Assembly: GCA_017443465.1 (NCBI GenBank)
Contig: JAFRXO010000041.1
Coordinates: forward strand, 58,395 to 122,394
Length of the DNA stretch: 64,000 nucleotides
DNA from: Bacteroidales bacterium
Lineage (GTDB): Bacteria; Bacteroidota; Bacteroidia; Bacteroidales; UBA932
Direction: 5' to 3'
Under the pieces are notes generated by a model, which worked only from the letters and a program-made list of their open reading frames with translations, was not told the origin of the DNA and did no database searches. The number at the start of each line of letters is the position of its first letter. Within the stretch, counting starts at the first letter, position 1. The position numbers and the translations under genes were made by a program. Shown piece after piece: positions 1 to 64,000 of the stretch.

Positions 1-2
1 TC

Positions 3-1355
3 CTCAACAACGCCGTCAATCACGGAATCATGACTCCGTTGGGCATCCAGCAGGCTGCCGACATCGGGCACTCCATGCTCTTCCTGGTCGACCCGAATCC
101 GGGTCCCGGACTGGGAATCATCCTGGCATGCTGGGTCTTCGGAAAGGGAATGACCAAACAGTCCGCTCCGGGAGCTGCTGTAATCCAGCTTTTTGGCGGA
201 ATCCATGAAATATATTTCCCATATGTCCTCGCGAGACCTGTGCTCCTGCTTCCCGTCATGCTGGGAAATGTCTGCGCGCTGTCATTCTTCACGCTGACTG
301 ACTTCGGACTTGTCGCCCCGGCCTCTCCGGGAAGCCTCATATCCATAATCCTGATGTCTCCGCGGGGAAGGATGCTTATAGGCATAATGGGTGTAATCAT
401 AGGCACAGCTATATCCTTCCTGCTCTCAATCCCGATAATTAAATCCCGGCCGGATTTCCAGGGCGAAGTTGAAGGCGGCCAGCCAACCGGCCAGTCCCTT
501 CCCGGATCATCCGTCCTTACTGCCAATTCAGGCAATACGCAGGGCATCCATAAGATAATATTCGCCTGCGATGCAGGTATGGGATCCAGCGCCTTGGGAG
601 CCACCAGGTTCAAGGCCAGGCTTATGAAAGCGGGGCTCGCTGACATCCTCTGCTCCAATGCAGCAGTCGATGAAATTCCTGCGGATGCAGACCTCGTCAT
701 ATGCCAGCAGACCCTTGCCGAGCGGTCCGCCTCAGTACTCGCCTCACGTGCGGGGATACCTCCCGAAAAGGCTGCAGCCCAAGTAATCCCGCTTGTCAAT
801 TTCCTTTCCGACCCTGCCCTGGACGCCCTGATCGGGCAACTTCAGGAATCACATTCTTCCGGCCCCGCGTCAGCTGTGCCGGCTGAGACTCCTGCCGAAA
901 AGCCCGGATCATATGACGGCAATGCCATACTCAGAGCCGAGGACATATGCCTCGGTCTGCCTTCGGAGTCCAAAGAATCGGCCATACTCCGAGCCGGACA
1001 TATGCTCGAAGCATCGGGACGGGTCGGATACGGATATGCCGAGGCCATGCTCGAGCGCGAAAAGGCCGTCTCGACATATATGGGCATGGGCATTGCTATC
1101 CCCCATGGCACATCGCAGGCCAAGGAAAAGATCCTCAAAAACGGAATAGTGGTCCTTCAGTATCCGGATGGTGTGGACTTCGGAGAAGAGAAAGCTAATC
1201 TCGTCATAGGAATTGCCGGAGAGGGAGATGACCACCTGGACATCCTGGCTCGGCTTTCGGAGACGCTTGGAGACGAGGAAGTCCTTCAAAAGCTTTTCAG
1301 CACCGATGACCGGAACTATGTCCTGGAGACCCTCGGAGGGCACAAAGAAAACTAA
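3..1355 (+). CDS. mtlA: PTS mannitol-type transporter EIICBA, 5'-truncated by the window edge
   Basis: Membrane permease and phosphotransferase of the mannitol/fructitol PTS class: it imports a hexitol and phosphorylates it using phosphate relayed from HPr. The reading frame is open to the left edge, so the N-terminal part of EIIC is missing. The visible start carries the EIIC signature LNNAVNHG..TPLGIQQ. An EIIB domain follows, with the phospho-cysteine in ACDAGMGSS (codon 567-569). EIIA is at the C-terminus, with the active histidine in IAIPHGT (codon 1104-1106). Domain order C-B-A is that of enterobacterial MtlA. HPr begins 12 nt downstream, so this is one operon. Mannitol specificity is inferred from the EIIC/EIIB motifs; another hexitol is possible. 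A complete PTS is uncommon in Bacteroidales. Confidence 0.93.
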   Translation, partial: LNNAVNHGIMTPLGIQQAADIGHSMLFLVDPNPGPGLGIILACWVFGKGMTKQSAPGAAVIQLFGGIHEIYFPYVLARPVLLLPVMLGNVCALSFFTLTDFGLVAPASPGSLISIILMSPRGRMLIGIMGVIIGTAISFLLSIPIIKSRPDFQGEVEGGQPTGQSLPGSSVLTANSGNTQGIHKIIFACDAGMGSSALGATRFKARLMKAGLADILCSNAAVDEIPADADLVICQQTLAERSASVLASRAGIPPEKAAAQVIPLVNFLSDPALDALIGQLQESHSSGPASAVPAETPAEKPGSYDGNAILRAEDICLGLPSESKESAILRAGHMLEASGRVGYGYAEAMLEREKAVSTYMGMGIAIPHGTSQAKEKILKNGIVVLQYPDGVDFGEEKANLVIGIAGEGDDHLDILARLSETLGDEEVLQKLFSTDDRNYVLETLGGHKEN

Positions 1356-1366
1356 TAATCTAACAT

Positions 1367-1630
1367 ATGACAACAGAATCCATAACAATAGAGGCTCCCA
1401 ACGGTCTTCATGCCCGTCCGGTCACTGAACTGGTCCGCCTGGTAAAATCCTTTGCAGGCACTAAGGTTACCTTGGCTACCGCGGCCCGCGAAGTCAGGGC
1501 AGACAGCATGCTTTCAATCCTGTCACTCGGGCTCAAGAAAGGGACGGAAGTAAAAGTATCCGCAGACGGTCCGCAGGAAGAGGAAGCAGTTAAGGCAATT
1601 GTCGAATCGATCCGCTCAGTAACAGAATGA
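1367..1630 (+). CDS. ptsH: HPr phosphocarrier protein
   Basis: Small cytoplasmic carrier (87 aa, normal family length) that passes phosphate from EI to the EIIA domain. The active histidine is His15 in NGLHARP. A serine at position 47 in RADSM lies where the regulatory Ser46 of other HPr proteins sits; no HPr kinase gene is in this window, so regulation by it is unproven. The start codon sits in the context CATATG. The gene lies 11 nt after the EIICBA stop, and its own stop overlaps the start of ptsI (ATGA), implying coupled translation. Confidence 0.95.
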   Translation: MTTESITIEAPNGLHARPVTELVRLVKSFAGTKVTLATAAREVRADSMLSILSLGLKKGTEVKVSADGPQEEEAVKAIVESIRSVTE

Positions 1631-3228
1631 CAACCCTCTCTACCCGGACATATGTCAAAGGCCTTGCAAAAGGGAAAGCTCTTTTCCTTAAGAAAGGCTG
1701 TGGCCATAGCCATGAGGCCCCTCAAGGCAGTCCCGAAGAAGAGATGGAGCGCCTTGGAAAAGCCTTCGACAGAGTCCGGAATGACATAGGAGAAGCTGCC
1801 GCAAAGGCGGGAGAATCCCTTCGGGAAATACTGTCTGCCCATCTTGAGATGCTTGAGGACCCTATGCTACATGACGGGATCCAGGACAAGATCCTTTCCG
1901 GCGGCCTAAGTGCCCCTCAAGCCGTAAAAGAGGCCTGCGAAGAGCTCCAGGCTATGTTCGATGCCATAGATGACGAGTATCTCCGCGCCCGGAAAGATGA
2001 TGTCCGTGACATATGCGGACAACTCCTCAGCGCATTGACGGAAAAGGCCGGTATCGGGCCTTCTCCCATCCCGCAGGGTTCAGTGCTCGTAGCCGAAGAA
2101 ATTCTTCCGTCCGATGCAGGAAAAGTCGATTTCAACCGCCTGGGAGCAATAGTCACCAGACTCGGAAGCATCACCAGCCATGCCGCAATCATTGCCCGCA
2201 GCTACGGAATCCCCGTGCTGATGGGCATCCCTGTCGAGAGGATCAATGATGGGGACCTGCTCCTGGTCAACGCCCTGGACGGCACCCTTACGGTGAATCC
2301 GGACGAAAAGACGGAAGCAGAATTCGACAAACTCCTCGCGAAAGAAATGGCGCGTGGAGCAGAAGCATCAAGCCAGGCTTTCAAGACCGCAGTCACCCGC
2401 GACGGAAAAACAATCATGGTATATGCCAACGCCGGCTCAATCGGAGATGTCCGGAAGGCCATTGAAGGCGGTGCGGACGGAATCGGCCTTTTCCGGAGCG
2501 AATTCCTCTTCATGCAGGACGAGAGCCTTCCAAGCGAGGAAAAACAATATGAGGCTTACAGGGACGCAGTCCTCATATGCAATGGCAAACCTGTCACTAT
2601 CAGGACTCTGGACATTGGCGGAGACAAGGCTCTCCCCTGCCTCGGCCTGCCACGCGAAGAGAATCCATTCCTGGGATTCAGGGCAATCCGCATCTCACTC
2701 GCCCGCCCGGAGATCTTCAAACCCCAGGTCCGGGCGATACTCAGGGCTTCCGCCCACGGCCCGGTTCGGATCCTTCTCCCGATGATCACTACATTGGATG
2801 AGATACGGCATGCGCGCAGCATTATTTCCCAGTGCATGAATGAACTGGACCGCGAGAACATTGCATATGACAAAGCAATCCCTGTCGGGATAATGGTGGA
2901 AACTCCCGCCGCAGTCCTGATGGCAGATGAATTCTCCAAAGAAGCTGATTTCTTCAGCCTGGGCACCAATGACCTCACCCAGTACATACTTGCCGCAGAC
3001 CGCGGAAACAACGCCATATCAGAGCTTTACGATCATATGAACCCAGCCGTTCTCCGCGCTGTCTCCATTACTGCCAAGGCAGCCAGGGAGAGCGGTATTC
3101 CAGTATGCGTATGCGGAGAAATGGCTGCGGACGAACAAGCCGTCAAGCCCCTTCTGGAATCAGGTGTGGACTCTCTTAGCGTTCCTGCTCCCGTCATAGC
3201 AAAAACTAAAATAATCATATCAGAATGA
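1627..3228 (+). CDS. ptsI: PTS enzyme I, phosphoenolpyruvate-protein phosphotransferase
   Basis: Cytoplasmic enzyme that takes phosphate from phosphoenolpyruvate and gives it to HPr. The phosphorylated histidine is His185 in GSITSHAAIIAR. The PEP-binding barrel shows LFRSEFLFM, the RTLDIGGDK block and the C-terminal active cysteine near residue 496 (VCVCGEMA). At 533 aa it is somewhat shorter than the common 570-575 aa EI, with the shortening mostly at the N-terminal part. It overlaps ptsH by 4 nt (ATGA) and the next gene by 4 nt (ATGA), so four genes form one tightly coupled operon. Confidence 0.95.
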   Translation: MTTLSTRTYVKGLAKGKALFLKKGCGHSHEAPQGSPEEEMERLGKAFDRVRNDIGEAAAKAGESLREILSAHLEMLEDPMLHDGIQDKILSGGLSAPQAVKEACEELQAMFDAIDDEYLRARKDDVRDICGQLLSALTEKAGIGPSPIPQGSVLVAEEILPSDAGKVDFNRLGAIVTRLGSITSHAAIIARSYGIPVLMGIPVERINDGDLLLVNALDGTLTVNPDEKTEAEFDKLLAKEMARGAEASSQAFKTAVTRDGKTIMVYANAGSIGDVRKAIEGGADGIGLFRSEFLFMQDESLPSEEKQYEAYRDAVLICNGKPVTIRTLDIGGDKALPCLGLPREENPFLGFRAIRISLARPEIFKPQVRAILRASAHGPVRILLPMITTLDEIRHARSIISQCMNELDRENIAYDKAIPVGIMVETPAAVLMADEFSKEADFFSLGTNDLTQYILAADRGNNAISELYDHMNPAVLRAVSITAKAARESGIPVCVCGEMAADEQAVKPLLESGVDSLSVPAPVIAKTKIIISE

Positions 3229-4142
3229 AACGTATCTTTTTGTCTATCGCATTGCTCATCCCTGCCCTGAGCCTTTCAGCACAAAGTTTCGTATCCCGCC
3301 CTCTCTCCAAGGACACCTTCGAGAACCGGCTGATAATGAAATACGAGAAACACAATTATCAGGGAATGGACTGCTACAAGGATTATGTAGTAAGCCTCCA
3401 GCACAGCGGAATCGCGACCATATGGAAATATGATGGTAAAAACGGGATGGAAAAACTTTCCGGTTTCGACCTGGCAGTCAAGGATCCCGTCAATCATTCC
3501 AACGTTGCTACTTTCGGGACACAGAAATTCGACAAGAAGGACCCGATGCCTCTCCTGTACGTCAGCCAGTGCCACCGCAGCCCCTATCAGGGCCGTAAAG
3601 ACGTCCTTTTCGTCTTCCGGATCAATCCGGACCTGAAGGGTTCGACTCTGGTCCAGACCATCTTTTTCGACGACACCCAAAAGCTCTTCGGATACGCCCT
3701 CCAGTGGGTAATCGACCGTAAGAACGGAATGCTCTATGGCTACGGCAACACCACAGAGGACAAGGACATTGAAAACAACCGGCACCGCATAGTCAAGTTC
3801 CGTCTTCCGAAACTCTCAGACTCCGATGCCAACGGACTCGTCACCCTCACCAATGACGATCTGCTCGAGAATTATGTCATTGAGGACCATGGGCTCAGGT
3901 TCGCCACTATCGGACAGGGCCTCTGCATAAGCAAGGGACGCCTTGTGATGCCTACAGGAGTCGGGAACGAAAAATATCCGAGTTATCTCTTCATATGGGA
4001 CCTGGCCTCGAAGAAGGCTGTCGACGTCCTTGACATGAGCGTCGGTACAACCGGCGAACTTGAGGACATCGCCTGGTACAAAGGGAAGAGATTCCTCGTC
4101 CAGAGCCAGGACGGCCTGTTCGAGATGAAATACCTGAAATAG
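3225..4142 (+). CDS. Secreted beta-propeller-like protein of unknown function
   Basis: 305 aa with a clear signal peptide (MKRIFLSIALLIPALSLSAQ). The mature part is made of repeated short strand-rich units (YVVSLQHSGIATIWKY, LLYVSQCHRS, YLFIWDLASKKAVDVL), which suggests a six-bladed propeller or similar fold. No catalytic motif is recognised. The start overlaps the ptsI stop by 4 nt, so the gene is translated with the PTS operon. A role linked to the PTS substrate, such as periplasmic sensing or binding, is an inference from position only. It could also be an unrelated passenger. Confidence 0.7.
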   Translation: MKRIFLSIALLIPALSLSAQSFVSRPLSKDTFENRLIMKYEKHNYQGMDCYKDYVVSLQHSGIATIWKYDGKNGMEKLSGFDLAVKDPVNHSNVATFGTQKFDKKDPMPLLYVSQCHRSPYQGRKDVLFVFRINPDLKGSTLVQTIFFDDTQKLFGYALQWVIDRKNGMLYGYGNTTEDKDIENNRHRIVKFRLPKLSDSDANGLVTLTNDDLLENYVIEDHGLRFATIGQGLCISKGRLVMPTGVGNEKYPSYLFIWDLASKKAVDVLDMSVGTTGELEDIAWYKGKRFLVQSQDGLFEMKYLK

Positions 4143-4151
4143 AGGGGCAGG

Positions 4152-5252
4152 TCAGTCTATATCCCCGATCCCGGAATTGCGGACAGCATCCCGGGCCTCC
4201 TCGAATTTCTGCTGCATAGTCGGATTCCCGCGAGTCAGTCTCTTGATAGTCAATTCCTCCGCCTTGTTGTTTGCAAGGCGGAGATTGTTTCCTGAACTGA
4301 GAAGGTTGTCCTTAATCTTCTGAAGATGCGCTATGGACTTGTCAATCTCCTCGATGGCATTTGAGAACTTCTCGGTGGCAAGACGGTAATTCCGGCTGAA
4401 TCCGTCCTTGAAATCCATCAGCCTCTGTTCGAAATTCGTCACATCGACAGACTGGCTCCTGGCAATTGCAAGCGCCTTCTTGTACTCGAGACTCTTTTTC
4501 GATGTCTGGCACAACAAGGTAATCATAGGGATAAAGAACTGCGGACGGATGACGTACATCTTCGGATACCTGTGTGACACATCCACAATGCCGCCATTGT
4601 AAAGTTCGCTGTCCGGCTCCAGCAAGGACACCAGCACCGCGAATTCACATCCTTTCTTGTTGCGGTCGGAATCCATCTTGGCAAGGAAATCTTCATTGCG
4701 GTGTTTCGCAGCCGTCGCGTCATTCTCATTCTTCATCTCGAACAGGATTGAGACGTACTCGGTCCCGTCTTCGCTGTCCCTGAAAATGAAATCGCCTTTG
4801 GTGCCCTCTACGACCTCATTGTCCTTTTCAAAATATGCATTCGGGAAGAGGGGACGTATGCGCTCGAATTCATTGCGGCAATGTACTTCCAGCGACTCCC
4901 CTACCATCTTGGTGGACATCCTGGCCTTGAAGTCCTTGTAGTATTCCACCAGTTCCTTCTGCTGTTTCAGTTCCGTTTCATACCTGTCCCTTAGGCCCTG
5001 CTCCCTGACCATGGAGGCTTCCTTCTGCGACTGAAGCTGCCTGTTGAGTTCTGCAACAGTCTCTTTGTAAGCCATTTCCGACTTCATCACGGCAACCTGC
5101 TGGCGTGCCTGCTCAGCAGCATGCATCTCCGCGATCCTGCGCTCCAGCTCTTCCTTGAAGGCACCGTTCCTGACCTGGGAGAGAAGCTGGGCATATCCGG
5201 CTTCATCCACAGTAAAAGTCTTTCCGCAATGAGGGCACACCAATTCTTTCAT
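4152..5252 (-). CDS. DUF2130 domain-containing protein
   Basis: 366 aa. The N-terminus has a zinc-knuckle-like pair (VCPHCG, Cys6 and Cys9). A long charged coiled coil follows at about residues 28-110, rich in E, K, Q and R. The globular DUF2130 domain contains [21 protein letters not shown]-like and GDFIFRD segments, which resemble restriction-endonuclease-like folds in this family. The function of DUF2130 proteins is not established. The start codon is in a CATATG context and lies 25 nt downstream of a TAATTTTG box. It is convergent with the secreted propeller gene (9 nt gap). Confidence 0.8.
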
Positions 5253-5277
5253 ATGACAGGCGTTTTATACATATGCA

Positions 5278-5285
5278 CAAAATTA
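5278..5285 (-). promoter_or_regulatory. Bacteroidota -7 box upstream of the DUF2130 gene
   Basis: The minus strand reads TAATTTTG, matching TAnnTTTG, 25 nt before the start at 5252. I see no good -33 TTTG at 19-21 nt, so this call is moderate. Confidence 0.45.
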
Positions 5286-5322
5286 TCAAAAATATCGCTA
5301 TCTTGTAAGAAATCATTCCAAT

Positions 5323-5754
5323 ATGTACAAGTACACAGTAAGCCCGGACAACTCCCAGACATATGTGCTGAGCATTGCCAATCATCAGGACATTGTGCCT
5401 GCCATCACCGCATTCTGCAAAAGGACCGGAATCACAAGCGGAGAAATCCGCGGACTGGGGGCCGTCAACAAGGCTGTAATCCGCTATTACAGTCCGGTAA
5501 CGAAGAGATATGAAGACCATGAATTCTCCGAGCAGATGGAGATAGCGTCGCTTACGGGGAACATATCAACGAAAGACGGGGAAATCTACCTGCATATCCA
5601 TGCCGTGTTCGGGAGAAGTGACTGCAGCTGCATCGGAGGCCACCTGCTGGACGCCACTGTCAGCGGAGCCTGTGAACTGTTCGTAGAGAACCTGAACGTG
5701 AAGGCCGGAAGGAAATACGACGAGGAAACCGGCCTCAACCTCTACCTTTTATAG
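5323..5754 (+). CDS. PPC/DUF296 domain protein
   Basis: 143 aa, a complete stand-alone PPC (plant and prokaryote conserved, DUF296) domain. The hallmark HIHAVFG is at residues 91-97, followed by CSCIGGHL (GGHL at 105-108), the conserved metal/trimer motif region. Bacterial members are trimeric, and their role, possibly DNA or nucleotide related, is not settled. The gene is divergent from the DUF2130 gene across a 70-nt gap, and its last 20 nt overlap the 3' end of the convergent polymerase gene. Confidence 0.82.
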   Translation: MYKYTVSPDNSQTYVLSIANHQDIVPAITAFCKRTGITSGEIRGLGAVNKAVIRYYSPVTKRYEDHEFSEQMEIASLTGNISTKDGEIYLHIHAVFGRSDCSCIGGHLLDATVSGACELFVENLNVKAGRKYDEETGLNLYLL

Positions 5755-6889
5755 GCCTGGTCCTGTCATATTCCTCATCCCATTTCCGGTAATAGTCCAT
5801 TTTCTCATCCTCAAAAAGAGACAGTTGATATATGGACTCATGTGACAGGTTGAATACACCGAGACCCACCTGCCGGATCGGGGTACCTCCGGTCCATATC
5901 TGTGAGAGAAGGCCGCGGGCAGCGAAGAGGATAAGGGCCGTGACATTGGTATGCTGGGGCATCTGCCCCTGACGGGATACAGTGTGGAAGTCCTTGTCCT
6001 TGACGAAAACCGAAACCCCTTTCGCATAGAAATTATCCCTGCGTATACGGTAGCATACGTGGCATGCCAGGTTGAACAGGATACGGTCAACCTGTTCGGG
6101 ATCCGTAACGTCCTTTGGGAGGGTATGCTCATTGCTGTAACTCTTCGGCTCATCTGCTTCCGTTACCACCGGAGAATCATCTATCCCATTGGCACTCAGA
6201 TGTATCTGATGTCCGAATTTATCTCCGAGCATCCTGGACAGATAGGCCTGAGGGGTTTTGGCAAGTTCTCCTATGGTCTTGATGCCATATGAAGTTAGTT
6301 TGGCTTCGGTCTGCTTTCCGACCCAAAGCAGATCCCGCACAGGAAGGGGCCACATCTTTGACGGGATCTCATCCTCCCACAGGGTGTGCACCTTGTCTGG
6401 CTTCTCGAAATCGGACGCCATCTTGGCCAGCAGTTTGTTATGGGCGACCCCGACATTGACTGTGAATCCCAGGGTCCGGAATATCTCGTCCTTGAGCTCA
6501 CGGGCCACATCCACCGGATCCTTGCCTGAAAGACGGAAGGTCATGTCCAGAAAACACTCATCAATGGAAAACTGCTGAAGCACAGGAGAATACTTCTTGC
6601 ATATGGCTATGAATCCCCTGGAGCACTCCCTGTACCAAGCGAAATCAGAATGGACTACGACCAGGTCGGGACACTTCCTCAGAGCCATGCTGAGAGGCTC
6701 CGCGGTGTTGATACCGTATTTCTTCGCGGGGATGGACTTGGCAGTGACAATGCTGCGGCGGTCTTCGGGATCTCCGGATACGACAGCAGGGACAAGCCGG
6801 ACGTCCGGCTGTCCCTGCGAAATCATCTTAACCGCCGTCCATGAGAGGAAAGCGGAATTGACGTCGATGTGGAATATCGTACGGATCAA
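5735..6889 (-). CDS. dinB: Y-family DNA polymerase, DinB/Pol IV-like
   Basis: Translesion DNA polymerase, 384 aa. Catalytic acids are visible: Asp9 in FHIDVNSAF, then Asp110-Glu111 in SIDECFLD. The C-terminus carries a canonical beta-clamp motif, QLSLF, at 355-359. The start is TTG: it is the only start before the essential FHIDVNS motif, because the same frame has a TAA at 6899-6901. It overlaps the stop of the upstream cysteine hydrolase (TTGA), so the two are probably co-translated. The 3' end overlaps the convergent PPC gene by 20 nt. Confidence 0.9.
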   Translation of the reverse strand: MIRTIFHIDVNSAFLSWTAVKMISQGQPDVRLVPAVVSGDPEDRRSIVTAKSIPAKKYGINTAEPLSMALRKCPDLVVVHSDFAWYRECSRGFIAICKKYSPVLQQFSIDECFLDMTFRLSGKDPVDVARELKDEIFRTLGFTVNVGVAHNKLLAKMASDFEKPDKVHTLWEDEIPSKMWPLPVRDLLWVGKQTEAKLTSYGIKTIGELAKTPQAYLSRMLGDKFGHQIHLSANGIDDSPVVTEADEPKSYSNEHTLPKDVTDPEQVDRILFNLACHVCYRIRRDNFYAKGVSVFVKDKDFHTVSRQGQMPQHTNVTALILFAARGLLSQIWTGGTPIRQVGLGVFNLSHESIYQLSLFEDEKMDYYRKWDEEYDRTRPIKGRG

Positions 6890-7419
6890 TACAGGTCTTT
6901 AACGCTGCAGACTTTGGCTCCGTAAATCTTCTCGACGTACTTGAGGGCTCCTACATAACCTTCCTCGGTGTCAGTGTCGGTAGTCTCCCTGGGGAAGACG
7001 ATATCGAAGCCACGGAAGAAAGCATCTGCCGAAGTGTGACGGCAGCAGCAGTCAGCCTGCCAGCCGGTGACGACTACCGTGTCAACATCCATCTCCCTGA
7101 GGATCAGGTCGAGAGGAGTCTGGAAGAAAGCGCTGTAGGTCTTCTTGGGAATGATGACATCTCCCTCCTTCGGCTTGAGTTCCTCAATCACCTCTGCACC
7201 ATAGGTACCTTCGACGGCGTGGGGACCCCATACCCTGAATTCCTTGTCCACTTCCGGGGTGTGGGAATCATTGGCGTAAACGACAGGCATTCCCTGGGAA
7301 CGGGCATGGTCGCACAGTTCCTTGATGGGTTCGATGATATGGTGTACACGGGGTGAGGCGATAGGGCCGGTCACGAAGTCGTTGAGCATGTCAACTACGA
7401 TAACTGCATATTTTTTCAT
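6886..7419 (-). CDS. Cysteine hydrolase, isochorismatase/nicotinamidase family
   Basis: 177 aa from the ATG at 7419; in-frame ATG 7425 and an earlier start at 7449 exist, but MKKYAVIVVDMLNDF is the usual N-terminus. The catalytic triad is visible: Asp10 in VVDMLNDF, a lysine at 92/93 in PKKTYSAFF, and cysteines 124-126 in VTGWQADCCCRHT. The preceding residue W-Q-A-D and the DSHTPEV metal-like motif fit nicotinamidase-type hydrolases, but the substrate cannot be named. The stop overlaps the TTG start of the DinB-like polymerase. Nicotinamide salvage next to DNA repair is an inference only. Confidence 0.82.
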   Translation of the reverse strand: MKKYAVIVVDMLNDFVTGPIASPRVHHIIEPIKELCDHARSQGMPVVYANDSHTPEVDKEFRVWGPHAVEGTYGAEVIEELKPKEGDVIIPKKTYSAFFQTPLDLILREMDVDTVVVTGWQADCCCRHTSADAFFRGFDIVFPRETTDTDTEEGYVGALKYVEKIYGAKVCSVKDLY

Positions 7420-7462
7420 GGTCATAAAAAATTTCCGATACCTCTGCAAATTTGGTTCCTAT

Positions 7463-8365
7463 TTATTCACTTTCTTGTTTTGAACTCGATTTCCTCATAA
7501 AAATCATGCATGCAGCGCCCGCCAGCATCAAATAAATCCCTGCATAGACACCAGGCAGCCACGGGTCGCTGACGATGTCAAGGGTACAGGTGTCACTGTC
7601 CGCTCCCTTGGTTTCGTCGAAATCGCTCAGGTAAATCTTCCTTCCATCAATCCTGAAAGGCTTGTTTACCGAAAGTACCGCTGACTCTTCTTTCCCGCCA
7701 CGGGACCATATGCTTATGTCTGCAATATATTGTATACGGCCGGGCTGGTCTTCCCTGATGTCGAAATCCCTGAGAAGGATGGAGATAGGAAGCTCGTGCA
7801 TTTTGCCATTATCGTCAACGGCCATCTTCTCAGGTAACTTGTCATTGACTGCCATAGACAGCATCGACATGTCAGCACTGCCAAGGGTCCCGGTCAGAAG
7901 GACGAGGAGCAGTCCGAGATGAAAGGCAAAAGCCGGCAGTCTGCGCCATTTCCAGTACCTTCCTTCTTTCAGCACAGCCTGGCAGACAATAAGGGCCATC
8001 CAGAGATATAAGAGGACGAAAGGCCAGCTGGATAGCATCCTGGAGAAACCGAGGAGGCCGACAGGGGCATCGGCAGAATCATTCTGGCGGGTAAGGCCCA
8101 TTATGACCGTAATCCCGCATACGAACATCATGGAAGGCACGGCTGCCTTCAGGCTTCCCATGAACTCGAAGAAATAGAATCTGTTACGCAGCAGGAATAT
8201 CGCCAATGAGCTCCCCAGGAAGAGGATCAGGGCAATCAGGTTCACAGGCCAGGCGAACAGATTCCAGTCCAGAGGCCCGGCTATCAATTGAAGTATGACA
8301 CATATGGCAAAAAGACAGATACAGATTACGCTGCCTTCTTTCATTTTCCAGGGTTTGGACCACAT
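7463..8365 (-). CDS. ResB-like cytochrome c biogenesis membrane protein
   Basis: 300 aa from the ATG at 8365. Longer starts exist (ATG 8386), but the promoter at 8402-8433 would leave that start only about 9 nt of leader, so 8365 is preferred. Three to four membrane segments occur in the N-terminal half, then the ResB-like FHLGLLLVLLTG segment. A periplasmic beta domain contains VNKPFRIDGRKIYLSDFD, and a last helix follows before a basic, short cytoplasmic tail. ResB/CcsB works with CcsA in haem attachment to c-type cytochromes. No ccsA or cytochrome gene is adjacent here, which is unusual for the family in Bacteroidales. Confidence 0.7.
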   Translation of the reverse strand: MWSKPWKMKEGSVICICLFAICVILQLIAGPLDWNLFAWPVNLIALILFLGSSLAIFLLRNRFYFFEFMGSLKAAVPSMMFVCGITVIMGLTRQNDSADAPVGLLGFSRMLSSWPFVLLYLWMALIVCQAVLKEGRYWKWRRLPAFAFHLGLLLVLLTGTLGSADMSMLSMAVNDKLPEKMAVDDNGKMHELPISILLRDFDIREDQPGRIQYIADISIWSRGGKEESAVLSVNKPFRIDGRKIYLSDFDETKGADSDTCTLDIVSDPWLPGVYAGIYLMLAGAACMIFMRKSSSKQESE

Positions 8366-8401
8366 AGTTTTTTCTCCGTATGTCATAGATTGCAAAACAT
8401 A

Positions 8402-8433
8402 CAAAATTATAATGATAATTCGTTATAAACAAG
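8402..8433 (-). promoter_or_regulatory. Promoter of the ResB-like gene
   Basis: The minus strand has CTTG (8430-8433), a 20-nt spacer and TAATTTTG (8402-8409). This agrees with the Bacteroidota -33/-7 pattern TTTG-N19/21-TAnnTTTG, with one mismatch in the -33. It predicts a start of transcription near 8395. Confidence 0.65.
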
Positions 8434-8462
8434 TCCGGTTCCTCCGTTCTCAGCACTTAACT

Positions 8463-8494
8463 ATTGTATTTACCGTCCGTTATGACTATTTTTG
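8463..8494 (+). promoter_or_regulatory. Promoter of the TonB receptor operon
   Basis: ATTG (8463-8466), a 20-nt spacer and TATTTTTG (8487-8494): the Bacteroidota pattern with one mismatch in the -33. It is divergent from the ResB-like promoter, and the -33 elements of the two are about 30 nt apart. Confidence 0.65.
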
Positions 8495-8510
8495 AATATA
8501 GAAACCGACT

Positions 8511-10721
8511 ATGCTTGCGACCATCTTGACATGTCTGGTGGTGATGACGACGCCAATTACCGACACTCTCAGCGAATCGAGGGTTACGGCAGCGTCGAAA
8601 CTGGCTGTCCCGCTCGCACAGACAGCATCCCTCACTGCTTCCGTATTCATGGAAGACATCAACCAGAGAGGGCTTTCCGCGCCCAAGGCTCTCAGCGGTA
8701 TCGTTCCCAACCTGGACATGCCAGACTATGGTTCCAGCATGACATCATCAGTGTATATGAGGGGGTTCGGCTCCAGGATCGACAACCCGGTAATCGGCCT
8801 GTACATCGACGACATCCCCATTATGGACAAGAATGCATATGACATCCAGTTCCTGGACATCAGGCGGGCAGATTTCCTCAGCGGGCCCCAGGGGACCATA
8901 TTCGGAAGGAACTCGATGACAGGGCTCCTCTCACTTACAACCCTGGGTCCCGGAGACTATGACGGAACCTTCGCCGAAGTGAGATATGGAGCGGCTAATG
9001 GATTCCAGGCAAGAGCCTCCCACTACACTGACAACTGGTCCGCATCCATCGCCTACAATCACAGTGACGGTTTTTACACGAACATTTTTGACGGCAGTAA
9101 AGACAACAGCAATTCCCTATCGGCCAGGATCCGCTTCAACAAAGACATCTCATCCAGGGTCAGGTTCGAGAACATACTGTCCGCGAACCTTCTTGGAGAG
9201 GGAGGCTATCCTTATAGGCAATATATTGACGGAGAATTACTTCCAGTCAATTACAACCGAAGGTCACACTATTCCAGGCAGTCTGTCACCGAAGGTGCCA
9301 AATTCAACATCTACCTCCCCTCTCTGTCAATCGGAAGCATAAGCAGCCTGCAGCTACTGTTTGACAGGATGGACATGGACCAGGACTTCACGACAGCCGA
9401 CATGTTCACACTCAGGCAGGGCCAGAAACAATGGACACTGACCCAGGAGGTAATAGTGCGTCCGGAAAACCATCCGTCCTGGTGGAACTGGCAGAGCGGA
9501 GTCTTCGGTTTCTACAAACACAACCACATGGAGGCTCCAGTGACATTCCGCAAGGACGGGATTGATGCCCTGATCCTTTCAAATGCAAACAAGGGACTTT
9601 CGACAATAGGCTATAAAACTGATTTCCTGGAAGATGAGTTCCCCATTTATAGTGATTTCCTCATTTCCACCTATAACTTGGCCCTGTACCACGAATCCAG
9701 GTTCAGCCTCGGGAGATGGCTCCTGACCGCAGGCGTCAGGCTGGACTATGAAGGGAACCATATGTCATATGACTCTAAGGCGACCATCAATATCGCGACA
9801 ATACCTCTCGAGCGAGAATTCACCCCTGGAGATTACCGTGAAAGCCCCACCAAATACAAAGGCAGCATAGGCAATAATTATCTGGAGTTCCTTCCCAAGG
9901 TCTCGGCCATCTACGATTTTGCACTCAAAGACGGGCACGACCTGAAAGCATTCATATACGGGGCGAAGGGATACAAAGCCGGAGGTTTCAACACCCAGAT
10001 ATTCTCTGACATCCTCCAGAACCGGATAATGACGGAACAGTACGGAGTCCACATCACTGACGAGGACGTCACTGCCGGAAATACGGTTTACAAGCCCGAG
10101 TCCAGCCATAATGCCGAAGCCGGAGTCAAGTACTCCCGCATCGGGCGGAACTATAGGCTGAACTTCTCTTCTTCTGTATTTTATATCGACTGCCATGACC
10201 AGCAGATCACCGTCTTTCCTCCGGGAAAGACAACCGGAAGGATGATGAGGAACGCAGGGCGCTCGCATTCATATGGCCTCGAGGCAATGATGTCTTTTAC
10301 GTGGAAAGGACTGGATATCAATGCTTCATATGGCTACGCCAACGCCGTCTTCGACAAATACGATGACGGGAACCAGGACTACTCGGGAAAGCACATCCCC
10401 TATGCCCCCCAGAACACCATATATGCCAGGGCGTCATATGATTTCACATTATCCGGAAAGTTGCAGGGCATAGTCATAGGTACGGACTGGAATGCCCGGG
10501 GCAGGACCTGGTGGAATGAGGACAATAGCCTGAGCGACGGTCTCCACGGGTCACTGGGAGCGGATTTTTCCTTCAGATTCAGGAAAATCACTATCTTTGG
10601 AAGATTGGATAACTTGACCGATGCCCGCAACCCGGTCTTTTACTTCAAATCTGTGGGGAACAGTTTCTTCCAGATTGAAAAGCCGTTCCGCTGGCATATA
10701 GGAATCAGAATAACCTTATAA
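8511..10721 (+). CDS. TonB-dependent outer membrane receptor
   Basis: 736 aa. A short hydrophobic N-terminus is followed by a plug domain: ALSGIVPNLDMP, VYMRGFGSRIDNPVIGLYIDDIPI, and FLSGPQGTIFGRNSMTG. A beta-barrel follows, ending in the typical terminal aromatic strand (PFRWHIGIRITL). There is no N-terminal carboxypeptidase-like extension and no SusD partner, so it resembles iron-chelate or cofactor receptors more than glycan SusC proteins; the ligand is unknown. A lipoprotein gene begins 12 nt downstream, and the nitroreductase and sulfoxide reductase genes follow closely, suggesting an operon. Its own promoter precedes it. Confidence 0.88.
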   Translation: MLATILTCLVVMTTPITDTLSESRVTAASKLAVPLAQTASLTASVFMEDINQRGLSAPKALSGIVPNLDMPDYGSSMTSSVYMRGFGSRIDNPVIGLYIDDIPIMDKNAYDIQFLDIRRADFLSGPQGTIFGRNSMTGLLSLTTLGPGDYDGTFAEVRYGAANGFQARASHYTDNWSASIAYNHSDGFYTNIFDGSKDNSNSLSARIRFNKDISSRVRFENILSANLLGEGGYPYRQYIDGELLPVNYNRRSHYSRQSVTEGAKFNIYLPSLSIGSISSLQLLFDRMDMDQDFTTADMFTLRQGQKQWTLTQEVIVRPENHPSWWNWQSGVFGFYKHNHMEAPVTFRKDGIDALILSNANKGLSTIGYKTDFLEDEFPIYSDFLISTYNLALYHESRFSLGRWLLTAGVRLDYEGNHMSYDSKATINIATIPLEREFTPGDYRESPTKYKGSIGNNYLEFLPKVSAIYDFALKDGHDLKAFIYGAKGYKAGGFNTQIFSDILQNRIMTEQYGVHITDEDVTAGNTVYKPESSHNAEAGVKYSRIGRNYRLNFSSSVFYIDCHDQQITVFPPGKTTGRMMRNAGRSHSYGLEAMMSFTWKGLDINASYGYANAVFDKYDDGNQDYSGKHIPYAPQNTIYARASYDFTLSGKLQGIVIGTDWNARGRTWWNEDNSLSDGLHGSLGADFSFRFRKITIFGRLDNLTDARNPVFYFKSVGNSFFQIEKPFRWHIGIRITL

Positions 10722-10733
10722 CTTATTATAAAC

Positions 10734-11183
10734 ATGAAAAAAATTATCTCTGTCCTTTTCATGGGCATCGCACTGATGCTGTGCTCATGCGAACCTGATG
10801 CAGACCAGAACTTTGAGAAACAGACCTTTTCCGGTACTGTAAGCGTTGAGTATTATGGTGAGAAATACGACAACGAGAATATCATTGTCGAGGTTGAGGA
10901 AGCTTCGGAAGGGCTCCTGGACATCACTATCCGCAGCATCAAGTTCGTCCCTAAGATGCCTGTCACAATCGACGTGACCTACCATGATGTCCCCTACACC
11001 AAATCCAAAGACAACATCACTTTCTTCATCGGCACCATTATCCCCTACATGGGTAATACACCGGTAGAGAAGTACAAATCCCAGTCTCTGGCAGGGCTGA
11101 TTACCAACAAAGGCGGAATCTCATTCAGCGTCCAGATCGGGGATTATCCGACTACCTATCTCGGAACAAGGATAAACAAATAA
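10734..11183 (+). CDS. Small lipoprotein, calycin-like or beta-sandwich
   Basis: 149 aa. The signal peptide ends in the lipobox LCSC (lipidated Cys19). The mature part alternates hydrophobic strands (TFSGTVSVEYYGEKY, LLDITIRSIKF, VTIDVTYHDVPY) and ends in a GTRINK tail. This resembles the calycin-like lipoproteins common in Bacteroidales, but I cannot name a family with certainty. It lies 12 nt after the TonB receptor, so it may be the accessory surface lipoprotein of that uptake system. Confidence 0.72.
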   Translation: MKKIISVLFMGIALMLCSCEPDADQNFEKQTFSGTVSVEYYGEKYDNENIIVEVEEASEGLLDITIRSIKFVPKMPVTIDVTYHDVPYTKSKDNITFFIGTIIPYMGNTPVEKYKSQSLAGLITNKGGISFSVQIGDYPTTYLGTRINK

Positions 11184-11195
11184 ACTGCTGACTCC

Positions 11196-11768
11196 ATGAA
11201 AACCAGATCCTTCTTAACGGTGATGGCTTTGCTGGCATTTTTTGCATGCAACGCCCAGACTCCGCGCAGCGACAAGGATGCAGTCCTGGATAATATCCTG
11301 ACCAGGGCTTCCGTAAGGTCATTCACCTCAAAGGCTGTCGAGCCTGAAAAGGTCGAAACAATGCTGCGTTCCGGAATGGCCGCTCCTACTGCTATGAACA
11401 AGCAGGCATGGCATTTCGTAGTAGTCACAGACAAGACTAAGCTGAAAGCCATCCAGCAGTATGAATCCCCGCTTGCCATCGTAGTCTGCGGAGACACCAT
11501 GAAAGGCAAGGACCTGTGGATCGCAGATGCATCCCTGGCTTCTGAGAACATCCTCCTGACCGCCCACGCCCTCGGCCTCGGAGCCGTGTGGACTGCAGTC
11601 TACCCGCGTGAGGAGACAATTCAGAATGTACGGAAGACCCTCCAGCTTCCCGATCACCTGATTCCGGTGAATACAATAATCATAGGGTATCCCGCCGCAG
11701 ATCCCCAGGTCAAAGACAAATGGAATCCTGAAAACATATCTTACAATACTTACGGAGGCAAGAAATAA
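11196..11768 (+). CDS. Exported nitroreductase-family protein
   Basis: 190 aa. An N-terminal signal (MKTRSFLTVMALLAFFACNAQ) with a possible lipobox FFAC is followed by a nitroreductase fold: the FMN-binding RASVRSF, then AAPTAMNKQAWHFVVV and LTAHALGLGAVW. These enzymes use FMN and NAD(P)H to reduce nitro groups, quinones or flavins. An exported member is unusual because NAD(P)H is cytoplasmic; such proteins are nonetheless found in Bacteroidales. It is 12 nt after the lipoprotein gene, and its stop overlaps the next start by one base (TAATG). Confidence 0.85.
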   Translation: MKTRSFLTVMALLAFFACNAQTPRSDKDAVLDNILTRASVRSFTSKAVEPEKVETMLRSGMAAPTAMNKQAWHFVVVTDKTKLKAIQQYESPLAIVVCGDTMKGKDLWIADASLASENILLTAHALGLGAVWTAVYPREETIQNVRKTLQLPDHLIPVNTIIIGYPAADPQVKDKWNPENISYNTYGGKK

Positions 11769-12217
11769 TGTCTGAAGGAAATTCTCTGTCGAAAGCAGGG
11801 AAATACGAAGCCCTGTACACCAAACTCTCAAAGGCCCCAAGGGACGGTTCCTTCCCGGAAAACGCCTGCAGGGAAATCAACGAGACCATGGGATTCCTAT
11901 GGACTGGATTTTATTATGTAAAGGATGACAGGCTTATCCTCGGGCCGTATTTCGGCCCTCCCGCCTGCGAGATGATCCGCAAAGGAAAGGGAGTCTGCGG
12001 GACATCCTGGGCAGAGAACCGGACAATAATAGTCCCTGATGTAGAAGAGTTTCCGGGGCATATCGCCTGCAGCAGCCTCTCCCGCTCTGAAATCGTCATC
12101 CCTCTGAGGGACTCCGAAGGGAATGTCACAGGTGTCCTTGACATAGACAGCGAACTCCTTGACAATTTCGACGATGTAGACAAGGATTGGCTGGAAAAGA
12201 TTTCCCTCCTGTTCTAA
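11768..12217 (+). CDS. msrC: Free methionine-R-sulfoxide reductase (GAF domain)
   Basis: 149 aa, a single GAF domain, the normal length. It reduces free L-methionine-R-sulfoxide. All three family cysteines are present: Cys67 in PPACEM, Cys77 in GKGVCGTSW and Cys101 in FPGHIACSS; the block VPDVEEFPGHIAC is diagnostic. The ATG overlaps the nitroreductase stop. Its TAA overlaps the TAG of the small ORF on the other strand (12214-12217). Together with the nitroreductase it suggests an oxidative or nitrosative stress branch of this operon. Confidence 0.92.
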   Translation: MSEGNSLSKAGKYEALYTKLSKAPRDGSFPENACREINETMGFLWTGFYYVKDDRLILGPYFGPPACEMIRKGKGVCGTSWAENRTIIVPDVEEFPGHIACSSLSRSEIVIPLRDSEGNVTGVLDIDSELLDNFDDVDKDWLEKISLLF

Positions 12218-12342
12218 GCACTGATGCTGACTTCCACTACCTGGAGATCCAGGTCGCTCACCAGACCGAGGAAAGCATCGAGGCTGCCTTCAGATGAAAT
12301 CGCATTTTCGAGCTGCTTGAGATTGTAATCCGTGTTTTTCAT
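12214..12342 (-). CDS. Small acidic protein, 42 aa, hypothetical
   Basis: Open frame of 42 codons from the ATG at 12342 to the TAG at 12214. The protein begins MKNTDYNLKQLENAISSEG and continues with a hydrophobic/acidic stretch (LDAFLGLVSDLDLQVVEV) ending in SISA. It is acidic, with no cysteine, no signal peptide and no obvious membrane segment. Support: a TATTTTTG promoter box 24 nt upstream, and a stop that exactly abuts the convergent msrC stop, as is usual in this genome. A large dyad overlaps its -33 region. No family is recognised; a leader-type peptide or small regulator are both possible. Whether it is translated is not shown. Confidence 0.5.
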   Translation of the reverse strand: MKNTDYNLKQLENAISSEGSLDAFLGLVSDLDLQVVEVSISA

Positions 12343-12366
12343 GGTGCTTCATTTTTGTTTCTGATG

Positions 12367-12374
12367 CAAAAATA
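12367..12374 (-). promoter_or_regulatory. -7 box upstream of the 42-aa small ORF
   Basis: The minus strand reads TATTTTTG, a full TAnnTTTG match, 24 nt before the ATG at 12342. A weak TGTG lies 19 nt upstream, inside the loop of the adjacent dyad. Confidence 0.5.
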
Positions 12375-12375
12375 G

Positions 12376-12410
12376 ATTGAGCTTGTACCAAAACACAGTA
12401 CAAGCTCAAT
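12376..12410. promoter_or_regulatory. Perfect 13-bp inverted repeat, probable operator or hairpin
   Basis: ATTGAGCTTGTAC, a 9-nt centre CAAAACACA, then GTACAAGCTCAAT: both arms match perfectly. With one bulged base the pairing continues into flanking AAAATA/TATTTT. It lies between the two divergent -7 boxes (12367-12374 minus, 12439-12446 plus) and covers the -33 region of the small ORF. Because transcription starts outside it on both sides, a protein-binding operator fits better than a terminator. A bidirectional hairpin stopping read-through from msrC is the alternative. Confidence 0.6.
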
Positions 12411-12418
12411 TATTTTAC

Positions 12419-12437
12419 ATTATTTGACGCAAATAAT
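12419..12437. promoter_or_regulatory. Second dyad, 8-bp arms, in the exporter promoter
   Basis: ATTATTTG, ACG, CAAATAAT: perfect arms with a 3-nt centre. It ends 1 nt before the plus-strand -7 box TAAATTTG and 9 nt after the larger dyad. The sequence differs from the large dyad, so two distinct binding proteins may act here. Confidence 0.5.
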
Positions 12438-12438
12438 C

Positions 12439-12446
12439 TAAATTTG
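12439..12446 (+). promoter_or_regulatory. -7 box upstream of the ThrE-type exporter gene
   Basis: TAAATTTG, a full TAnnTTTG match, 31 nt before the ATG at 12478. No convincing -33 TTTG at the right distance; the space is taken by the 12419-12437 dyad. Confidence 0.5.
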
Positions 12447-12477
12447 GTGAGACGGAACACAAGTCCCGGATCATAAC

Positions 12478-13695
12478 ATGAGCAAGAATGCACTCAGTTT
12501 AGCCAACAGGGCCGGACATATACTCTTGGAAAACGGAGCAGAAATCTCGCGTGTGGAAAGCACAATGCAACGTATTGCAGACCACTATGGAGAAGATGAC
12601 GGCAATTTCTTTGTGCTGAGCAACGGGATCATAGCTACCGGGGACGACTATGCCAAAGCGGAATTCATTCCCCTGAAGGGAGCCAGGCTAGACAAAGTCG
12701 CTGCGGTAAACCAGGCTTCAAGGGATGTGGCTCAGTTGAACCTGAGCCTCGAACAATTGGAAGGGAGGCTGGATGACATATCCAGAATGCCCCCGAAACC
12801 GGCCTGGGAACAGATCCTGGGAAGCGCCGTCGGCGCCGGCTTCTTCGCCATGATCTTCGGCGGGAGCCTGGCGGACAGCGCGGTAGCATTCATCGCAGGT
12901 CTGGTCCTCCATTTCTTCGTGTACTTCGTTTCCGGCCCTTATCTCAGCCGTCTTCTGGGCAACATCTCCGGAGGGCTTATCGCAGCTTCAGTCTGTATCG
13001 CCGCCTATCACCTTGGCTTCGGAGACCACCTCGGGAACATGATCATAGGCGCAATTATCCCCCTTGTCCCGGGAGTCCCATTCACCAACGGAATCAGGGA
13101 TATAGCAGGAGAAGATTACCTGGCAGGAACCACTCGTCTTCTGGATGCATTCATGATGTTCCTCGGCATCGCAGCCGGAGTGGCTCTGGCATTCGTCCTC
13201 GACGGGGCCATTTTCGGAGGACTGATCCAGCTTCAGGCCATGAAGACCGACCCGGTCACCGCGCATCCTCTCTGGCAGCTGGCCGCCGCATTCTTCGGAA
13301 CCGCGGCATTCGCTATCCTGTTCGGAGTACCGCGCAAGCATTACCTCGACTGCGGATTCGCAGGAGCTGCAGGCTGGATGACCTACATAGTCCTCACCCG
13401 TGCCGCTGGTTTCACTCCTGTTGAAGCTACCTTCTTCGGTTCAATGGCCGTCCTTCTCTGTTCCCGTTTCCTGGCCATATGGCGCCGCTGCCCCGTAACT
13501 GTCTTCCTGGTCTGCGGAATCTTCCCCCTGGTGCCCGGAGGAGGCCTGTTCTGGACATCCTACTACCTCATCGCGGGCCAGACAAACGCGGCCCTTTCGA
13601 GCGGCTTCCTCGCAGTAAAGATATGCGTCGCGATAGCCTTGGGAATCATCGTAGTGGAAGAAGCAGCCAAGTTCTTCCCAAGCCACCACAAATGA
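12478..13695 (+). CDS. ThrE-type threonine/serine exporter family membrane protein
   Basis: 405 aa. The N-terminal half is the DUF1212/ThrE domain, with the cytoplasmic hydrolase-like start AGHILLENGAEISRVESTM and then about five membrane segments including GAIIPLVPGVPFTNGIRD. The C-terminal half is the DUF3815/ThrE_2 domain with GIFPLVPGGGLFWT. Both halves, which are separate genes in many bacteria, are fused here as in other Bacteroidota. Family members export threonine/serine or related metabolites; the substrate here is inferred from family only. The gene is divergent from the small ORF across a dyad-rich promoter region. Confidence 0.85.
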   Translation: MSKNALSLANRAGHILLENGAEISRVESTMQRIADHYGEDDGNFFVLSNGIIATGDDYAKAEFIPLKGARLDKVAAVNQASRDVAQLNLSLEQLEGRLDDISRMPPKPAWEQILGSAVGAGFFAMIFGGSLADSAVAFIAGLVLHFFVYFVSGPYLSRLLGNISGGLIAASVCIAAYHLGFGDHLGNMIIGAIIPLVPGVPFTNGIRDIAGEDYLAGTTRLLDAFMMFLGIAAGVALAFVLDGAIFGGLIQLQAMKTDPVTAHPLWQLAAAFFGTAAFAILFGVPRKHYLDCGFAGAAGWMTYIVLTRAAGFTPVEATFFGSMAVLLCSRFLAIWRRCPVTVFLVCGIFPLVPGGGLFWTSYYLIAGQTNAALSSGFLAVKICVAIALGIIVVEEAAKFFPSHHK

Positions 13696-13698
13696 TGC

Positions 13699-15057
13699 AT
13701 GCATATGCCTGCACCTGATACTATACTCCTCATATCCCTGGCTGTCCTGACCGTGGCAGCCGTCACGGCACTATTCCTGCTCCAGCACAGGGCAGGGAAA
13801 GAACGCTCCAGGATCGTCCGGCATTACGAAGATGAGAAAGACATCCTCCAGGACAAGATCGCCTCTCTCAGCGCCGATAAAGCAGCCCTGGCGGAGCGCC
13901 TGGCCGCAAGGGTGGAATTCGAAGAAAGGGAGAAAGAACAGCATGTAAAAGACCTCGCCACGATGAAGGAGGTCTTCGAGAATCTGGGCAACCGCAACAG
14001 CGAATCCTTCAAGGTCCGCAGTACTGAAGCTCTGACAGAGCTGTTGAAACCGCTTCAGGAAAAATTCAGGGAATTCAGCGAGACCGTTAAGGAATCCAGC
14101 AAGGACGCAGCCGACCGCCACTCCAAACTGGAGCAGAGGATTGAAGACCTGGACAGGCAGTCCCGCAGCGTCAGTGATGAAGCCCGGAATCTGGCAAACG
14201 CCCTTACAGGTTATTCCAAAGTACAGGGAGACTTCGGGGAAATGCTCCTGACCGATGTCCTCAAGAATGCAGGACTCGTGGAAGGGATCCACTTCATGAC
14301 ACAGGGAGTCATTACCGACACCCAGGGAAGGGAGATAAAGAGCGTCACCGGCAGGACGATGATCCCTGACGTGCTGGTCTTCTATCCGGATGACACTACT
14401 GTAGTTATTGACTCCAAGGTGAGCCTGAAGGACTTCAATTCCTATATGGCCGCTACCGGCACCCAGGAGAGGAAAGCATATGCCAAAGCCCATGTAAAGA
14501 GCATACGTGACCATGTCAATGAATTGAAAGACAAAGACTACGCCTCCTACATCCCGTCCGGAAAACAGAAAGTGGACTACAACATAATGTTCATTCCAAT
14601 GGAAGGCGCATTCCGCCTGATGCTGGATGAAGATCCGACCCTATGGCAGGTTGCAAGGGAGAACAACGTGCTCATAGTCAGCCAGATGACCCTGGTCATA
14701 GTCCTCAACATGATAACGATGAGCTGGAAACAGCACAACCAGGAAAAAGACATCGCAAGGGTCTATTCCGCGGCAGAGGGCCTGATGTCCCAGCTTAAGA
14801 ACTGGATGGACAGCTTCGTGGAAATAGGCAAATCCCTGGAAAGCGCCACTAAGGCATATGACACAGCCCGCAAGCGCCTCTCCGACTCAGACCAGAGCGT
14901 AATAAAGAAAATCGGGAGACTCGAAGAAATGGGCCTTAAGCCCAAACGTTCCAAATCCAGGATCACCTCCAAGACCCGCCTCCCGGAACAGGGTTCAATC
15001 ATACCGGGAGCACTGGAAGACAATCAGGAAACTACTTGGATCGGCCCTGTTTCCTGA
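13699..15057 (+). CDS. rmuC: RmuC family DNA recombination protein
   Basis: 452 aa. One N-terminal membrane anchor (about residues 8-27) precedes a long coiled coil (about 35-190) rich in E, K and R. The RmuC nuclease-like domain follows, with QGDFGEMLL, PDVLVFYPD, VVIDSKVSLKDF and FIPMEGAF, which are typical of the PD-(D/E)xK-like fold of this family. RmuC limits DNA inversions at inverted repeats. It starts 3 nt after the exporter stop; an alternative ATG is at 13705. The last 26 nt overlap the 3' end of the convergent SDR gene. Confidence 0.9.
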   Translation: MHMPAPDTILLISLAVLTVAAVTALFLLQHRAGKERSRIVRHYEDEKDILQDKIASLSADKAALAERLAARVEFEEREKEQHVKDLATMKEVFENLGNRNSESFKVRSTEALTELLKPLQEKFREFSETVKESSKDAADRHSKLEQRIEDLDRQSRSVSDEARNLANALTGYSKVQGDFGEMLLTDVLKNAGLVEGIHFMTQGVITDTQGREIKSVTGRTMIPDVLVFYPDDTTVVIDSKVSLKDFNSYMAATGTQERKAYAKAHVKSIRDHVNELKDKDYASYIPSGKQKVDYNIMFIPMEGAFRLMLDEDPTLWQVARENNVLIVSQMTLVIVLNMITMSWKQHNQEKDIARVYSAAEGLMSQLKNWMDSFVEIGKSLESATKAYDTARKRLSDSDQSVIKKIGRLEEMGLKPKRSKSRITSKTRLPEQGSIIPGALEDNQETTWIGPVS

Positions 15058-15892
15058 AAGGCCACCTGTCCCCTCTCCAGCGCCACATCATGCAGACCAT
15101 GGCATCCCACCAGGATGACGGCATGAGCCTGTGGGCGATTATGGAAACGCTTGCCGACGGCCCGGGACGGTAATGGAACCTGGGACGCGGCGAAAGGGCT
15201 GCCTTGCATATGCATGAAGCCACCTTCTCCGGTCCCGGAAGAAGGGATGAAGTGTAGGCATACCTGAAAGCTTCCGCCTCATGCACCGCATTCTCCTCAT
15301 ATACAGTTCCTTCCGTAGTCCTTTGGAGATGGTCCGCAGCTATTGTGCCCCATTGCGTCCGGATAGGCCCCGGGGCTATGACGGACACTTTTATCCCGAA
15401 AGGCCTGACCTCCATCCGGAGGTCGGCGCTGAAAGCCTCAACTGAATACTTTGAGATGTTGTACCATGCTCCATAAGGGATCGGAACGCTTCCGGCCATC
15501 GAGGAGGTGTTGATAATCCTTCCTTCCCCCTGACTGCGCATATATGGGAGGACTGCACGGGTCATCGCAGCCATCCCGAACAGGTTGACATCCATCTGGC
15601 TGCGGGCATCCTCCATGGAGACAGTCTCCACCGGCCCCATCATCCCGAAACCGGCATTGTTCACTAGCACATCTATCCTCCCCTGCTCAGCCATTACGGT
15701 TTCCACCGCCTGACGGACCGATCCTTCATCAGTCACATCGAGTTTCAGCGGCACTACCCCGAACTCGCGCAGGGGTTCCATCTTTTCAATCCTCCTGGCC
15801 GCGCCATATACCTTGTGACCGGCACGCGCCAGGTCCCGGGCGGACATATAGCCAATGCCGCTGCTTGCTCCGGTTATGATTATTACCTTCAT
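15032..15892 (-). CDS. Short-chain dehydrogenase/reductase
   Basis: 286 aa, classical SDR. The nucleotide motif TGASSGIG lies at 7-14 and NNAG in VLVNNAGFG. The catalytic Ser and YxxxK are visible in NTSSMAG and AWYNISK. Substrate unknown. The C-terminus ends in a tryptophan- and arginine-rich tail (WWDAM, WRWRGDRWPF) that overlaps the rmuC end. The start codon lies only 7 nt after the T-tract of a strong terminator (15899-15941), and no clear promoter box lies between, so how it is transcribed is an open question. Confidence 0.87.
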   Translation of the reverse strand: MKVIIITGASSGIGYMSARDLARAGHKVYGAARRIEKMEPLREFGVVPLKLDVTDEGSVRQAVETVMAEQGRIDVLVNNAGFGMMGPVETVSMEDARSQMDVNLFGMAAMTRAVLPYMRSQGEGRIINTSSMAGSVPIPYGAWYNISKYSVEAFSADLRMEVRPFGIKVSVIAPGPIRTQWGTIAADHLQRTTEGTVYEENAVHEAEAFRYAYTSSLLPGPEKVASCICKAALSPRPRFHYRPGPSASVSIIAHRLMPSSWWDAMVCMMWRWRGDRWPFRKQGRSK

Positions 15893-15898
15893 ATCATT

Positions 15899-15941
15899 AA
15901 AAAACTGTTTCTCCGAAAGTTAATCATTTTCGGAGAAACAG
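15899..15941 (-). terminator. Rho-independent terminator of the TonB receptor gene
   Basis: On the minus strand a perfect 14-bp stem (arms 15928-15941 and 15905-15918, CTGTTTCTCCGAAA type) with a 9-nt loop is followed by six Ts (15904-15899). It follows the receptor stop (15963) by about 20 nt. It sits directly before the SDR start at 15892, so it could also act as an attenuator for that gene. Confidence 0.8.
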
Positions 15942-15962
15942 GATAACATATTTGTACTATGG

Positions 15963-17834
15963 TCAGAAAGAAATAGAGATTCCTGACATGAATGTCGCAC
16001 GGGGCATCGGATAACCCGCATTGATCTCATATTTCTGGGCGAGGAGGTTGTCTCCGCGTGCCCACAGGCTCAGCCAGTCCAGTATCTTGTAGCTGGCATT
16101 AAGGCTGAGAAGGAAGAAGTTCTCCTTCACAGGCTCGGCTCCGACTACAGTGTAGAGGTTGGAAATATCCCGTCCTCCGGCTGTGATGCTGAACGGACCA
16201 TTGTGATAATTCACACCGAGATAAGCCTTGAATTCCGGAGCACCGACGATCTTGTTCTCCATATGGAGGGCACTGATGTTGGACATAAGGTTCCAGTTGC
16301 CGGAAATCCTCCAATTGAAATCAGCTTCAGCTCCGTAATTCTCAATGGCACCGCTGTTTACGTTTAACGGACCGGATTCGCCCATCTGGGTCAGGATCAC
16401 ATTGTCACCCTTGAGATAGAACAGGTTTACCCCATAGCTGACATTTCCGGCAGACTGCTTCCATGCCAGTTCATAATTCCAGAGCCTCTCAGGCTCCAGT
16501 TCCGGATTCGCAGGCCTGAACAGGTACATATCCTTGATTGTCGGACGGCGGAATCCCTTGCTGACCATAGCCTTGAGCTCTCCTCCAAGGATCCTGAAGG
16601 CCAGGCCGCCCTGAGGTACGACCTCGGTGTGAGAGACGCTGTGATAGTCAACACGCACACCGGCATCGACTGTGAGCCAGGGAGTAAGGTCCTGGCGGAA
16701 ATCCACATAGCCTGCAACCTCGGTTTCGGTCTTGTCTGCCATGGGATCCAGGTCATCCCCGGTCTCGATTACCTGATTCCAGGCTTTTCCATATATGTTC
16801 TGGAAGTCGAAACCTACGGTCGTGGTGTTCCCCTGGAAGAGATGTGCACTTTGCCATGCCGAAACACCTGAAAGCGCATCTTTGGAACGGAAGAGGTTCT
16901 TCTGGGGCGCAGCACTCTCGGCATGACCGTCATTGATCTTATGGAATCCGAAGTTATGGTACAGGCTCACAGATCCTTCCGTCTTTTCATAATGGTTGTT
17001 CACCGCGAGGGTCAGCACGGCACGTGTAATCCACTGGTCCGCATCAAACAGAGGGCCTGAAACCGGACCGGGATAGGAAGAATTGAAATGGGTGACGTCG
17101 CCATCGAAACAGGCATCCCAGTGGTCAGAGAAATCATATGCAAGCTTAAGGAAGCCGCCGTACTGCTCGAAACCCATCCTCGGCCTGTGGTTGTCACTCC
17201 TGGAATACTGTCCTGAGACTACGCTGGAGAACTTTCCGTCGCGGAAGCGGTTGGTCACCGACCCCTCCACAGTTCCATAACTGCCGGCTCCGAGATTTAT
17301 GTCGGTGTGCATACCGTCCTCGAGGGACTTGCGGGTAATTATATTGATGACGCCGCCCATGGCATTGCTTCCATAGAGCACAGAAGCCGGGCCGCGGAGC
17401 ACTTCGACGCGCTCCGTCATCATGGTCTGGTAAGAATCGGAGATTGGATGGCCGAAAATGCCCTGGTACTGGGGATGACCGTCAATAAGCACCATCATCT
17501 GCCCGCTTCCTCCGGCGAGCCCCCTGATACTGATACCGCCGGCCGCTCCGCCGCTTACTCCGTATCCCAGCATTGCCCGGGAGGTCACGAACATGCCCGG
17601 GACAAGCTCATCCAGAGTGGGAAGTATGCTGATCCGCTGAGTCTGGGCAAGCTGGTCATAATTCACGACGCTTATTGTCTGCGGCAGGAATCCCGAAAGG
17701 GTCTTCGCCCTTGTACCGGTGACGACAGCCTCATCTATTACATTCAAAGTATCCGCAGGACTGGTCCGGGCATATGCCGGAGCCGACATGGACACGCAGA
17801 GGATTGCAATTGCCAAAAAAAACTTATTCCCCAT
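15963..17834 (-). CDS. TonB-dependent receptor, BtuB/CirA-like
   Basis: 623 aa from the ATG at 17834; a longer in-frame start at 17864 would add ten residues before the signal peptide MGNKFFLAIAILCVSMSAPAYA. A TonB-box-like IDEAVVTGTR follows the signal. Plug motifs are ISIRGLAGGSGQMMVLIDGHP and EVLRGPASVLYGSNAMGGVINI. A 22-strand-type barrel ends in FMSGISISF. The size and plug resemble cobalamin, catecholate or haem receptors rather than SusC. A terminator follows. An AraC regulator is transcribed divergently from its start and is the best candidate for its control. Confidence 0.9.
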   Translation of the reverse strand: MGNKFFLAIAILCVSMSAPAYARTSPADTLNVIDEAVVTGTRAKTLSGFLPQTISVVNYDQLAQTQRISILPTLDELVPGMFVTSRAMLGYGVSGGAAGGISIRGLAGGSGQMMVLIDGHPQYQGIFGHPISDSYQTMMTERVEVLRGPASVLYGSNAMGGVINIITRKSLEDGMHTDINLGAGSYGTVEGSVTNRFRDGKFSSVVSGQYSRSDNHRPRMGFEQYGGFLKLAYDFSDHWDACFDGDVTHFNSSYPGPVSGPLFDADQWITRAVLTLAVNNHYEKTEGSVSLYHNFGFHKINDGHAESAAPQKNLFRSKDALSGVSAWQSAHLFQGNTTTVGFDFQNIYGKAWNQVIETGDDLDPMADKTETEVAGYVDFRQDLTPWLTVDAGVRVDYHSVSHTEVVPQGGLAFRILGGELKAMVSKGFRRPTIKDMYLFRPANPELEPERLWNYELAWKQSAGNVSYGVNLFYLKGDNVILTQMGESGPLNVNSGAIENYGAEADFNWRISGNWNLMSNISALHMENKIVGAPEFKAYLGVNYHNGPFSITAGGRDISNLYTVVGAEPVKENFFLLSLNASYKILDWLSLWARGDNLLAQKYEINAGYPMPRATFMSGISISF

Positions 17835-17852
17835 ATAATCATTATATTTGCA

Positions 17853-17860
17853 CAAAGTTA
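17853..17860 (-). promoter_or_regulatory. -7 box upstream of the BtuB/CirA-like receptor
   Basis: The minus strand reads TAACTTTG, a full TAnnTTTG match, 18 nt before the start at 17834. No clear -33 is seen, which would fit a promoter needing an activator such as the divergent AraC protein. Confidence 0.45.
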
Positions 17861-17908
17861 ACAAGCTGGTCCCGGAAAGGAGTTACACATTTTTCCCATT
17901 TTGTTTCA

Positions 17909-18733
17909 ATGATTTCCGACAGTAGCATAAGAATACTCAGGTACCCTGAAAACAAGGTTCTTCCCGATGAGCTCCATGGGGATTACCACGTACATTTCAT
18001 ATGCATGCGCGGACATGGCGGATTCTTCCACGGAAAAGAGTGGACGCCATTCAAGAAGAATGACCTGGTCATCCTCCAGGGGGACGTGGATTTCTCCGGC
18101 TTTGAGTATTCGAAAGGCTTCCGATGCATAATACTGGCAGTTCCGAGAGGTTTCATGCGCCGGGTCGGAAACGGAATGGTTTGGGAATCGAGGGGATTCA
18201 TCCACGCCAGGATGCATCCTTCCGTACATCTTCCGGATGACTCGAAAGACCTCATCGTGAGCGATTTGCTCTCCCTGGAGAAGAGGTCGTCGCACAGCAG
18301 CAGATACTCATCCCAGAGCCTCATTCAGAGCATTCAGATCCTGATGTACGACATATGGGACGTGTACGACTCATCTCCCGCTGAAGGCGGGCAGAGGCTC
18401 AGCGACGACAACGCCGGCATATTCCTGAAGTACCAGCAGATGGTAAAGGAGAACTGCCACAAAGAAAGGACTGTCGCCTGGTACGCCGACAGGCTCAATG
18501 TCACCCCGCGTCAGTTGAGCAGGATCTGCGAAAAGGCAGGCGGATCCGGAGCCATACAATGGATCAACCACTACACCGGAGCCTTGATAATGGAACAGCT
18601 GGACGACTCCTCCCTGAGCATTGACGACATAATCGACAACCTGAATTTCTCCAGCAAGTCATTCTTTACGACATATGTCAAACGGGTACTCGGAGTCACG
18701 CCTTCCGAGTACAGGGAGAAAAAATTCATTTGA
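17909..18733 (+). CDS. AraC family transcriptional regulator
   Basis: 274 aa from the ATG at 17909; the open frame extends upstream to 17774 but would run into the divergent receptor gene. The N-terminal half is a cupin-like sensor (GDYHVHFICMRGHGGFFHGKEW). The C-terminal half has two helix-turn-helix units: WYADRLNVTPRQLSRICEKAGG and SIDDIIDNLNFSSKSFFTTYVKRVLGVTPSEYR, the AraC signature. The divergent BtuB/CirA-like receptor, 74 nt away, is the likely target. The ligand is unknown. The end overlaps the convergent LuxR-type gene by 8 nt. Confidence 0.88.
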   Translation: MISDSSIRILRYPENKVLPDELHGDYHVHFICMRGHGGFFHGKEWTPFKKNDLVILQGDVDFSGFEYSKGFRCIILAVPRGFMRRVGNGMVWESRGFIHARMHPSVHLPDDSKDLIVSDLLSLEKRSSHSSRYSSQSLIQSIQILMYDIWDVYDSSPAEGGQRLSDDNAGIFLKYQQMVKENCHKERTVAWYADRLNVTPRQLSRICEKAGGSGAIQWINHYTGALIMEQLDDSSLSIDDIIDNLNFSSKSFFTTYVKRVLGVTPSEYREKKFI

Positions 18734-19277
18734 TGGACTCAATGTCAATGAGTCCCTGAAGTATCGCATATGCTGTCAGACCGGCTATGGATTTGATTCC
18801 GGTCTTGGCTGTGATATTCTTGCGGTGGGTCATTACAGTGAAGATGGACAGGTTGTACTTGTAGGCAATCTCTTTGTTGAGCATACCCTTTGCCACACAC
18901 ACCAGAATCTCTTTTTCCCTGGGAGACAATTCTTTACCATCTGCAAGAGGATCGGAATCAGCGGATCCTGAAACCACTTTGCGGAGCTTCCTGACCATGA
19001 CCTGAGGCTGGTCATATATGCTTATCACCTCGGAAAACTGACTCAGCGATCTCTCATCATATGCCGCATGGATCACTGCAACGACTGGAAGTCCGAAAGA
19101 AAAGACTGAATTATAGGATGTCAGGACAGGATCGACCAGGATCATGCCGGCATCGACAGTTGCCGGTACGTCGGCAAGGCTGTCAACTACGAACTCTGTC
19201 CTGGCCAAAATGACCTTAAGGCCGTTCGTGATAATTTCTGAAGGGCTGATTATCAGTATTTTCGTCTTGTCATTCAT
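18726..19277 (-). CDS. LuxR-type regulator with degenerate receiver-like domain
   Basis: 183 aa. The N-terminal half has a receiver-like pattern (KILIISPSE at the first strand, MILVDPV at the phospho-site strand), but the acidic pair normally following the first strand is replaced by SPSE, so phosphorylation is doubtful. The C-terminal LuxR helix-turn-helix is intact: LSPREKEILVCVAKGMLNKEIAYKYNLSIFTV with MTHRKNI. Its start overlaps the hemerythrin gene stop by 8 nt, so the pair is co-translated. A function as redox- or NO-responsive partner of the hemerythrin protein is inferred. Confidence 0.82.
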   Translation of the reverse strand: MNDKTKILIISPSEIITNGLKVILARTEFVVDSLADVPATVDAGMILVDPVLTSYNSVFSFGLPVVAVIHAAYDERSLSQFSEVISIYDQPQVMVRKLRKVVSGSADSDPLADGKELSPREKEILVCVAKGMLNKEIAYKYNLSIFTVMTHRKNITAKTGIKSIAGLTAYAILQGLIDIESIK

Positions 19278-19962
19278 GGTCTTTCCCTCCTCTCACCAAC
19301 GGCAGGATCAGATAATCCTCTATCCTGGAATGAATAGCCAGGTCACGCTTCAGCGAATAAAGCCGGGACAGCACAAGGATAACCTCCGGATCGCTCTTCT
19401 CATATGGGATATATTTGAGCAGCAGATTGATGAGGTCCTGAATATTCTCCCCGATATTACCATGTTCCTCCTTGAAGACTTTCATTGTGCCACGGCCACG
19501 CTTTCCTATCTCGTACAAGGATGGGAATATCTTCTTCTCCTCAACCTCGAAGTGGATTTTCAATTCATCCCTGAACTTCCCGAAAAATTCGGAAATGACC
19601 TTCCTCTGGGCTTCAGGGCGGCATGACAGGACCGAAGCTATCTCCTTCTCGAGCTGCGGCAGCCAGATCTCTTTGTATGAATCATGGCAACCGCGAAGAT
19701 AATCAGTTACATCATCAATCCTGATCTTTCCACAGTCAACTTCGGAAGACCTGTCAAACAGGAATATCCTGCATATGGTCAGGAAGGTGAAAGGATCTTT
19801 CCCCTGACGCTTGCAGCACTCTTCCACCGAGTCCTCTCCGAAACCGAGGATAATGCCACAGTGGTTTACGACGCTCAGGAGGTCTGGCTCCGAGTTGATC
19901 AGGTCCGCCATCTTCATTGACGGAGAGATGAATCTCTCGCTCCTGGAATCCATGTTATTCAT
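19270..19962 (-). CDS. Hemerythrin-domain protein, RIC/ScdA-like iron-sulfur repair protein
   Basis: 230 aa. The N-terminal region (MADLINSEPDLLSVVNHCGI, then GFGEDSVEECC) resembles the DUF1858/ScdA_N module of di-iron repair proteins. The hemerythrin part supplies the di-iron ligands in RGCHDSYKEIWLP, IHFEVEEKKIFP, KEEHGNIG and HSRIEDYLILP. RIC proteins restore Fe-S clusters after nitrosative or oxidative damage. The alternative ATG is at 19953. It is the first gene of a two-gene operon with the LuxR-type regulator. Confidence 0.82.
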   Translation of the reverse strand: MNNMDSRSERFISPSMKMADLINSEPDLLSVVNHCGIILGFGEDSVEECCKRQGKDPFTFLTICRIFLFDRSSEVDCGKIRIDDVTDYLRGCHDSYKEIWLPQLEKEIASVLSCRPEAQRKVISEFFGKFRDELKIHFEVEEKKIFPSLYEIGKRGRGTMKVFKEEHGNIGENIQDLINLLLKYIPYEKSDPEVILVLSRLYSLKRDLAIHSRIEDYLILPLVRGGKDHE

Positions 19963-19981
19963 ATAATATGCTTATAATTAA

Positions 19982-20494
19982 TTACTTCGTTTTTACGTTA
20001 GCTTTTCTGGCGTATTCGAAAAGGGCCGAGGGAAGGTGGCAGTAGCCCGTAGGGTTCTTGTCAAGATAGTCCTGGTGATAATCCTCCGCCCTGTAGAAGT
20101 TCTTCAGTGGCTCTACTTCCACAGCCAAGGGCACGGAATAATCCGCCTGGACCTCGTCATAAATCTTCCTGATAACCGGAAGGTCGGATTCATCCACGTA
20201 ATATATTCCCGTGCGGTACTGTGTGCCTCTGTCTCCTCCCTGGCGGTTGACGCTGGTCGGATCGACAGACTTGAAATACAACCTGACGAGGAGTTCCGAA
20301 GGAAGGATCTCAGGATCATATGTCACATGCACCGTCTCGGCAAACCGGGTCGTGTCAGTACAGACTTCTTTATATGTCGGATTCTCGGTGATACCGTTCG
20401 CATATCCGACTTCAGTGGAGATCACTCCCCCTATTTGTTTCAGGTAATGCTCAGTACCCCAGAAACACCCTCCGGCAAAATAGATTTCTTTCAT
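19982..20494 (-). CDS. msrA: Peptide methionine-S-sulfoxide reductase MsrA
   Basis: 170 aa. It reduces methionine-S-sulfoxide in proteins. The active cysteine is Cys10 in the family signature FAGGCFWGTEH. The blocks GYANGITENPTYKEVC, AETVHVTYDP and GTQYRTGIYY are also diagnostic. No MsrB domain is fused. It follows the msrC gene by 8 kb on the other strand, so both free and protein-bound methionine sulfoxide can be repaired. The end lies 19 nt upstream of the hemerythrin gene on the same strand but is downstream of it in position, so the two are read separately or as read-through. Confidence 0.95.
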   Translation of the reverse strand: MKEIYFAGGCFWGTEHYLKQIGGVISTEVGYANGITENPTYKEVCTDTTRFAETVHVTYDPEILPSELLVRLYFKSVDPTSVNRQGGDRGTQYRTGIYYVDESDLPVIRKIYDEVQADYSVPLAVEVEPLKNFYRAEDYHQDYLDKNPTGYCHLPSALFEYARKANVKTK

Positions 20495-20590
20495 CGGACC
20501 GATCAGATAAAATGTGATACTATCCTGCTAATTTAGAAAAAAAGCAGGACTATCGAAAAGTTTTTGCTAACTTGCATATAGTATTCCGCC

Positions 20591-21604
20591 ATGAAGCGAC
20601 GCCTGCTCATAATAATAATCACACTGTGTTGCGGCATATGCATATGCCGTGCACAAGAGCGCTTTGAGTGGTGTGTAATCGGCTATGCGGAAGAACAGTT
20701 CTGCCCTGACAACGGGAGGTTCAATTCCATGGCCGTCCTTGACTACGCCGCAAATATCGGCCTATGGAAAGGAGGTACCCTGCAATTCGAGGGGCTTTCC
20801 GTCGCTAAGGAGCACAAGCTCAATTACATGAGCGACGACATAGTGATCTATACCAACCTGGAATGTGAGGCCAACCCCTTCAGCATAGGCGTACTCGGAC
20901 TGTCCCAACAGATAGGCCCGGTAAAACTCTTCGCCGGAATCCGCAATCTGTATCCGGATTTCTTCAATGAAAGAGAGTTCCTTTATTTTATCGGTTCATC
21001 GCACGTCCTGCATCCTGTCCTCTGGAGAAACTATGACATTCCGAGTGCCCCTACTTCAGCAATGATGGCAATGGCCGAATGGCAGATAAACGACCAATTC
21101 GTACTGAAAACTACATTTTACAATGCACAGACTGCCGACAGGCCGTCCAGACAGTTCCGTCTCGGTGGCGGGTTAAGGAACCTGACCTCTCTCACGAGGG
21201 ACGACGGCATGAGGAAGTCGACCGCCGGAGCGACAGTCGGCCCTGACTTCTACGGAGGCCATGGTCTGGCCATGTACCTGACCCACATCGAGCACTTCAA
21301 TGAAAGGTTGGAAGCCTTCTTAGAAGCAAGCCACTTTTTCGGCAAGGAAGGGAATTCCTGCCGGAACTATCTGGGAATCGGATCGATCTACAACTTCAAC
21401 GGGAAAAATCTCCTGGGAGCCTGTGCCAACCTGACCGGATTCCGCTCACATGATGACAACTGTTACCAGATGGAATTCAACTATGCCCGTGTCATCGGAC
21501 CGGTCATGCTCCAGCCCATCCTTTCCATGCTTCACCGGTACGGGAACTGGCATACTATGGCTTTCCTTCGTCTCACTATAGAATTATCATCCAAACAATC
21601 ATGA
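20591..21604 (+). CDS. Outer-membrane porin-like beta-barrel protein
   Basis: 337 aa with a signal peptide (MKRRLLIIIITLCCGICICRAQ). The rest is strand-rich with alternating patterns and ends in FLRLTIEL. It resembles carbohydrate-selective porins (OprB type), with AANIGLWKGGTLQFEG near the start and repeated YFNAQTA/GIGSIYNFNG strands. Substrate unknown. The stop overlaps the start of the MgtC gene by 4 nt (ATGA). The pairing of a porin-like protein with MgtC suggests an envelope or ion-related role, as inference. Confidence 0.65.
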   Translation: MKRRLLIIIITLCCGICICRAQERFEWCVIGYAEEQFCPDNGRFNSMAVLDYAANIGLWKGGTLQFEGLSVAKEHKLNYMSDDIVIYTNLECEANPFSIGVLGLSQQIGPVKLFAGIRNLYPDFFNEREFLYFIGSSHVLHPVLWRNYDIPSAPTSAMMAMAEWQINDQFVLKTTFYNAQTADRPSRQFRLGGGLRNLTSLTRDDGMRKSTAGATVGPDFYGGHGLAMYLTHIEHFNERLEAFLEASHFFGKEGNSCRNYLGIGSIYNFNGKNLLGACANLTGFRSHDDNCYQMEFNYARVIGPVMLQPILSMLHRYGNWHTMAFLRLTIELSSKQS

Positions 21605-22248
21605 TACAAGAATTCATCATCCGCTTATGTGTTGCAGGAGTCCTCGGCGGCCTTATCGGGTTCGAGAGAGAGTTCCGTTCCAAAGAGGCCGGCCTACGGA
21701 CCCATTTCCTGGTTGCCCTGGGTTCCGCCCTTTTCATGCTCATTTCACAGTACGGCTTCGCCGCCCTACAGGACGGAGGGCGCTTTGACGCATCAAGAGT
21801 CGCCGCCCAGGTCGTTTCCGGCATAGGTTTCATAGGAGCTGGTATCATCATCTTCCAGAAGAACTCCGTACGCGGACTTACCACGGCTGCGGGGCTCTGG
21901 GTTACATCAGCCATAGGTATGGCCTGCGGAGGCGGGATGTACATAGTGGCAGGCTTCACGACGGTCCTTGTGATGCTGGTCCTGGAAATCACCCACCGCC
22001 TTCCTATCCTGGGAGAAAAATCCGTCGCCCTTACATTCTCAGCTGACAACCGGGAAGCTTTCCAGCGCGTTGCTGACGCCTTGAAAGAGCAGCACGTAAG
22101 AGTCTGGTCCTACTCCATTAACCAGGAAGCAGATTCTACGCTGACTGTCAACCTGGACATAAAAATACGTCAGGCTAACTATCTTGCAACAATTATAGAC
22201 ATGTTGCACAACAGTCCTGACGTAAGACTAATCAGTATAGTTTCCTAG
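21601..22248 (+). CDS. MgtC/SapB family membrane protein
   Basis: 215 aa. The N-terminal membrane domain has about five helices with the MgtC signatures GLIGFEREFRSKEAGLRTH, GIGFIGAGIIIF and VRGLTTAAGLW. A C-terminal soluble ACT-like domain (VRVWSYSINQEADSTLTVNL) follows. MgtC proteins help growth at low magnesium and affect membrane ATP synthase in pathogens; the role in a gut-type commensal is not known. The ATG overlaps the porin-like gene. Confidence 0.9.
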   Translation: MIQEFIIRLCVAGVLGGLIGFEREFRSKEAGLRTHFLVALGSALFMLISQYGFAALQDGGRFDASRVAAQVVSGIGFIGAGIIIFQKNSVRGLTTAAGLWVTSAIGMACGGGMYIVAGFTTVLVMLVLEITHRLPILGEKSVALTFSADNREAFQRVADALKEQHVRVWSYSINQEADSTLTVNLDIKIRQANYLATIIDMLHNSPDVRLISIVS

Positions 22249-22271
22249 CCTCTTCAGAGGCCGGGGCTCCC

Positions 22272-23255
22272 CTAAAGCTTCACAAGCTCGTAATCGCGGG
22301 ATCCGTAGCCCAGGTGCTGGGCCCAGTAGAGGATACGGGTTCCGTGGCGGGAAACTATCCTCTCAACCATATGACGGTTGCCCGGATCATCGCTGTTGAA
22401 GATCATATCCACACATGCCTGATCGAGGGCGACCGGATCCAGACTGGCTGCGATACCGATATCCTTCATTTGAGGTGCAGCGGGATGGCTGTCGCAGTCA
22501 CAGTCTACGCTCAGCCTGTATATAACATTGATATAGAGGATCTTCTCTCCGAAGTGGTTAACAACTGCACCGGCAGCTTCAGCCATTGCATCCTTGAATT
22601 CGTCCAGACCTGCGAGATTATTATCTGACCAGCTGTCAGCCCTCAGGACGCGATGCTTCCCTCCGGTGTGGATATATGCTTTCCCGTTGGTGGACGCACA
22701 TCCGATCGAGAGATTCTTTAGCGCTCCGCCGAATCCACCCATTGCGTGCCCCTTGAAATGGCTCAGGACTACCATGAAATCATAGTTCAGCATATTCTTG
22801 CCTACAATGTCGTCCTTGAGCACCAGGGATCCTGCCGGGACAGGTATGGAGACCTCCCCATCGCGGTCCATCAGGTCGACTCCCCCGATCTTGTTAAACC
22901 CGTGATCTTCAATGGTCTTGTCATGCTTTGCCGGGTCCTGACGGCTTCCGCCATATGCGGTGTTGCACTCCACTATCTTTCCTTTCACTTCCTTCAGCAA
23001 CTCAGCTATAAGTTCCGGATGGAGGTAGTTGTCATTTCCGGCTTCTCCGGTGGAGATCTTCACGGCGACCTTTCCGGTGGCTTCGCGTCCAAGTGCCTTG
23101 TAGGACTTGATGAGGGCGGATGACGAAACATCCGGGATGAAATAGACCTTGGCCGGTGCTCCGCTGCCTTCCGGGACACTGACGGCCGCAGCTGATGGCC
23201 TCACGCCACAGCTGACTGCAAATATGGCAGCAACTATTATCAGATATCTTTTCAT
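22272..23255 (-). CDS. DUF362 domain lipoprotein
   Basis: 327 aa from the ATG at 23255 (MKRYLIIVAAIFAVSC, lipidated Cys16). The DUF362 core is visible in VAVKISTGEAGND, GKIVECNTAYGGSR, VVLSHFKGHAMGGFGGALKN and DPVALDQACVDMIF. It has cysteines in SVDCDCDSH but lacks the 4Fe-4S ferredoxin module that many DUF362 proteins carry. Function not established. A longer start at 23279 lies inside the predicted promoter and is less likely. Confidence 0.85.
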   Translation of the reverse strand: MKRYLIIVAAIFAVSCGVRPSAAAVSVPEGSGAPAKVYFIPDVSSSALIKSYKALGREATGKVAVKISTGEAGNDNYLHPELIAELLKEVKGKIVECNTAYGGSRQDPAKHDKTIEDHGFNKIGGVDLMDRDGEVSIPVPAGSLVLKDDIVGKNMLNYDFMVVLSHFKGHAMGGFGGALKNLSIGCASTNGKAYIHTGGKHRVLRADSWSDNNLAGLDEFKDAMAEAAGAVVNHFGEKILYINVIYRLSVDCDCDSHPAAPQMKDIGIAASLDPVALDQACVDMIFNSDDPGNRHMVERIVSRHGTRILYWAQHLGYGSRDYELVKL

Positions 23256-23276
23256 ATTATACTGGCTTAGATGACA

Positions 23277-23284
23277 CAAAAATA
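23277..23284 (-). promoter_or_regulatory. -7 box upstream of the DUF362 gene
   Basis: The minus strand reads TATTTTTG, a full TAnnTTTG match, 21 nt before the ATG at 23255. The -33 is poor (TATG at 20 nt). Confidence 0.5.
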
Positions 23285-23303
23285 CGGATTATTAACGAAA
23301 AAA

Positions 23304-23723
23304 TCATATGATTTCAATTCCGGAGATGTCCGCGACCGGAACCCTGAGTATCTCCTCACCGGATGATTGCTCGAGAATGAATTCCCGCCGGATGTCGTCT
23401 ATGTCCTTAAGACGGCCTGAGACTGAGACATATTTTCCTCCTGATTTCCTGCCATCAGGTCGGAAATAGCTCACCTTCACTGAAGGACGCTGCGAAAGTT
23501 GGCTGCGGAGCATCTGCACCGTCCTGTCAAGCGACCCGGCCAGGCTCTCATCATCCTCCTTCTGGTCGGTAAGCCGCGCCCTCTCGACTATGGCTTCATC
23601 GTAACCGGACAGGGCAGCGAAAGGAGCGAACTGTGCCGCCCGTTGGGCCAGGGGCATCCTGGGATGCACTGAGGACTCATGATGCGGGAGTCCGATTATG
23701 TCGGAATAATCATCCTTCATCAT
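23304..23723 (-). CDS. YolD-like protein
   Basis: 139 aa. The N-terminal motif DYSDIIGLPHH, then RMPLAQRAAQFAPFAALSGYDE and LTDQKEDD, is that of the YolD-like proteins encoded next to UvrX-type polymerases in Firmicutes. The C-terminal half is a small strand-rich domain (VSYFRPDGRKSGGKYVSVSGRL, VADISGIEII). The start overlaps the polymerase stop by 4 nt. In Firmicutes, YolD-like proteins are thought to aid or control the polymerase; the same is inferred here. This is the last gene of the long operon. Confidence 0.75.
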   Translation of the reverse strand: MMKDDYSDIIGLPHHESSVHPRMPLAQRAAQFAPFAALSGYDEAIVERARLTDQKEDDESLAGSLDRTVQMLRSQLSQRPSVKVSYFRPDGRKSGGKYVSVSGRLKDIDDIRREFILEQSSGEEILRVPVADISGIEII

Positions 23724-25165
23724 GCCTTATGTCCTCCTATCTGCATATTACGTTCTCTCCCGGTCGCTCCTTCTTCGAAATTGAATCCCCTCAGGACTGT
23801 GTTCTTTCCGAAACGCTTCTTTAGATTCAGGACGGTCTCCTGCAGGGCATTCTCCTTCTCCAGAGCCTCTTCGATTTCCTTGTGCTCCTTCTCAAGTTTA
23901 TCCACATCTTCAAACAGATCGAGTTGGACCGCCTTCGAATGGAAACCGGCCATGTCCCTCGGAACCACGTTATTGGCCGTTATACCAAGCCGGCGGACCT
24001 TGAAGGACGGATTCATTATCCTGTCGAAGATCTCCATCGCAGCCTTGGATATCAGCCGGGAAGATGAAGTAAGCCTCTCCAGATTTGCCGAGCCGTGGGC
24101 ATGCGGAGGAGCCGGATTATCCGGGTCCTTGGCTTCATAGCCTGCCGTCAGTATTATCTGCCCGGTCACTAGTTTCTTGTCCACAAGCTCAAGCGCAAGG
24201 GCATCGGCCATTTCCTTGACCACTACCCTTGCCCTCTTCATGTCATAACCTTCCATCAGGACCTGCCCGCTCCCTATGGAATTTGACTCTGGGCGGAAAG
24301 ACTTGATATGGGCCATGGTACAAGGTTCCCAGCCCCATGCGTGGTCTATCAGAAGCTCCGCATTGATTCCGAACAGCTTGTACAGAGCCTCCTCATTCTG
24401 CACGGAGAGCCTGGCAAGCTGCCCCATGGTCTTGACTCCGTAAGATGCCAGCCGCCCGGCGGTGCCATGACCTACCCTCCAGAAATCGGTAATAGGCTCA
24501 TGGTCCCACAGTTGCCTGCGGTATGACATCTCATCCAGTTCGGCGATTCGCACCCCATCCTTGTCCGCAGGCATATGCTTGGCAACTATGTCCATTGCGA
24601 CCTTTGCGAGGTACATATTGCTTCCTATCCCGGCCGTAGCGGTTATGCCGGTCTCGGACAGGACCTCATGGATCATATCCATGGTCATCTCGTGAGCTGT
24701 CCTGCCGCTGCTTGCCAGATATGAAGTAAGGTCTATGAAGACCTCGTCGATAGAATAGACATGGATGTCCTCAGGAGCTACATGCCTGAGATAGATTCCG
24801 TAGATCCTGGTACTGAAGTCTATATAATGCGACATCCTGGGTGTCGCAGCGATGTAGTCCACTTTGAGTTCAGGATGGCCGGCCAGCATCGATGCGGAAT
24901 GGGAGGATCCTGTGAACCTCCTCCCCGGAGCCAGGGCCCTCCTGTCATAATTGACATATTCCAACTTCCGTTTGACTTCGAAAAGTCTCGCACGTCCGGG
25001 GATTCCATAGGCTTTGAGGGAAGGAGACACGGCAAGGCATATGGTCTTGTCAGTCCTGCTGACATCGGCGACAACGAGATTGGTGTCAAGAGGATCCAAG
25101 CCCCTCTCGACACATTCTACAGATGCGTAGAATGACTTAAGGTCAATAGCGGCATATACACTCAT
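23720..25165 (-). CDS. Y-family DNA polymerase, UvrX/UmuC-like
   Basis: 481 aa translesion polymerase. Catalytic acids are Asp8 (AAIDLKSFYASVEC) and Asp140-Glu141 (YSIDEVFIDLT). A beta-clamp motif, QLDLF, lies at 414-418, followed by a charged coiled-coil tail. It is of the UvrX/YqjW type, different from the DinB-like protein at 5.7-6.9 kb. The ATG overlaps the stop of the heterodisulfide-reductase-like gene by 4 nt (ATGA), and its own stop overlaps the YolD-like gene, so it is translationally coupled on both sides. Confidence 0.92.
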   Translation of the reverse strand: MSVYAAIDLKSFYASVECVERGLDPLDTNLVVADVSRTDKTICLAVSPSLKAYGIPGRARLFEVKRKLEYVNYDRRALAPGRRFTGSSHSASMLAGHPELKVDYIAATPRMSHYIDFSTRIYGIYLRHVAPEDIHVYSIDEVFIDLTSYLASSGRTAHEMTMDMIHEVLSETGITATAGIGSNMYLAKVAMDIVAKHMPADKDGVRIAELDEMSYRRQLWDHEPITDFWRVGHGTAGRLASYGVKTMGQLARLSVQNEEALYKLFGINAELLIDHAWGWEPCTMAHIKSFRPESNSIGSGQVLMEGYDMKRARVVVKEMADALALELVDKKLVTGQIILTAGYEAKDPDNPAPPHAHGSANLERLTSSSRLISKAAMEIFDRIMNPSFKVRRLGITANNVVPRDMAGFHSKAVQLDLFEDVDKLEKEHKEIEEALEKENALQETVLNLKKRFGKNTVLRGFNFEEGATGRERNMQIGGHKA

Positions 25166-27024
25166 GCGGAGCGCTCCAGCCCACCAGTAACGGCGAATCT
25201 GTCAACTACTTCCGCGATGTCAAGCACAGGCCTGTCAGCATAGCGGCGGAGAGTGCTGCGGCAGAGGGGACATGCGGTGACGATTATGTCCGGCACATCA
25301 GCGCACAGATTCTTAAGTGCATTGCGGGTGAGATCCTCACGCTGCTGGAAATTCAGTGTGAGGGAACCCAGTGAACCGCCGCAGCATATGCTCATCTGCT
25401 TTTCCTGAGCCGCTCCCACAAGGTTTCCGGCAAGGGCCAGGAGATTCCTTGGCTGCTCATAGATCCCACTGCCCCTTCCGAGTTCACAGGGATCATGGAA
25501 CACCAGGTTGAGGAGGTCATGCTCAATCCGGAGCTTACCGGATGAGGCCAGCGATTCGAAATAGACACTGTGGTGGACGACCTTTACGCCTGCGGCCTCC
25601 AGATCGTAGTTTTCCTTGAAAACCTTGTAGCAGATCGGGCAGCTCACGAGGAGGGTATCACAACCGCTGGACAAGATAATCTCCCGGTTCTTCGCCATTA
25701 TCTGGTTCGCCTCCTTCAGCCTTCCGGCAAGCAGCATAGGCCTACCGCAGCACAGTCCTCCGTCCCTGTCCAGGAACTTATAATCCACTCCAGATTTCTT
25801 CAGAAGCGACTCCACACCGCGCGAAATACCGGGAGTCAGGGCGGTCATGCACCCGGCAAAATATGCCACGTTGCCTGTGCCCTGGCCGGCAGAGAGTGTC
25901 AGCGGAACCGTATTTACGGACGAGAAGTCGCCCGGAACGGCATATTTGCGAACAGCTCTCTGGGCGACCCTGAGTTCTGGCCCCTGTACTCCGATCTGGC
26001 AGACTGTGGAACACTTTCCGCACATGAGACATTTGTCAGCGATTTCTTCTATCTTCTCTTCATTCCCCCTGCGTATCTGACGGTTCAGATAGACCGTAGA
26101 ATAATTCACATTTGCCTTCTTGACCGTCATCGGACAGGCATCGATGCAGACTCCGCAGGACGGACAGCTATAGACTTCAGCTTTTGCGAATCCTTTCCTC
26201 GCATTCCGTATCTTCAGTCCCGCATTACGCAATGGGATCAGCATCATTTCCGCCGGGATGTGCATATAGCGGGAGAAAGGCAGGACGCACATGAAGACGG
26301 CGAGGTCTATCGAATATGCCCACCAGGTAGGCAGCATATGCAAGTTGTTATCAAAGAATCCAGGGGAGGAGAATACATGCTGGACGACCCAGTTCACTGG
26401 CATAGTAAGGAAACTGCCTCCACTGATGTGAGCGGTAAACCCTTCTGCCAGAAGCCTTAACGGGAAAATCAGCCACAAAGAGTAGAGGCCGATAGTGTCC
26501 ACCGCGGTCAGTTTTGTAGTACGCCGCATCCCGAACCAGCGGGAGCGGATCCTCTTTATCATCGCCAGGATTATTCCGCTGAGGACAACCAGCAGGAAGA
26601 AGTCCATAAGGAAGAAGAAAACCGATCCCTTCAAGGTCCTTCCCTCTTCCGCTACGAAATAATTGAAGAAGATAGGATAATAGAAGGTCTTCAACCTGTG
26701 AGGAAGGAACAGGGCGACTTCGATGTGACCCAGGACAATGAGCATAAACCACCCGAAAGCAATGCTCGAATGCATATAACCAAGCAGAGCTTTACGCTTC
26801 CAGAGCTTCACATGGAAAAGGCAGTCCAGGAACAGGTCACGGACATTCTTCCATATGGTAGCGGGAGTTATCAGTGAAACAAGGAATTTCTTCCTGTCCT
26901 CGCCCGGCAGCTGCAGGAATATCCTCACCATTCCGACTATACAGTAACCTATAACGAAGGCCATGCCCAGCAGGAATGGGATCACGAAGGGAGAAAAACC
27001 GTTTGCTATCCTGTCTGCAATCAT
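25162..27024 (-). CDS. Membrane HdrE-HdrD-like fusion, Fe-S oxidoreductase
   Basis: 620 aa from the ATG at 27024, which overlaps the previous stop (ATGA); a longer frame to 27114 would overlap that gene by 90 nt. The N-terminal part has about five membrane helices like a cytochrome b/NarI subunit, with histidines in YMHSSIAFGWFMLIVLGHIE. Two 4Fe-4S motifs follow (CPSCGVCIDACP 287-298, CLMCGKCSTVC 332-342). Two complete CCG domains come next: C392, CC425-426, C462xxC465, and C513, CC547-548, C585xxC588. This is the HdrDE/DsrMK type, which passes electrons between membrane quinones and a disulfide-type or other acceptor. The acceptor is unknown. Confidence 0.85.
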   Translation of the reverse strand: MIADRIANGFSPFVIPFLLGMAFVIGYCIVGMVRIFLQLPGEDRKKFLVSLITPATIWKNVRDLFLDCLFHVKLWKRKALLGYMHSSIAFGWFMLIVLGHIEVALFLPHRLKTFYYPIFFNYFVAEEGRTLKGSVFFFLMDFFLLVVLSGIILAMIKRIRSRWFGMRRTTKLTAVDTIGLYSLWLIFPLRLLAEGFTAHISGGSFLTMPVNWVVQHVFSSPGFFDNNLHMLPTWWAYSIDLAVFMCVLPFSRYMHIPAEMMLIPLRNAGLKIRNARKGFAKAEVYSCPSCGVCIDACPMTVKKANVNYSTVYLNRQIRRGNEEKIEEIADKCLMCGKCSTVCQIGVQGPELRVAQRAVRKYAVPGDFSSVNTVPLTLSAGQGTGNVAYFAGCMTALTPGISRGVESLLKKSGVDYKFLDRDGGLCCGRPMLLAGRLKEANQIMAKNREIILSSGCDTLLVSCPICYKVFKENYDLEAAGVKVVHHSVYFESLASSGKLRIEHDLLNLVFHDPCELGRGSGIYEQPRNLLALAGNLVGAAQEKQMSICCGGSLGSLTLNFQQREDLTRNALKNLCADVPDIIVTACPLCRSTLRRYADRPVLDIAEVVDRFAVTGGLERSA

Positions 27025-27341
27025 TTCGTATAAATCCTGGAGATTGTCAGAAGCAGATGCCTGGTGTTGATTCCGCGCGGGCAGACCATGGAGCACTTGC
27101 CGCATAGCATGCACCCGCTGACCATCTGGCGCACGTCAGTTCCCCGCTGGAGTCCGTGTATCACCTGACGCAGGCTCATGCCGTTGAACGGCCCTGAAGT
27201 GCAGGCGGCAGTACAGCTGCCGCACTCCATGCAACGCTTGATGTCCGGTTCCTTTTCGGCAAGGGCATAATAAAGCCTCATATCCACATTGTCGAGGTTG
27301 ACAGTGGAACTCTTAGCTTTCTGGAACCCGAAATCTATCAT
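27021..27341 (-). CDS. HdrC-like 4Fe-4S protein (second copy)
   Basis: 106 aa small ferredoxin-type subunit. Two clusters are predicted: C37, C40, C43, C47 (CMECGSCTAAC) and C77, C80, C83, C87 (CMLCGKCSMVCP). It shuttles electrons between the FAD subunit and the CCG subunits in heterodisulfide-reductase-like complexes. It overlaps hdrA-like by 4 nt and the HdrED-like gene by 4 nt. This operon thus has two HdrC-type subunits, one for each CCG subunit, as inference. Confidence 0.85.
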   Translation of the reverse strand: MIDFGFQKAKSSTVNLDNVDMRLYYALAEKEPDIKRCMECGSCTAACTSGPFNGMSLRQVIHGLQRGTDVRQMVSGCMLCGKCSMVCPRGINTRHLLLTISRIYTK

Positions 27342-28345
27342 CCTTTCAGATAATTATGGATGGAAAGGGCCGCTGCGCGCGCCTCGGATATGGTTTCCGG
27401 CACTGTCTTGGTTCCGGTGCAGGCTCCGGCGAAGAAGATTCCGGGCCTGTCGCTTTCCACTATGCCGTAAATATTATCCTTGCTGCGAAGGAATCCGTCG
27501 GTGTCCACATCCGCACGGATCATACGGGCAATCCCGGCTGAACCGGAATTGCAGACCATTCCGGACATCAGTACCAGGAGATCCAGGCTGACTTTCAGGG
27601 GTTTCCCGCTGAGGGTGTCTTCAGCCTTCACTATGACGCCGCCATCGATGGTCTCATCCACCTGGGAGACCCTGCCGCGTATGAAATGGATATCGAAGTC
27701 CTTCTGTGCGTTGATATAGAAATCTTCGTACTTCTTCCCGAAAAGGCGGAGGTCCATGTAGAAACAATAGATCTGGGCTGCAGGGAACCTTTCCTTCATC
27801 TCAATTGCCTGCTTGATGGCAGTGACACAGCAGACTTTGCTGCACTGGGAGTTACCGGCCTTGAGGTCACGGCTGCCCACACAGTGGACGAAGCCGATGC
27901 TCCTGGGATTGCGCACCCTCGGGTCGTTCCCGGTGTTGAACCAGCGCTCGAGGTCGCTGTTCGTCATGACCTGATTGTAGATCCCATAGCCATACTCCTC
28001 CTTCTTCCTGGCATCGAACAGGTCGAAACCGGTAGCGATCAGGACAGCACGGCACACTACATTCCGGCCGTTTGAAAGGACAACGCTGTAACCGTCCTTC
28101 AAGCGGTTCAGGGAAGCCACCTCGGTACCGAGGCAGATCTCAGCCTGGGATATAGAGGAAATCATCCCCTTGACCAGGTCCTGGGCAGGAGTCATATCCG
28201 GGAAAAGCCTGTGCCACTGGGCGACATGACCGCCGAGGCTGTTGCTCCGTTCGACCAGAAGAGGAGCATAGCCCAGTGCCAGGAGCTGCTTTGCAGCCTC
28301 TATCGCAGCGATTCCGCCGCCTATGATGACAACTGTCTCTTTCAT
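27338..28345 (-). CDS. HdrA-like FAD oxidoreductase, short form
   Basis: 335 aa. The FAD motif is GGGIAAIEAA at 9-18. The HdrA signature cysteines are C155 in HCVGSRD and C168, C172, C173 in CSKVCC. It ends with the GIFFAGACTGTKTVPETI block typical of these flavoproteins. It lacks the extra ferredoxin domains of full-length methanogen HdrA (about 650 aa) and so resembles QmoA-type flavin subunits. Electron bifurcation cannot be concluded from the sequence. It starts 9 nt after the HdrB-like stop. Confidence 0.87.
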   Translation of the reverse strand: MKETVVIIGGGIAAIEAAKQLLALGYAPLLVERSNSLGGHVAQWHRLFPDMTPAQDLVKGMISSISQAEICLGTEVASLNRLKDGYSVVLSNGRNVVCRAVLIATGFDLFDARKKEEYGYGIYNQVMTNSDLERWFNTGNDPRVRNPRSIGFVHCVGSRDLKAGNSQCSKVCCVTAIKQAIEMKERFPAAQIYCFYMDLRLFGKKYEDFYINAQKDFDIHFIRGRVSQVDETIDGGVIVKAEDTLSGKPLKVSLDLLVLMSGMVCNSGSAGIARMIRADVDTDGFLRSKDNIYGIVESDRPGIFFAGACTGTKTVPETISEARAAALSIHNYLKG

Positions 28346-28354
28346 ATACTTTCG

Positions 28355-29425
28355 TTAAAAGCAGACCATATGTTCCGGCAGTGACGGACGTCCGATGTCT
28401 TTCTTGTTCACTCCCAGATACTTCGCATCGGGATCATACTCGATTCCTATCTTGTCCAGGAAGGGCTCCACAGCGACCTGGTGCAGTTGGAGGCCTATGT
28501 CCCATGGATCATAACCCAGGACGAGGGAAGCCAGTTCCTCATATGTAAACACCGGGATTCCATAACCGTTCCGGCCATATGTCTTTCCTTCCGTCTCGGC
28601 AGTGACGTACTGCCACCTGTCGAGGAAATACGGGCATCCGGGGCAATTGGTCAATATGAAATCGGGATGGTAAGGCTCCATGCTCTCGAATTTCTTGTGG
28701 GTATTGGCAAAAGAATAGCCCCTGTTTGCCCGGATGTGATACTGCCTGAAGCCATAACCGCAGCAATGACGTCTCTCAGGATAATCGACCACCTGACCTC
28801 CCCAGCTCTCAATCATTCCGCAAAGAACATATGGATACTCAGCCCCGCCGACTCCCTTGCTCGGGAACATCTTGTTGTAATGGCAGCCGATATGCTCAAC
28901 TCCCCTGAGAGGCTCCCCGGTGTTCTTGTCTACAAGGCGGAATTTCGCCTTCTCGGCTATCTCATTGCGGTGCTTGTAGATCACATCGGAGGTATGGGCC
29001 ACGTATTTGGGTTTGTTGAACTCGCGTTTGCAGCTCTTCCACAGATGCTCACGGATGCGGGCCTCAAGCTCCGGGAACTCGTGCCAGGACTCCAGAGTCT
29101 CTATGTAGTTCCCAAATGAAGTGATACAGGAACAGCAATAGTTCTCATATCCGGCCTCGGTCATGAGCGCGAACTGCCTCGCGACAATGGTCATCACAGT
29201 CTCCTGCGGAATGGTGTCACAGTGATAGGCTATGCCGCCGCAGGTGGTATGGTGCTCATTCTCATACATATCCAGGCCGAGGTCCTCCCTGGTTATCTTG
29301 GTGAACATCTTCTCCGAACCGGGGAAGAAATTCTGCCGGATGCAACTGCGGACATAATACCAGTGGTCATCGGGGATTTCCTTCTGGTAATCAGCCCATA
29401 TCTTCTGTTTGCCCTGATAAATCAT
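28355..29425 (-). CDS. HdrB-like CCG-domain subunit
   Basis: 356 aa from the ATG at 29425, overlapping the HdrC-like stop by 4 nt (ATGA). The second CCG motif is complete: C181, CC221-222, C261xxC264. The first is altered: C28, then Thr61-Cys62 where CC is expected, then C97xxC100 (within CCSC). CCG motifs hold non-cubane iron-sulfur clusters in HdrB. One site may be lost or changed here. It would be the catalytic disulfide-type subunit of the soluble part of the complex. The acceptor is unknown because coenzyme M and B are not expected in this organism. Confidence 0.83.
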   Translation of the reverse strand: MIYQGKQKIWADYQKEIPDDHWYYVRSCIRQNFFPGSEKMFTKITREDLGLDMYENEHHTTCGGIAYHCDTIPQETVMTIVARQFALMTEAGYENYCCSCITSFGNYIETLESWHEFPELEARIREHLWKSCKREFNKPKYVAHTSDVIYKHRNEIAEKAKFRLVDKNTGEPLRGVEHIGCHYNKMFPSKGVGGAEYPYVLCGMIESWGGQVVDYPERRHCCGYGFRQYHIRANRGYSFANTHKKFESMEPYHPDFILTNCPGCPYFLDRWQYVTAETEGKTYGRNGYGIPVFTYEELASLVLGYDPWDIGLQLHQVAVEPFLDKIGIEYDPDAKYLGVNKKDIGRPSLPEHMVCF

Positions 29426-30114
29426 TTGTCGAAATCGTTTCCGGAGTTGTACTCGAGTGTGTGTTTCCGGTATTCCTCCATAGTCATGCCCATCTCCTCC
29501 GCCTTGGCCTTGGAGCACATCTCAACCAGATTGATCTGGTCAGTCGCCCCGGTCTCGTCAAAAATAGCCTTCAGCTCATCCCTGTCTGCCTGGGGAATCT
29601 TGCGGAGTACACCAGGGCCTGTGCCCTGATAATTGGCCCCTATCCTTTCAAAATCGTCTTTCAGATGCTCCAAATGCCACTTGAAAACCGGGCCGCTTTC
29701 CTGATGGTATTTCCAGTCAAAGGTCTCGGGATAGACGCAATAGCCGTAATTCAGAATGTTACCAGTCAGCATTTTGGTGAGCGGATAGACCTGGCGGCCT
29801 TTCTCGCTGGCGGTGAAATAGCCATGACGGATAGACATCGCCCTCAGCGCCATTATGACCAGACCGGGAGTGTTGGTGCGGGGACAACGGGTAGAACAGC
29901 TCATGCATTCACCGCAATACCATATGGTGTCGCTCTTCAGAAGGGCTTCAATCTCGCCCTCGTTCTTCCTCTGGACTATATCGACTATCTTACGGGGATC
30001 ATAGCGGTAGAATTCTGCCGCCGGACATATCGCTGTACAGGTTCCGCAATTGATGCAAGTATGCAAGCCTTCGCGGAACCGGTAATCCTTGCATAGTTCT
30101 TCGTATAGGTTCAT
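29422..30114 (-). CDS. HdrC-like 4Fe-4S protein (first copy)
   Basis: 230 aa from the ATG at 30114; an earlier start at 30132 lies inside the promoter. The first cluster motif is C20, C23, C26, C30 (CINCGTCTAIC), and a second CxxCxxC set follows in WYCGECMSCSTRCP. A C-terminal extension of about 150 aa, rich in charged residues, has no recognised motif. It is the first gene of the operon and has its own promoter at 30130-30160. Confidence 0.85.
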   Translation of the reverse strand: MNLYEELCKDYRFREGLHTCINCGTCTAICPAAEFYRYDPRKIVDIVQRKNEGEIEALLKSDTIWYCGECMSCSTRCPRTNTPGLVIMALRAMSIRHGYFTASEKGRQVYPLTKMLTGNILNYGYCVYPETFDWKYHQESGPVFKWHLEHLKDDFERIGANYQGTGPGVLRKIPQADRDELKAIFDETGATDQINLVEMCSKAKAEEMGMTMEEYRKHTLEYNSGNDFDK

Positions 30115-30129
30115 ACACGTTTCTCTACA

Positions 30130-30160
30130 CAAAGGTAGCCATTATTTTCAATTATCCAAT
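30130..30160 (-). promoter_or_regulatory. Promoter of the heterodisulfide-reductase-like/polymerase operon
   Basis: The minus strand has ATTG (30157-30160), a 19-nt spacer and TACCTTTG (30130-30137), which matches the Bacteroidota -33/-7 pattern. It predicts a short leader before the ATG at 30114. The -33 overlaps the end of the LtaS-like gene. Confidence 0.65.
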
Positions 30161-32205
30161 GCTGCTGACTGATAGTAACTTTGGGCCTCCAGAAGGGTCT
30201 GCTGGTCAATGGTTTCCATAAGAGTCTCAGTGTGTGTCCACCTGGAGTCGGGCTCAACAGCGAACTGCTCGGTCCTCCTTACCGGAGAGAGTACCGTAAG
30301 GATTCCGTCGGCATAATAACCGAGATTCTGGTATGTAGCCATGAATGCGCGTTCCCTGAAATCCTCAGCAAGGATGTCACATCCGTAGAATCGGGACTCG
30401 TAACTGAAGCCCAGGATAGAGAACAGGGTCGGCATGAGGTCTATCTGCGAACAGAGTTTTTCCACAGCCTGGGGCTGGATGAATCCCGGAGAATAGATCA
30501 TTGCCGGGATGTGATAACGGTCGACCGGAATGTTGGTCTTCCCTGCGCTGGAAGCACAGTGGTCGGCCAGTATTACGAATACCGTCTCCCCGAACCACGG
30601 CCTCGTAGAAGCCTCCTCGAGGAACTGCCCGAGGGCGAAATCAGTGTATTTCACTGCGGCGCTCCTCGACATAGGATTCCCCTGGTAAGTAATCTTCCCG
30701 TCAGGGTAAGTATATGGCCTGTGGTTGCTTATGGTCATTATGTGGGTAAAGAACGGCTTTCCGGACTTGGCATCGGAGTCGCACAGGCGCAGTGCGACTT
30801 TGTAGCTGTCTTCATCGCATGTACCCCATATGTTCGCAAAGGTAATCTCCTCAGGAGCATAACTCTTCCTGTCAGTCACCTCGTAGCCATATGCGCTGAA
30901 GAAATTCTCCATATTGTCGAAATAGCTGTCCCCGCCATATAGGTAACGCGTTTTATAGCCATATGACTGAAGGACTTCCGCGGTGCTGAAGCGTCCTCCG
31001 CACTCTGGTCTCTTCACTATGCTCTCCCCTGCTCCGGGAGGGATGCAGAGAGTCACTGCCTCGAGTCCGCGGACCGTACGGTTGCCTGCCGCATACAGGT
31101 TGTCAAAAACCAGTGAATGCTTCGCCAGGGTGTCGAGATTCGGAGTTACATCGTCAGTATTCCCGTATCTCTCCAGGAATTCGGCACTGAGGCTCTCGAT
31201 TGTGATGAGGACAATATTCTTCAGTTTAGGTTCTACCCCGCTGACCACATTCTTTACTCCCCGCCCGTCCTGACCGCAGAGTTGTCTCTGAGTGGCGCGG
31301 GCAAGTTCGTCGGGAATCTTGGCGTAGAAGTCATCATATGACAGTTCGTTACTGTTATACGCTTCGAGGAAATTCCAGCATCCGTTTTCCTGGAGTTCTG
31401 TAACGAAGGCCTTGTCATCCACGAAGTTCCGGTAACCGTAATGAAGCCATAGGCCACCTCCGACCGCAAGTGCGGCAATGATTGCCAAATTGACTGCCCA
31501 TTGTTTCAGCGGCCCGACACCGGCTTCCTTGAGGTCTCCGTCAATGGTCATCAGGTAGTACGCCACGGCTCCTGCCAAGAAGGCCCCGCCGAGGAGAAGA
31601 GGCATGTTGTAGGACTCGAAAATATTCCCTACCACCTCATTGGTATAGACCAGGTAATCTACGGCGATGAAATTGTAACGGACCCCGAATTCATCCCAGA
31701 AAGTCTTCTCGGAGAAGATATTGGCAACGATGAGAAGAGCATATATGAAGCCTGTGATGTACACAGTGGCCCTCCTGCTTCCGTCACGGACCGAGGGGAA
31801 AAACCAGCGGACGCTGAACAGCAGGAAGAGGGCTATCATCAGACCGTTCACTATGCCCGGGACAACGCCCCCGTACTCATCGCTTATATCATTGAAAAAC
31901 AGGAAATAGAGCATTGCGGCAAGCAGGATGCCCCATATGATCCATCCGGCAGGTTTGCCATATTTCCACTTGTTCAGAGTCGTGTAAATGACGAATGCCG
32001 GGACCAGCGCGATACCGGCAAATGCGATGTCATTCAGGAGTCCAAGAAGGAAGATCCTGCACCACTCCCACAGGGAGAAATCCACTACAGTGACAGGATT
32101 GCATATGAGTACAATCCTGGTAATTACACCTACAACCGCTGCAGCGACGACGAGTCTCGGACCGAAATACGAAAACCAGTCCGCAACCTTTTTCCTTGCA
32201 ATCAT
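30148..32205 (-). CDS. LTA-synthase-family membrane sulfatase/phosphatase-fold protein
   Basis: 685 aa. Five or so N-terminal membrane helices are followed by a periplasmic alkaline-phosphatase-superfamily domain. It begins LKNIVLITIESLSAEF, with the candidate nucleophile Thr in GNRTVRGLEA, and metal/phosphate motifs ISNHRPYTYP and FVILADHCA. Bacteroidota have no lipoteichoic acid, so the family members there probably move phosphoglycerol- or phosphoethanolamine-type groups to envelope glycans; this is inference. The start overlaps the lipid kinase stop by 4 nt. Confidence 0.85.
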   Translation of the reverse strand: MIARKKVADWFSYFGPRLVVAAAVVGVITRIVLICNPVTVVDFSLWEWCRIFLLGLLNDIAFAGIALVPAFVIYTTLNKWKYGKPAGWIIWGILLAAMLYFLFFNDISDEYGGVVPGIVNGLMIALFLLFSVRWFFPSVRDGSRRATVYITGFIYALLIVANIFSEKTFWDEFGVRYNFIAVDYLVYTNEVVGNIFESYNMPLLLGGAFLAGAVAYYLMTIDGDLKEAGVGPLKQWAVNLAIIAALAVGGGLWLHYGYRNFVDDKAFVTELQENGCWNFLEAYNSNELSYDDFYAKIPDELARATQRQLCGQDGRGVKNVVSGVEPKLKNIVLITIESLSAEFLERYGNTDDVTPNLDTLAKHSLVFDNLYAAGNRTVRGLEAVTLCIPPGAGESIVKRPECGGRFSTAEVLQSYGYKTRYLYGGDSYFDNMENFFSAYGYEVTDRKSYAPEEITFANIWGTCDEDSYKVALRLCDSDAKSGKPFFTHIMTISNHRPYTYPDGKITYQGNPMSRSAAVKYTDFALGQFLEEASTRPWFGETVFVILADHCASSAGKTNIPVDRYHIPAMIYSPGFIQPQAVEKLCSQIDLMPTLFSILGFSYESRFYGCDILAEDFRERAFMATYQNLGYYADGILTVLSPVRRTEQFAVEPDSRWTHTETLMETIDQQTLLEAQSYYQSAALDN

Positions 32206-33122
32206 ATGCTGTCAACCATATCGGGAGGAACCACGACCTGAATGGCGGCGGGACAGACCTTTATGTCAATCCTTCCTCCCATTACACAGGGATCTCCATC
32301 ATAATGCGCAGCTCCTCCGCTTGTGCGATAAATACTTATTTCCTTTCCTTTGATTATCTTCAGTTCCCTGGCCTTGAACAGGCGCCCCGTCAGGAGCAGG
32401 ACAGCCAGGACCGGAATGCGGAAAGTACTGAACGGCAATGAGAAACTGACGTCCAGCACCCCATCGGTCACAGATGCAAGCGGAGCAATCCTGGCTCCGT
32501 TTCCCCACTGGCTGGCATTTCCTACGGTTATCATTGAAGCCTTCCCGGAAATCTCTTTCCCGTCAACCACCACCCTATAGTCCCCGGGCTTGAAATTGCG
32601 CCACAGGCGAAGGGCACAGGCAATGTAATTCCACAGGCGGCGATGTCCCGAAACTGCGAACGCCTCGGCCACATCAGCATCGAATCCCACCCCGGCCGTG
32701 CAGAAAAAGGCCCCCTCAGGACGACCGGAGGAATCATCCTTGATCGTCGCATAATCCATCATTACTGTTCCAGGATTATTGAGGGTTTCCACCGCCCTGG
32801 CCGGATTGCGGCTCAGCCCCAGATGGAGGGCAAGCCCGTCTCCACTGCCGCAAGGGATGATTCCAAGGGTCTTTGAAGGATCTCCCCCGCTGACTATTCC
32901 GCTGGCCACCTCACTGACAGTCCCGTCACCGCCTACAGCCACCACAAGTGAAGCATGGCTGTCGCGGGCCAGTTCCACCGCATGTCCGGGGAACTTGGTA
33001 TATACGATTTCGTAGGGACCGCCGTAGAATCGCTCAATAGCCTCTACCGCCTTTTTCTTCTTGCCGCTTCCGGAAATCGGATTGACAATGAACAGTGTCT
33101 TGCTATTTTCCGGCTTTTCCAT
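32202..33122 (-). CDS. Diacylglycerol kinase-like lipid kinase (YegS/DagK family)
   Basis: 306 aa from the ATG at 33122. The nucleotide motif [12 protein letters not shown] and [10 protein letters not shown] are the family signatures, with the start [11 protein letters not shown]. It phosphorylates a lipid such as diacylglycerol or a sphingoid base. It overlaps the end of the DUF6807-like gene by 20 nt and the LtaS-like gene by 4 nt. Pairing with an LtaS-like enzyme fits recycling of the lipid released when phosphoglycerol groups are transferred. Confidence 0.88.
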
Positions 33123-34134
33123 TGAACTCCCGAGCATATGCAGAAGCCTCCTCGGGAGTAAGGAAGCCTCCATTCTTGATTATTATCTTGTAGCAGAACG
33201 TAACGCTCTGACCAGGCTTGAGATCATATGTGACAGCCTCCGGCAGCCCGGGCTCGAAGGCCCTGCCTCCCATGCTGTTGAGGGCGAAAAGACCATATCC
33301 TCTGGCGTGTGACCAGCCCGGATAATTCGGATTCTTTTTCGAATCGATGATCAGGATAGAGATGTCGTCTCCTTCCTTGGTGCCGTTCAGCATTGTCCAT
33401 TCCGCCCTTTTCGACCAGACATCATCTCCCTTGTCTCCAAGGCTGTTTACATATGAACCGTTCACTCCCTCGTTGTTGACGCTCTTGACCTCTGTGACAA
33501 TGCCGTTCGCATCAGTGTAAAGCTGGGGCTTGTCAGTCGGCTTTTCGAAAGAGCGGTCAACCCTCAGGCCGAGCATACCTTCCTTGTTCTCGGTGAACTT
33601 CACGGTCTGGACCGCGGTCAGCTTTGCGCTGCGGACAACCGTCCTTTCATCCTTCGAACCTCCGAAGGTAAATGTAGTCTCCTCAGTCATAAGGACATTT
33701 CCGCTGTTGTCCACCCAGTTGGAGCGGGTTACCAGGGTATTGCCCTTGGCGGAAAGGACCTTGTCGAAAAGGATAGATCCATAGGAATCCTTCTTCTCCG
33801 CAGGGATGGCGAACGAATTGTTCCAGAAATCCAGCCCGTTCACATCCCCGAAATTGAACCATATGCCTATCTGGTGAGGATGGTCAGTGCTTTCGAAAGC
33901 GCGCGGAGCACGCGGATATCCGCGGGTGATCTCCTTCCCCGAAGCCGACATCACAGGCCAGAGGATAGGCTTTGCGACATCTTCAGGGTAAATCAACGAG
34001 GTGAACAGGCTTCCGTCCACCATAACATCTATCTTACGGCCTGCAGGGTCCTGGACAAAGGACACTCCTGCATCCTTTGCGCCGCATCCGCACAGCAGTG
34101 AGAGCAGCGCAAAGGCTGAAATCAATCTTTTCAT
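33103..34134 (-). CDS. DUF6807/PmoA-like lipoprotein
   Basis: 343 aa from the ATG at 34134; another ATG at 34140 overlaps the previous stop (TGATG). The signal peptide ends in LCGC, giving a lipidated cysteine at 17. The fold resembles the PmoA/DUF6807 family of galactose-mutarotase-like beta-sandwiches, with motifs [27 protein letters not shown] and WTMLNGT. The function of the family is unknown; it is often next to Gfo/Idh/MocA oxidoreductases, as here. Confidence 0.78.
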
Positions 34135-34139
34135 ATGCA

Positions 34140-35489
34140 TCAATACTGGAATACCTTTCCTCCGGCCATAACCTCCTGGGTGGCAGGATCAAAGACGGTG
34201 TACTCATGTGTGCGGAGTGCCGCGGTGACCATGATGCAGGCGATGGAATGGTTGTATCCGGCCATATAGTTGGCATTCGGCTGCTTGCGGCTGCGGACGC
34301 ACTCCATCCAGTTGAGCATATGTGCAGTGGTCATCGGGTCGCCTCCGGTGTTGGCATCGGTCGAAATCTTGGCCGCATCCGAGAGGGAGAAGGACTCGAG
34401 CATGTTCTCCTTCATGTCGGCATCGGCCGCATTACGTGCGGTCAGGCCTCCGTTCGGGGTGACCATATTGGTGTCGAGGTTCAGTTCTCCGCCGTTGGAG
34501 TAGTAGATCTCCTTGGTGCCGCCTGCACTGTTGGTGAAGCGGGAAGAATAGATTACCTGGAATCCCTTGTCTGGATTGTCTGCCGGACCGTAGTCAAGCA
34601 CGGCGGTCATGGTGTCGTAGTTGGTACGGCCGTCCTTCCAGAGATAAATGCCTCCGTTTGCAGCTACACTGCGGGGATAATTGTAACCAGTGAACCAGTG
34701 TACAGTGTCGATCTGATGGGCCATCCACTGTCCCGGAATACCGGATGAGAACGGCCAGAACAGACGGAACTCCAAATACTTCCTGGGATCGAAGGGCTGA
34801 TAGGGACGGTTCATGAGATAACGCTTCCAGTCGGTGTCTTCCTCCTTGAGCAGAGGAACGGTCTTGAAGCGGCGCCATCTGGCGGGCTGGTTGACGTTCC
34901 AAGTCATCTCTACCATCACGATGTCCCCGAACTTACCGGAGCGGAGATAGTCATTGGCTGCATGATAGTTGGGTGCGCTGCGGCGCTGTGAGCCTATCTG
35001 GACTATAGTACCGGCCTTCTCGATAGCGGCACGAGCTGTCCTGGCATCCGCCATGGTCTCGGCGAAGGGCTTCTCTACATATGCATCCTTCTTGTTCTCG
35101 GCAGCCTCAGCTGCATGGAGAGCATGCTGGAAGTCCGCGGTGGAGATGATGACAGCATCGATGTCCTTGTCGCGGTACATCCTCTCATTGTTGACATATG
35201 TACGGATTGCATGTCCGAATTTTTCCTCCAGATTGGCCTTGGCCTGTTCGCGGCGCAGTTTCCAGAGGTCGGAAACTCCGATGATGTCGAAATTCTGGGC
35301 TTTGCAATTGTGAAGGAATGCAGGGAGCAATGCGCCTCTGAACCTGTCGGAATAACCGACGACAGCTACGTTGACCCGGTCATTCGAGCCTATGATCCTG
35401 GCATAGCTGGATGCACTCATGCCCAAGCCTCCAATCAGGATGCCGGCCGTGGACATTCCGGCGGTTTTAAGGAATTCTCGTCTTTCCAT
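34140..35489 (-). CDS. Gfo/Idh/MocA family oxidoreductase with Tat signal
   Basis: 449 aa from the ATG at 35489. The twin-arginine leader [16 protein letters not shown] precedes the Rossmann domain ([20 protein letters not shown]). The conserved EKPF motif is [15 protein letters not shown]. The C-terminal GFO_IDH_MocA_C region follows ([14 protein letters not shown]). These enzymes oxidise or rearrange sugar-like substrates with NAD(P), and exported members are common in Bacteroidota. The substrate is unknown. It is followed by the DUF6807-like gene, with a one- or few-base overlap at the junction. Confidence 0.88.
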
Positions 35490-35512
35490 GATTTGGTGTA
35501 TTAATGTTAATG

Positions 35513-36037
35513 TTATTTCGACTGATATTCGATCACGATTCCGCCCGGATAGGACGAACCGTACTTCTTGACAGCATCCGCTCCCTTCAGCCATGTAATC
35601 CCGTAGACAGCTTTCATATTAGAGATAGGCTGCCCCGCCTCCATGAACTTCCCGTCTACGACATATGTAACCCTGTCACCTGCGATACCGACCCGCAACT
35701 GGCTGAGCCCGAGCTGGTCGCCTGCAAAGGAATACTTGGATTTCTGGAGTTTCACCTTCCCGGAATAGGACTGGGTGTACAATTTCAGGGTGGCCTTCTT
35801 TGCTGAATACTTGCCCACTGAAATCAGCCTCATGGGAACATTGGTCACGGACTTAAGCCTGTCCAGCCCTACCTTCTTGCCATCGACCATCAAAACGGTC
35901 CCTGCAGGGATATTGTCTGCGGGCAACAGCATTATGACTCCATCACTGCTGGTCTGGGCACTGACAGAAGGGGTAAGAGACATGGAAAAAGCAAGTGCCA
36001 GGAAGGACACTGCAGCAACTAGCAGATTGTTTCTCAT
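35513..36037 (-). CDS. Secreted protein with lone TonB-plug-like segment
   Basis: 174 aa from the ATG at 36037; the open frame extends upstream to 36112 but would put the signal peptide internally. The signal peptide is MRNNLLVAAVSFLALAFSMS. A short strand-rich domain follows (VLMVDGKKVGLDRLKSV). The C-terminal half looks like the core of a TonB plug: YVVDGKFMEAGQPIS, KGADAVKKYGSSYPGG and IVIEYQSK. No barrel is present. It may be an anti-repressor or sensor ending, as in BlaR1-like Bacteroidota proteins, or a degraded receptor. The function is unknown. Confidence 0.65.
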   Translation of the reverse strand: MRNNLLVAAVSFLALAFSMSLTPSVSAQTSSDGVIMLLPADNIPAGTVLMVDGKKVGLDRLKSVTNVPMRLISVGKYSAKKATLKLYTQSYSGKVKLQKSKYSFAGDQLGLSQLRVGIAGDRVTYVVDGKFMEAGQPISNMKAVYGITWLKGADAVKKYGSSYPGGIVIEYQSK

Positions 36038-36119
36038 AATACCTACTTGAAATAAACGCATAATCTTTGCTAATCTAAGAATAATTCCGGATTTTTCAAG
36101 CAGATTACCCATCTTTTAC

Positions 36120-36127
36120 TATTTTTG
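36120..36127 (+). promoter_or_regulatory. -7 box immediately before the YczE-like gene
   Basis: TATTTTTG, full TAnnTTTG match, ending 4 nt before the ATG at 36132. If used, the mRNA would begin at or just after the start codon (leaderless). No good -33. Confidence 0.35.
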
Positions 36128-36131
36128 TACC

Positions 36132-36824
36132 ATGACATCTGAGAAAAAAAGCGCGAAAGAATATGCCATCAGGTACCTTGTCGGGACCCTTGGGATGGCC
36201 TTGGCGGCATTCGGGCCTGCCTTCTCCATAAAATCGGACCTTGGCACGGCTCCATACCCGTGTCCGCCTTACATCCTTCACCTGTGGGACTCTTCCTGGA
36301 CTGTAGGTGAGTTCACCGCACTCGAGAATCTGGCCTTCATAGTGGCCCAGCTCCTGATCCTGAGGAAGAAATTCAAACCCGCCCTCCTGATGCAGATCCC
36401 GGCCATATTCCTGTTCAGCCTCTTCATTGACGTTGCCATATGGCTCTGCAGTCCGATAGTAGCCACCGGATTCGCCTCGAGGCTCTTCCTGTGCATCCTC
36501 GCCGTCATCTTCACAGCAGCAGGAATCTCGCTGGAAGTCGTAGGGAAAGCCTGGATGCTCCCGGGCGACCAGACCATATCCGCGCTGACTGACACCTTCG
36601 GATGGAAATTCAGCAACACCAAGATCGGCCTGGACATCTTCCTGGTCGCATTCACCGCCATATTCTCAATGATCCAGTTCGGTCATCCCCAAGGTCCCCA
36701 GGGAATAACGGTCATAGGGATAGGCACCCTCATCCTGATGGTGTTCACAGGCCTGTGCATGAAAGTCACCACTCCCCTTGCCGACCGGATACTGAAAATA
36801 AACAAGACCTCAGATAATGGATAG
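36132..36824 (+). CDS. YczE/YitT-like membrane protein (DUF6198)
   Basis: 230 aa, with about five to six membrane helices and no signal peptide cleavage site. The family motif FGPAFSIKSDLGTAPYPC and the GITVIGIGT loop match the YczE/YyaS/YitT group. Their transport or regulatory role is not known. The last 8 nt overlap the start of the MBL hydrolase gene, so the two are co-translated. Confidence 0.82.
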   Translation: MTSEKKSAKEYAIRYLVGTLGMALAAFGPAFSIKSDLGTAPYPCPPYILHLWDSSWTVGEFTALENLAFIVAQLLILRKKFKPALLMQIPAIFLFSLFIDVAIWLCSPIVATGFASRLFLCILAVIFTAAGISLEVVGKAWMLPGDQTISALTDTFGWKFSNTKIGLDIFLVAFTAIFSMIQFGHPQGPQGITVIGIGTLILMVFTGLCMKVTTPLADRILKINKTSDNG

Positions 36825-37746
36825 AAGACAATTCCTGGGAGCCGCAGCAGCGACTGTGGCAGCGGCAGCATACTCTCCAGTAGAGACAGCCGCAAAAGCA
36901 ACTATGACTCCTGCCGGGAGCAAAGATCCGAAGGGAATCCTCGTACGTTTCCTGGGAACAGGGGCCGCAGACTGGAAGGGACGGGATGACAGAGGAGAAC
37001 TCCGCAGGCTGAGCAGCGTACTGATAGACAATGATTTCCTTATTGATTTCACTCCTACGGACGCCGACATGCTCCCAAAGGATGTGCATCCCACGACCAT
37101 TTTCTATACCCACTCTCACGCCGACCATTACAACGCCAAAGCTGCGGTTGAACTCGGGATCAGGCAGGTCTACCTCAACCATTCCTGGTACGAATTCGCA
37201 GTTAAAGACTTTGAGGCTGCCGCAAAAGAACTGGGCAAGGCCGTCCCGGCAATCACTCCGGTCAACATAGGGACCTCCATAGACGTAAACGGACTGAAGG
37301 TTACCGCCCTCCCGGCCAACCACGGGACAGGACATACTTTCGAACAGACCATGATGTACCTTCTCGAGAAGAAAGGCGCCAGGGTAATCTATGCGACAGA
37401 CACCGGAGGCATCCCCTCACTCGCGGCCAGGATAGCCGGCATCGATGCCCACGTAAAACCCGGAAATCCCATCACAGGACTCATCATGGAAGCTACCATG
37501 GGAATGGACCATGACATCGATTTCAGGATATTCACCCATTCGAGCGTAGGCCTGGTGGAGCGCACCGCTACCGTCCTTGAGCAGACCGGAAGGTACACTC
37601 CTGTCGACAAAGGCCAGCCGGTTTATCTGACCCATATGGCCAGGACTCTCCACGGGACCCAGGCGGAGCTTGATGCGAATCTGCCAAAAAACCTCAAGGC
37701 CGCATATGACGGCCTCGAGGTGATTTTCAAGTTCCCCGGAGCGTGA
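36817..37746 (+). CDS. MBL-fold metallo-hydrolase with Tat signal
   Basis: 309 aa. The twin-arginine leader MDRRQFLGAAAATVAA is followed by the metal motif YTHSHADHYNA (HxHxDH) and further ligands in NHGTGHTF, DTGG and THMAR. It is close in layout to PhnP-like/phosphodiesterase MBL proteins. Zinc or another metal is expected. The substrate is unknown. It overlaps the YczE-like gene by 8 nt, and its stop abuts, without a gap, the stop of the convergent S9 peptidase. Confidence 0.88.
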   Translation: MDRRQFLGAAAATVAAAAYSPVETAAKATMTPAGSKDPKGILVRFLGTGAADWKGRDDRGELRRLSSVLIDNDFLIDFTPTDADMLPKDVHPTTIFYTHSHADHYNAKAAVELGIRQVYLNHSWYEFAVKDFEAAAKELGKAVPAITPVNIGTSIDVNGLKVTALPANHGTGHTFEQTMMYLLEKKGARVIYATDTGGIPSLAARIAGIDAHVKPGNPITGLIMEATMGMDHDIDFRIFTHSSVGLVERTATVLEQTGRYTPVDKGQPVYLTHMARTLHGTQAELDANLPKNLKAAYDGLEVIFKFPGA

Positions 37747-40632
37747 TTATTCCGCCGGCTCGAATCCGAAGTACTCGCCCTTGCGCGTAGCCGGAACTCC
37801 GTACTTCATCCATGCCGGCATGGGCTCTCCCTTGAGATAGTGATCGAAGAACTGCTGAAGCCTGCGTGACAGGTCGAGGCAGTTCTTCCTTTCAAGCAGG
37901 TTGTGGGCCTCGTTGTTGTACTGGAGCATCCACACCTTCTTATCCAGGCGTCTCAGATCGGAGAAATACTCGATTCCCTGATACCAGGGAACGGCCCCGT
38001 CAGCATCATTGTGCATAATCAGGAGAGGAGTGTTCACCTTGTCGGCAAAAAATGCCGGAGAGTTCTCGATGTAGAGGTCGAGCCCTCCTTCCTCCCAGAG
38101 GCTCTTGCCGATACGGCTTTGTCCCCTTTCGTACTGACCGGCCCTGGTGATACCTGATTCCCAACGGATTCCGCCATATGCTGAAGTCATGTTGCTCACC
38201 GGAGCCCCGGCCCCGGCCGCTGCAAACATATCAGTGTGGGTCACTAGCCATGCAGTCTGGTAACCGCCCCAGCTCTGTCCCTGGATGGCCATCTTGCTCT
38301 TGTCGGCGAAGGGATATTTCCGGCACAGCGCCTCGGCTCCGGAACATATGCAGTTATATGCGCTCTGTCCGGGATGACCGACCTTGTAAACGATGTCCGG
38401 TATGAAGCATATGTAGCCGCGGCTAGTAAAGAAGGTGATGTTTACAGTGGAGCGTGAAGGGGCAGGAGTGCGGAATGCATAGAGGTCCTCGGAATATTTC
38501 TCGTAGAAATAGACCATTACGGGCAGCTTGTCCGTATCCTTTACTCCGTCCGGGATGAACACAAGTCCCTTCAGCGGAGTGCCGTCATATGCATTCCATT
38601 GGAACAGTTCAGCCCTTCCCCAGCGATAATCCTCTTTCTGGGGATTGATGGCAGTCACCTTCTGCTCGGAAGCGAACCAGTCGTCCGTAAGATACAGGTC
38701 ATAGCAGTTGCGGAAATTGCCTTTCTGGAAAGCGACCACCGGAGCCTTTTCAGCCTTGATCACGGAATAGAATGTCAGGGTGTCAAGGAAGAATTCAGGA
38801 GTCCCAGGCTTGGACAGGCTGATCCTTCCGACTCCCCTCCTCTGGTCGTCTTCATTGCGCACCGCCAGGCAAAGGGGTTCCTTTTCTGAAAGGGCTTTCC
38901 TCATCTGAAGAGAAGCCTGATTCGGGGTCAGTCTTGCAGGCACCGGATCGGCAGTCCTGAATACCAGGTGGTTACGTCTTCCGTAACCGGCTGTGAGATT
39001 CATTGCGGAACTTCCGTCAGGAGACAGTTTCCAGACATCGTAACGGTCAGCCACCAGCAGGGCCTTGTCGCCCTCCAGCCACCTGGGGTTCCGGTCATAT
39101 GGGCCTGCGTTCGAAGGATGGTCATCCTCCTCATCGAAGAAATTGGTTCCGAGGCTGCCAGTAAGGTTCACGGCCTTTCCGCCGGCGATGTCATATGTGT
39201 GCCAGTTCATGTCGGACTCATCATACCAGTAAAGGTACTTTCCTGCAGGTGAGACCCTCACCTCACCGTTGAGTTTCCTCGCAACCGGTGTGCGGGAACC
39301 GTCTTTGAGAGAGACTATGTCCACGTCCACGGATGATTCATATGTCCAGACATATGAACGGGCGTACTTCCCTTCGTCGAGCGAGACGGCTACATCTCCA
39401 TTTCCCCCGTCCGGGAAGAGGATCTCGTCGAAGAATGAAGTCGTCAACGGGACTAGGGTCTTCGAGAGACTCTCAAGGTCGATTACGGACATATATGTCT
39501 TGTTGCGCGTCCTCTCAAGATCCTTGAGCTGCTGCGGAGGAGTGTAGGGCGCATCCCAGTTCCATATGTCCAGCTGGGCAGTCTCGAAGTCTACGATCGT
39601 AGTATCCTTCGGCGGAGTCAGGGGGGCTATGCCGGTGAAGAGTCGCTTCCCGTCCTTGGAGAAGAATATCTTGCTGTTCTCCGTAAGTGTCCATTTGTCT
39701 GTATTTTCCACCTGATGCCCCTGGGAGAAGATCTCTCTGGAAGAATACTCGTGACCGTTGAACCTGTCCTTCTTGCGGTCGGCGGCGGAAGCATATGTCT
39801 TGTTTATCCTCACAAGAGTCATTGAGCATCGCTTGCTACCGGTGTCATTCGTATCCTTCGAGGCTGTGAATGCCATTACTCCGCCCCCGTCGCTAAAGGC
39901 CGGAGTTCCGTAGAACTCTGCGCCGGTGCAAAGGGTGTCGATCTTACCGAACGGAAGGTCGGCCATCATAACTCCTGATATACTGAGGCTGTCCTTCTTG
40001 TCTTTCTTTGCGGTCATTGCCAGCATCTTCCCGTCGACGCTGAAAGCGAACTTGTCAACCCCGGCAAGGGAATCGGCCTGGCCTGTTTCAGGATTGTAAA
40101 CAACTATCCCTGAATGCTTTTTCTTGCCGTCCTTACTCTTCCACGAAGTCTTGTAGGCGACATATGGCCTGGATGTGAAGCCTGAAGAAATGGATTCTAC
40201 CGCCGGGAACTTTTTCAGCTGCATCGAAGAAAGGTCGACTACGGCAAGGGAATCCTTGGTCATATCATCCTTTTTCTTCTTGTCGATCTTCTCCTGACGG
40301 TTCTTCGCATATTCCGGCTTTATCCTGGCGTACAGCCACTTGCCCTCGGGATCCAGGGAAGGCATATATCCGCGCGGGACTGTAAGGGTGAGCACCTGCG
40401 CTTTCTGCTTCTTTGTCGCGGGGACGGTTTTCCTGACAGTCAGTTCACCGTCTCCTTGCTGGGGATTAACCTGATAGACCAGGACATTCCCGTCAGGAGT
40501 CATCAAGGTTCCTGATACGGACTGCCAGGAATCGTACACATCATGGTCCATGGCCTTCTTCTGGGCCGAAGCATTAAAGGTCAGGGCCGAAGAGGCTGCA
40601 AAAACTGCAATCGCCAGAAAGATTTTTTTCAT
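37747..40632 (-). CDS. S9 family peptidase (prolyl oligopeptidase type), exported
   Basis: 961 aa with a signal peptide (MKKIFLAIAVFAASSALTFNASAQ). A long beta-propeller part (to about residue 690) precedes an alpha/beta-hydrolase domain. The catalytic serine is near residue 790 in GQSWGGYQ, the aspartate is in HNDADGAVPW and the histidine in NNEAHNL. It is expected to release dipeptides or process peptides in the periplasm. It has an own promoter box TATATTTG 25 nt upstream, and its start lies in a CATATG context. Confidence 0.92.
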   Translation of the reverse strand: MKKIFLAIAVFAASSALTFNASAQKKAMDHDVYDSWQSVSGTLMTPDGNVLVYQVNPQQGDGELTVRKTVPATKKQKAQVLTLTVPRGYMPSLDPEGKWLYARIKPEYAKNRQEKIDKKKKDDMTKDSLAVVDLSSMQLKKFPAVESISSGFTSRPYVAYKTSWKSKDGKKKHSGIVVYNPETGQADSLAGVDKFAFSVDGKMLAMTAKKDKKDSLSISGVMMADLPFGKIDTLCTGAEFYGTPAFSDGGGVMAFTASKDTNDTGSKRCSMTLVRINKTYASAADRKKDRFNGHEYSSREIFSQGHQVENTDKWTLTENSKIFFSKDGKRLFTGIAPLTPPKDTTIVDFETAQLDIWNWDAPYTPPQQLKDLERTRNKTYMSVIDLESLSKTLVPLTTSFFDEILFPDGGNGDVAVSLDEGKYARSYVWTYESSVDVDIVSLKDGSRTPVARKLNGEVRVSPAGKYLYWYDESDMNWHTYDIAGGKAVNLTGSLGTNFFDEEDDHPSNAGPYDRNPRWLEGDKALLVADRYDVWKLSPDGSSAMNLTAGYGRRNHLVFRTADPVPARLTPNQASLQMRKALSEKEPLCLAVRNEDDQRRGVGRISLSKPGTPEFFLDTLTFYSVIKAEKAPVVAFQKGNFRNCYDLYLTDDWFASEQKVTAINPQKEDYRWGRAELFQWNAYDGTPLKGLVFIPDGVKDTDKLPVMVYFYEKYSEDLYAFRTPAPSRSTVNITFFTSRGYICFIPDIVYKVGHPGQSAYNCICSGAEALCRKYPFADKSKMAIQGQSWGGYQTAWLVTHTDMFAAAGAGAPVSNMTSAYGGIRWESGITRAGQYERGQSRIGKSLWEEGGLDLYIENSPAFFADKVNTPLLIMHNDADGAVPWYQGIEYFSDLRRLDKKVWMLQYNNEAHNLLERKNCLDLSRRLQQFFDHYLKGEPMPAWMKYGVPATRKGEYFGFEPAE

Positions 40633-40656
40633 ATGACTGGATATTTCTATGAATTA

Positions 40657-40664
40657 CAAATATA
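40657..40664 (-). promoter_or_regulatory. -7 box upstream of the S9 peptidase
   Basis: The minus strand reads TATATTTG, a full match, 25 nt before the ATG at 40632. No -33 was found. Confidence 0.5.
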
Positions 40665-40707
40665 ATAATTCCTGCGGGAGAATTAATCTAAGGAATTAAC
40701 CCTTAGT

Positions 40708-40738
40708 GTTGTGAATTGCTTTCGATTTATTACCTTTG
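40708..40738 (+). promoter_or_regulatory. Promoter of the clan GH-D alpha-galactosidase
   Basis: GTTG (40708-40711), a 19-nt spacer and TACCTTTG (40731-40738). This fits the Bacteroidota consensus with one -33 mismatch. It places transcription start near 40745 and so favours the ATG at 40759 over the ATG at 40741. Confidence 0.6.
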
Positions 40739-40758
40739 ATATGCTAACAACAGCTATC

Positions 40759-42996
40759 ATGACCACAAGAAGGAAATTCATAAAAGGCGTTACTCTCGGA
40801 ACGATTGCCCTCTCTTCATCCGGGGCAATGCATGCTTTCTCATCAGTAGACGAAAAGGAACATAATGCCCCGGCAGAAACAGGAGAAAGGGCAGGAAATG
40901 ATGCTGGAGGCTGGAGCTATACTTTCGATGAAAAAGAATCAATGCTTCACCTCAGCGCTCCTTCCGTCGAAATCGATGCCCATCTGTCGTTCATCTCCGG
41001 TGAAGCATCCTGGTCACTGGCGGCATCGAGAGATGGCGTCCGGGACAGATTCTCAATTGTAGATCCGAAAGGTAACGTGCAGGGATACTGGGTCTTGAAC
41101 ATTGACGGCGGGAGGCTTGAAATCCTGTTCTACCACCGTTCGGCCCAGAACTACGCGGGGGTGTTCTCACTTGAAGGAAAGGTCAGGAGCAAGAAGGATG
41201 CATTCGCCTGCAGAACGCATCCGGCAGATGGAGAACGTGTCCTCAACCTCTCGTCAGGAGTCGTCGACAACAAGCATAACGACAGCATTTTCGCCCTGGA
41301 AGAAGACATCCTGGTCGCATTTTCCGCATCTGCCATTGACCTGTCAAGCGAAGATGACGGATCATTCAGCATCAAGATGTCAGGGCGCATAGATTCATCG
41401 GCAGAATCCACATTTGCCATCACCTTGACCAATGACTGGTTCAAGAGAAGGTATATGCCTTATTACAAGGCGATTTCCACGAAACCGGAACATAAGGTCC
41501 CCACGGGCTGGATGTCATGGAATACGTATTTTGACACGGCCACGGCGGAAGACAATCTGGCTGAGGCCCGGATAGGCAAGAAATATCTGCAACCATTCGG
41601 TTGCGATATCTGGCATATCGAGTCGTGGCAGGGCAACTCCGACAAGCTTCCGGTTTCCGGCTTTTTCAACATGAATCTCGAAGTCAACGAGAAACAGTTC
41701 CCGGAAGGGATGAAGAAGCTGGCGGATGACATCAGGGAACTGGGGTTCATACCGGGCATATGGACAGCTCCGTTCGGAACCGGCAACGTTGAATTCTACA
41801 ATGAGCACAGAGGCTGGTTCCTCCACGACAAAAACGGCAAACCAATCTCCTGCTGGAACGGGCGTTACACCCTTGACCCTACTGTTCCCGAGGCAAGGGA
41901 TCATATTAAGAAGATACACCGCATAGCAGCTCGGGAATGGGGATACAGATACTTCAAGGTCGACGGAATGTCCGGCCGCAATCAAGGTTACTGCGCCCAT
42001 TTGTACGAAAGGCCGGAAATCCGTGCATGTTTCCATGATCCCGAATGCCCGAATCCATTCGAGCTGTGCGTAAAGGCGATACGGGAAGGGATAGGAGAAG
42101 ACAGTTACCTGCTGGCATGCCAGGGGCACAGCACCGGGCCGGAGTCCACATATGCAGATGCATCCCGTCTCGGAGCAGACATCGTACATCCCAACAAGCC
42201 AGTCGTCTGGCCGAACGTCATGAATCAGGCGCGCTGTTTCCTGAACCAGGCTTTCGCCCACAACATAACGATGATATGCGATCCGGACACCTTGCTAGTA
42301 AAGGACCTGCCGGTAGAAGAAGCCTGGGTTTCCGCTACTATTGTCGCCCTGCCCGGACAGCTGACTTTCTTCGGAGACAAGCTGGGCGGTTTGAAGATGG
42401 ACAAGATGAAGATCCTGCAGCAGACACTTCCTGCCGCAAGGGTCAGGCCTGTGAGCCTGTATCCGTATTTCGAAATGCTGCCTGTCTGGAATCTGGGCAT
42501 AAACAATTCTATGATGCCGGAGTACAATGTCGTCGCCCTTTTCAACTGGGGTGATGAGGACAGCATTGTTTCCGCCACAGCAAAGGAACTGGGAATCAGT
42601 CCTTCGGCATGGGATACATATGAATTCTGGACCGGCTCTGCGGGAAGTTGCGACAATGGTATCATACAGGCATCCGTTCCCGCGCATGGAGTAAGGGTAT
42701 TCTCTCTACATCCGAAGCAGGACCGGCCGCAATGGATAGGAAGCGACAGGCATATCACCATGATGGCTTCAGAAATCTCCGATTACTCTTGGAGCGGCAA
42801 CACACTTTCAATGGACATCGACGTGGTCGGCGGCTTCCCGATGACACAGCACTTCAGGATTCCGAAGGGATATGCGCTGAATAAAGTCATATGTCAGGGG
42901 GCAAAGGTGAAACGGACTATTGAAAACGGACATCTCGCGTTGACCATCGACAGCCGCAAAACACAGAAAGTGCATCTCGAATTGGTATTCCTGTAG
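40759..42996 (+). CDS. Alpha-galactosidase-like glycoside hydrolase, clan GH-D (GH36/GH27)
   Basis: 745 aa from the ATG at 40759, which gives a Tat leader ([14 protein letters not shown]). An earlier ATG (40741) would lie before the predicted transcription start. The N-terminal beta-sandwich is followed by the (beta/alpha)8 barrel with [23 protein letters not shown] and [11 protein letters not shown]; the aspartate in the last is the likely nucleophile. It would release terminal alpha-galactose from oligosaccharides or glycans. GH36 versus GH27 was not decided, and other alpha-linked sugars are possible. Confidence 0.82.
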
Positions 42997-43007
42997 AAAA
43001 ATATCCA

Positions 43008-43015
43008 TATATTTG
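43008..43015 (+). promoter_or_regulatory. -7 box upstream of obg
   Basis: TATATTTG, a full TAnnTTTG match, 18 nt before the ATG at 43034. An ATTG lies 23 nt upstream, slightly too far to be a standard -33. Confidence 0.5.
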
Positions 43016-43033
43016 CTGGAAAAGGAGAAAACT

Positions 43034-44023
43034 ATGCCCGATTCTAACTTCATAGACTACGTAAAGATATTCTGCGCGTCCGGACACGGGGGTGCAGGGT
43101 CCGCCCACCTGCACAGGGCCAAATACATCCCTAAAGGCGGTCCTGACGGAGGAAACGGAGGACGCGGAGGGCACATCATCCTGCGTGCAAGCCACCAGTT
43201 CTGGACGCTCATCCACCTGAAATACCGCAAGATCATCAAAGCTGACAGCGGAGGCCCCGGAGGAGAGCGCCTGAAGAGGGGCAAGAACGGACAGGACATA
43301 TGGCTGGACGTCCCCATAGGGACTGTCGTCAAGGATGCTGAAAGCGGAGAGGTCCTCTTTGAAATGGTCGACGACGGACAGGAAAGGATACTCTGCCGCG
43401 GAGGTAAGGGTGGCCTCGGGAATGACAACTTCAAGTCCCCTACCAACCAGACCCCGAGATATGCACAGCCCGGGGAAGACGGGCAGGAGGGATGGTTCAT
43501 CCTGGAACTGAAAGTGCTGGCGGATGTCGGTCTGGTAGGTTTCCCGAATGCCGGGAAATCCACACTGCTGTCGGCGGTCACGTCAGCCCGCCCGAAAATA
43601 GCCAACTACCCGTTCACGACCCTTGAACCCAATCTGGGCATAGTTAAATACCGTGACGACAAGTCGTTCGTTATCGCAGACATCCCCGGAATCATCGAGG
43701 GAGCCCACGAGGGCAAAGGCATAGGACTGAGGTTCCTGAGACACATCGAGAGGAACTCCATCCTGCTCTTCATGATTTCCGCCGAGGAACCTGATGTCCG
43801 TGAGGGATATCTCACCCTCCTGAGGGAACTTGAGCTCTACAATCCGGAGCTTCTTGACAAGAAGAGGGTGATTGCAGTTACCAAATGCGACCTGGTCTCA
43901 GCGCAGGTCAAATCCCAGATAGAGAAAAAGCTACCTGAAGATATCCCCCACGTGATGATTTCTTCTGTCTCAGGAGAAGGCCTGCAGCAACTGCTGGACC
44001 TCTTGTGGACTGAGCTCAATTAG
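43034..44023 (+). CDS. obg: GTPase Obg/CgtA
   Basis: 329 aa from the ATG at 43034; an earlier start at 43013 lies in the promoter box. The glycine-rich Obg domain shows [20 protein letters not shown] and GGNGGRGGH. The G domain follows with GFPNAGKST (G1), [16 protein letters not shown] (G3) and TKCD (G4). It works in 50S ribosome assembly and stress response. It is read with the PAP2 gene 11 nt downstream, and no C-terminal OCT domain is seen, as in many Bacteroidota. Confidence 0.96.
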
Positions 44024-44034
44024 CCGGAAAAAAC

Positions 44035-44679
44035 ATGTACGGAATCTCTGGCATATGGCAGTCGATAGTAAACGCTGACAAGGCGGCCACCCTGTTCATC
44101 AACAGCCTTCACTCCCCTTTCACTGATGCCATCTGGCAGTTCATGTCAGACCGGATCGTCTGGGCCCCGCTTTATCTGGCCATCGCAGTTCTGCTTGTGG
44201 TCATAGGAGGGTGGAAGAGGGCCGTCTCCGCCATCATTTCAATAGCACTGATAATCCTACTCACCGACCAGTTCTCTAATCTGATCAAGCATCTGGTCGA
44301 AAGGTTCCGCCCATGCTGGGACGAAGAAATGCTTAGTAACGGACTCAGGATCCTGGAAGGGCGCGGAGGAAAATACGGATTCTTCTCCGCACACGCCGCC
44401 AACTGCTTCGGAATCGCATTGGGAAGCGCCGCAGCGTTCAATTCGATCAAGGAGTTCAGATTCAACAGGTACTTCTCCCCATGTATCTACTCATGGGCCT
44501 TCCTGGTCTCGTTAAGCCGGATCTTCGTAGGCAAGCACTTCCTCGGTGACGTACTCGTCGGGACAATAGTCGGCCTGGCCATAGCATATGCCGTGGTCAG
44601 ACTGGAAAGATATGTCTGGGACAGATGGTTTAAAGGACAGGAATCACCTTCTCCATCGCCTGGCTCCGAGAACCTTTGA
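44035..44679 (+). CDS. PAP2-family membrane phosphatase
   Basis: 214 aa with about five to six membrane helices. The three PAP2 signatures are present: KHLVERFRP, FFSAHAAN and SRIFVGKHFLGD. It could remove phosphate from undecaprenyl pyrophosphate or phosphatidate; this is family-level inference. The last 50 nt (44630-44679) overlap the antisense murF gene, and the C-terminal tail QESPSPSPGSENL is the antisense read of the conserved murF end. That tail is therefore probably not constrained. Confidence 0.88.
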   Translation: MYGISGIWQSIVNADKAATLFINSLHSPFTDAIWQFMSDRIVWAPLYLAIAVLLVVIGGWKRAVSAIISIALIILLTDQFSNLIKHLVERFRPCWDEEMLSNGLRILEGRGGKYGFFSAHAANCFGIALGSAAAFNSIKEFRFNRYFSPCIYSWAFLVSLSRIFVGKHFLGDVLVGTIVGLAIAYAVVRLERYVWDRWFKGQESPSPSPGSENL

Positions 44680-45997
44680 CAAGGACCAGGGTATCCTTTA
44701 CGGGATTCTCTTTCAGATAGGCCGCAAGCGCCTCAGAGTCGGGGAACCACTTGATGTCCAGTGCTTTTCCCCCCACGCTGTCAATCGCGTTACGGAACTC
44801 TCCTCCAACCAGGACAGAGGGGAAGTCTTCGGACATAAGCCTGCGTACGATGGCAGCATGCTCCGCTGCAGAGTCGTCTCCCAGTTCCCCCATCATCCCG
44901 AGCAAGGCGAGTTTTGATGAGGCGCTGGAAGCCTCGAAATTGTCAAGTGCGGCTGACATACTCGTCGGATTGGCATTATAGGCATCCACTATCAGCACAT
45001 TAGATCCGGTGTTCACCATCTGGGAACGGTTGTTCTTGGGTTCATATCTGGAGATGGCATCCAGAGCCTCTTCCATAGGGACTCCGAACTCCAGGCCGAC
45101 AGCAATTGCAGCAAGGGCATTGTTTACATTGTAGGAACCGACCAGATGGGTCTCACAGGCGAGAAGGTCCTCGCTCAGTTCCTCTTCAGGAACCAGACCG
45201 GCATTCATTGGAACAGCAAAGCGGACATATGGATGCGACTGGTCCGAAGGAAGGACTATCCCACGCCAGAATTCCACTCCGTATCCTCTGGTTTCCATTC
45301 CTTTCCGCGCGGCCGCCATCCCTGACAGGATCTCGTCATCCACATTCACGAAGGCCTTTCCTCCATGACCGGCCAGCCAGTCATAAAGCATTCCTTTGGC
45401 CTTCTTCACACCTTCCAGGCTCCCGAATCCTAGCAGATGGGCCTTGCCTACATTGGTAATGATCCCGTAGTCAGGCTCACTTACAGAGGTCAGTTTTCCT
45501 ATATCATCAGGATGGCTTGCACCCATTTCAATCACTGCAAGCTGAGTCCCTGGCCTGATCTTCAGGATGGACAGCGGGACTCCGATGTCGTTGTTAAGGT
45601 TACCTTCCGTAGCGGTCACATTGAACTTGCGGGAAAGAACTTCGCGGACTAGTTCCTTGGTAGTGGTCTTTCCGTTGGTACCGGTCAGTCCGATAACTGT
45701 GAGAGGCTTTCCGTCAACCAGGAAATGCTCCCTGTGCCATCTTGCCAGGTCCCTCAACGCGATAAAGGTGTCCTCAACTGCTATCATACGCGGATCACCT
45801 GTCGCAGCAGCCTGGGAATCAGCGCTTACTATTGCCCTCGCAGCTCCGAGCTCAAGGGCTTTTGAAGCATATGCATTCCCGTCGAAATTCTCGCCTTTGA
45901 GGGCGATGAACAGTTCACCTCCCGCGACTGCGCGGCTGTCGGTTGTCACGCGATAGCCACAGGCCTTGTAAACATCATATAACTCGCTGATCTCCAT
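44630..45997 (-). CDS. murF: UDP-N-acetylmuramoyl-tripeptide-D-alanyl-D-alanine ligase
   Basis: 455 aa. It adds D-Ala-D-Ala to the UDP-MurNAc-tripeptide in peptidoglycan synthesis. Family motifs are GLTGTNGKTTTKELV (P-loop), NLNNDIGVPLSI, ITNVGKAHL and DAYNANPTS. The start is in CATATG context and lies 6 nt after the dut stop, in the tgt-lptF/G-dut-murF chain. The last 50 nt overlap the PAP2 gene. Confidence 0.96.
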   Translation of the reverse strand: MEISELYDVYKACGYRVTTDSRAVAGGELFIALKGENFDGNAYASKALELGAARAIVSADSQAAATGDPRMIAVEDTFIALRDLARWHREHFLVDGKPLTVIGLTGTNGKTTTKELVREVLSRKFNVTATEGNLNNDIGVPLSILKIRPGTQLAVIEMGASHPDDIGKLTSVSEPDYGIITNVGKAHLLGFGSLEGVKKAKGMLYDWLAGHGGKAFVNVDDEILSGMAAARKGMETRGYGVEFWRGIVLPSDQSHPYVRFAVPMNAGLVPEEELSEDLLACETHLVGSYNVNNALAAIAVGLEFGVPMEEALDAISRYEPKNNRSQMVNTGSNVLIVDAYNANPTSMSAALDNFEASSASSKLALLGMMGELGDDSAAEHAAIVRRLMSEDFPSVLVGGEFRNAIDSVGGKALDIKWFPDSEALAAYLKENPVKDTLVLVKGSRSQAMEKVIPVL

Positions 45998-46003
45998 ATG
46001 CCT

Positions 46004-46438
46004 TTACTTTGTTCCAGTAGATCCGAAACCGCCTGCTCCCCTCTCGGTTTCATCCAAGACATCGACTTCTTCCCATTCAACCCGCTCATGCTTCGCGACA
46101 ACGTACTGTGCGATCCTCTCGCCCGGCTTTATCTCATATGGCTCGGAAGAGAGGTTGACCAGGATAGTCATCAGTTCACCGCGGTAGTCAGCATCCACTG
46201 TCCCCGGGGAATTGAGGACAGTGATTCCATGCTTGATCGCAAGACCGCTGCGAGGGCGGACCTGTAACTCGTACCCGACCGGAAGGGAGACGTACAGTCC
46301 CGTGTGGACGAGTACCCTTTCAAGTGGCTTGAGAACGATTGGAGCATCGATGTCCGCACGGACATCCATCCCGGCTGACTGCGCTGTCTCATACTGCGGC
46401 AGGGGGTTCCTGGATTTGTTGACGATCTTGACTTTCAT
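46004..46438 (-). CDS. dut: dUTP diphosphatase
   Basis: 144 aa trimeric dUTPase that removes dUTP and yields dUMP. Five family motifs are seen: [38 protein letters not shown] and the C-terminal [11 protein letters not shown]. Normal length. It lies between the LptF/G-like permease and murF genes, with gaps of 16 and 6 nt. Confidence 0.96.
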
Positions 46439-46454
46439 GATGATATTCAGGTCT

Positions 46455-47549
46455 TTACCGGGACGCCCTGTAATACAGGAAGCCGGCGATTATGGTGTAC
46501 AGGATGTTCGGCAGCCAAAGGGCTATCCCAGGCGGGAGGGCTCCGGTATAGACGAACATCTGGCTGAAGCGCATGAAAAGGATGTAGGAGAAACTCAGGG
46601 CGATTCCGATACCCAGGTTCCATCCCGTTCCTCCCCTCTTCTTGCGGGAAGAAAGGGACACTCCCATTATAGTGAGGATGAATGCAGAGAACGGCAGGGC
46701 GAAACGGTTGTCTTTTTCAATCTGGGCGTACATCACGTTCTTGTCCCCGCGCATCTTCTGGGTCGATATAAGCTTGTTAAGCTGGCCATATGAGAGTGAT
46801 TCAACGGTCTTTTCATTCCTATAGAAATCGTTGACACTCAATTCGATCACTGTATCCAGCTGAGCCCCCGTACGAACTCTGTCCTCGATTCCGCCCTGCT
46901 GGAAATCCCTTATGAAATAGTTCTTGAGCTGCCAGCAAGCCTTGACGCTGTCCCATCTCGCCGATTCGGCAGAGAGCTTGCTGACCAGTTCATAATCATC
47001 TATCTGCTCCAGGGTGAACCTGTAGGCAGTGTTGTTCCAGCCGCTGAAAGACTCGACATATACGTACTTCCCGGGAGCGATCATGTAATGGATGTTCCTC
47101 TCGTTGAACCGGGTCCTGTTCTTTATGTACTTCTGCTCGAACTTCAGCCTCTCCTGGTTGGAATGCGGGATCACGAAATTGCCCAGGGCCAGTGACATTA
47201 GGGCTATCAGGAGAGCCGTGAACAGGTACGGCCTCATCATCCTGTGATAGGTGACTCCGCACGAGAGTATGGCTATGATTTCCGAATTGGCCGCCATCCT
47301 GGAGGTAAAGAAGATGACGGTTATGAATACGAACAGTGGACTGAACATATTCATGAAATACGGGACGAAATTCACGTAATAGTCAAACACTATCGCCCGC
47401 AGTGGAGCCTCTTTGGACACGAAGTCATCGATCTTCTCGCTTATGTCGAAGATGATCACTATTCCGATGATCAGGACGAGAGCGATAAGGAAGGTCAGGA
47501 TGAACTTCCGGAATATGTAGTAATCCAGTTTCTTCGGTCTCAGGTCCAT
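46455..47549 (-). CDS. LptF/LptG family permease
   Basis: 364 aa. Six membrane helices in two groups of three flank a periplasmic domain, as in LptF/LptG, the transmembrane pair of the LPS export ABC transporter. The start [18 protein letters not shown] and the motif [19 protein letters not shown] are typical. Which of F or G cannot be said. The partner gene is not in this window, and it lies 4 nt downstream of the tgt stop. Confidence 0.9.
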
Positions 47550-47553
47550 TTGG

Positions 47554-48693
47554 CTACAATCTTTGTGAAAGCTTCTTTACGGCGGCGTCCTTCCAGGAAA
47601 GGAAGTCTCCCGCTTCGATGTGTTTCCCGGCCTGGTCGACCAAATCAAGGTAGAAAGCAAGATTATGTTCGCTGGCTATCATTCCGGCATTCATCTCGCC
47701 GGCTATGAACAGATGCCTCAGATAGGCTTTGGTATAGGTCCTGTCCACAAAGGACTTGCCCTTCGGATCCAGCGGTGAGAAATCATCGGCCCACTTGGCA
47801 TTCCGCATGTTCATTATTCCGTCCCAGGTGAAGAGCATGCCGTTGCGGGCATTCCTCGTCGGCATGACACAGTCGAACATGTCTATCCCCCTGGCGATTC
47901 CTTCCAGGATATTTACCGGAGTCCCTACTCCCATAAGGTAGCGGGGTTTGTCCTTCGGCAGAAGCGGGTCAACATATTCCAGGATCTCGTACATCTTCTC
48001 CTCCGGCTCCCCTACCGCAAGCCCGCCGACCGCATATCCTCCATGGCCCGGGCAGTCCAGGGCAAGGGCATGCTCTACCGCCCTGCGGCGAAGTTCGGGA
48101 TAGACACAGCCCTGGATTATAGGGAACATTGTCTGGGAATAGCCATATAGGGGCTCAGTCTCGGCAAACCGCTTCGAGAAGCGCTCCAGCCACGACTGGG
48201 TAAGTTTCAGGGATTTCTCGGCATATGCAAACGTAGCATCCCCGGGGCAGCATTCATCGAGGGCCATCATAATGTCCGACCCGATCACACGCTGGGTGTC
48301 TACGTTGTTTTCAGGAGTGAAGATATGCCTTGAACCATCTATGTGTGAAGCGAATGTGCATCCTTCCGGGGTCAGTTTGCGGATAGGCGCAAGGGAGAAT
48401 ATCTGGAAACCGCCGCTGTCAGTCAGGATAGGCCTGTCCCACGACTCGAATGCGTGGAGCCCGCCGGCTTTGCGAAGGATGTCAAGTCCGGGACGGAGGT
48501 AGAGATGGTAAGTGTTACCGAGGATGATCCTGGCCTGGATGTCGTCCTTCAAATCCTTGTGATAGACGCCTTTGACAGTACCGACAGTACCGACTGGCAT
48601 GAAAACCGGGGTCCGGATCTCACCATGGTCTGTGGTAATGACCCCGCATCTGGCTGAGGAAGCGGGATCCTGGGCTGTCTTCACGAATTTCAT
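47554..48693 (-). CDS. tgt: tRNA-guanine transglycosylase (zinc site altered)
   Basis: 379 aa from the ATG at 48693. The enzyme exchanges guanine for preQ1 in tRNA anticodons. Active residues are visible in LTDSGGFQIFSL (nucleophile region), GSDIMMALDECC and MFDCVMPTRNARNG. The zinc-binding CxCxxC of enterobacterial Tgt is absent: the matching segment reads SPLDPKGKSFVDRTYTKAYLRHLF, without cysteines. This loss appears to be usual in Bacteroidota Tgt. It is the first gene of the tgt-lptF/G-dut-murF chain. Confidence 0.95.
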   Translation of the reverse strand: MKFVKTAQDPASSARCGVITTDHGEIRTPVFMPVGTVGTVKGVYHKDLKDDIQARIILGNTYHLYLRPGLDILRKAGGLHAFESWDRPILTDSGGFQIFSLAPIRKLTPEGCTFASHIDGSRHIFTPENNVDTQRVIGSDIMMALDECCPGDATFAYAEKSLKLTQSWLERFSKRFAETEPLYGYSQTMFPIIQGCVYPELRRRAVEHALALDCPGHGGYAVGGLAVGEPEEKMYEILEYVDPLLPKDKPRYLMGVGTPVNILEGIARGIDMFDCVMPTRNARNGMLFTWDGIMNMRNAKWADDFSPLDPKGKSFVDRTYTKAYLRHLFIAGEMNAGMIASEHNLAFYLDLVDQAGKHIEAGDFLSWKDAAVKKLSQRL

Positions 48694-48715
48694 AATCTGC
48701 GCTCCAAACAATTCT

Positions 48716-48723
48716 CAAAGATA
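48716..48723 (-). promoter_or_regulatory. -7 box upstream of tgt
   Basis: The minus strand reads TATCTTTG, a full TAnnTTTG match, 23 nt before the ATG at 48693. It is divergent from a second box 21 nt away. Confidence 0.5.
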
Positions 48724-48744
48724 TGAATTTTATGTGAAAAACTG

Positions 48745-48752
48745 TAAATTTG
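48745..48752 (+). promoter_or_regulatory. -7 box upstream of the nucleoside transporter
   Basis: TAAATTTG, a full TAnnTTTG match, 18 nt before the ATG at 48771. Confidence 0.5.
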
Positions 48753-48770
48753 CACAAAACGACCACTCAA

Positions 48771-50060
48771 ATGAAAAACAGTTCTATCACCATCAGGTTG
48801 ATCTTGATGAACTTCCTCGAATTCGCGGTTTGGGGTGCATATCTCACCTCGCTGGGACGCTATCTCGGCGGCATAGGGATGATCGACAAGATCAAATGGT
48901 TCTTCGCGATGCAAGGCATAGTGTCGATCTTCATGCCTACCCTCATGGGTATCCTGGCTGACAGGAAGATCCAGGCGCAGAAAGTGCTCTCCATGTGCCA
49001 TCTTTTCGCAGGTGTGTTCATGCTGGCGGCAGGCCTGTACTGCAAGAATGCAAGCGGGAACATTTCTTTCGCTCCCCTGTTCACCCTCTACAGCCTCAGC
49101 GTGGCCTTCTTCATGCCCACCATCGCTCTTGTGAACTCGGTTGCATATAATGCCCTTGAAGGAGTCGGGAAGGACCCTGTTAAGGATTTCCCTCCGATCA
49201 GGGTTTTCGGAACCGTAGGATTCATCATAAGCATGCTCTGCACGAATTTCGTCAAATTCAACGGAGTGGCCATGCAGGACTCCTACACCCAGCTGGTCGT
49301 CTCCGGCGCACTGTCCCTGGTTCTCTGTGCATATGCCTTGACAATGCCTGAGGTCCCGGTCAAGAAGGGAGAAGCCGACCAGTCTCTTACCGAGGCTCTC
49401 GGCCTCAAGGCCTTCACCCTATTCAAGGACAGGCAGTTCGCAATATTCTTCATATTTTCGATGCTCCTGGGCTCGGCTCTCCAGATAACCAACGGTTACG
49501 CCAACCTCTTCCTCGGATCATTCCAGAGCGTGTCCCCGGATTCATTCGCAGTCAAGAATTCCAACGCCCTGATCTCCATTTCCCAGGCTTCGGAGACCCT
49601 TTGCATCCTTCTCATCCCGTTCTTCATGAAGAAGTTCGGAATCAAGAAGGTTATGCTTATTGCTATGTTCGCATGGGTGTTCCGCTTCGGATTCTTCGGA
49701 CTCGGTTCCCCGGACATGCCGGGTGTAATCCTGTTCATCCTCTCCTGCATAGTTTACGGAGTAGCCTTCGACTTCTTCAACATCTCCGGATCGCTCTATG
49801 TAAATGAGAACACCGACACCGACATCAGGTCCAGCGCACAGGGACTGTTCATGCTTATGACAAACGGCCTGGGAGCTTCCATCGGAACCCTCGCCGCCGG
49901 AGCCGTAGTAGATGCATGCGGATGTACCGCCACCAGTTCGGCCGGATGGTCGACAGCATGGTACATCTTCGCAACATATGCACTTGTCGTAGGAGTCCTT
50001 TTCGCCATCCTCTTCAAGGATCCCGAAAAGCTGAAAAGGGCAGCTGCGGCGGCGAAGTAA
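48771..50060 (+). CDS. Nucleoside permease, NupG/XapB family
   Basis: 429 aa from the ATG at 48771 (another start at 48750 lies inside the promoter). Twelve hydrophobic segments; the start IRLILMNFLEFAVWGAYLTSLGRYL and NSVAYNALEG segments match the nucleoside:H+ symporter branch of the MFS. It would import nucleosides across the inner membrane. The C-terminus ends in a short lysine/alanine tail. It is read alone, convergent with the zinc-ribbon gene 6 nt away. Confidence 0.87.
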   Translation: MKNSSITIRLILMNFLEFAVWGAYLTSLGRYLGGIGMIDKIKWFFAMQGIVSIFMPTLMGILADRKIQAQKVLSMCHLFAGVFMLAAGLYCKNASGNISFAPLFTLYSLSVAFFMPTIALVNSVAYNALEGVGKDPVKDFPPIRVFGTVGFIISMLCTNFVKFNGVAMQDSYTQLVVSGALSLVLCAYALTMPEVPVKKGEADQSLTEALGLKAFTLFKDRQFAIFFIFSMLLGSALQITNGYANLFLGSFQSVSPDSFAVKNSNALISISQASETLCILLIPFFMKKFGIKKVMLIAMFAWVFRFGFFGLGSPDMPGVILFILSCIVYGVAFDFFNISGSLYVNENTDTDIRSSAQGLFMLMTNGLGASIGTLAAGAVVDACGCTATSSAGWSTAWYIFATYALVVGVLFAILFKDPEKLKRAAAAAK

Positions 50061-50066
50061 AGCGGA

Positions 50067-50477
50067 TCATTTCTTCTTACCATAAGGCGGCTCCTCTTCA
50101 GAGAGGATGCCGCCTTTTCTCAATCCGCTGATCCTGGAAGGAGTCTGGAAATAGCGGATCTCGAAGCAGCTGCAGACCGATTTGCGCCCCTGCTTCCTGT
50201 AACCTGTCACATAATCCGGATTATATCCCATCTCGATCAGGTCAGGGAATTCGATACTGTCCTTGTTCAATCTGATAAGGGTCGTAAGGATTTCGTAATT
50301 CTTCAGAAGCCTGGAGATCACCTTCTCCTTACGGTTCTTCTGCATCCACTGCTTGGCATTGTGCCATGCATTCTTGCACCTGACACAGCAGAACAGCTTG
50401 TCAGGCCGTCCGTTCACTATCACCTTCCCGCAATTCAAACATCTCCGGACCTTTTCATCCTTCCTAGTCAAATTCAT
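50067..50477 (-). CDS. Zinc-ribbon protein of unknown function
   Basis: 136 aa, basic. A zinc ribbon is predicted near the N-terminus from RCLNCGK and FCCVRCKNAWH; the latter resembles the FCSxxCRxxWH element found in small Bacteroidota proteins. A helical middle and a short cysteine pair (VCSCFEIRYF) follow. No enzyme motif. Conserved in many Bacteroidales, but its role is not known. The start is at a CAT-ATG-like context (ATTC). Confidence 0.65.
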   Translation of the reverse strand: MNLTRKDEKVRRCLNCGKVIVNGRPDKLFCCVRCKNAWHNAKQWMQKNRKEKVISRLLKNYEILTTLIRLNKDSIEFPDLIEMGYNPDYVTGYRKQGRKSVCSCFEIRYFQTPSRISGLRKGGILSEEEPPYGKKK

Positions 50478-50809
50478 ATCCTGATAGCTTATTCTTTACA
50501 GCAACACCCGCGAACCGGGAGCAAGATTGCAAGATTTTCCGGGGACTCCAAGAATCCGAAAAAATGCCGGACAGATATTTACGATTCTAAAAATGCAGCT
50601 CCGGACATATGATTATAAAAATGCAGGGACGGGACTTCGTTACTTTAGTCCGGCCGGTAAAAAAATACGGTCAGGCAAAGAAACGTAAACATTTGCACCT
50701 GAACGGCTTCACAATGGTGCCTGCCACGGGTATTTGTATTTACTTTGCGTCGGACCTGCAGGGTGCGCACCGGGAGTCAGGCCGAAAGGAACAATTAACA
50801 TTTCAGAAC
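50478..50809. other. 332-nt intergenic region with a direct repeat
   Basis: No open frame with support is seen here. It holds a 16-nt repeat with one mismatch (GATTCTAAAAATGCAG at 50583-50598 and GATTATAAAAATGCAG at 50611-50626, 28 nt apart) and a short tandem GCAAGATT pair near 50523. A weak promoter-like TATTTACTTTG lies near 50736-50746, before the SSB-like gene. A longer reading of the SSB frame from 50609 is possible but has no family similarity. Confidence 0.5.
50583..50626. repeat. Imperfect 16-bp direct repeat pair
   Basis: GATT(C/A)TAAAAATGCAG occurs at 50583-50598 and 50611-50626 with one mismatch, spaced 28 bp start to start (nearly three helical turns). It lies upstream of the SSB-like/pilus gene set and could be a regulator binding pair. 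Confidence 0.55.
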
Positions 50810-51157
50810 ATGGAACAATTGAACAGAATCGAGTTGAGGGGTATCATCGGGAATGTGGTCCTGCAGACTGTGGGCGAGAACAGGGTCCTTCACTTCTCAC
50901 TGAAGACAGAGTACTGCTACAAGAAGGACAACAGTCCGGTTATCGAAGAAGTCTGGCACCGGGTGACCGCTTGGGAGAGCAAGGATATGCCTGACTTCTC
51001 ACTGGTAAAGAAAGGGATGACGGTATATGTCCTGGGGCGGATACGGTCCCAGAAGTTTACAGGGAGCGACGGAGTCGACCGCACCTCACTGGAAGTACTT
51101 GCAAAGACTCTGAGCATAGTGGAAGACGAGGATTACTGCCAGCCGCAGCTCAGGTAG
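50810..51157 (+). CDS. Single-stranded DNA-binding protein-like
   Basis: 115 aa from the ATG at 50810 (MEQLNRIELRGIIGNVVLQ). It is an SSB OB-fold: FSLKTEYCYKK, WHRVTAWESKD, VYVLGRIRSQKFTGSDGVDRTSLEV. It lacks the acidic C-terminal DDDLPF-type tail that recruits partners in housekeeping SSB, and ends DYCQPQLR. It is thus an SSB-like paralogue, possibly with a specialised role. It is followed 16 nt later by the DUF3868/OmpA-like gene on the same strand. Confidence 0.82.
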   Translation: MEQLNRIELRGIIGNVVLQTVGENRVLHFSLKTEYCYKKDNSPVIEEVWHRVTAWESKDMPDFSLVKKGMTVYVLGRIRSQKFTGSDGVDRTSLEVLAKTLSIVEDEDYCQPQLR

Positions 51158-51173
51158 AAGGGAAATAAGGAGA

Positions 51174-53123
51174 ATGGAGAAGGTGCGGATCATAGCGGCA
51201 CTGGCGCTTGCCGTGCTTATGACGGGGGCATGTACGATCCAGAGAAAGACAGCCGCCCTCAGGACCGGGAAGGTCTCGGCGAGCCTCGTCTTGCCAAAAG
51301 AAGAAGAACTGCCTGAGCTGTCCCTTCACGGGGCCCAGGTGAGGGATACCATCGAAGTCCAGGACATGGACGGGAGGAAAGTCCTCATAATGAAAGCGAT
51401 AAAGGACGAAAACGGGGAAATGGTAGCGACTGACGTAATCAATCCGGCATATGTTACGGCAAGGTTCAGGAATCTCGCCGAACGTCATGGGAAAGTCGAT
51501 CTCCGCTTCCAGATCGTCGTCCCGAAGGACATGCAGGACAGCAAATGGCAGTTGAGGTTCACTCCCCGCCTCCTGGCCCTTGGAGACAGCACTGAACTGG
51601 AACCTGTGGTGATAACGGGGAAGGACTATCGCAAGGCCCAGTTGAGGGGCTATCAGCAATACGAGAAATTCCTCCGGTCCATAATAACCGACACTCTGAA
51701 ATTCATATCCCAGAGGCAGCTGGAGATCTTCCTCCAGAGAAACATACCGGAGGTCTTCATGTTCAGGGATGACACATCCTACGTTTCCGACGAACAGTTC
51801 GCTTCCGCCTTCGGAGTCACCCAGAGGCAGGCAGTAGAGCACTATACCAGGTCCCTCCTTCTAAGGCGCAATGAAATGCGTAAATCCCGTACGCAGAAGA
51901 TGTTTGACAAATACGTGAAAGTGCCTATCGTTTCGGAGGGGCTGAGGCTGGACACTGTGATTCAGTCGGCTGGAGGTGATTTCATATACGAATACGTGCA
52001 GGGAATCGTCACAAAGCCGCAGATGAAAAAAGTGGGGATAGTCCTGACCGGAGATGTCTTTGAACAGGAAAAGAGAATCTACAACATTCCACGGTCGAGT
52101 CCGCTTACTTTCTACATCAGTTCACTGAGCTCCTTCGCCGATGGCACTGAAAGGTATCTTACCAGCGTGATTGAACGCAGCGTAGAAGCCAACACTGCCT
52201 GCTACATAGATTTCCGGTCCGGAAGCTCAGCGATAGAAAGGGAGCAAGGCAGCAACCGCACCGAGATAGGCAGGATAGAATCCAACCTGAGATCCCTAGT
52301 GGAGAATGCGGAATTCGGACTGGATTCCATAGTGGTGACTGCATCATGCTCACCGGAAGGTTCATATGACTACAACATGAGACTTTCACAGAGAAGGAGC
52401 GAGTCGGTCTCGGGCTTTTTCGGGAAATACCTTAAGAACCTGAGGGACTCCCTGGCGCGGGACCGGGGGATGCACATCGACATGAACGGAAGCATCTCAG
52501 AAGAACATGCGGCTCCGATCCGTTTCATATCCCGTAATGATCCTGAGAACTGGCGGATGCTGGATGCGCTGGTAGGGTCCGACACTGTCATGACTTCCCA
52601 GGCAAAAGAGACATATCGCTATTGTTCAGAAATTTCCAACGCAGATGAAAGGGAAAGGAGGCTGCAACGGGAACCATTCTACAATTATATGAGGACGAGC
52701 CTCTATCCACGCCTGAGGACAGTACGCTTCGATTTCCACCTTCACCGCAAGGGAATGATAAAGGACACTGTGCACACTACTGTACTGGACACCACCTACA
52801 TGCGGGGAGTCCAGGCGCTCCGGGACATGGACTACAAGACGGCTGTCACCCTGCTGAGGCCTTACCGCGACTACAACACGGCTGTCGCCTGCTGCGCAAT
52901 GGACTACAACGCATCAGCGATGGACATATTGAAAGACCTTGAGCCTACCGGCCCGGTAGAATACATGCTTGCGATCCTGTACTCCAGGAAAGGCGACAGT
53001 CCGCAGGCAGTCCAACACTACCTCAACGCCTGCAGGATCGACCGCTCATATGTCCACAGGGGGAATCTGGACCCGGAAATCTCGGCACTTATAAAGACAT
53101 ACGGACTCAATAAAGAAGACTAG
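51174..53123 (+). CDS. DUF3868/OmpA-like lipoprotein of pilus-type loci
   Basis: 649 aa. The start MEKVRIIAALALAVLMTGAC is a lipoprotein signal (Cys20). The N-terminal half contains a DUF3868-like strand-rich part (VDLRFQIVVPKDMQDSKWQLRFTPRLL). The middle has an OmpA-like region (VVTASCSPEGSYDYNMRLSQRRSESV), typical of peptidoglycan-binding-like domains. The C-terminal part is repeat-like (tetratricopeptide style: YMRGVQALRDMDYKTAVTLL, VEYMLAILYSRKGDSPQAVQHYLNACR). Similar proteins accompany Mfa/FimA-type pili in Bacteroidales. It is 5 nt before the FimB/Mfa2-like gene. Confidence 0.7.
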   Translation: MEKVRIIAALALAVLMTGACTIQRKTAALRTGKVSASLVLPKEEELPELSLHGAQVRDTIEVQDMDGRKVLIMKAIKDENGEMVATDVINPAYVTARFRNLAERHGKVDLRFQIVVPKDMQDSKWQLRFTPRLLALGDSTELEPVVITGKDYRKAQLRGYQQYEKFLRSIITDTLKFISQRQLEIFLQRNIPEVFMFRDDTSYVSDEQFASAFGVTQRQAVEHYTRSLLLRRNEMRKSRTQKMFDKYVKVPIVSEGLRLDTVIQSAGGDFIYEYVQGIVTKPQMKKVGIVLTGDVFEQEKRIYNIPRSSPLTFYISSLSSFADGTERYLTSVIERSVEANTACYIDFRSGSSAIEREQGSNRTEIGRIESNLRSLVENAEFGLDSIVVTASCSPEGSYDYNMRLSQRRSESVSGFFGKYLKNLRDSLARDRGMHIDMNGSISEEHAAPIRFISRNDPENWRMLDALVGSDTVMTSQAKETYRYCSEISNADERERRLQREPFYNYMRTSLYPRLRTVRFDFHLHRKGMIKDTVHTTVLDTTYMRGVQALRDMDYKTAVTLLRPYRDYNTAVACCAMDYNASAMDILKDLEPTGPVEYMLAILYSRKGDSPQAVQHYLNACRIDRSYVHRGNLDPEISALIKTYGLNKED

Positions 53124-53128
53124 CAGAC

Positions 53129-53953
53129 ATGTACTACAGAAAAATCATCCTCGCGGCCATGCTGGCCATATGCTCCTGCTCCGTCAGGGAAGAACGGGAA
53201 GGCTGCCCCTGCCTGCTCACAATCACCGCTGACAGGGAATCGGTGTGGCACTACACTATCCCCCAGGGCGAATCGGTGTACAGACAGTCAATCTCCTATC
53301 CTGTCAGCCTGAAAATCAACATGGGAAGCTATCTGGCATATGACAATCCAGGAGCCTTCTCAGCAAAGCAGGATGAGGAAAAAATCGAGATAGTAAAGGG
53401 GCAGGCCCTTGTCACCTACCACACTTCCCTGGTAAACGCCAGGGAGGACAGGGACGGGATCACCATATCCAAGGGACAGCAATGGGACAGGCTTTTCATA
53501 GGCCGGGACGAAGTCTTCTGTGAAGGGGAAACAGCGAGGGACACCTTGCATTTCCGCAAAGAGCATTGTATCATATGGCTCCATATGGCCGGAATGCCGG
53601 CCGGAAACGAGTGTCCCTTCTCCATCCTGCTATCAGGGAATACAGTCGGGATTGAACCATACACCCTGAGTCCTGTGAAGGGAGAATTCCAATGCGTGCC
53701 GGAACAACTGGAAACATTTGTATTCCAGGCCGTTATTCCTAGGCAGACAGACGACTCCCTGTATCTGGACCTTACCGATGACTCAGGAAGGGCCCACCGC
53801 TACGAAATAGGGAAAAGCATAGCGGATGCAGGATATGACTGGGATAAAGAAGACCTGGACAACCTTACGTTGAGGATAGAATACGGCATACCCGGAATCA
53901 CAGTCACGGTTCTCCCCTGGGAGGAATATCCCGTACCGGACCTTACCCTATAG
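53129..53953 (+). CDS. FimB/Mfa2-family pilus anchor-like lipoprotein
   Basis: 274 aa. The signal MYYRKIILAAMLAICSC (lipidated cysteine at 17) is followed by REEREGCPCLLTI, which matches the CPCxLxI start of FimB/Mfa2 anchor proteins. It is all-beta, with the repeated pattern of two transthyretin-like domains. In Porphyromonas such proteins anchor the pilus to the outer membrane and control its length. No major pilin gene (FimA/Mfa1) is seen next to it, so it may be an orphan anchor or serve a pilin encoded elsewhere. Confidence 0.75.
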   Translation: MYYRKIILAAMLAICSCSVREEREGCPCLLTITADRESVWHYTIPQGESVYRQSISYPVSLKINMGSYLAYDNPGAFSAKQDEEKIEIVKGQALVTYHTSLVNAREDRDGITISKGQQWDRLFIGRDEVFCEGETARDTLHFRKEHCIIWLHMAGMPAGNECPFSILLSGNTVGIEPYTLSPVKGEFQCVPEQLETFVFQAVIPRQTDDSLYLDLTDDSGRAHRYEIGKSIADAGYDWDKEDLDNLTLRIEYGIPGITVTVLPWEEYPVPDLTL

Positions 53954-53983
53954 CTGTTTGCCCGGGGTGCGGCGGCCAGAGAC

Positions 53984-54871
53984 CTACTGCACCCTGAGCA
54001 ACTCAGCTATCTTGTTCTTCAAGGCCATGAATTGTGACTCGTCGTATAGACGGGTGAGGAAGACAACTGTTCCGCTCTTGTCAATCAAGACATTACGGGT
54101 TATCCCCGAATTCGGGAGCGCGTAAAGATTGTATATACCGGCGCCGGGGTCGAATCCGATGTCATATGTAATACCGGTAGCCTTGATCTGGGCTTCGATT
54201 TTCGATGCGGGTTCATCCCTGTCTATCGCGATGAGAGCAAAGTCAGGATTCTTCATCAGGGGCTTCCAGATCTCTGCCTCGATATGGGGCATCTCCTCAC
54301 GGCACACCCCGCACCAGCTTGCTGTGAATTGGAGCATCACCACCTTTCCCTTGAGGCTGGAAAGAGTCACCTTACGGGTTACCGCGGAGCCGCCCACATA
54401 GTCCGGAGCATATGCTGCCTGACGGTTGTAGAGTTCTACCGTGAAATCCGGAGCAGGTTTTCCGACCGCAACCAGGAAATCATTCTCGTCCGCAAGGTCC
54501 AGTCCGGCCTGGGACCAGGCCACGAGTCCCCCTTCCAGGACAGTGATGTCGAATCCCTTACCGCCAAGAAGCCGGGCAGCCTCGGAACTGAGGGCCCCGC
54601 TGCGGCAATATAGTCCTACTCCCCTGTCTTTCTTGAGGGAAGAAATGGCCTCGTCAAGGAAGTCATCTGCCTTGAAATCCAGATTGACGGCCCCGGGGAT
54701 ACGTGCTTCGCTGAACTCCTTTGCCGTCCTCAGGTCCACGACCTGGAGAGAGTCCATGGCAATCGCCGACTTGAACTCGAAAGGAGTAAGAGACCTGTGC
54801 CTCTCACCGCAGGAAGTAACGGCGAGCAGTAAAAGCAGGCCGAGGCAGAAAAGTAATGACCGCTTGATCAT
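53984..54871 (-). CDS. Rhodanese-thioredoxin (TlpA-like) fusion lipoprotein
   Basis: 295 aa from the ATG at 54871. The signal ends in VTSC, giving a lipidated cysteine. The rhodanese domain has VVDLRTAKEFSEARIPGAVNLD and the active cysteine in LYCRSGALSSEAA. The TlpA/thioredoxin domain has the catalytic FTASWCGVCREEMP. It would handle sulfane sulfur or reduce disulfides in the periplasm. The partner enzyme is not next to it. It lies 4 nt downstream of the GH2 stop, so the genes may be read together. Confidence 0.88.
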   Translation of the reverse strand: MIKRSLLFCLGLLLLLAVTSCGERHRSLTPFEFKSAIAMDSLQVVDLRTAKEFSEARIPGAVNLDFKADDFLDEAISSLKKDRGVGLYCRSGALSSEAARLLGGKGFDITVLEGGLVAWSQAGLDLADENDFLVAVGKPAPDFTVELYNRQAAYAPDYVGGSAVTRKVTLSSLKGKVVMLQFTASWCGVCREEMPHIEAEIWKPLMKNPDFALIAIDRDEPASKIEAQIKATGITYDIGFDPGAGIYNLYALPNSGITRNVLIDKSGTVVFLTRLYDESQFMALKNKIAELLRVQ

Positions 54872-54875
54872 ATGC

Positions 54876-57221
54876 TTACCTCCCGATATCAACCAGGCCG
54901 CCTATCCCTTCCTTCTCCAGATAAGCGGAGACTGTACCGGAAGACTTGCATTCGACATCGATGCAGGCACGGCCGTTGGCCAGCTGTATGCGGCGGCTGC
55001 CGTGGGATGTGCCCATGTTATCGAGCAGCCTGCCGTCTCCTGCAAAAGCGAAACGCACGAAATTGGCAGCATCCAGGCACGGGACTCCGGATGCATCAGA
55101 GAACAGGATGTTCACACGGTACCTGTCACCTCCCAGAGGTTTCACGTCGAACTTGACCTGTGCGGGGGCTCCCCACTTGCGGGTCTCATAGAATTGGCTG
55201 ATTTCGTCTTCGATGACCGTCTTGCCCTTGGTGGCGACGGCTTTCAGGCTGTTATCCCCGGGAGCGAATACTACATCCCAATGGAAGCCGGCTGCCGGAT
55301 AATCGTCCACATTGCGGGTCTTGACACCCAGAGACTTGCCGTTCAGGAACAACTCCACGCGGTCACAGTTGCTGTACACAAGTACCTCATGGCTGTCGGA
55401 AGGAGCGCCCCACCTTACAGGCCATGTGTGCCCGTAGATATGCGCCATAGGCTTTTCGGTCCAGTAGCTCTGGAACACATAATAGCTTTCCTTCGGAGTC
55501 CCGTCATGTTCGAGGACACCCTTCTGGTTCATGTAAGGGATAGGATTGTCATGCCGGATGGGAGTAGCGAAGTCCCTGAATGTCCAGAAAGCACTTCCGG
55601 TCAGGTTGTCCATATGGGCCTGCTTGTGAAGGTTCCAGTCGAAAAGATGGATGATATAGGTCTCGCTCCAGTCCCCGTTGGCATCGTTGCGTTCCAGATT
55701 CCCGAATTCCTTGCCTTCAGTGTGACGATGGGGATGGCTGTCTCCCCCCCACTCGGCATGGAAGAATCTGGGATACTTTTCGATAGCGGCGAGGTCCTTC
55801 TTGGGATAATCGAAATATTTTCCGGAATACCATCCGTCCCATATGGAAGGAGAATAGACGTCCACAACGTCAAAGTTCTTGTCATTACGCCTGGTGCACG
55901 TCGGACGGCTCGGATCGATGGAATGTGACAACTCGGTAAGTTCGCCCATGAAATCGTGTATAGCATCCGCGTCGAACACCTCGAAGTCACCGGGCCAGTC
56001 GGTCTCGTTGCCCATTCCCCATAGGATCACCGAAGTATGGTTCCTGTGCTGCGCGATCATATTCCTGAGCATGCGCCTTGCCTGCTCCTTGTAATCGTCT
56101 CCTCCAAGTCCTCCCCTGCACCACGGAATCTCTTCCCAGACCATGATGCCTAGGCTGTCGCAGAGGCTGAGCACCATCTCGCTCTGCTGATAATGGCCGA
56201 GGCGGACGAAATTCACTCCCATATCCTTCATCTGTTGCATCTGCCTCCTCATCACAGCATCGGGGAGAGCCGCACCTACACCTGCAAAGTCCTCATGGAT
56301 GTGAGTTCCCTTAAGCAGCACCCTCTCTCCATTGAGGAAGAAGGGACCGTGCTCACGGAATTCCTGGGTACGGAAACCGAAGTTCTCCGTGAATTCCTGC
56401 GTATTGCCCTCAGAATCCGTCCATTTCACCCTGCAGGAGTAGAGGACCGGGGTCTTGTCCGACCACAGACGCGGCTTCTTGACCGAAGCTACCCTGCCGG
56501 GAGAATTCGAGGTGGAAATCACCTCGCCTTCCGGTGAGAGGACATCGATTGCAATCTTCCCGCCGTTTACACCGGTGCAGGTGAACTCCACGTCGACATA
56601 TCCATTCTTGGCATCGAGGGAAGGCTTGATAACGAATGCATTGACATATGAAGACGGCATGAAGACCAGGTTCAGCGGCCTGTAGATTCCTCCTGCGATA
56701 GTGAAGTCTGAGATCTGCGAAGGGATTATCTCGAAATTACGGGTGTTGTCACACCTGACTGACAATGTCACGCTCTTCTTTCCGGCCAGGGCATCGGTAA
56801 TGTCAACGCACCAGCCGTCATAGCCTCCGGTGTGACTTCCGACATGCTTGGAGTCTATCCAGACATCGGTAACCTGGCCTGAGCCTTCGAATTCCAAAAG
56901 AGTCCTTCCGCCCTTGAAAGGATTGGCCACCTCCAGGGTCCTGGTGTACCACCCGGCTCCCTGATAATAGTTGAGGTCCGGATCAACGGAATCCTCGGCA
57001 TTATAACAATGAGGAAGTGTAACATCCGTCCACAGAGGATATTCCGTAGGCTTACCAGGCTGGGACTCGCGGAGTATCTCCCAGACTCCTCCCAGGTCCT
57101 GGCGCACGAACTTCCAGCCATCCGACAGAGGAGTCTTTACAGATGAATAGACTGTTGCAGCCCCTGAGGGGATGGCGGCCAGCGAAAGGGCCGCTGACAG
57201 GATTAAAGATCTGATCTTCAT
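54876..57221 (-). CDS. GH2 beta-galactosidase-like glycoside hydrolase
   Basis: 781 aa with a signal peptide (MKIRSLILSAALSLAAIPSGAA). The domain order is sugar-binding, immunoglobulin-like, TIM barrel and C-terminal extra domains, the classic GH2 layout. The acid/base glutamate is in LWGMGNETDW and the nucleophile glutamate in FHAEWGGD. It may act on beta-galactose, beta-mannose or beta-glucuronic acid; the substrate is not settled. It starts 3 nt downstream of the alginate-lyase-like gene in the same direction, so these two form an operon. Confidence 0.87.
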   Translation of the reverse strand: MKIRSLILSAALSLAAIPSGAATVYSSVKTPLSDGWKFVRQDLGGVWEILRESQPGKPTEYPLWTDVTLPHCYNAEDSVDPDLNYYQGAGWYTRTLEVANPFKGGRTLLEFEGSGQVTDVWIDSKHVGSHTGGYDGWCVDITDALAGKKSVTLSVRCDNTRNFEIIPSQISDFTIAGGIYRPLNLVFMPSSYVNAFVIKPSLDAKNGYVDVEFTCTGVNGGKIAIDVLSPEGEVISTSNSPGRVASVKKPRLWSDKTPVLYSCRVKWTDSEGNTQEFTENFGFRTQEFREHGPFFLNGERVLLKGTHIHEDFAGVGAALPDAVMRRQMQQMKDMGVNFVRLGHYQQSEMVLSLCDSLGIMVWEEIPWCRGGLGGDDYKEQARRMLRNMIAQHRNHTSVILWGMGNETDWPGDFEVFDADAIHDFMGELTELSHSIDPSRPTCTRRNDKNFDVVDVYSPSIWDGWYSGKYFDYPKKDLAAIEKYPRFFHAEWGGDSHPHRHTEGKEFGNLERNDANGDWSETYIIHLFDWNLHKQAHMDNLTGSAFWTFRDFATPIRHDNPIPYMNQKGVLEHDGTPKESYYVFQSYWTEKPMAHIYGHTWPVRWGAPSDSHEVLVYSNCDRVELFLNGKSLGVKTRNVDDYPAAGFHWDVVFAPGDNSLKAVATKGKTVIEDEISQFYETRKWGAPAQVKFDVKPLGGDRYRVNILFSDASGVPCLDAANFVRFAFAGDGRLLDNMGTSHGSRRIQLANGRACIDVECKSSGTVSAYLEKEGIGGLVDIGR

Positions 57222-57224
57222 AAC

Positions 57225-58451
57225 TTACTTCAAAGTCATATTTTTTGCGTCCTCAGGAGAAAGATAGAGAAGGAACCATACGTCCCCGGCCTTACGGGCG
57301 CTGTTGGCTAGCGCGATGTCACGGTAATTGGTCTTCGTGCGGTCGAACATATAGATCCTGTAAAGGTTGTCGCAGACTGACTGCTGGGAATCTTCCCAGC
57401 GGCCTATTTGCTGGTGAGGCCACGCGCTGACTTCCTTCCCGACATATGGGATCAGGAAATCCATGGCCTTGGTGATGCACCTTCCGTCAGGAGAGACAGC
57501 GTCATATATGCGTGTCTTCATTCCCTTGGCCATGTACATTATATCGACCATATGCTCGATATTGTAGGTGCTGTACCAGTAGGAAAGGGTACGGCGGAGC
57601 TCCTGCGGCTGGCTGCCGTCGGGCTCGATCTGGGGGAAGAGCCTGCGGGTCGGGAACTCGTTGATTACGGCGTTCGCGGTCTTCTTGTCACCTGCGAACC
57701 TGGCAAAACAGATTACCTGGGCGTCATATGCAATCGAATGGTTGTTGGCGGCATTGCGCTCTCCGTTGCCCATCTCGCTGGTGAGATACCACTGGACAAA
57801 CTCGGCGAACCACTTCTTAAGGGCCTTGTAATCAGACTTGGGAAGCATCTTACCGTCCCGGAGCATGTACATCGCCGGCAGCATCTCCACGAAAGTGTAA
57901 GCGTCGATGAGTCCGGCATGGCTGCCTTTGTCCCCGTCATGCCCGCGCCTGACCTGGGCATAATTGAAATTGGGATTCATTAGTGTCTCCGGGTCGAGGA
58001 ACCACACGCGGAGCTGCCTGACCGCTGCGTCCGCATATTTCTTCTGGCCGCTGAAGTACCACGCCAGGGTAAAATACCTGACCCTGTCACACATATCGCT
58101 CAGACGATAGCGGTCAAGTTCATATATCTCAGGATTGCTCTCGCCGTCCCTGGTGACATACGGCAGACCGTCTGGGGTGTCCGGATTGGGCCAAGTGTAA
58201 CGTGCCTGGCTATAATAATCGTGTTTATTCCCGCTTACCGATACCCGCTTTTTGATCATCACGCTCATATCCGGCTCTGAAAGCATCGCATCAGCCCTCT
58301 CCATAAGGTTCTTCAGGGATGCCGCATATACTGGCAGGGATGCATTTTTCTTGACTTGGGAAAGCTGTGACTGATCCCAGAAAGTCTGCGCCTTGACTGC
58401 CGCGCAACTCACGGACAAAAGGGCGATCAGAAGGATTTTTTTGATCTGCAT
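57225..58451 (-). CDS. Alginate-lyase-domain protein, PL38-like
   Basis: 408 aa with a signal peptide (MQIKKILLIALLSVSCAAVKAQ). It is an (alpha/alpha)-type toroid of the alginate lyase superfamily. The motif YYSQARYTWPNPDTPDGLPY and NNHSIAYDAQ with following tyrosine/histidine-rich segments match the group that includes PL38. PL38 enzymes cleave uronic-acid glycans such as glucuronan or alginate-like chains. It is the first gene of the unit with the GH2 gene, so a uronic-acid-containing substrate is plausible. Confidence 0.78.
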   Translation of the reverse strand: MQIKKILLIALLSVSCAAVKAQTFWDQSQLSQVKKNASLPVYAASLKNLMERADAMLSEPDMSVMIKKRVSVSGNKHDYYSQARYTWPNPDTPDGLPYVTRDGESNPEIYELDRYRLSDMCDRVRYFTLAWYFSGQKKYADAAVRQLRVWFLDPETLMNPNFNYAQVRRGHDGDKGSHAGLIDAYTFVEMLPAMYMLRDGKMLPKSDYKALKKWFAEFVQWYLTSEMGNGERNAANNHSIAYDAQVICFARFAGDKKTANAVINEFPTRRLFPQIEPDGSQPQELRRTLSYWYSTYNIEHMVDIMYMAKGMKTRIYDAVSPDGRCITKAMDFLIPYVGKEVSAWPHQQIGRWEDSQQSVCDNLYRIYMFDRTKTNYRDIALANSARKAGDVWFLLYLSPEDAKNMTLK

Positions 58452-58519
58452 AATAGTGTCTTAGATTAAATATAGGAAATGCTAATATACGCTTTTTTTG
58501 CACAGTTACATAATTTCAT

Positions 58520-58550
58520 TTTGCGATGAAAATAATTCTGGCTACTTTTA
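58520..58550 (+). promoter_or_regulatory. Promoter of the beta-helix gene
   Basis: TTTG (58520-58523), a 19-nt spacer and TACTTTTA (58543-58550): a perfect -33 with a one-base mismatch in the last base of the -7. A second box, TAATTTTG (58563-58570), lies over the start region and would give a leaderless mRNA, which is less likely. Confidence 0.5.
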
Positions 58551-58575
58551 ACAAACCAATAATAATTTTGTGATG

Positions 58576-60120
58576 ATGCCACTCAAACCATTCTTGCTGT
58601 GCCTCTCGGCAATGGCATGCTTGGGAGTCCTGTCCTGCTCCGATTCAGGCGGCAAAGCAGGGATCCTCGATTTCGCAACTACTGAAAGAGGTGACAGGAT
58701 AATGGACTATTCGCACGCCGGATACGGTGGAGGCGGAATCGCTCTTCCAGAGGCTCCTGTCGCAGAGACAGTAACACCATCTGAAGGGATCACCGACTAC
58801 AGTCCGGTAATCCAGGCTGCCATCGACAGGGTCAGCGCCCTGCCGCTCAAGGACGGACTCCGCGGAGCCATCCTTCTTTCCCCCGGAGATTATCCCTGCA
58901 GTTCAGAGATAAGGATTTCAGAGGACGGCGTAGTCCTCAGGGGCAGCGGAGCAAGGGGAACAGGAATGAGCCGTATCCTTATGTCGGGAGACAAGCACAC
59001 TGCCGTTGTGATCCGCCGAAGGGTCCAGAACTTCCCGAATCCGGCAAAACTCAACAATCCGGCAGTCAAGGTCACGGATGCATATGTACCATTCGGCACA
59101 TCCAGGATAACTCTCGCGGAAAAAGGCCGCTTCAAGAAGGGAGACGTGGTGTGGATCCAGAAGAAAGTCACACAGAAATGGATAGAGTTCATGCATATGG
59201 ACGACATGTGGAGGGATGGGGCGCATCAGACGTGGATAGCCGTTGGAACATGGCTGACTACAGAACGCACCGTTGAGTCCGTTTCTGGAAACAAGGTTAC
59301 ATTCACAGTACCGCTCGCCGATTCATATGACCGGGACTACACTGCAGACAGCACTTTCGTTTCCCTGGCACCTCCTGATGACTGCTGGGTGGTCAACTCG
59401 GGAGTCGAGCACCTGAGGATAGTGTCGCCAGACCAGGCAGAGTCACACACTACTGCCAAGTATTACGCCCTCTCGATTGCCGGAAGAGACTGCTGGGCCC
59501 AGGACATGGACCTCTACGAGACGATGGAGAGCGTACGCGCTTCCGGAAGCAGGATTACACTGAGGAAGATATCAGTAATCAGGGAGGCAGACCATCAGGG
59601 CTCCTCCAAGCCCGCCGAATTCGCTCCGAATGCCACCCAGATACTCATGGACAGCTGCTATGTCAAGGGAAACAATATCTGGTTCGTAGGCATCGGGGCC
59701 AGGATTTTCGGCCCCATAGTAATGCTCAACTGCTCCTTTGACGGAAACGGAAGGATACAGGGGCACCAGAGATGGAGCACGGCATTCCTGCTGGACAACT
59801 GCAAGGTACCTGACGGCGGAATCGATTTCATCAACAGGGGCGAAATGGGCTCCGGACACGGCTGGGGTACAGCCTGGTCCGTCGCCTGGAACTGCGAGGC
59901 AAAGGAGCTGGTGAACCAGCTGCCCCCGGGGACTTTCAACTGGATGGTAGGCTGCACCGGGAAGAGGGTGCTTCAGCGAAGGCCGTTCAAGAAGGAGGGG
60001 CCTATGCTTGAAGAGGGCCCGTTCAAAGATTACGGCACCCATGTTTATCCAAAGAGCCTCTACTTGACGCAGCTCGAGGAGAGGTGCGGCTCCGAAGCAC
60101 TGAAAGCAATTGGATATTAA
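58576..60120 (+). CDS. Parallel beta-helix lipoprotein, possible polysaccharide lyase
   Basis: 514 aa from the ATG at 58576; further ATG/GTG codons just upstream (58570, 58573) add only two residues. The signal ends in GVLSC (lipobox). The body is a right-handed parallel beta-helix, as in the pectate lyase superfamily, beginning TDYSPVIQAAIDRVSALP and passing through repeated turns (VVLRGSGARGTGMSRILMSG, GIGARIFGPIVMLNCSFDG). Catalytic residues are not identified. It would act on an uronic acid or galactan type chain, as inference. The GH97 gene follows 12 nt later. Confidence 0.68.
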   Translation: MPLKPFLLCLSAMACLGVLSCSDSGGKAGILDFATTERGDRIMDYSHAGYGGGGIALPEAPVAETVTPSEGITDYSPVIQAAIDRVSALPLKDGLRGAILLSPGDYPCSSEIRISEDGVVLRGSGARGTGMSRILMSGDKHTAVVIRRRVQNFPNPAKLNNPAVKVTDAYVPFGTSRITLAEKGRFKKGDVVWIQKKVTQKWIEFMHMDDMWRDGAHQTWIAVGTWLTTERTVESVSGNKVTFTVPLADSYDRDYTADSTFVSLAPPDDCWVVNSGVEHLRIVSPDQAESHTTAKYYALSIAGRDCWAQDMDLYETMESVRASGSRITLRKISVIREADHQGSSKPAEFAPNATQILMDSCYVKGNNIWFVGIGARIFGPIVMLNCSFDGNGRIQGHQRWSTAFLLDNCKVPDGGIDFINRGEMGSGHGWGTAWSVAWNCEAKELVNQLPPGTFNWMVGCTGKRVLQRRPFKKEGPMLEEGPFKDYGTHVYPKSLYLTQLEERCGSEALKAIGY

Positions 60121-60132
60121 TTACTTAAACAT

Positions 60133-62064
60133 ATGCATACAAGAATCGTTTCAACACTTTTCCTGTCACTGGCCGTAGCCTTGTCATGCGGCAAGAGCGA
60201 CGGTACATGGGTTACCGCCTCACCGGACGGGAAGGTAAGCCTTACAGTCCAGGCAGCCAGGGGCTCCCAACTGACTTACAGCATTTCATATGACGGAAAG
60301 ACCGCCGTCGAGCCATCCGCTCTCGGATTCACCCTCGAGGGAGTGGAATACGGCATGTCCCCCGTCCTGAAAAAGATTACGGAGAACCGCGTTTCCGATG
60401 ATTACACCATGAAGGCAGGGAAGAAACTCAGTGTAAAGAACGAATACAACGAAGTAACCCTGAGCTTCTCCCAGAAAGGAGCATGCAATTTCGAGGTGAT
60501 TGCAAGGGTATATGACGATGGCGCCGCTTTCCGCTACCGCATTACAGGAAAGGGCGGCCAGCCCATGACAATGGACGCGGAAGCCACTGAATTCTCAGTT
60601 CCGACGAACGGGAAGGCATGGATCCATCCATATGACTGGAATTCCCGTTTCAAACCGAGTTATGAGCAGTACTGCAAGAATGAGATTGCGATCAATTCGA
60701 AGCCTTCCCACGACAAGGGCTGGGCATTCCCGATGCTCTTCAACACCAACGGCCTCTGGATGATGATAACCGAGGCCGCCCTCGACGGGACATATCCTGC
60801 CACCCACATAGACAACTCCGGGAAGGGAGGATGCTACAAGATCCGCTTCCCTGAAATAGAGGAGCCTGTCATTCCGGACGATCCGAGGCCGGTATCTACT
60901 CTCCCCTGGATGACTCCATGGCGCGCGGTAATCGTGGGTGAAGGACTCGGAGACATTTTCAAGACCCAGATGGTCCAGAATCTCAATCCGCCTTCGCAGA
61001 TCGCCGATGAATCCTGGATCAAGCCTGGGAAAGCCGCATGGAGCTGGTGGTACAGCGGCGGCTCTCCACGCAGCTATGAGGCGCAGATCAAATACGTCGA
61101 CCTGTGCCATGAGATGAACTGGGAGTACTCCCTCCTGGACTCCGGCTGGCACCAGATGGACGGTGAAGGGGTGGAAGGAGTCGTGAAATATGCCAACAAG
61201 ATGGGAGTAGGCATATGGCTCTGGTATCACTCCGGATCAGGCACTGACGCTGAAAGTCCTGCACAGCAGAAGATTATGATCGATCCGCAGACCAGAAGGG
61301 CCGAGATGGAGCGTATCAGCAAGATGGGCGTAAAGGGAATAAAGGTCGATTTCTTCGACACTGACAAACAGGGTGTCATCGCTGAATACATACCTCTACT
61401 GAAAGATGCAGCCGAGTTCCATCTCCTGGTAGATCTCCACGGAGCCACCCTGCCGAGGGGCTTTGACAGGACATGGCCCAATGTAATGACCACGGAAGCC
61501 GTCAGGGGTGCCGAATCACTTGGACGTCAGGAAAGATGCGACAACGCAGCCGAGCAGAATACTGTACTTCCTTTCACCAGGAATGTCGTCGGATCCATGG
61601 ACTACACTCCCGTCACATTCTCGGACAAGATCCGCCAGGGCGTCCCTGCTTTCAGGCGCACCTCCGTTGCGCACCAGCTAGCCCTCGCAGTAGTGTTCGA
61701 ATCCGGATTCCAGTGCCTGGCTGACAGGGCTGAAGCGTATCTTTCACTTCCGGATGTTCCTAAGGAATTCCTGAAGAAAGTCCCCGCCGCCTGGGATGAA
61801 AGCCAGCTGCTGAGCGGATGGCCCGGAACACATGCCATCATAGCCAGAAGGAGCGGAAACACTTGGTACATAGGAGGTATCAACGGAAAGAAAGAGCCTC
61901 TCACCATGACTTTGAACCTTCCTGAAGGCTGCAAGGGAAAGACCATCACCCTGATAGGGGACGGAAAGGATTTCAACACGTTTGACTGCAGCAGCGCGAC
62001 TGCGGGCGACCAGCTCTCAGTCTCTATGCTCGGCGAAGGAGGTTTCGCCGCTGTGATAGAATAG
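60133..62064 (+). CDS. GH97 retaining alpha-galactosidase-like enzyme
   Basis: 643 aa. A signal (MHTRIVSTLFLSLAVALSC) with a lipobox is followed by the GH97 N-terminal beta-supersandwich and then the TIM barrel. The barrel shows WSWWYSGGSPRSYEAQIKYV, VGIWLWYHSGSG and the nucleophile aspartate in GIKVDFFDTDKQ (about residue 404), which marks the retaining branch that includes alpha-galactosidases. The inverting branch has a glutamate elsewhere. It is 12 nt downstream of the beta-helix gene, and the last 48 nt overlap the antisense CocE/NonD gene. Confidence 0.87.
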   Translation: MHTRIVSTLFLSLAVALSCGKSDGTWVTASPDGKVSLTVQAARGSQLTYSISYDGKTAVEPSALGFTLEGVEYGMSPVLKKITENRVSDDYTMKAGKKLSVKNEYNEVTLSFSQKGACNFEVIARVYDDGAAFRYRITGKGGQPMTMDAEATEFSVPTNGKAWIHPYDWNSRFKPSYEQYCKNEIAINSKPSHDKGWAFPMLFNTNGLWMMITEAALDGTYPATHIDNSGKGGCYKIRFPEIEEPVIPDDPRPVSTLPWMTPWRAVIVGEGLGDIFKTQMVQNLNPPSQIADESWIKPGKAAWSWWYSGGSPRSYEAQIKYVDLCHEMNWEYSLLDSGWHQMDGEGVEGVVKYANKMGVGIWLWYHSGSGTDAESPAQQKIMIDPQTRRAEMERISKMGVKGIKVDFFDTDKQGVIAEYIPLLKDAAEFHLLVDLHGATLPRGFDRTWPNVMTTEAVRGAESLGRQERCDNAAEQNTVLPFTRNVVGSMDYTPVTFSDKIRQGVPAFRRTSVAHQLALAVVFESGFQCLADRAEAYLSLPDVPKEFLKKVPAAWDESQLLSGWPGTHAIIARRSGNTWYIGGINGKKEPLTMTLNLPEGCKGKTITLIGDGKDFNTFDCSSATAGDQLSVSMLGEGGFAAVIE

Positions 62065-63804
62065 CGGATAAGGGACTGACTTCGCTTTCAGATGGACATA
62101 TGAGCCTTCGTGCACGGTTACCAGGGTGGAGACATAGTCCTCCGCCCTGGCTTCATATTGGTTTGCCAAGAACGTCTGGGGTGATGCGGCGACAAGCGGG
62201 AACCAGGTACTCTGGACCTGTATGCGGATCCTGTGTCCCTTCCTGAACCAGTGTGCAATGCCGCACATCCTGAAATCCAGGGTCTCGCGGGCTCCGGGGA
62301 CAACAGGGGAAGGTTCGGACATACTCTTCCTGTACCGTGCAGGGAAGACGTCTGCACGCACGAGGGACATGGTCCCGTCAGGAGCCTGGTCTATTACTTT
62401 CACAATGAAATCAGCATCTGTGGAGTCCAGGCTGAATTCAAGGTGTACCCCAACTTTTCCAATACAGAGCAGATTCTTCTTCACCTCGTAATCGGCACAT
62501 GTAAGCACATCCTTACGGCCGTTCAGGAAGCTCTGGTCCGCCCACATATAGGATTTATCCCTCCAGGTCACAGGATCATCGCCAGGGATCTTTCCGGGCC
62601 CGATTCCTGCGATGTAAGGCACCGGATCGGAAGGATTTGAAACATATGACCCGGGAGTCAGCGGAATGCGTATTCCGGCAATGTTTGCGAAATCATATCC
62701 ATCGACTAGCGACTCAGTGCCGGAAGTGATGTAAAGTTCTGCAAGTGAAGGCTCGACGCCTTTATCCTCGAGATAATATGCGAAGAACGGGTACTCTATC
62801 TTCTCCCTGAAAGTCTTGATCCTGCGCCATCCACCGTGTGACCATGGACCGCATACATAATAGACGATGTTCTTCGGAGAACCCTTTCGTAAAGCCTTAT
62901 GTACACTGCGCGCACCATAGCAGTCCTCGGCATCGTAAAGCCCGCCTACGACAAGCACAGCCGGAGAAACTGTCCCGATGCCCTTGGAGGCATCTAGTTC
63001 CTCCCAGAATTCATCATAGTCAGGATGCCGGACCATTTTGTCCATAAAGTCGAGGCCCTTCAATGGGCGGAGTATCTCTGACAACGGCCCTCTGGACAGG
63101 AAATAGTCATATATATCCTCGTCTACCGTGACCAGAGGCGGCATGTCATCCGAAGTCGGATTGTGCCTTTTCTGGAAGAACCAACCACCGAAGGAATACA
63201 TATCAGCCAGCATCAATGCTCCGTTGTGGTGCGCGTCATCACCTATCCACCAGTTAGTTACAGGAGCCTGTGGAGACACTGCACGAAGAGCGGGATGGGC
63301 GCTGAGCGCTGCCATGGTGGCATAGAAACCGGGATATGATACGCCGAAAACACCGGCCCTACCGTTATTCTTGGTGTTTTTCAAAAGCCAGTCGATAGTG
63401 TCATATGCATCAGTCGCTTCGTCTATCTGGCTGGAAGCATCTCCTCCATCGAACGGTCCATGCTCGGCATCTGGATTGAGAGGTCTCAAGTCGACAAATT
63501 CTCCCTCACTCATATACACGCCGCGGACATTCTGATACACAATGATATAGCCCGCCTTGACATATTCGCGCATGTTCTGGGACAGTTCCTCGGCCCCTCC
63601 GGAATTGTAGGGCGCAAGAGGGAAAGGCGTGCGTTTGATTAGAATAGGCCCGCCGCCCCTGAAACGAGGCTCGTAAATGGCTGTATAAAGCTTCGTCCCG
63701 TCCCTCATAGGAATCATTACCGCACGTTTGGAGTACTCGCATCTGGCGGCAATAATGCGGCAGGTTGACTGGACGGAGGAGAATATGGACTTGAAAATTG
63801 GCAT
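62017..63804 (-). CDS. CocE/NonD family (S15-like) hydrolase
   Basis: 595 aa. The start carries VMIPMRDGTKLYTAIYEP. The alpha/beta-hydrolase part contains YQNVRGVYMSEGEF and the catalytic serine in GVFGVSYPGFYA. The aspartate is in the VVGGLYDAEDCYG area and the histidine in GPWSHGGW. The C-terminal jelly-roll domain (FRMCGIAHWFRKGHRIRIQVQST) is the S15/CocE type. It may be an esterase or X-Pro dipeptidase. No signal peptide is seen. Its 3' end overlaps the GH97 gene by 48 nt. Confidence 0.85.
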   Translation of the reverse strand: MPIFKSIFSSVQSTCRIIAARCEYSKRAVMIPMRDGTKLYTAIYEPRFRGGGPILIKRTPFPLAPYNSGGAEELSQNMREYVKAGYIIVYQNVRGVYMSEGEFVDLRPLNPDAEHGPFDGGDASSQIDEATDAYDTIDWLLKNTKNNGRAGVFGVSYPGFYATMAALSAHPALRAVSPQAPVTNWWIGDDAHHNGALMLADMYSFGGWFFQKRHNPTSDDMPPLVTVDEDIYDYFLSRGPLSEILRPLKGLDFMDKMVRHPDYDEFWEELDASKGIGTVSPAVLVVGGLYDAEDCYGARSVHKALRKGSPKNIVYYVCGPWSHGGWRRIKTFREKIEYPFFAYYLEDKGVEPSLAELYITSGTESLVDGYDFANIAGIRIPLTPGSYVSNPSDPVPYIAGIGPGKIPGDDPVTWRDKSYMWADQSFLNGRKDVLTCADYEVKKNLLCIGKVGVHLEFSLDSTDADFIVKVIDQAPDGTMSLVRADVFPARYRKSMSEPSPVVPGARETLDFRMCGIAHWFRKGHRIRIQVQSTWFPLVAASPQTFLANQYEARAEDYVSTLVTVHEGSYVHLKAKSVPYPLFYHSGETSFAEHRD

Positions 63805-63834
63805 AGCTGAAAAACTTCCGGATACAAATATAAT

Positions 63835-63874
63835 ATAAAAAAACGCCCGGGCGTCGTCATGACGTCCGGGCGTT
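63835..63874 (-). terminator. Rho-independent terminator of the rRNA operon
   Basis: On the minus strand a 14-bp stem with one mismatch (arms at 63842-63855 and 63861-63874, AACGCCCGG type) and a 5-nt loop is followed by a T-run (63843-63837). It lies 7 nt after the 5S end. Confidence 0.85.
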
Positions 63875-63881
63875 CGAAAAA

Positions 63882-63990
63882 CGGCAGCTGCCTACTCTCC
63901 CAACTGGTGGGTCAGTACCATCGGCGCAAGCGGGCTTAACTTCTCTGTTCGGGATGGGAAGAGGTGGTTCCCCGCCGCAATGGCCACCGC
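63882..63990 (-). rRNA. rrf: 5S ribosomal RNA
   Basis: About 109 nt. The minus strand begins CGGTGGCCATTGCGG, then the loop GGGGAACCACC, CCCATCCCGAACAGAGAAGT and the end GGGAGAGTAGGCAGCTGCCG. The two ends pair (CGGTGGC with GCTGCCG, two G-U pairs). This matches Bacteroidota 5S. The 23S and 16S genes would lie beyond the right edge. Confidence 0.93.
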
Positions 63991-64000
63991 AGTATAGTTC

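Follow-up and report, generated by a model that had tools for sequence, protein, structure and literature searches.

CATATG is maintained in the genome examined here, and in that of a sister, as a highly iterated palindrome, i.e., there is selection-like maintenance of a HIP1-type motif outside the cyanobacteria. The hexamer is written at most places where the proteins allow it and is kept while the DNA nearby changes, which points to a chromosome-wide reader. We favour, with somewhat less than even confidence, a lineage-specific palindrome under weak positive selection at every single site, conferred by an abundant DNA-binding protein and additive in its benefit.

In the window, i.e., the whole stretch of 64,000 bp that was analysed, CATATG is found 130 times (one per 492 bp) in coding as well as intergenic DNA, while base composition (zero order) predicts 13.9, a 9.3-fold excess. 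The original prediction of a highly iterated palindrome is thereby confirmed, and its approximate counts of 26 copies in the first 10.4 kb and 10 in 58.9–63.9 kb were close to the exact ones (25 and 10). The runner-up palindrome in the window was TCCGGA (56 vs. 17.2 expected), and the AT-centred palindromes proposed for comparison had no equal excess: with 13.9 expected each, there were 12 GATATC, 7 CTATAG, 2 GTATAC, and 43 GAATTC, the last being raised in the window but reaching merely 145 vs. 107 after codon shuffling of 264 kb. A second-order Markov model for 264 kb of the window's genome gave 127 CATATG, with 484 observed; a maximal-order expectation (112 for the window) was set aside because its 5-mers are produced by CATATG itself, so that the model is self-contaminated. 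The window's genome (G000), a draft of 2.646 Mb that is 96.4% complete, carries 4230 copies, equal to one per 625 bp or 1599 per Mb, and the same density is found in the sister MAG RUG14879 (G315; 3353 in 2.1 Mb). The next densest among the sampled genomes listed has 2028 copies in 2.8 Mb; the named relatives found were one Bacteroidia and two Bacteroidales MAGs. GTATAC was rejected as a neutral baseline at the genome level, being avoided in the window's genome and its relatives alike.

When synonymous codons were shuffled in 213 greedily chosen ORFs of 100 codons or more, with the motif's own codons retained, 97.8 ± 8.0 coding copies were expected and 438 observed (z 42), and all three codon frames were in excess (62, 259, and 117 vs. 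37, 35, and 26 in shuffled sequence). The earlier claim that amino acid or codon choice is no explanation therefore holds, and a codon-aware shuffle, named beforehand as a possible refutation, left the excess standing. The accompanying statement on location is correct as to the three frames and intergenic DNA, while presence on both gene strands is an empty statement for a palindrome. Words with an outer mismatch were above the shuffle and not below it (CATATC 1.30, AATATG 1.44, CATATA 1.46), and the outer letters may thus earn partial credit. Amino-acid choice has shifted as well as codon choice: relative to expectation, His-Met stands at 1.52 in the window's genome vs. 0.60 in 20 relatives, [SPTA]Y[VADEG] at 1.25 vs. 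0.87, and Ile-[Cys/Trp] at 1.28 vs. 0.97, although the sister's His-Met, at 1.09, is barely above expectation. Codon shuffling was extended to 53 further genomes, of which 52 had coding data (20 kb per genome in most cases), and gave no other palindrome of comparable strength among the top two per genome; CATATG itself was listed for G206 (15 vs. 3.8), G302 (30 vs. 16.6), and G130 (8 vs. 4.1).

A further test took the cases where five letters of CATATG are in place and the sixth position is silent, and scored how often that position holds the motif letter. Pooled, this was so in 1367 of 1452 cases in the window's genome (537 expected; odds ratio 27) and in 354 of 394 in the sister (143 expected; odds 15.4), vs. 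100 of 350 in 20 relatives of the genus with similar GC3 (105 expected; ratio 0.93). By position, the motif letter was present in the window's genome at A2 in 448/488, T3 in 107/114, A4 in 185/197, T5 in 448/459, and C1 in 102/115 four-fold and 67/70 two-fold codons. The corresponding odds are highest for positions 2, 4, and 5 (41–54), while position 3 has 14.6 and position 1 has 10–12; a HIP is expected to deviate mostly at its outermost bases, and position 1 is indeed low beside 2, 4, and 5, yet so is position 3. The sister is likewise uneven (3.7 at position 3, 4.0–6.5 at position 1, 16–68 elsewhere). All three alternatives to A2 are opposed in the window's genome (odds 51, 99, and 37), and where the tripeptide is [SPTA]-Tyr-[VADEG], missing the motif at two silent positions is disfavoured as much as missing it at one (44 and 51, respectively). 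Thus, in both genomes, in all three frames and whichever testable base change is considered, there is a strong preference for silent changes that create the exact hexamer over ones that destroy it. If read as an equilibrium, the odds correspond to a scaled fixation bias of roughly 2–4 per site. As a simple scan, the same test could be applied to such motifs in other genomes. The unit is the hexamer itself, as had been proposed: a longer one was rejected, the odds being 14 to 67 with every flanking base. They are lowest with C at -1 (17) and G at +1 (14), which mirror each other as they would for a dyad reader, but the symmetry is partial (A at +1 has 67, its mirror T at -1 28.5).

Conservation was assessed against the sister in the following region and, outside predicted ORFs, at four sites:

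4864..57506, unstranded: stretch syntenic with contig 87 of sister RUG14879, 82.5% identity
5270..5275, unstranded: CATATG outside predicted ORFs, identical in the sister
18352..18357, unstranded: CATATG outside predicted ORFs, CATCTG in the sister
18672..18677, unstranded: CATATG outside predicted ORFs, identical in the sister
35662..35667, unstranded: CATATG outside predicted ORFs, identical in the sister

The syntenic stretch holds 105 ungapped aligned CATATG in the window and 85 in the sister, 74 of them shared; 74/105 window sites are thus identical, vs. 32.6% for hexamers generally, and the symmetric conservation score (0.78) ranks first among the 146 hexamers that occur 60 times or more. 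Four-fold positions inside the motif were identical in 53 of 66 cases vs. 50% outside, and a same-codon control gave 141/165 with 93 expected. The idea that 6-bp units were inserted was rejected: 0 window sites face a gap in the sister sequence, and of the 86 sites in the sister, 1 touches a gap of a single base. A codon, amino-acid or mutational composition artefact, for which the mild zero-order excess in some relatives and silent-site odds near 2 in two of them (G302, 2.07; G253, 1.99) could be cited, is contradicted by the codon shuffles, the frame analysis, the matched-codon conservation and the independence of base change, and is scarcely credible.

The turnover of CATATG is independent of how near its neighbours are (nearest-neighbour distance: shared 229 bp, unshared 227 bp), and over the larger sample spacing is random (CV 1.01 vs. 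0.99 ± 0.035 simulated). Even spacing, for which the window alone gives a CV of 0.87 (428/490), was rejected on that sample. Random spacing and neighbour-independent turnover together speak against any nucleoid-protein, repair or uptake role for which one site per kilobase would do. Within the window there is a tandem:

20635..20646, unstranded: tandem CATATGCATATG (G000:C7:79029-79040, converted to window coordinates)

Preferred import of CATATG-bearing fragments, i.e., a DNA uptake or exchange marker driven by recombination as in Pasteurellaceae and Neisseriaceae, seems distinctly unlikely. One site per fragment should then suffice and neighbour effects, which are absent, would be expected. 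Uptake sequences are 9–12 bp in length, longer than the 6-bp CATATG. The likeness to USS and DUS lies in a high copy number, an origin by point mutation (CATATG changes by substitution and not by insertion), and the location of many copies within genes, and according to Bakkali (2007; PMC1939737) uptake sequences can build up through gradual point mutation with molecular drive as the sole force. As described there, however, uptake sequences are non-palindromic and in excess in non-coding DNA, whereas CATATG is palindromic and not favoured intergenically, with 1.88/kb in coding vs. 1.22/kb in intergenic DNA (24 in 19.6 kb). Counting against the selection favoured above, this intergenic density is also far below that given by a 40-fold bias in neutral DNA; intergenic identity to the sister (76%, vs. 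50% at four-fold sites) shows constraint, yet constraint may not wholly explain it.

The higher coding density would also suit an RNA-binding protein or nuclease that recognises CAUAUG in transcripts, as would the convergent gaps, whose 3163 bp contain 0 copies where the zero-order expectation is 0.7. Such an RNA-level signal is nevertheless very improbable: divergent gaps are enriched in the window's genome (8 vs. 2.3), though not in the small sister sample (1 vs. 0.7), the weakest flanks are mirror images, and conversion is flat along genes (0.78–0.86). Among genes, conversion varies slightly above chance (chi2/df 1.28).

CATATG is also an NdeI-type restriction-modification site, and restriction sites are usually avoided in genomes. 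For the site of a resident system, avoidance or neutrality would be expected, yet the hexamer is strongly favoured. Its sharp specificity may nonetheless resemble that of a restriction-modification enzyme, and an orphan CATATG methyltransferase of an unsearched or unbinned type could mark the sites, which methylation-directed repair or an epigenetic role would then keep; the association of alternate HIPs with cognate methyltransferases, as given by Elhai (2015; PMC4390886), speaks for this. We consider it unlikely. The methylation site with a cognate orphan methyltransferase that had been suggested found no backing in profile searches of five major DNA methyltransferase families (PF01555, PF00145, PF02086, PF02384, and PF07669), which gave no match over the cut-off in either the window's draft genome, 96.4% complete, or that of the sister. 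Three weak PF07669 matches (frames of 253, 319, and 340 aa) are possibly PrmC or tRNA methyltransferases; in a search with PF05063 the control was silent. The CATATG-rich pair is not alone in this, as the same families gave none over the cut-off in G251, G239, and G188 either, while at least one was found in G107, G253, G302, G204, G134, G176, and G206. Deamination of 5-methylcytosine was rejected, there being no C-to-T excess at position 1: the odds against T (10–12) lie between those against G and A, and 0 of 23 single differences are CATATA, a result that bears on cytosine and not on adenine methylation. The putative reader seems not to belong to the common types of DNA methyltransferase.

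An enzyme that sees CATATG on one strand where the duplex is mismatched, and steers its repair towards the motif, could also act as a ratchet, by site-local biased repair or gene conversion, at no benefit to the cell. Neighbour independence and random spacing fit such a local process, and many substitution types, two-step paths included, converge on CATATG. Vsr-type repair acts on a single mismatch type, unlike the situation here, where all tested change types are opposed. The repair version proposed by Elhai (PMC4390886) depends on a methylated base and reaches saturation at about one site per 1000 bp, whereas CATATG is denser and without saturation. We regard biased repair as rather unlikely, but it would produce a substitution pattern identical to that of selection, which counts against the selective reading.

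Under weak positive selection, an abundant sequence-specific protein would read double-stranded CATATG, and this reading would provide the fixation bias at each site. The effect would be additive, each site counting alone, as may be expected if the protein coats the whole chromosome or has an architectural role along it, the total number of sites being what matters. It is quite possible, if less likely than not, that Bacteroidia have a recognition code that spans the chromosome and needs no methylation, in which a single putative DNA protein reads more than 4000 CATATG, each individually maintained, with synonymous codons set at most accessible places and amino-acid choice shifted. If true, highly iterated palindromes are not confined to cyanobacteria and can come about with no methyltransferase link.

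The likeness to HIP1 that had been proposed is supported by density, palindromic form, frame independence, a hexamer unit and conservation above background. HIP1 (GCGATCGC) occurs about once per kilobase in cyanobacteria and its maintenance is called a mystery in PMC4390886, the main clue to it being the methyltransferase link. Both motifs are iterated, clade-restricted palindromes, and CATATG lies in any reading frame; it differs from HIP1 in sequence, with an AT core, in length (6 and not 8 bp), in host (Bacteroidia/Bacteroidales MAGs and not cyanobacteria), and in lacking matches over the cut-off in the five methyltransferase families, although genomes with HIP1 that have no intact CGATCG methyltransferase are also on record in Elhai (PMC4390886). 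The same source describes alternate HIPs (GGCGCC, GCsGC, and rCCGGy) as short, GC-rich replacement motifs in single genomes with gained methyltransferases of matching specificity, at about 500–2500 per Mb except rCCGGy. CATATG is similarly short and within this range, but is common to two species across 50% four-fold-site identity, and the five families were not found. An unrelated hexamer in another phylum shows a clear maintenance signal in two such genomes, and binding protein, repair bias and uptake are directly testable in this clade. The subject of PMC5317091 is an 18-nt extragenic repeat.

Viral contigs were scanned for three close CATATG; of at least 80 loci counted, most had a low excess outside the cluster. 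The longest interval of the window free of the motif is:

10441..13475, unstranded: longest CATATG-free interval, adjoining sites starting at 10435 and 13476

It covers the 3′ end of an ORF at 8511–10721 that has weak TonB-receptor matches, three further ORFs (one lacking any Pfam match, one nitroreductase-like, one with a GAF domain), and the greater part of an ORF that resembles ThrE with a match below the curated cut-off.

CATATG is a genuine and strong highly iterated palindrome (HIP, sensu Elhai 2015) that is restricted to one lineage. The window contains 130 copies vs. 13.9 predicted from base composition, while the second-ranked palindrome, TCCGGA, reaches 56 vs. 17 predicted, and on both strands CATATG is tallied 260 times vs. 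12 to 65 for each of its one-mismatch neighbours, which show no comparable rise. The partial counts in the original prediction (26 and 10) were nearly exact, a recount giving 25 and 10. The draft genome to which the window belongs (2.65 Mb, 81 contigs, 96% complete) carries 4230 CATATG vs. 79 GTATAC, a comparison word that is avoided in these genomes in its own right. Density is even across sampled stretches of the genome (1.45 to 2.55 per kb), except for four contigs reading N and one 6.5-kb contig with a single CATATG. The latter (L085, contig 8, 6506 bp), where about 12 copies would be expected at the sample density, is perhaps foreign, newly acquired or contaminating.

Codon choice had been dismissed as an explanation in the original prediction, and this is borne out. 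A synonymous-codon shuffle run ORF by ORF over 213 predicted ORFs (264 kb) gave 97.8 ± 8.0 CATATG vs. 438 observed, with an excess in every reading frame. In a silent-site test, restricted to places that match the hexamer at five letters and can change the remaining one silently, the motif letter was found in 1367 of 1452 cases vs. 536.6 expected from codon usage; for the next three palindromes ranked by z the odds were 1.5 to 1.9. The preference covers transitions as well as transversions at positions 1 to 5 (position 6 lies outside the test, as a third base there occurs in Met codons only) and is absent from the control context xCN-TAC-G (odds 1.25). Taking the three frames together, CATATG occupies 724 of 908 silent-accessible places, and occupancy varies among genes slightly above chance (chi2/df 1.28). 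Among 543 coding places for [SPTA]-Tyr-[VADEG], 448 carry CATATG, 51 are one silent letter off and 44 are two off, the last vs. about 240 calculated without bias from codon usage of the same data. Two silent misses are roughly as disfavoured as one, so the inner letters receive no partial credit. The outer letters may earn some; outer-mismatch words occur at 1.3 to 1.5 times the shuffle expectation and inner-mismatch words at 0.45 to 1.05 times, and the odds for the half site xCATA[T] ahead of a non-G base are 3.0 vs. 1.6 in a 12-genome comparison set.

An RmuC-like protein identified three named relatives, the nearest being RUG14879, an uncultured Bacteroidia MAG (92% identity), which has 3353 CATATG in 2.1 Mb, a density equal to that of the window's genome. 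Beyond this sister, RmuC matches are at about 68% identity or less (400 genus genomes sampled, 341 with a match). In partly overlapping samples of larger groups, the highest CATATG counts were 1137 among 118 other family genomes, 2028 in 2.8 Mb (genome G302) among 199 other genus genomes, a sample from which the sister is absent, and 2314 in 5.6 Mb among 392 further genomes from the order. Silent-site odds were 3.7 in genome G206, 2.1 in G302 and 2.0 in G253 (60 cases only), 0.93 in 20 genus relatives with similar GC3, and 0.45 in 20 stretches taken from different genera in the family. Within these samples, the full CATATG state is thus observed in one species pair.

The window aligns with the sister over 52 kb at 82.5% identity, and 74 of its 105 CATATG sites there are identical in the sister, which has 85 in the alignment. 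Retention of any hexamer is 32.6%, and CATATG has the top score among the 146 hexamers that occur 60 times or more. Four-fold sites are identical in 53 of 66 cases inside CATATG vs. 50% outside, and third positions are retained in 141 of 165 cases vs. 93 expected from the same codons elsewhere. The proteins have shifted along with the motif, i.e., amino-acid choice has moved: relative to expectation, [SPTA]-Tyr-[VADEG] stands at 1.25 in both rich species vs. 0.87 in 20 relatives, Ile-[Cys/Trp] at 1.28 (window's genome), 1.43 (sister) and 0.97 (relatives), and His-Met at 1.52, 1.09 and 0.60, respectively. The reversed tripeptide is at about 1.1 in all three groups and [SPTA]-Phe-[VADEG] at about 0.9.

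A single mutational process, for example deamination or repair of the Vsr type, should push one type of change; here all the types tested are favoured toward CATATG. The changes behave as under a per-site fixation bias of roughly ln(10) to ln(54) in the window's genome; in the sister the pattern is less even. Site spacing is random on a larger sample, and sharing of a site with the sister is independent of the distance to the nearest other CATATG; functions for which one site per kilobase suffices are therefore less likely than additive effects. Under additivity each CATATG site would count by itself. The lowest odds on each flank are for C before and G after the hexamer, a symmetry as with a dimeric reader touching both half sites, but this is only suggested, because the mirror flanks A after (67) and T before (28.5) are mismatched. 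Intergenic CATATG is enriched, but less than in genes. Observed vs. expected numbers are 19 vs. 2.9 in codirectional gaps, where unpredicted genes may hide in the long ones, 8 vs. 2.3 in divergent and 0 vs. 0.7 in convergent gaps of the window's genome, and 9 vs. 0.9, 1 vs. 0.7 and 0 vs. 0.1, respectively, in the sister. Intergenic identity to the sister is 76%, so this DNA is itself constrained, which does not fully account for the shortfall; an RNA-level role therefore keeps a little room.

CATATG is like cyanobacterial HIP1 in density and reading-frame independence, a resemblance that the original prediction had recognized. In Elhai (PMC4390886), HIP1 and its substitute motifs are tied to cognate methyltransferases. 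CATATG differs in having no detected methyltransferase link: the cognate enzyme that had been proposed gave no match above cut-off in the window's genome or the sister for PF01555, PF00145, PF02086, PF02384 (ten genomes each) or PF07669 (fourteen), searches in which control genomes matched (11, 10, 4, 13 and 11 of 14), as did several relatives. This absence alone is uninformative, because G251, G239 and G188, relatives that lack the CATATG state, likewise have none over cut-off in the five families, and an unusual or unbinned methyltransferase in the CATATG-rich genomes is possible. The titles and abstract starts listed by literature searches, with subscription papers mostly outside, contained no CATATG HIP and no HIP in Bacteroidia.

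Other words are also biased. GTATAC is strongly avoided, its silent-site odds being 0.11 in the window's genome and 0.33 in 20 relatives, and GTCGAC is also low in the former (0.41). TCCGGA is mildly over-represented in many genus samples, with odds of 1.56 in the window's genome, 1.34 in the sister, 1.48 in 20 relatives and 1.86 in G302. In the G206 stretches (L054, L145-L154) the elevated CATATG odds occur alongside ATATAT odds of 2.5, and CCATGG, CGATCG and TCATGA are nearly absent (0.03-0.06); these stretches show a partial CATATG state together with what is probably restriction avoidance. TTGCAA, with 28 copies vs. 9.4 after codon shuffle in stretch L126 of genome G003, which belongs to a different genus of the family, may be a weak iterated palindrome there. 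Finally, the 7.2 kb of viral contig L225 (IMGVR_UViG_3300021373_003356) outside the matched cluster hold 25 CATATG (2.0 expected) and 15 GTATAC, numbers that constitute a word bias.
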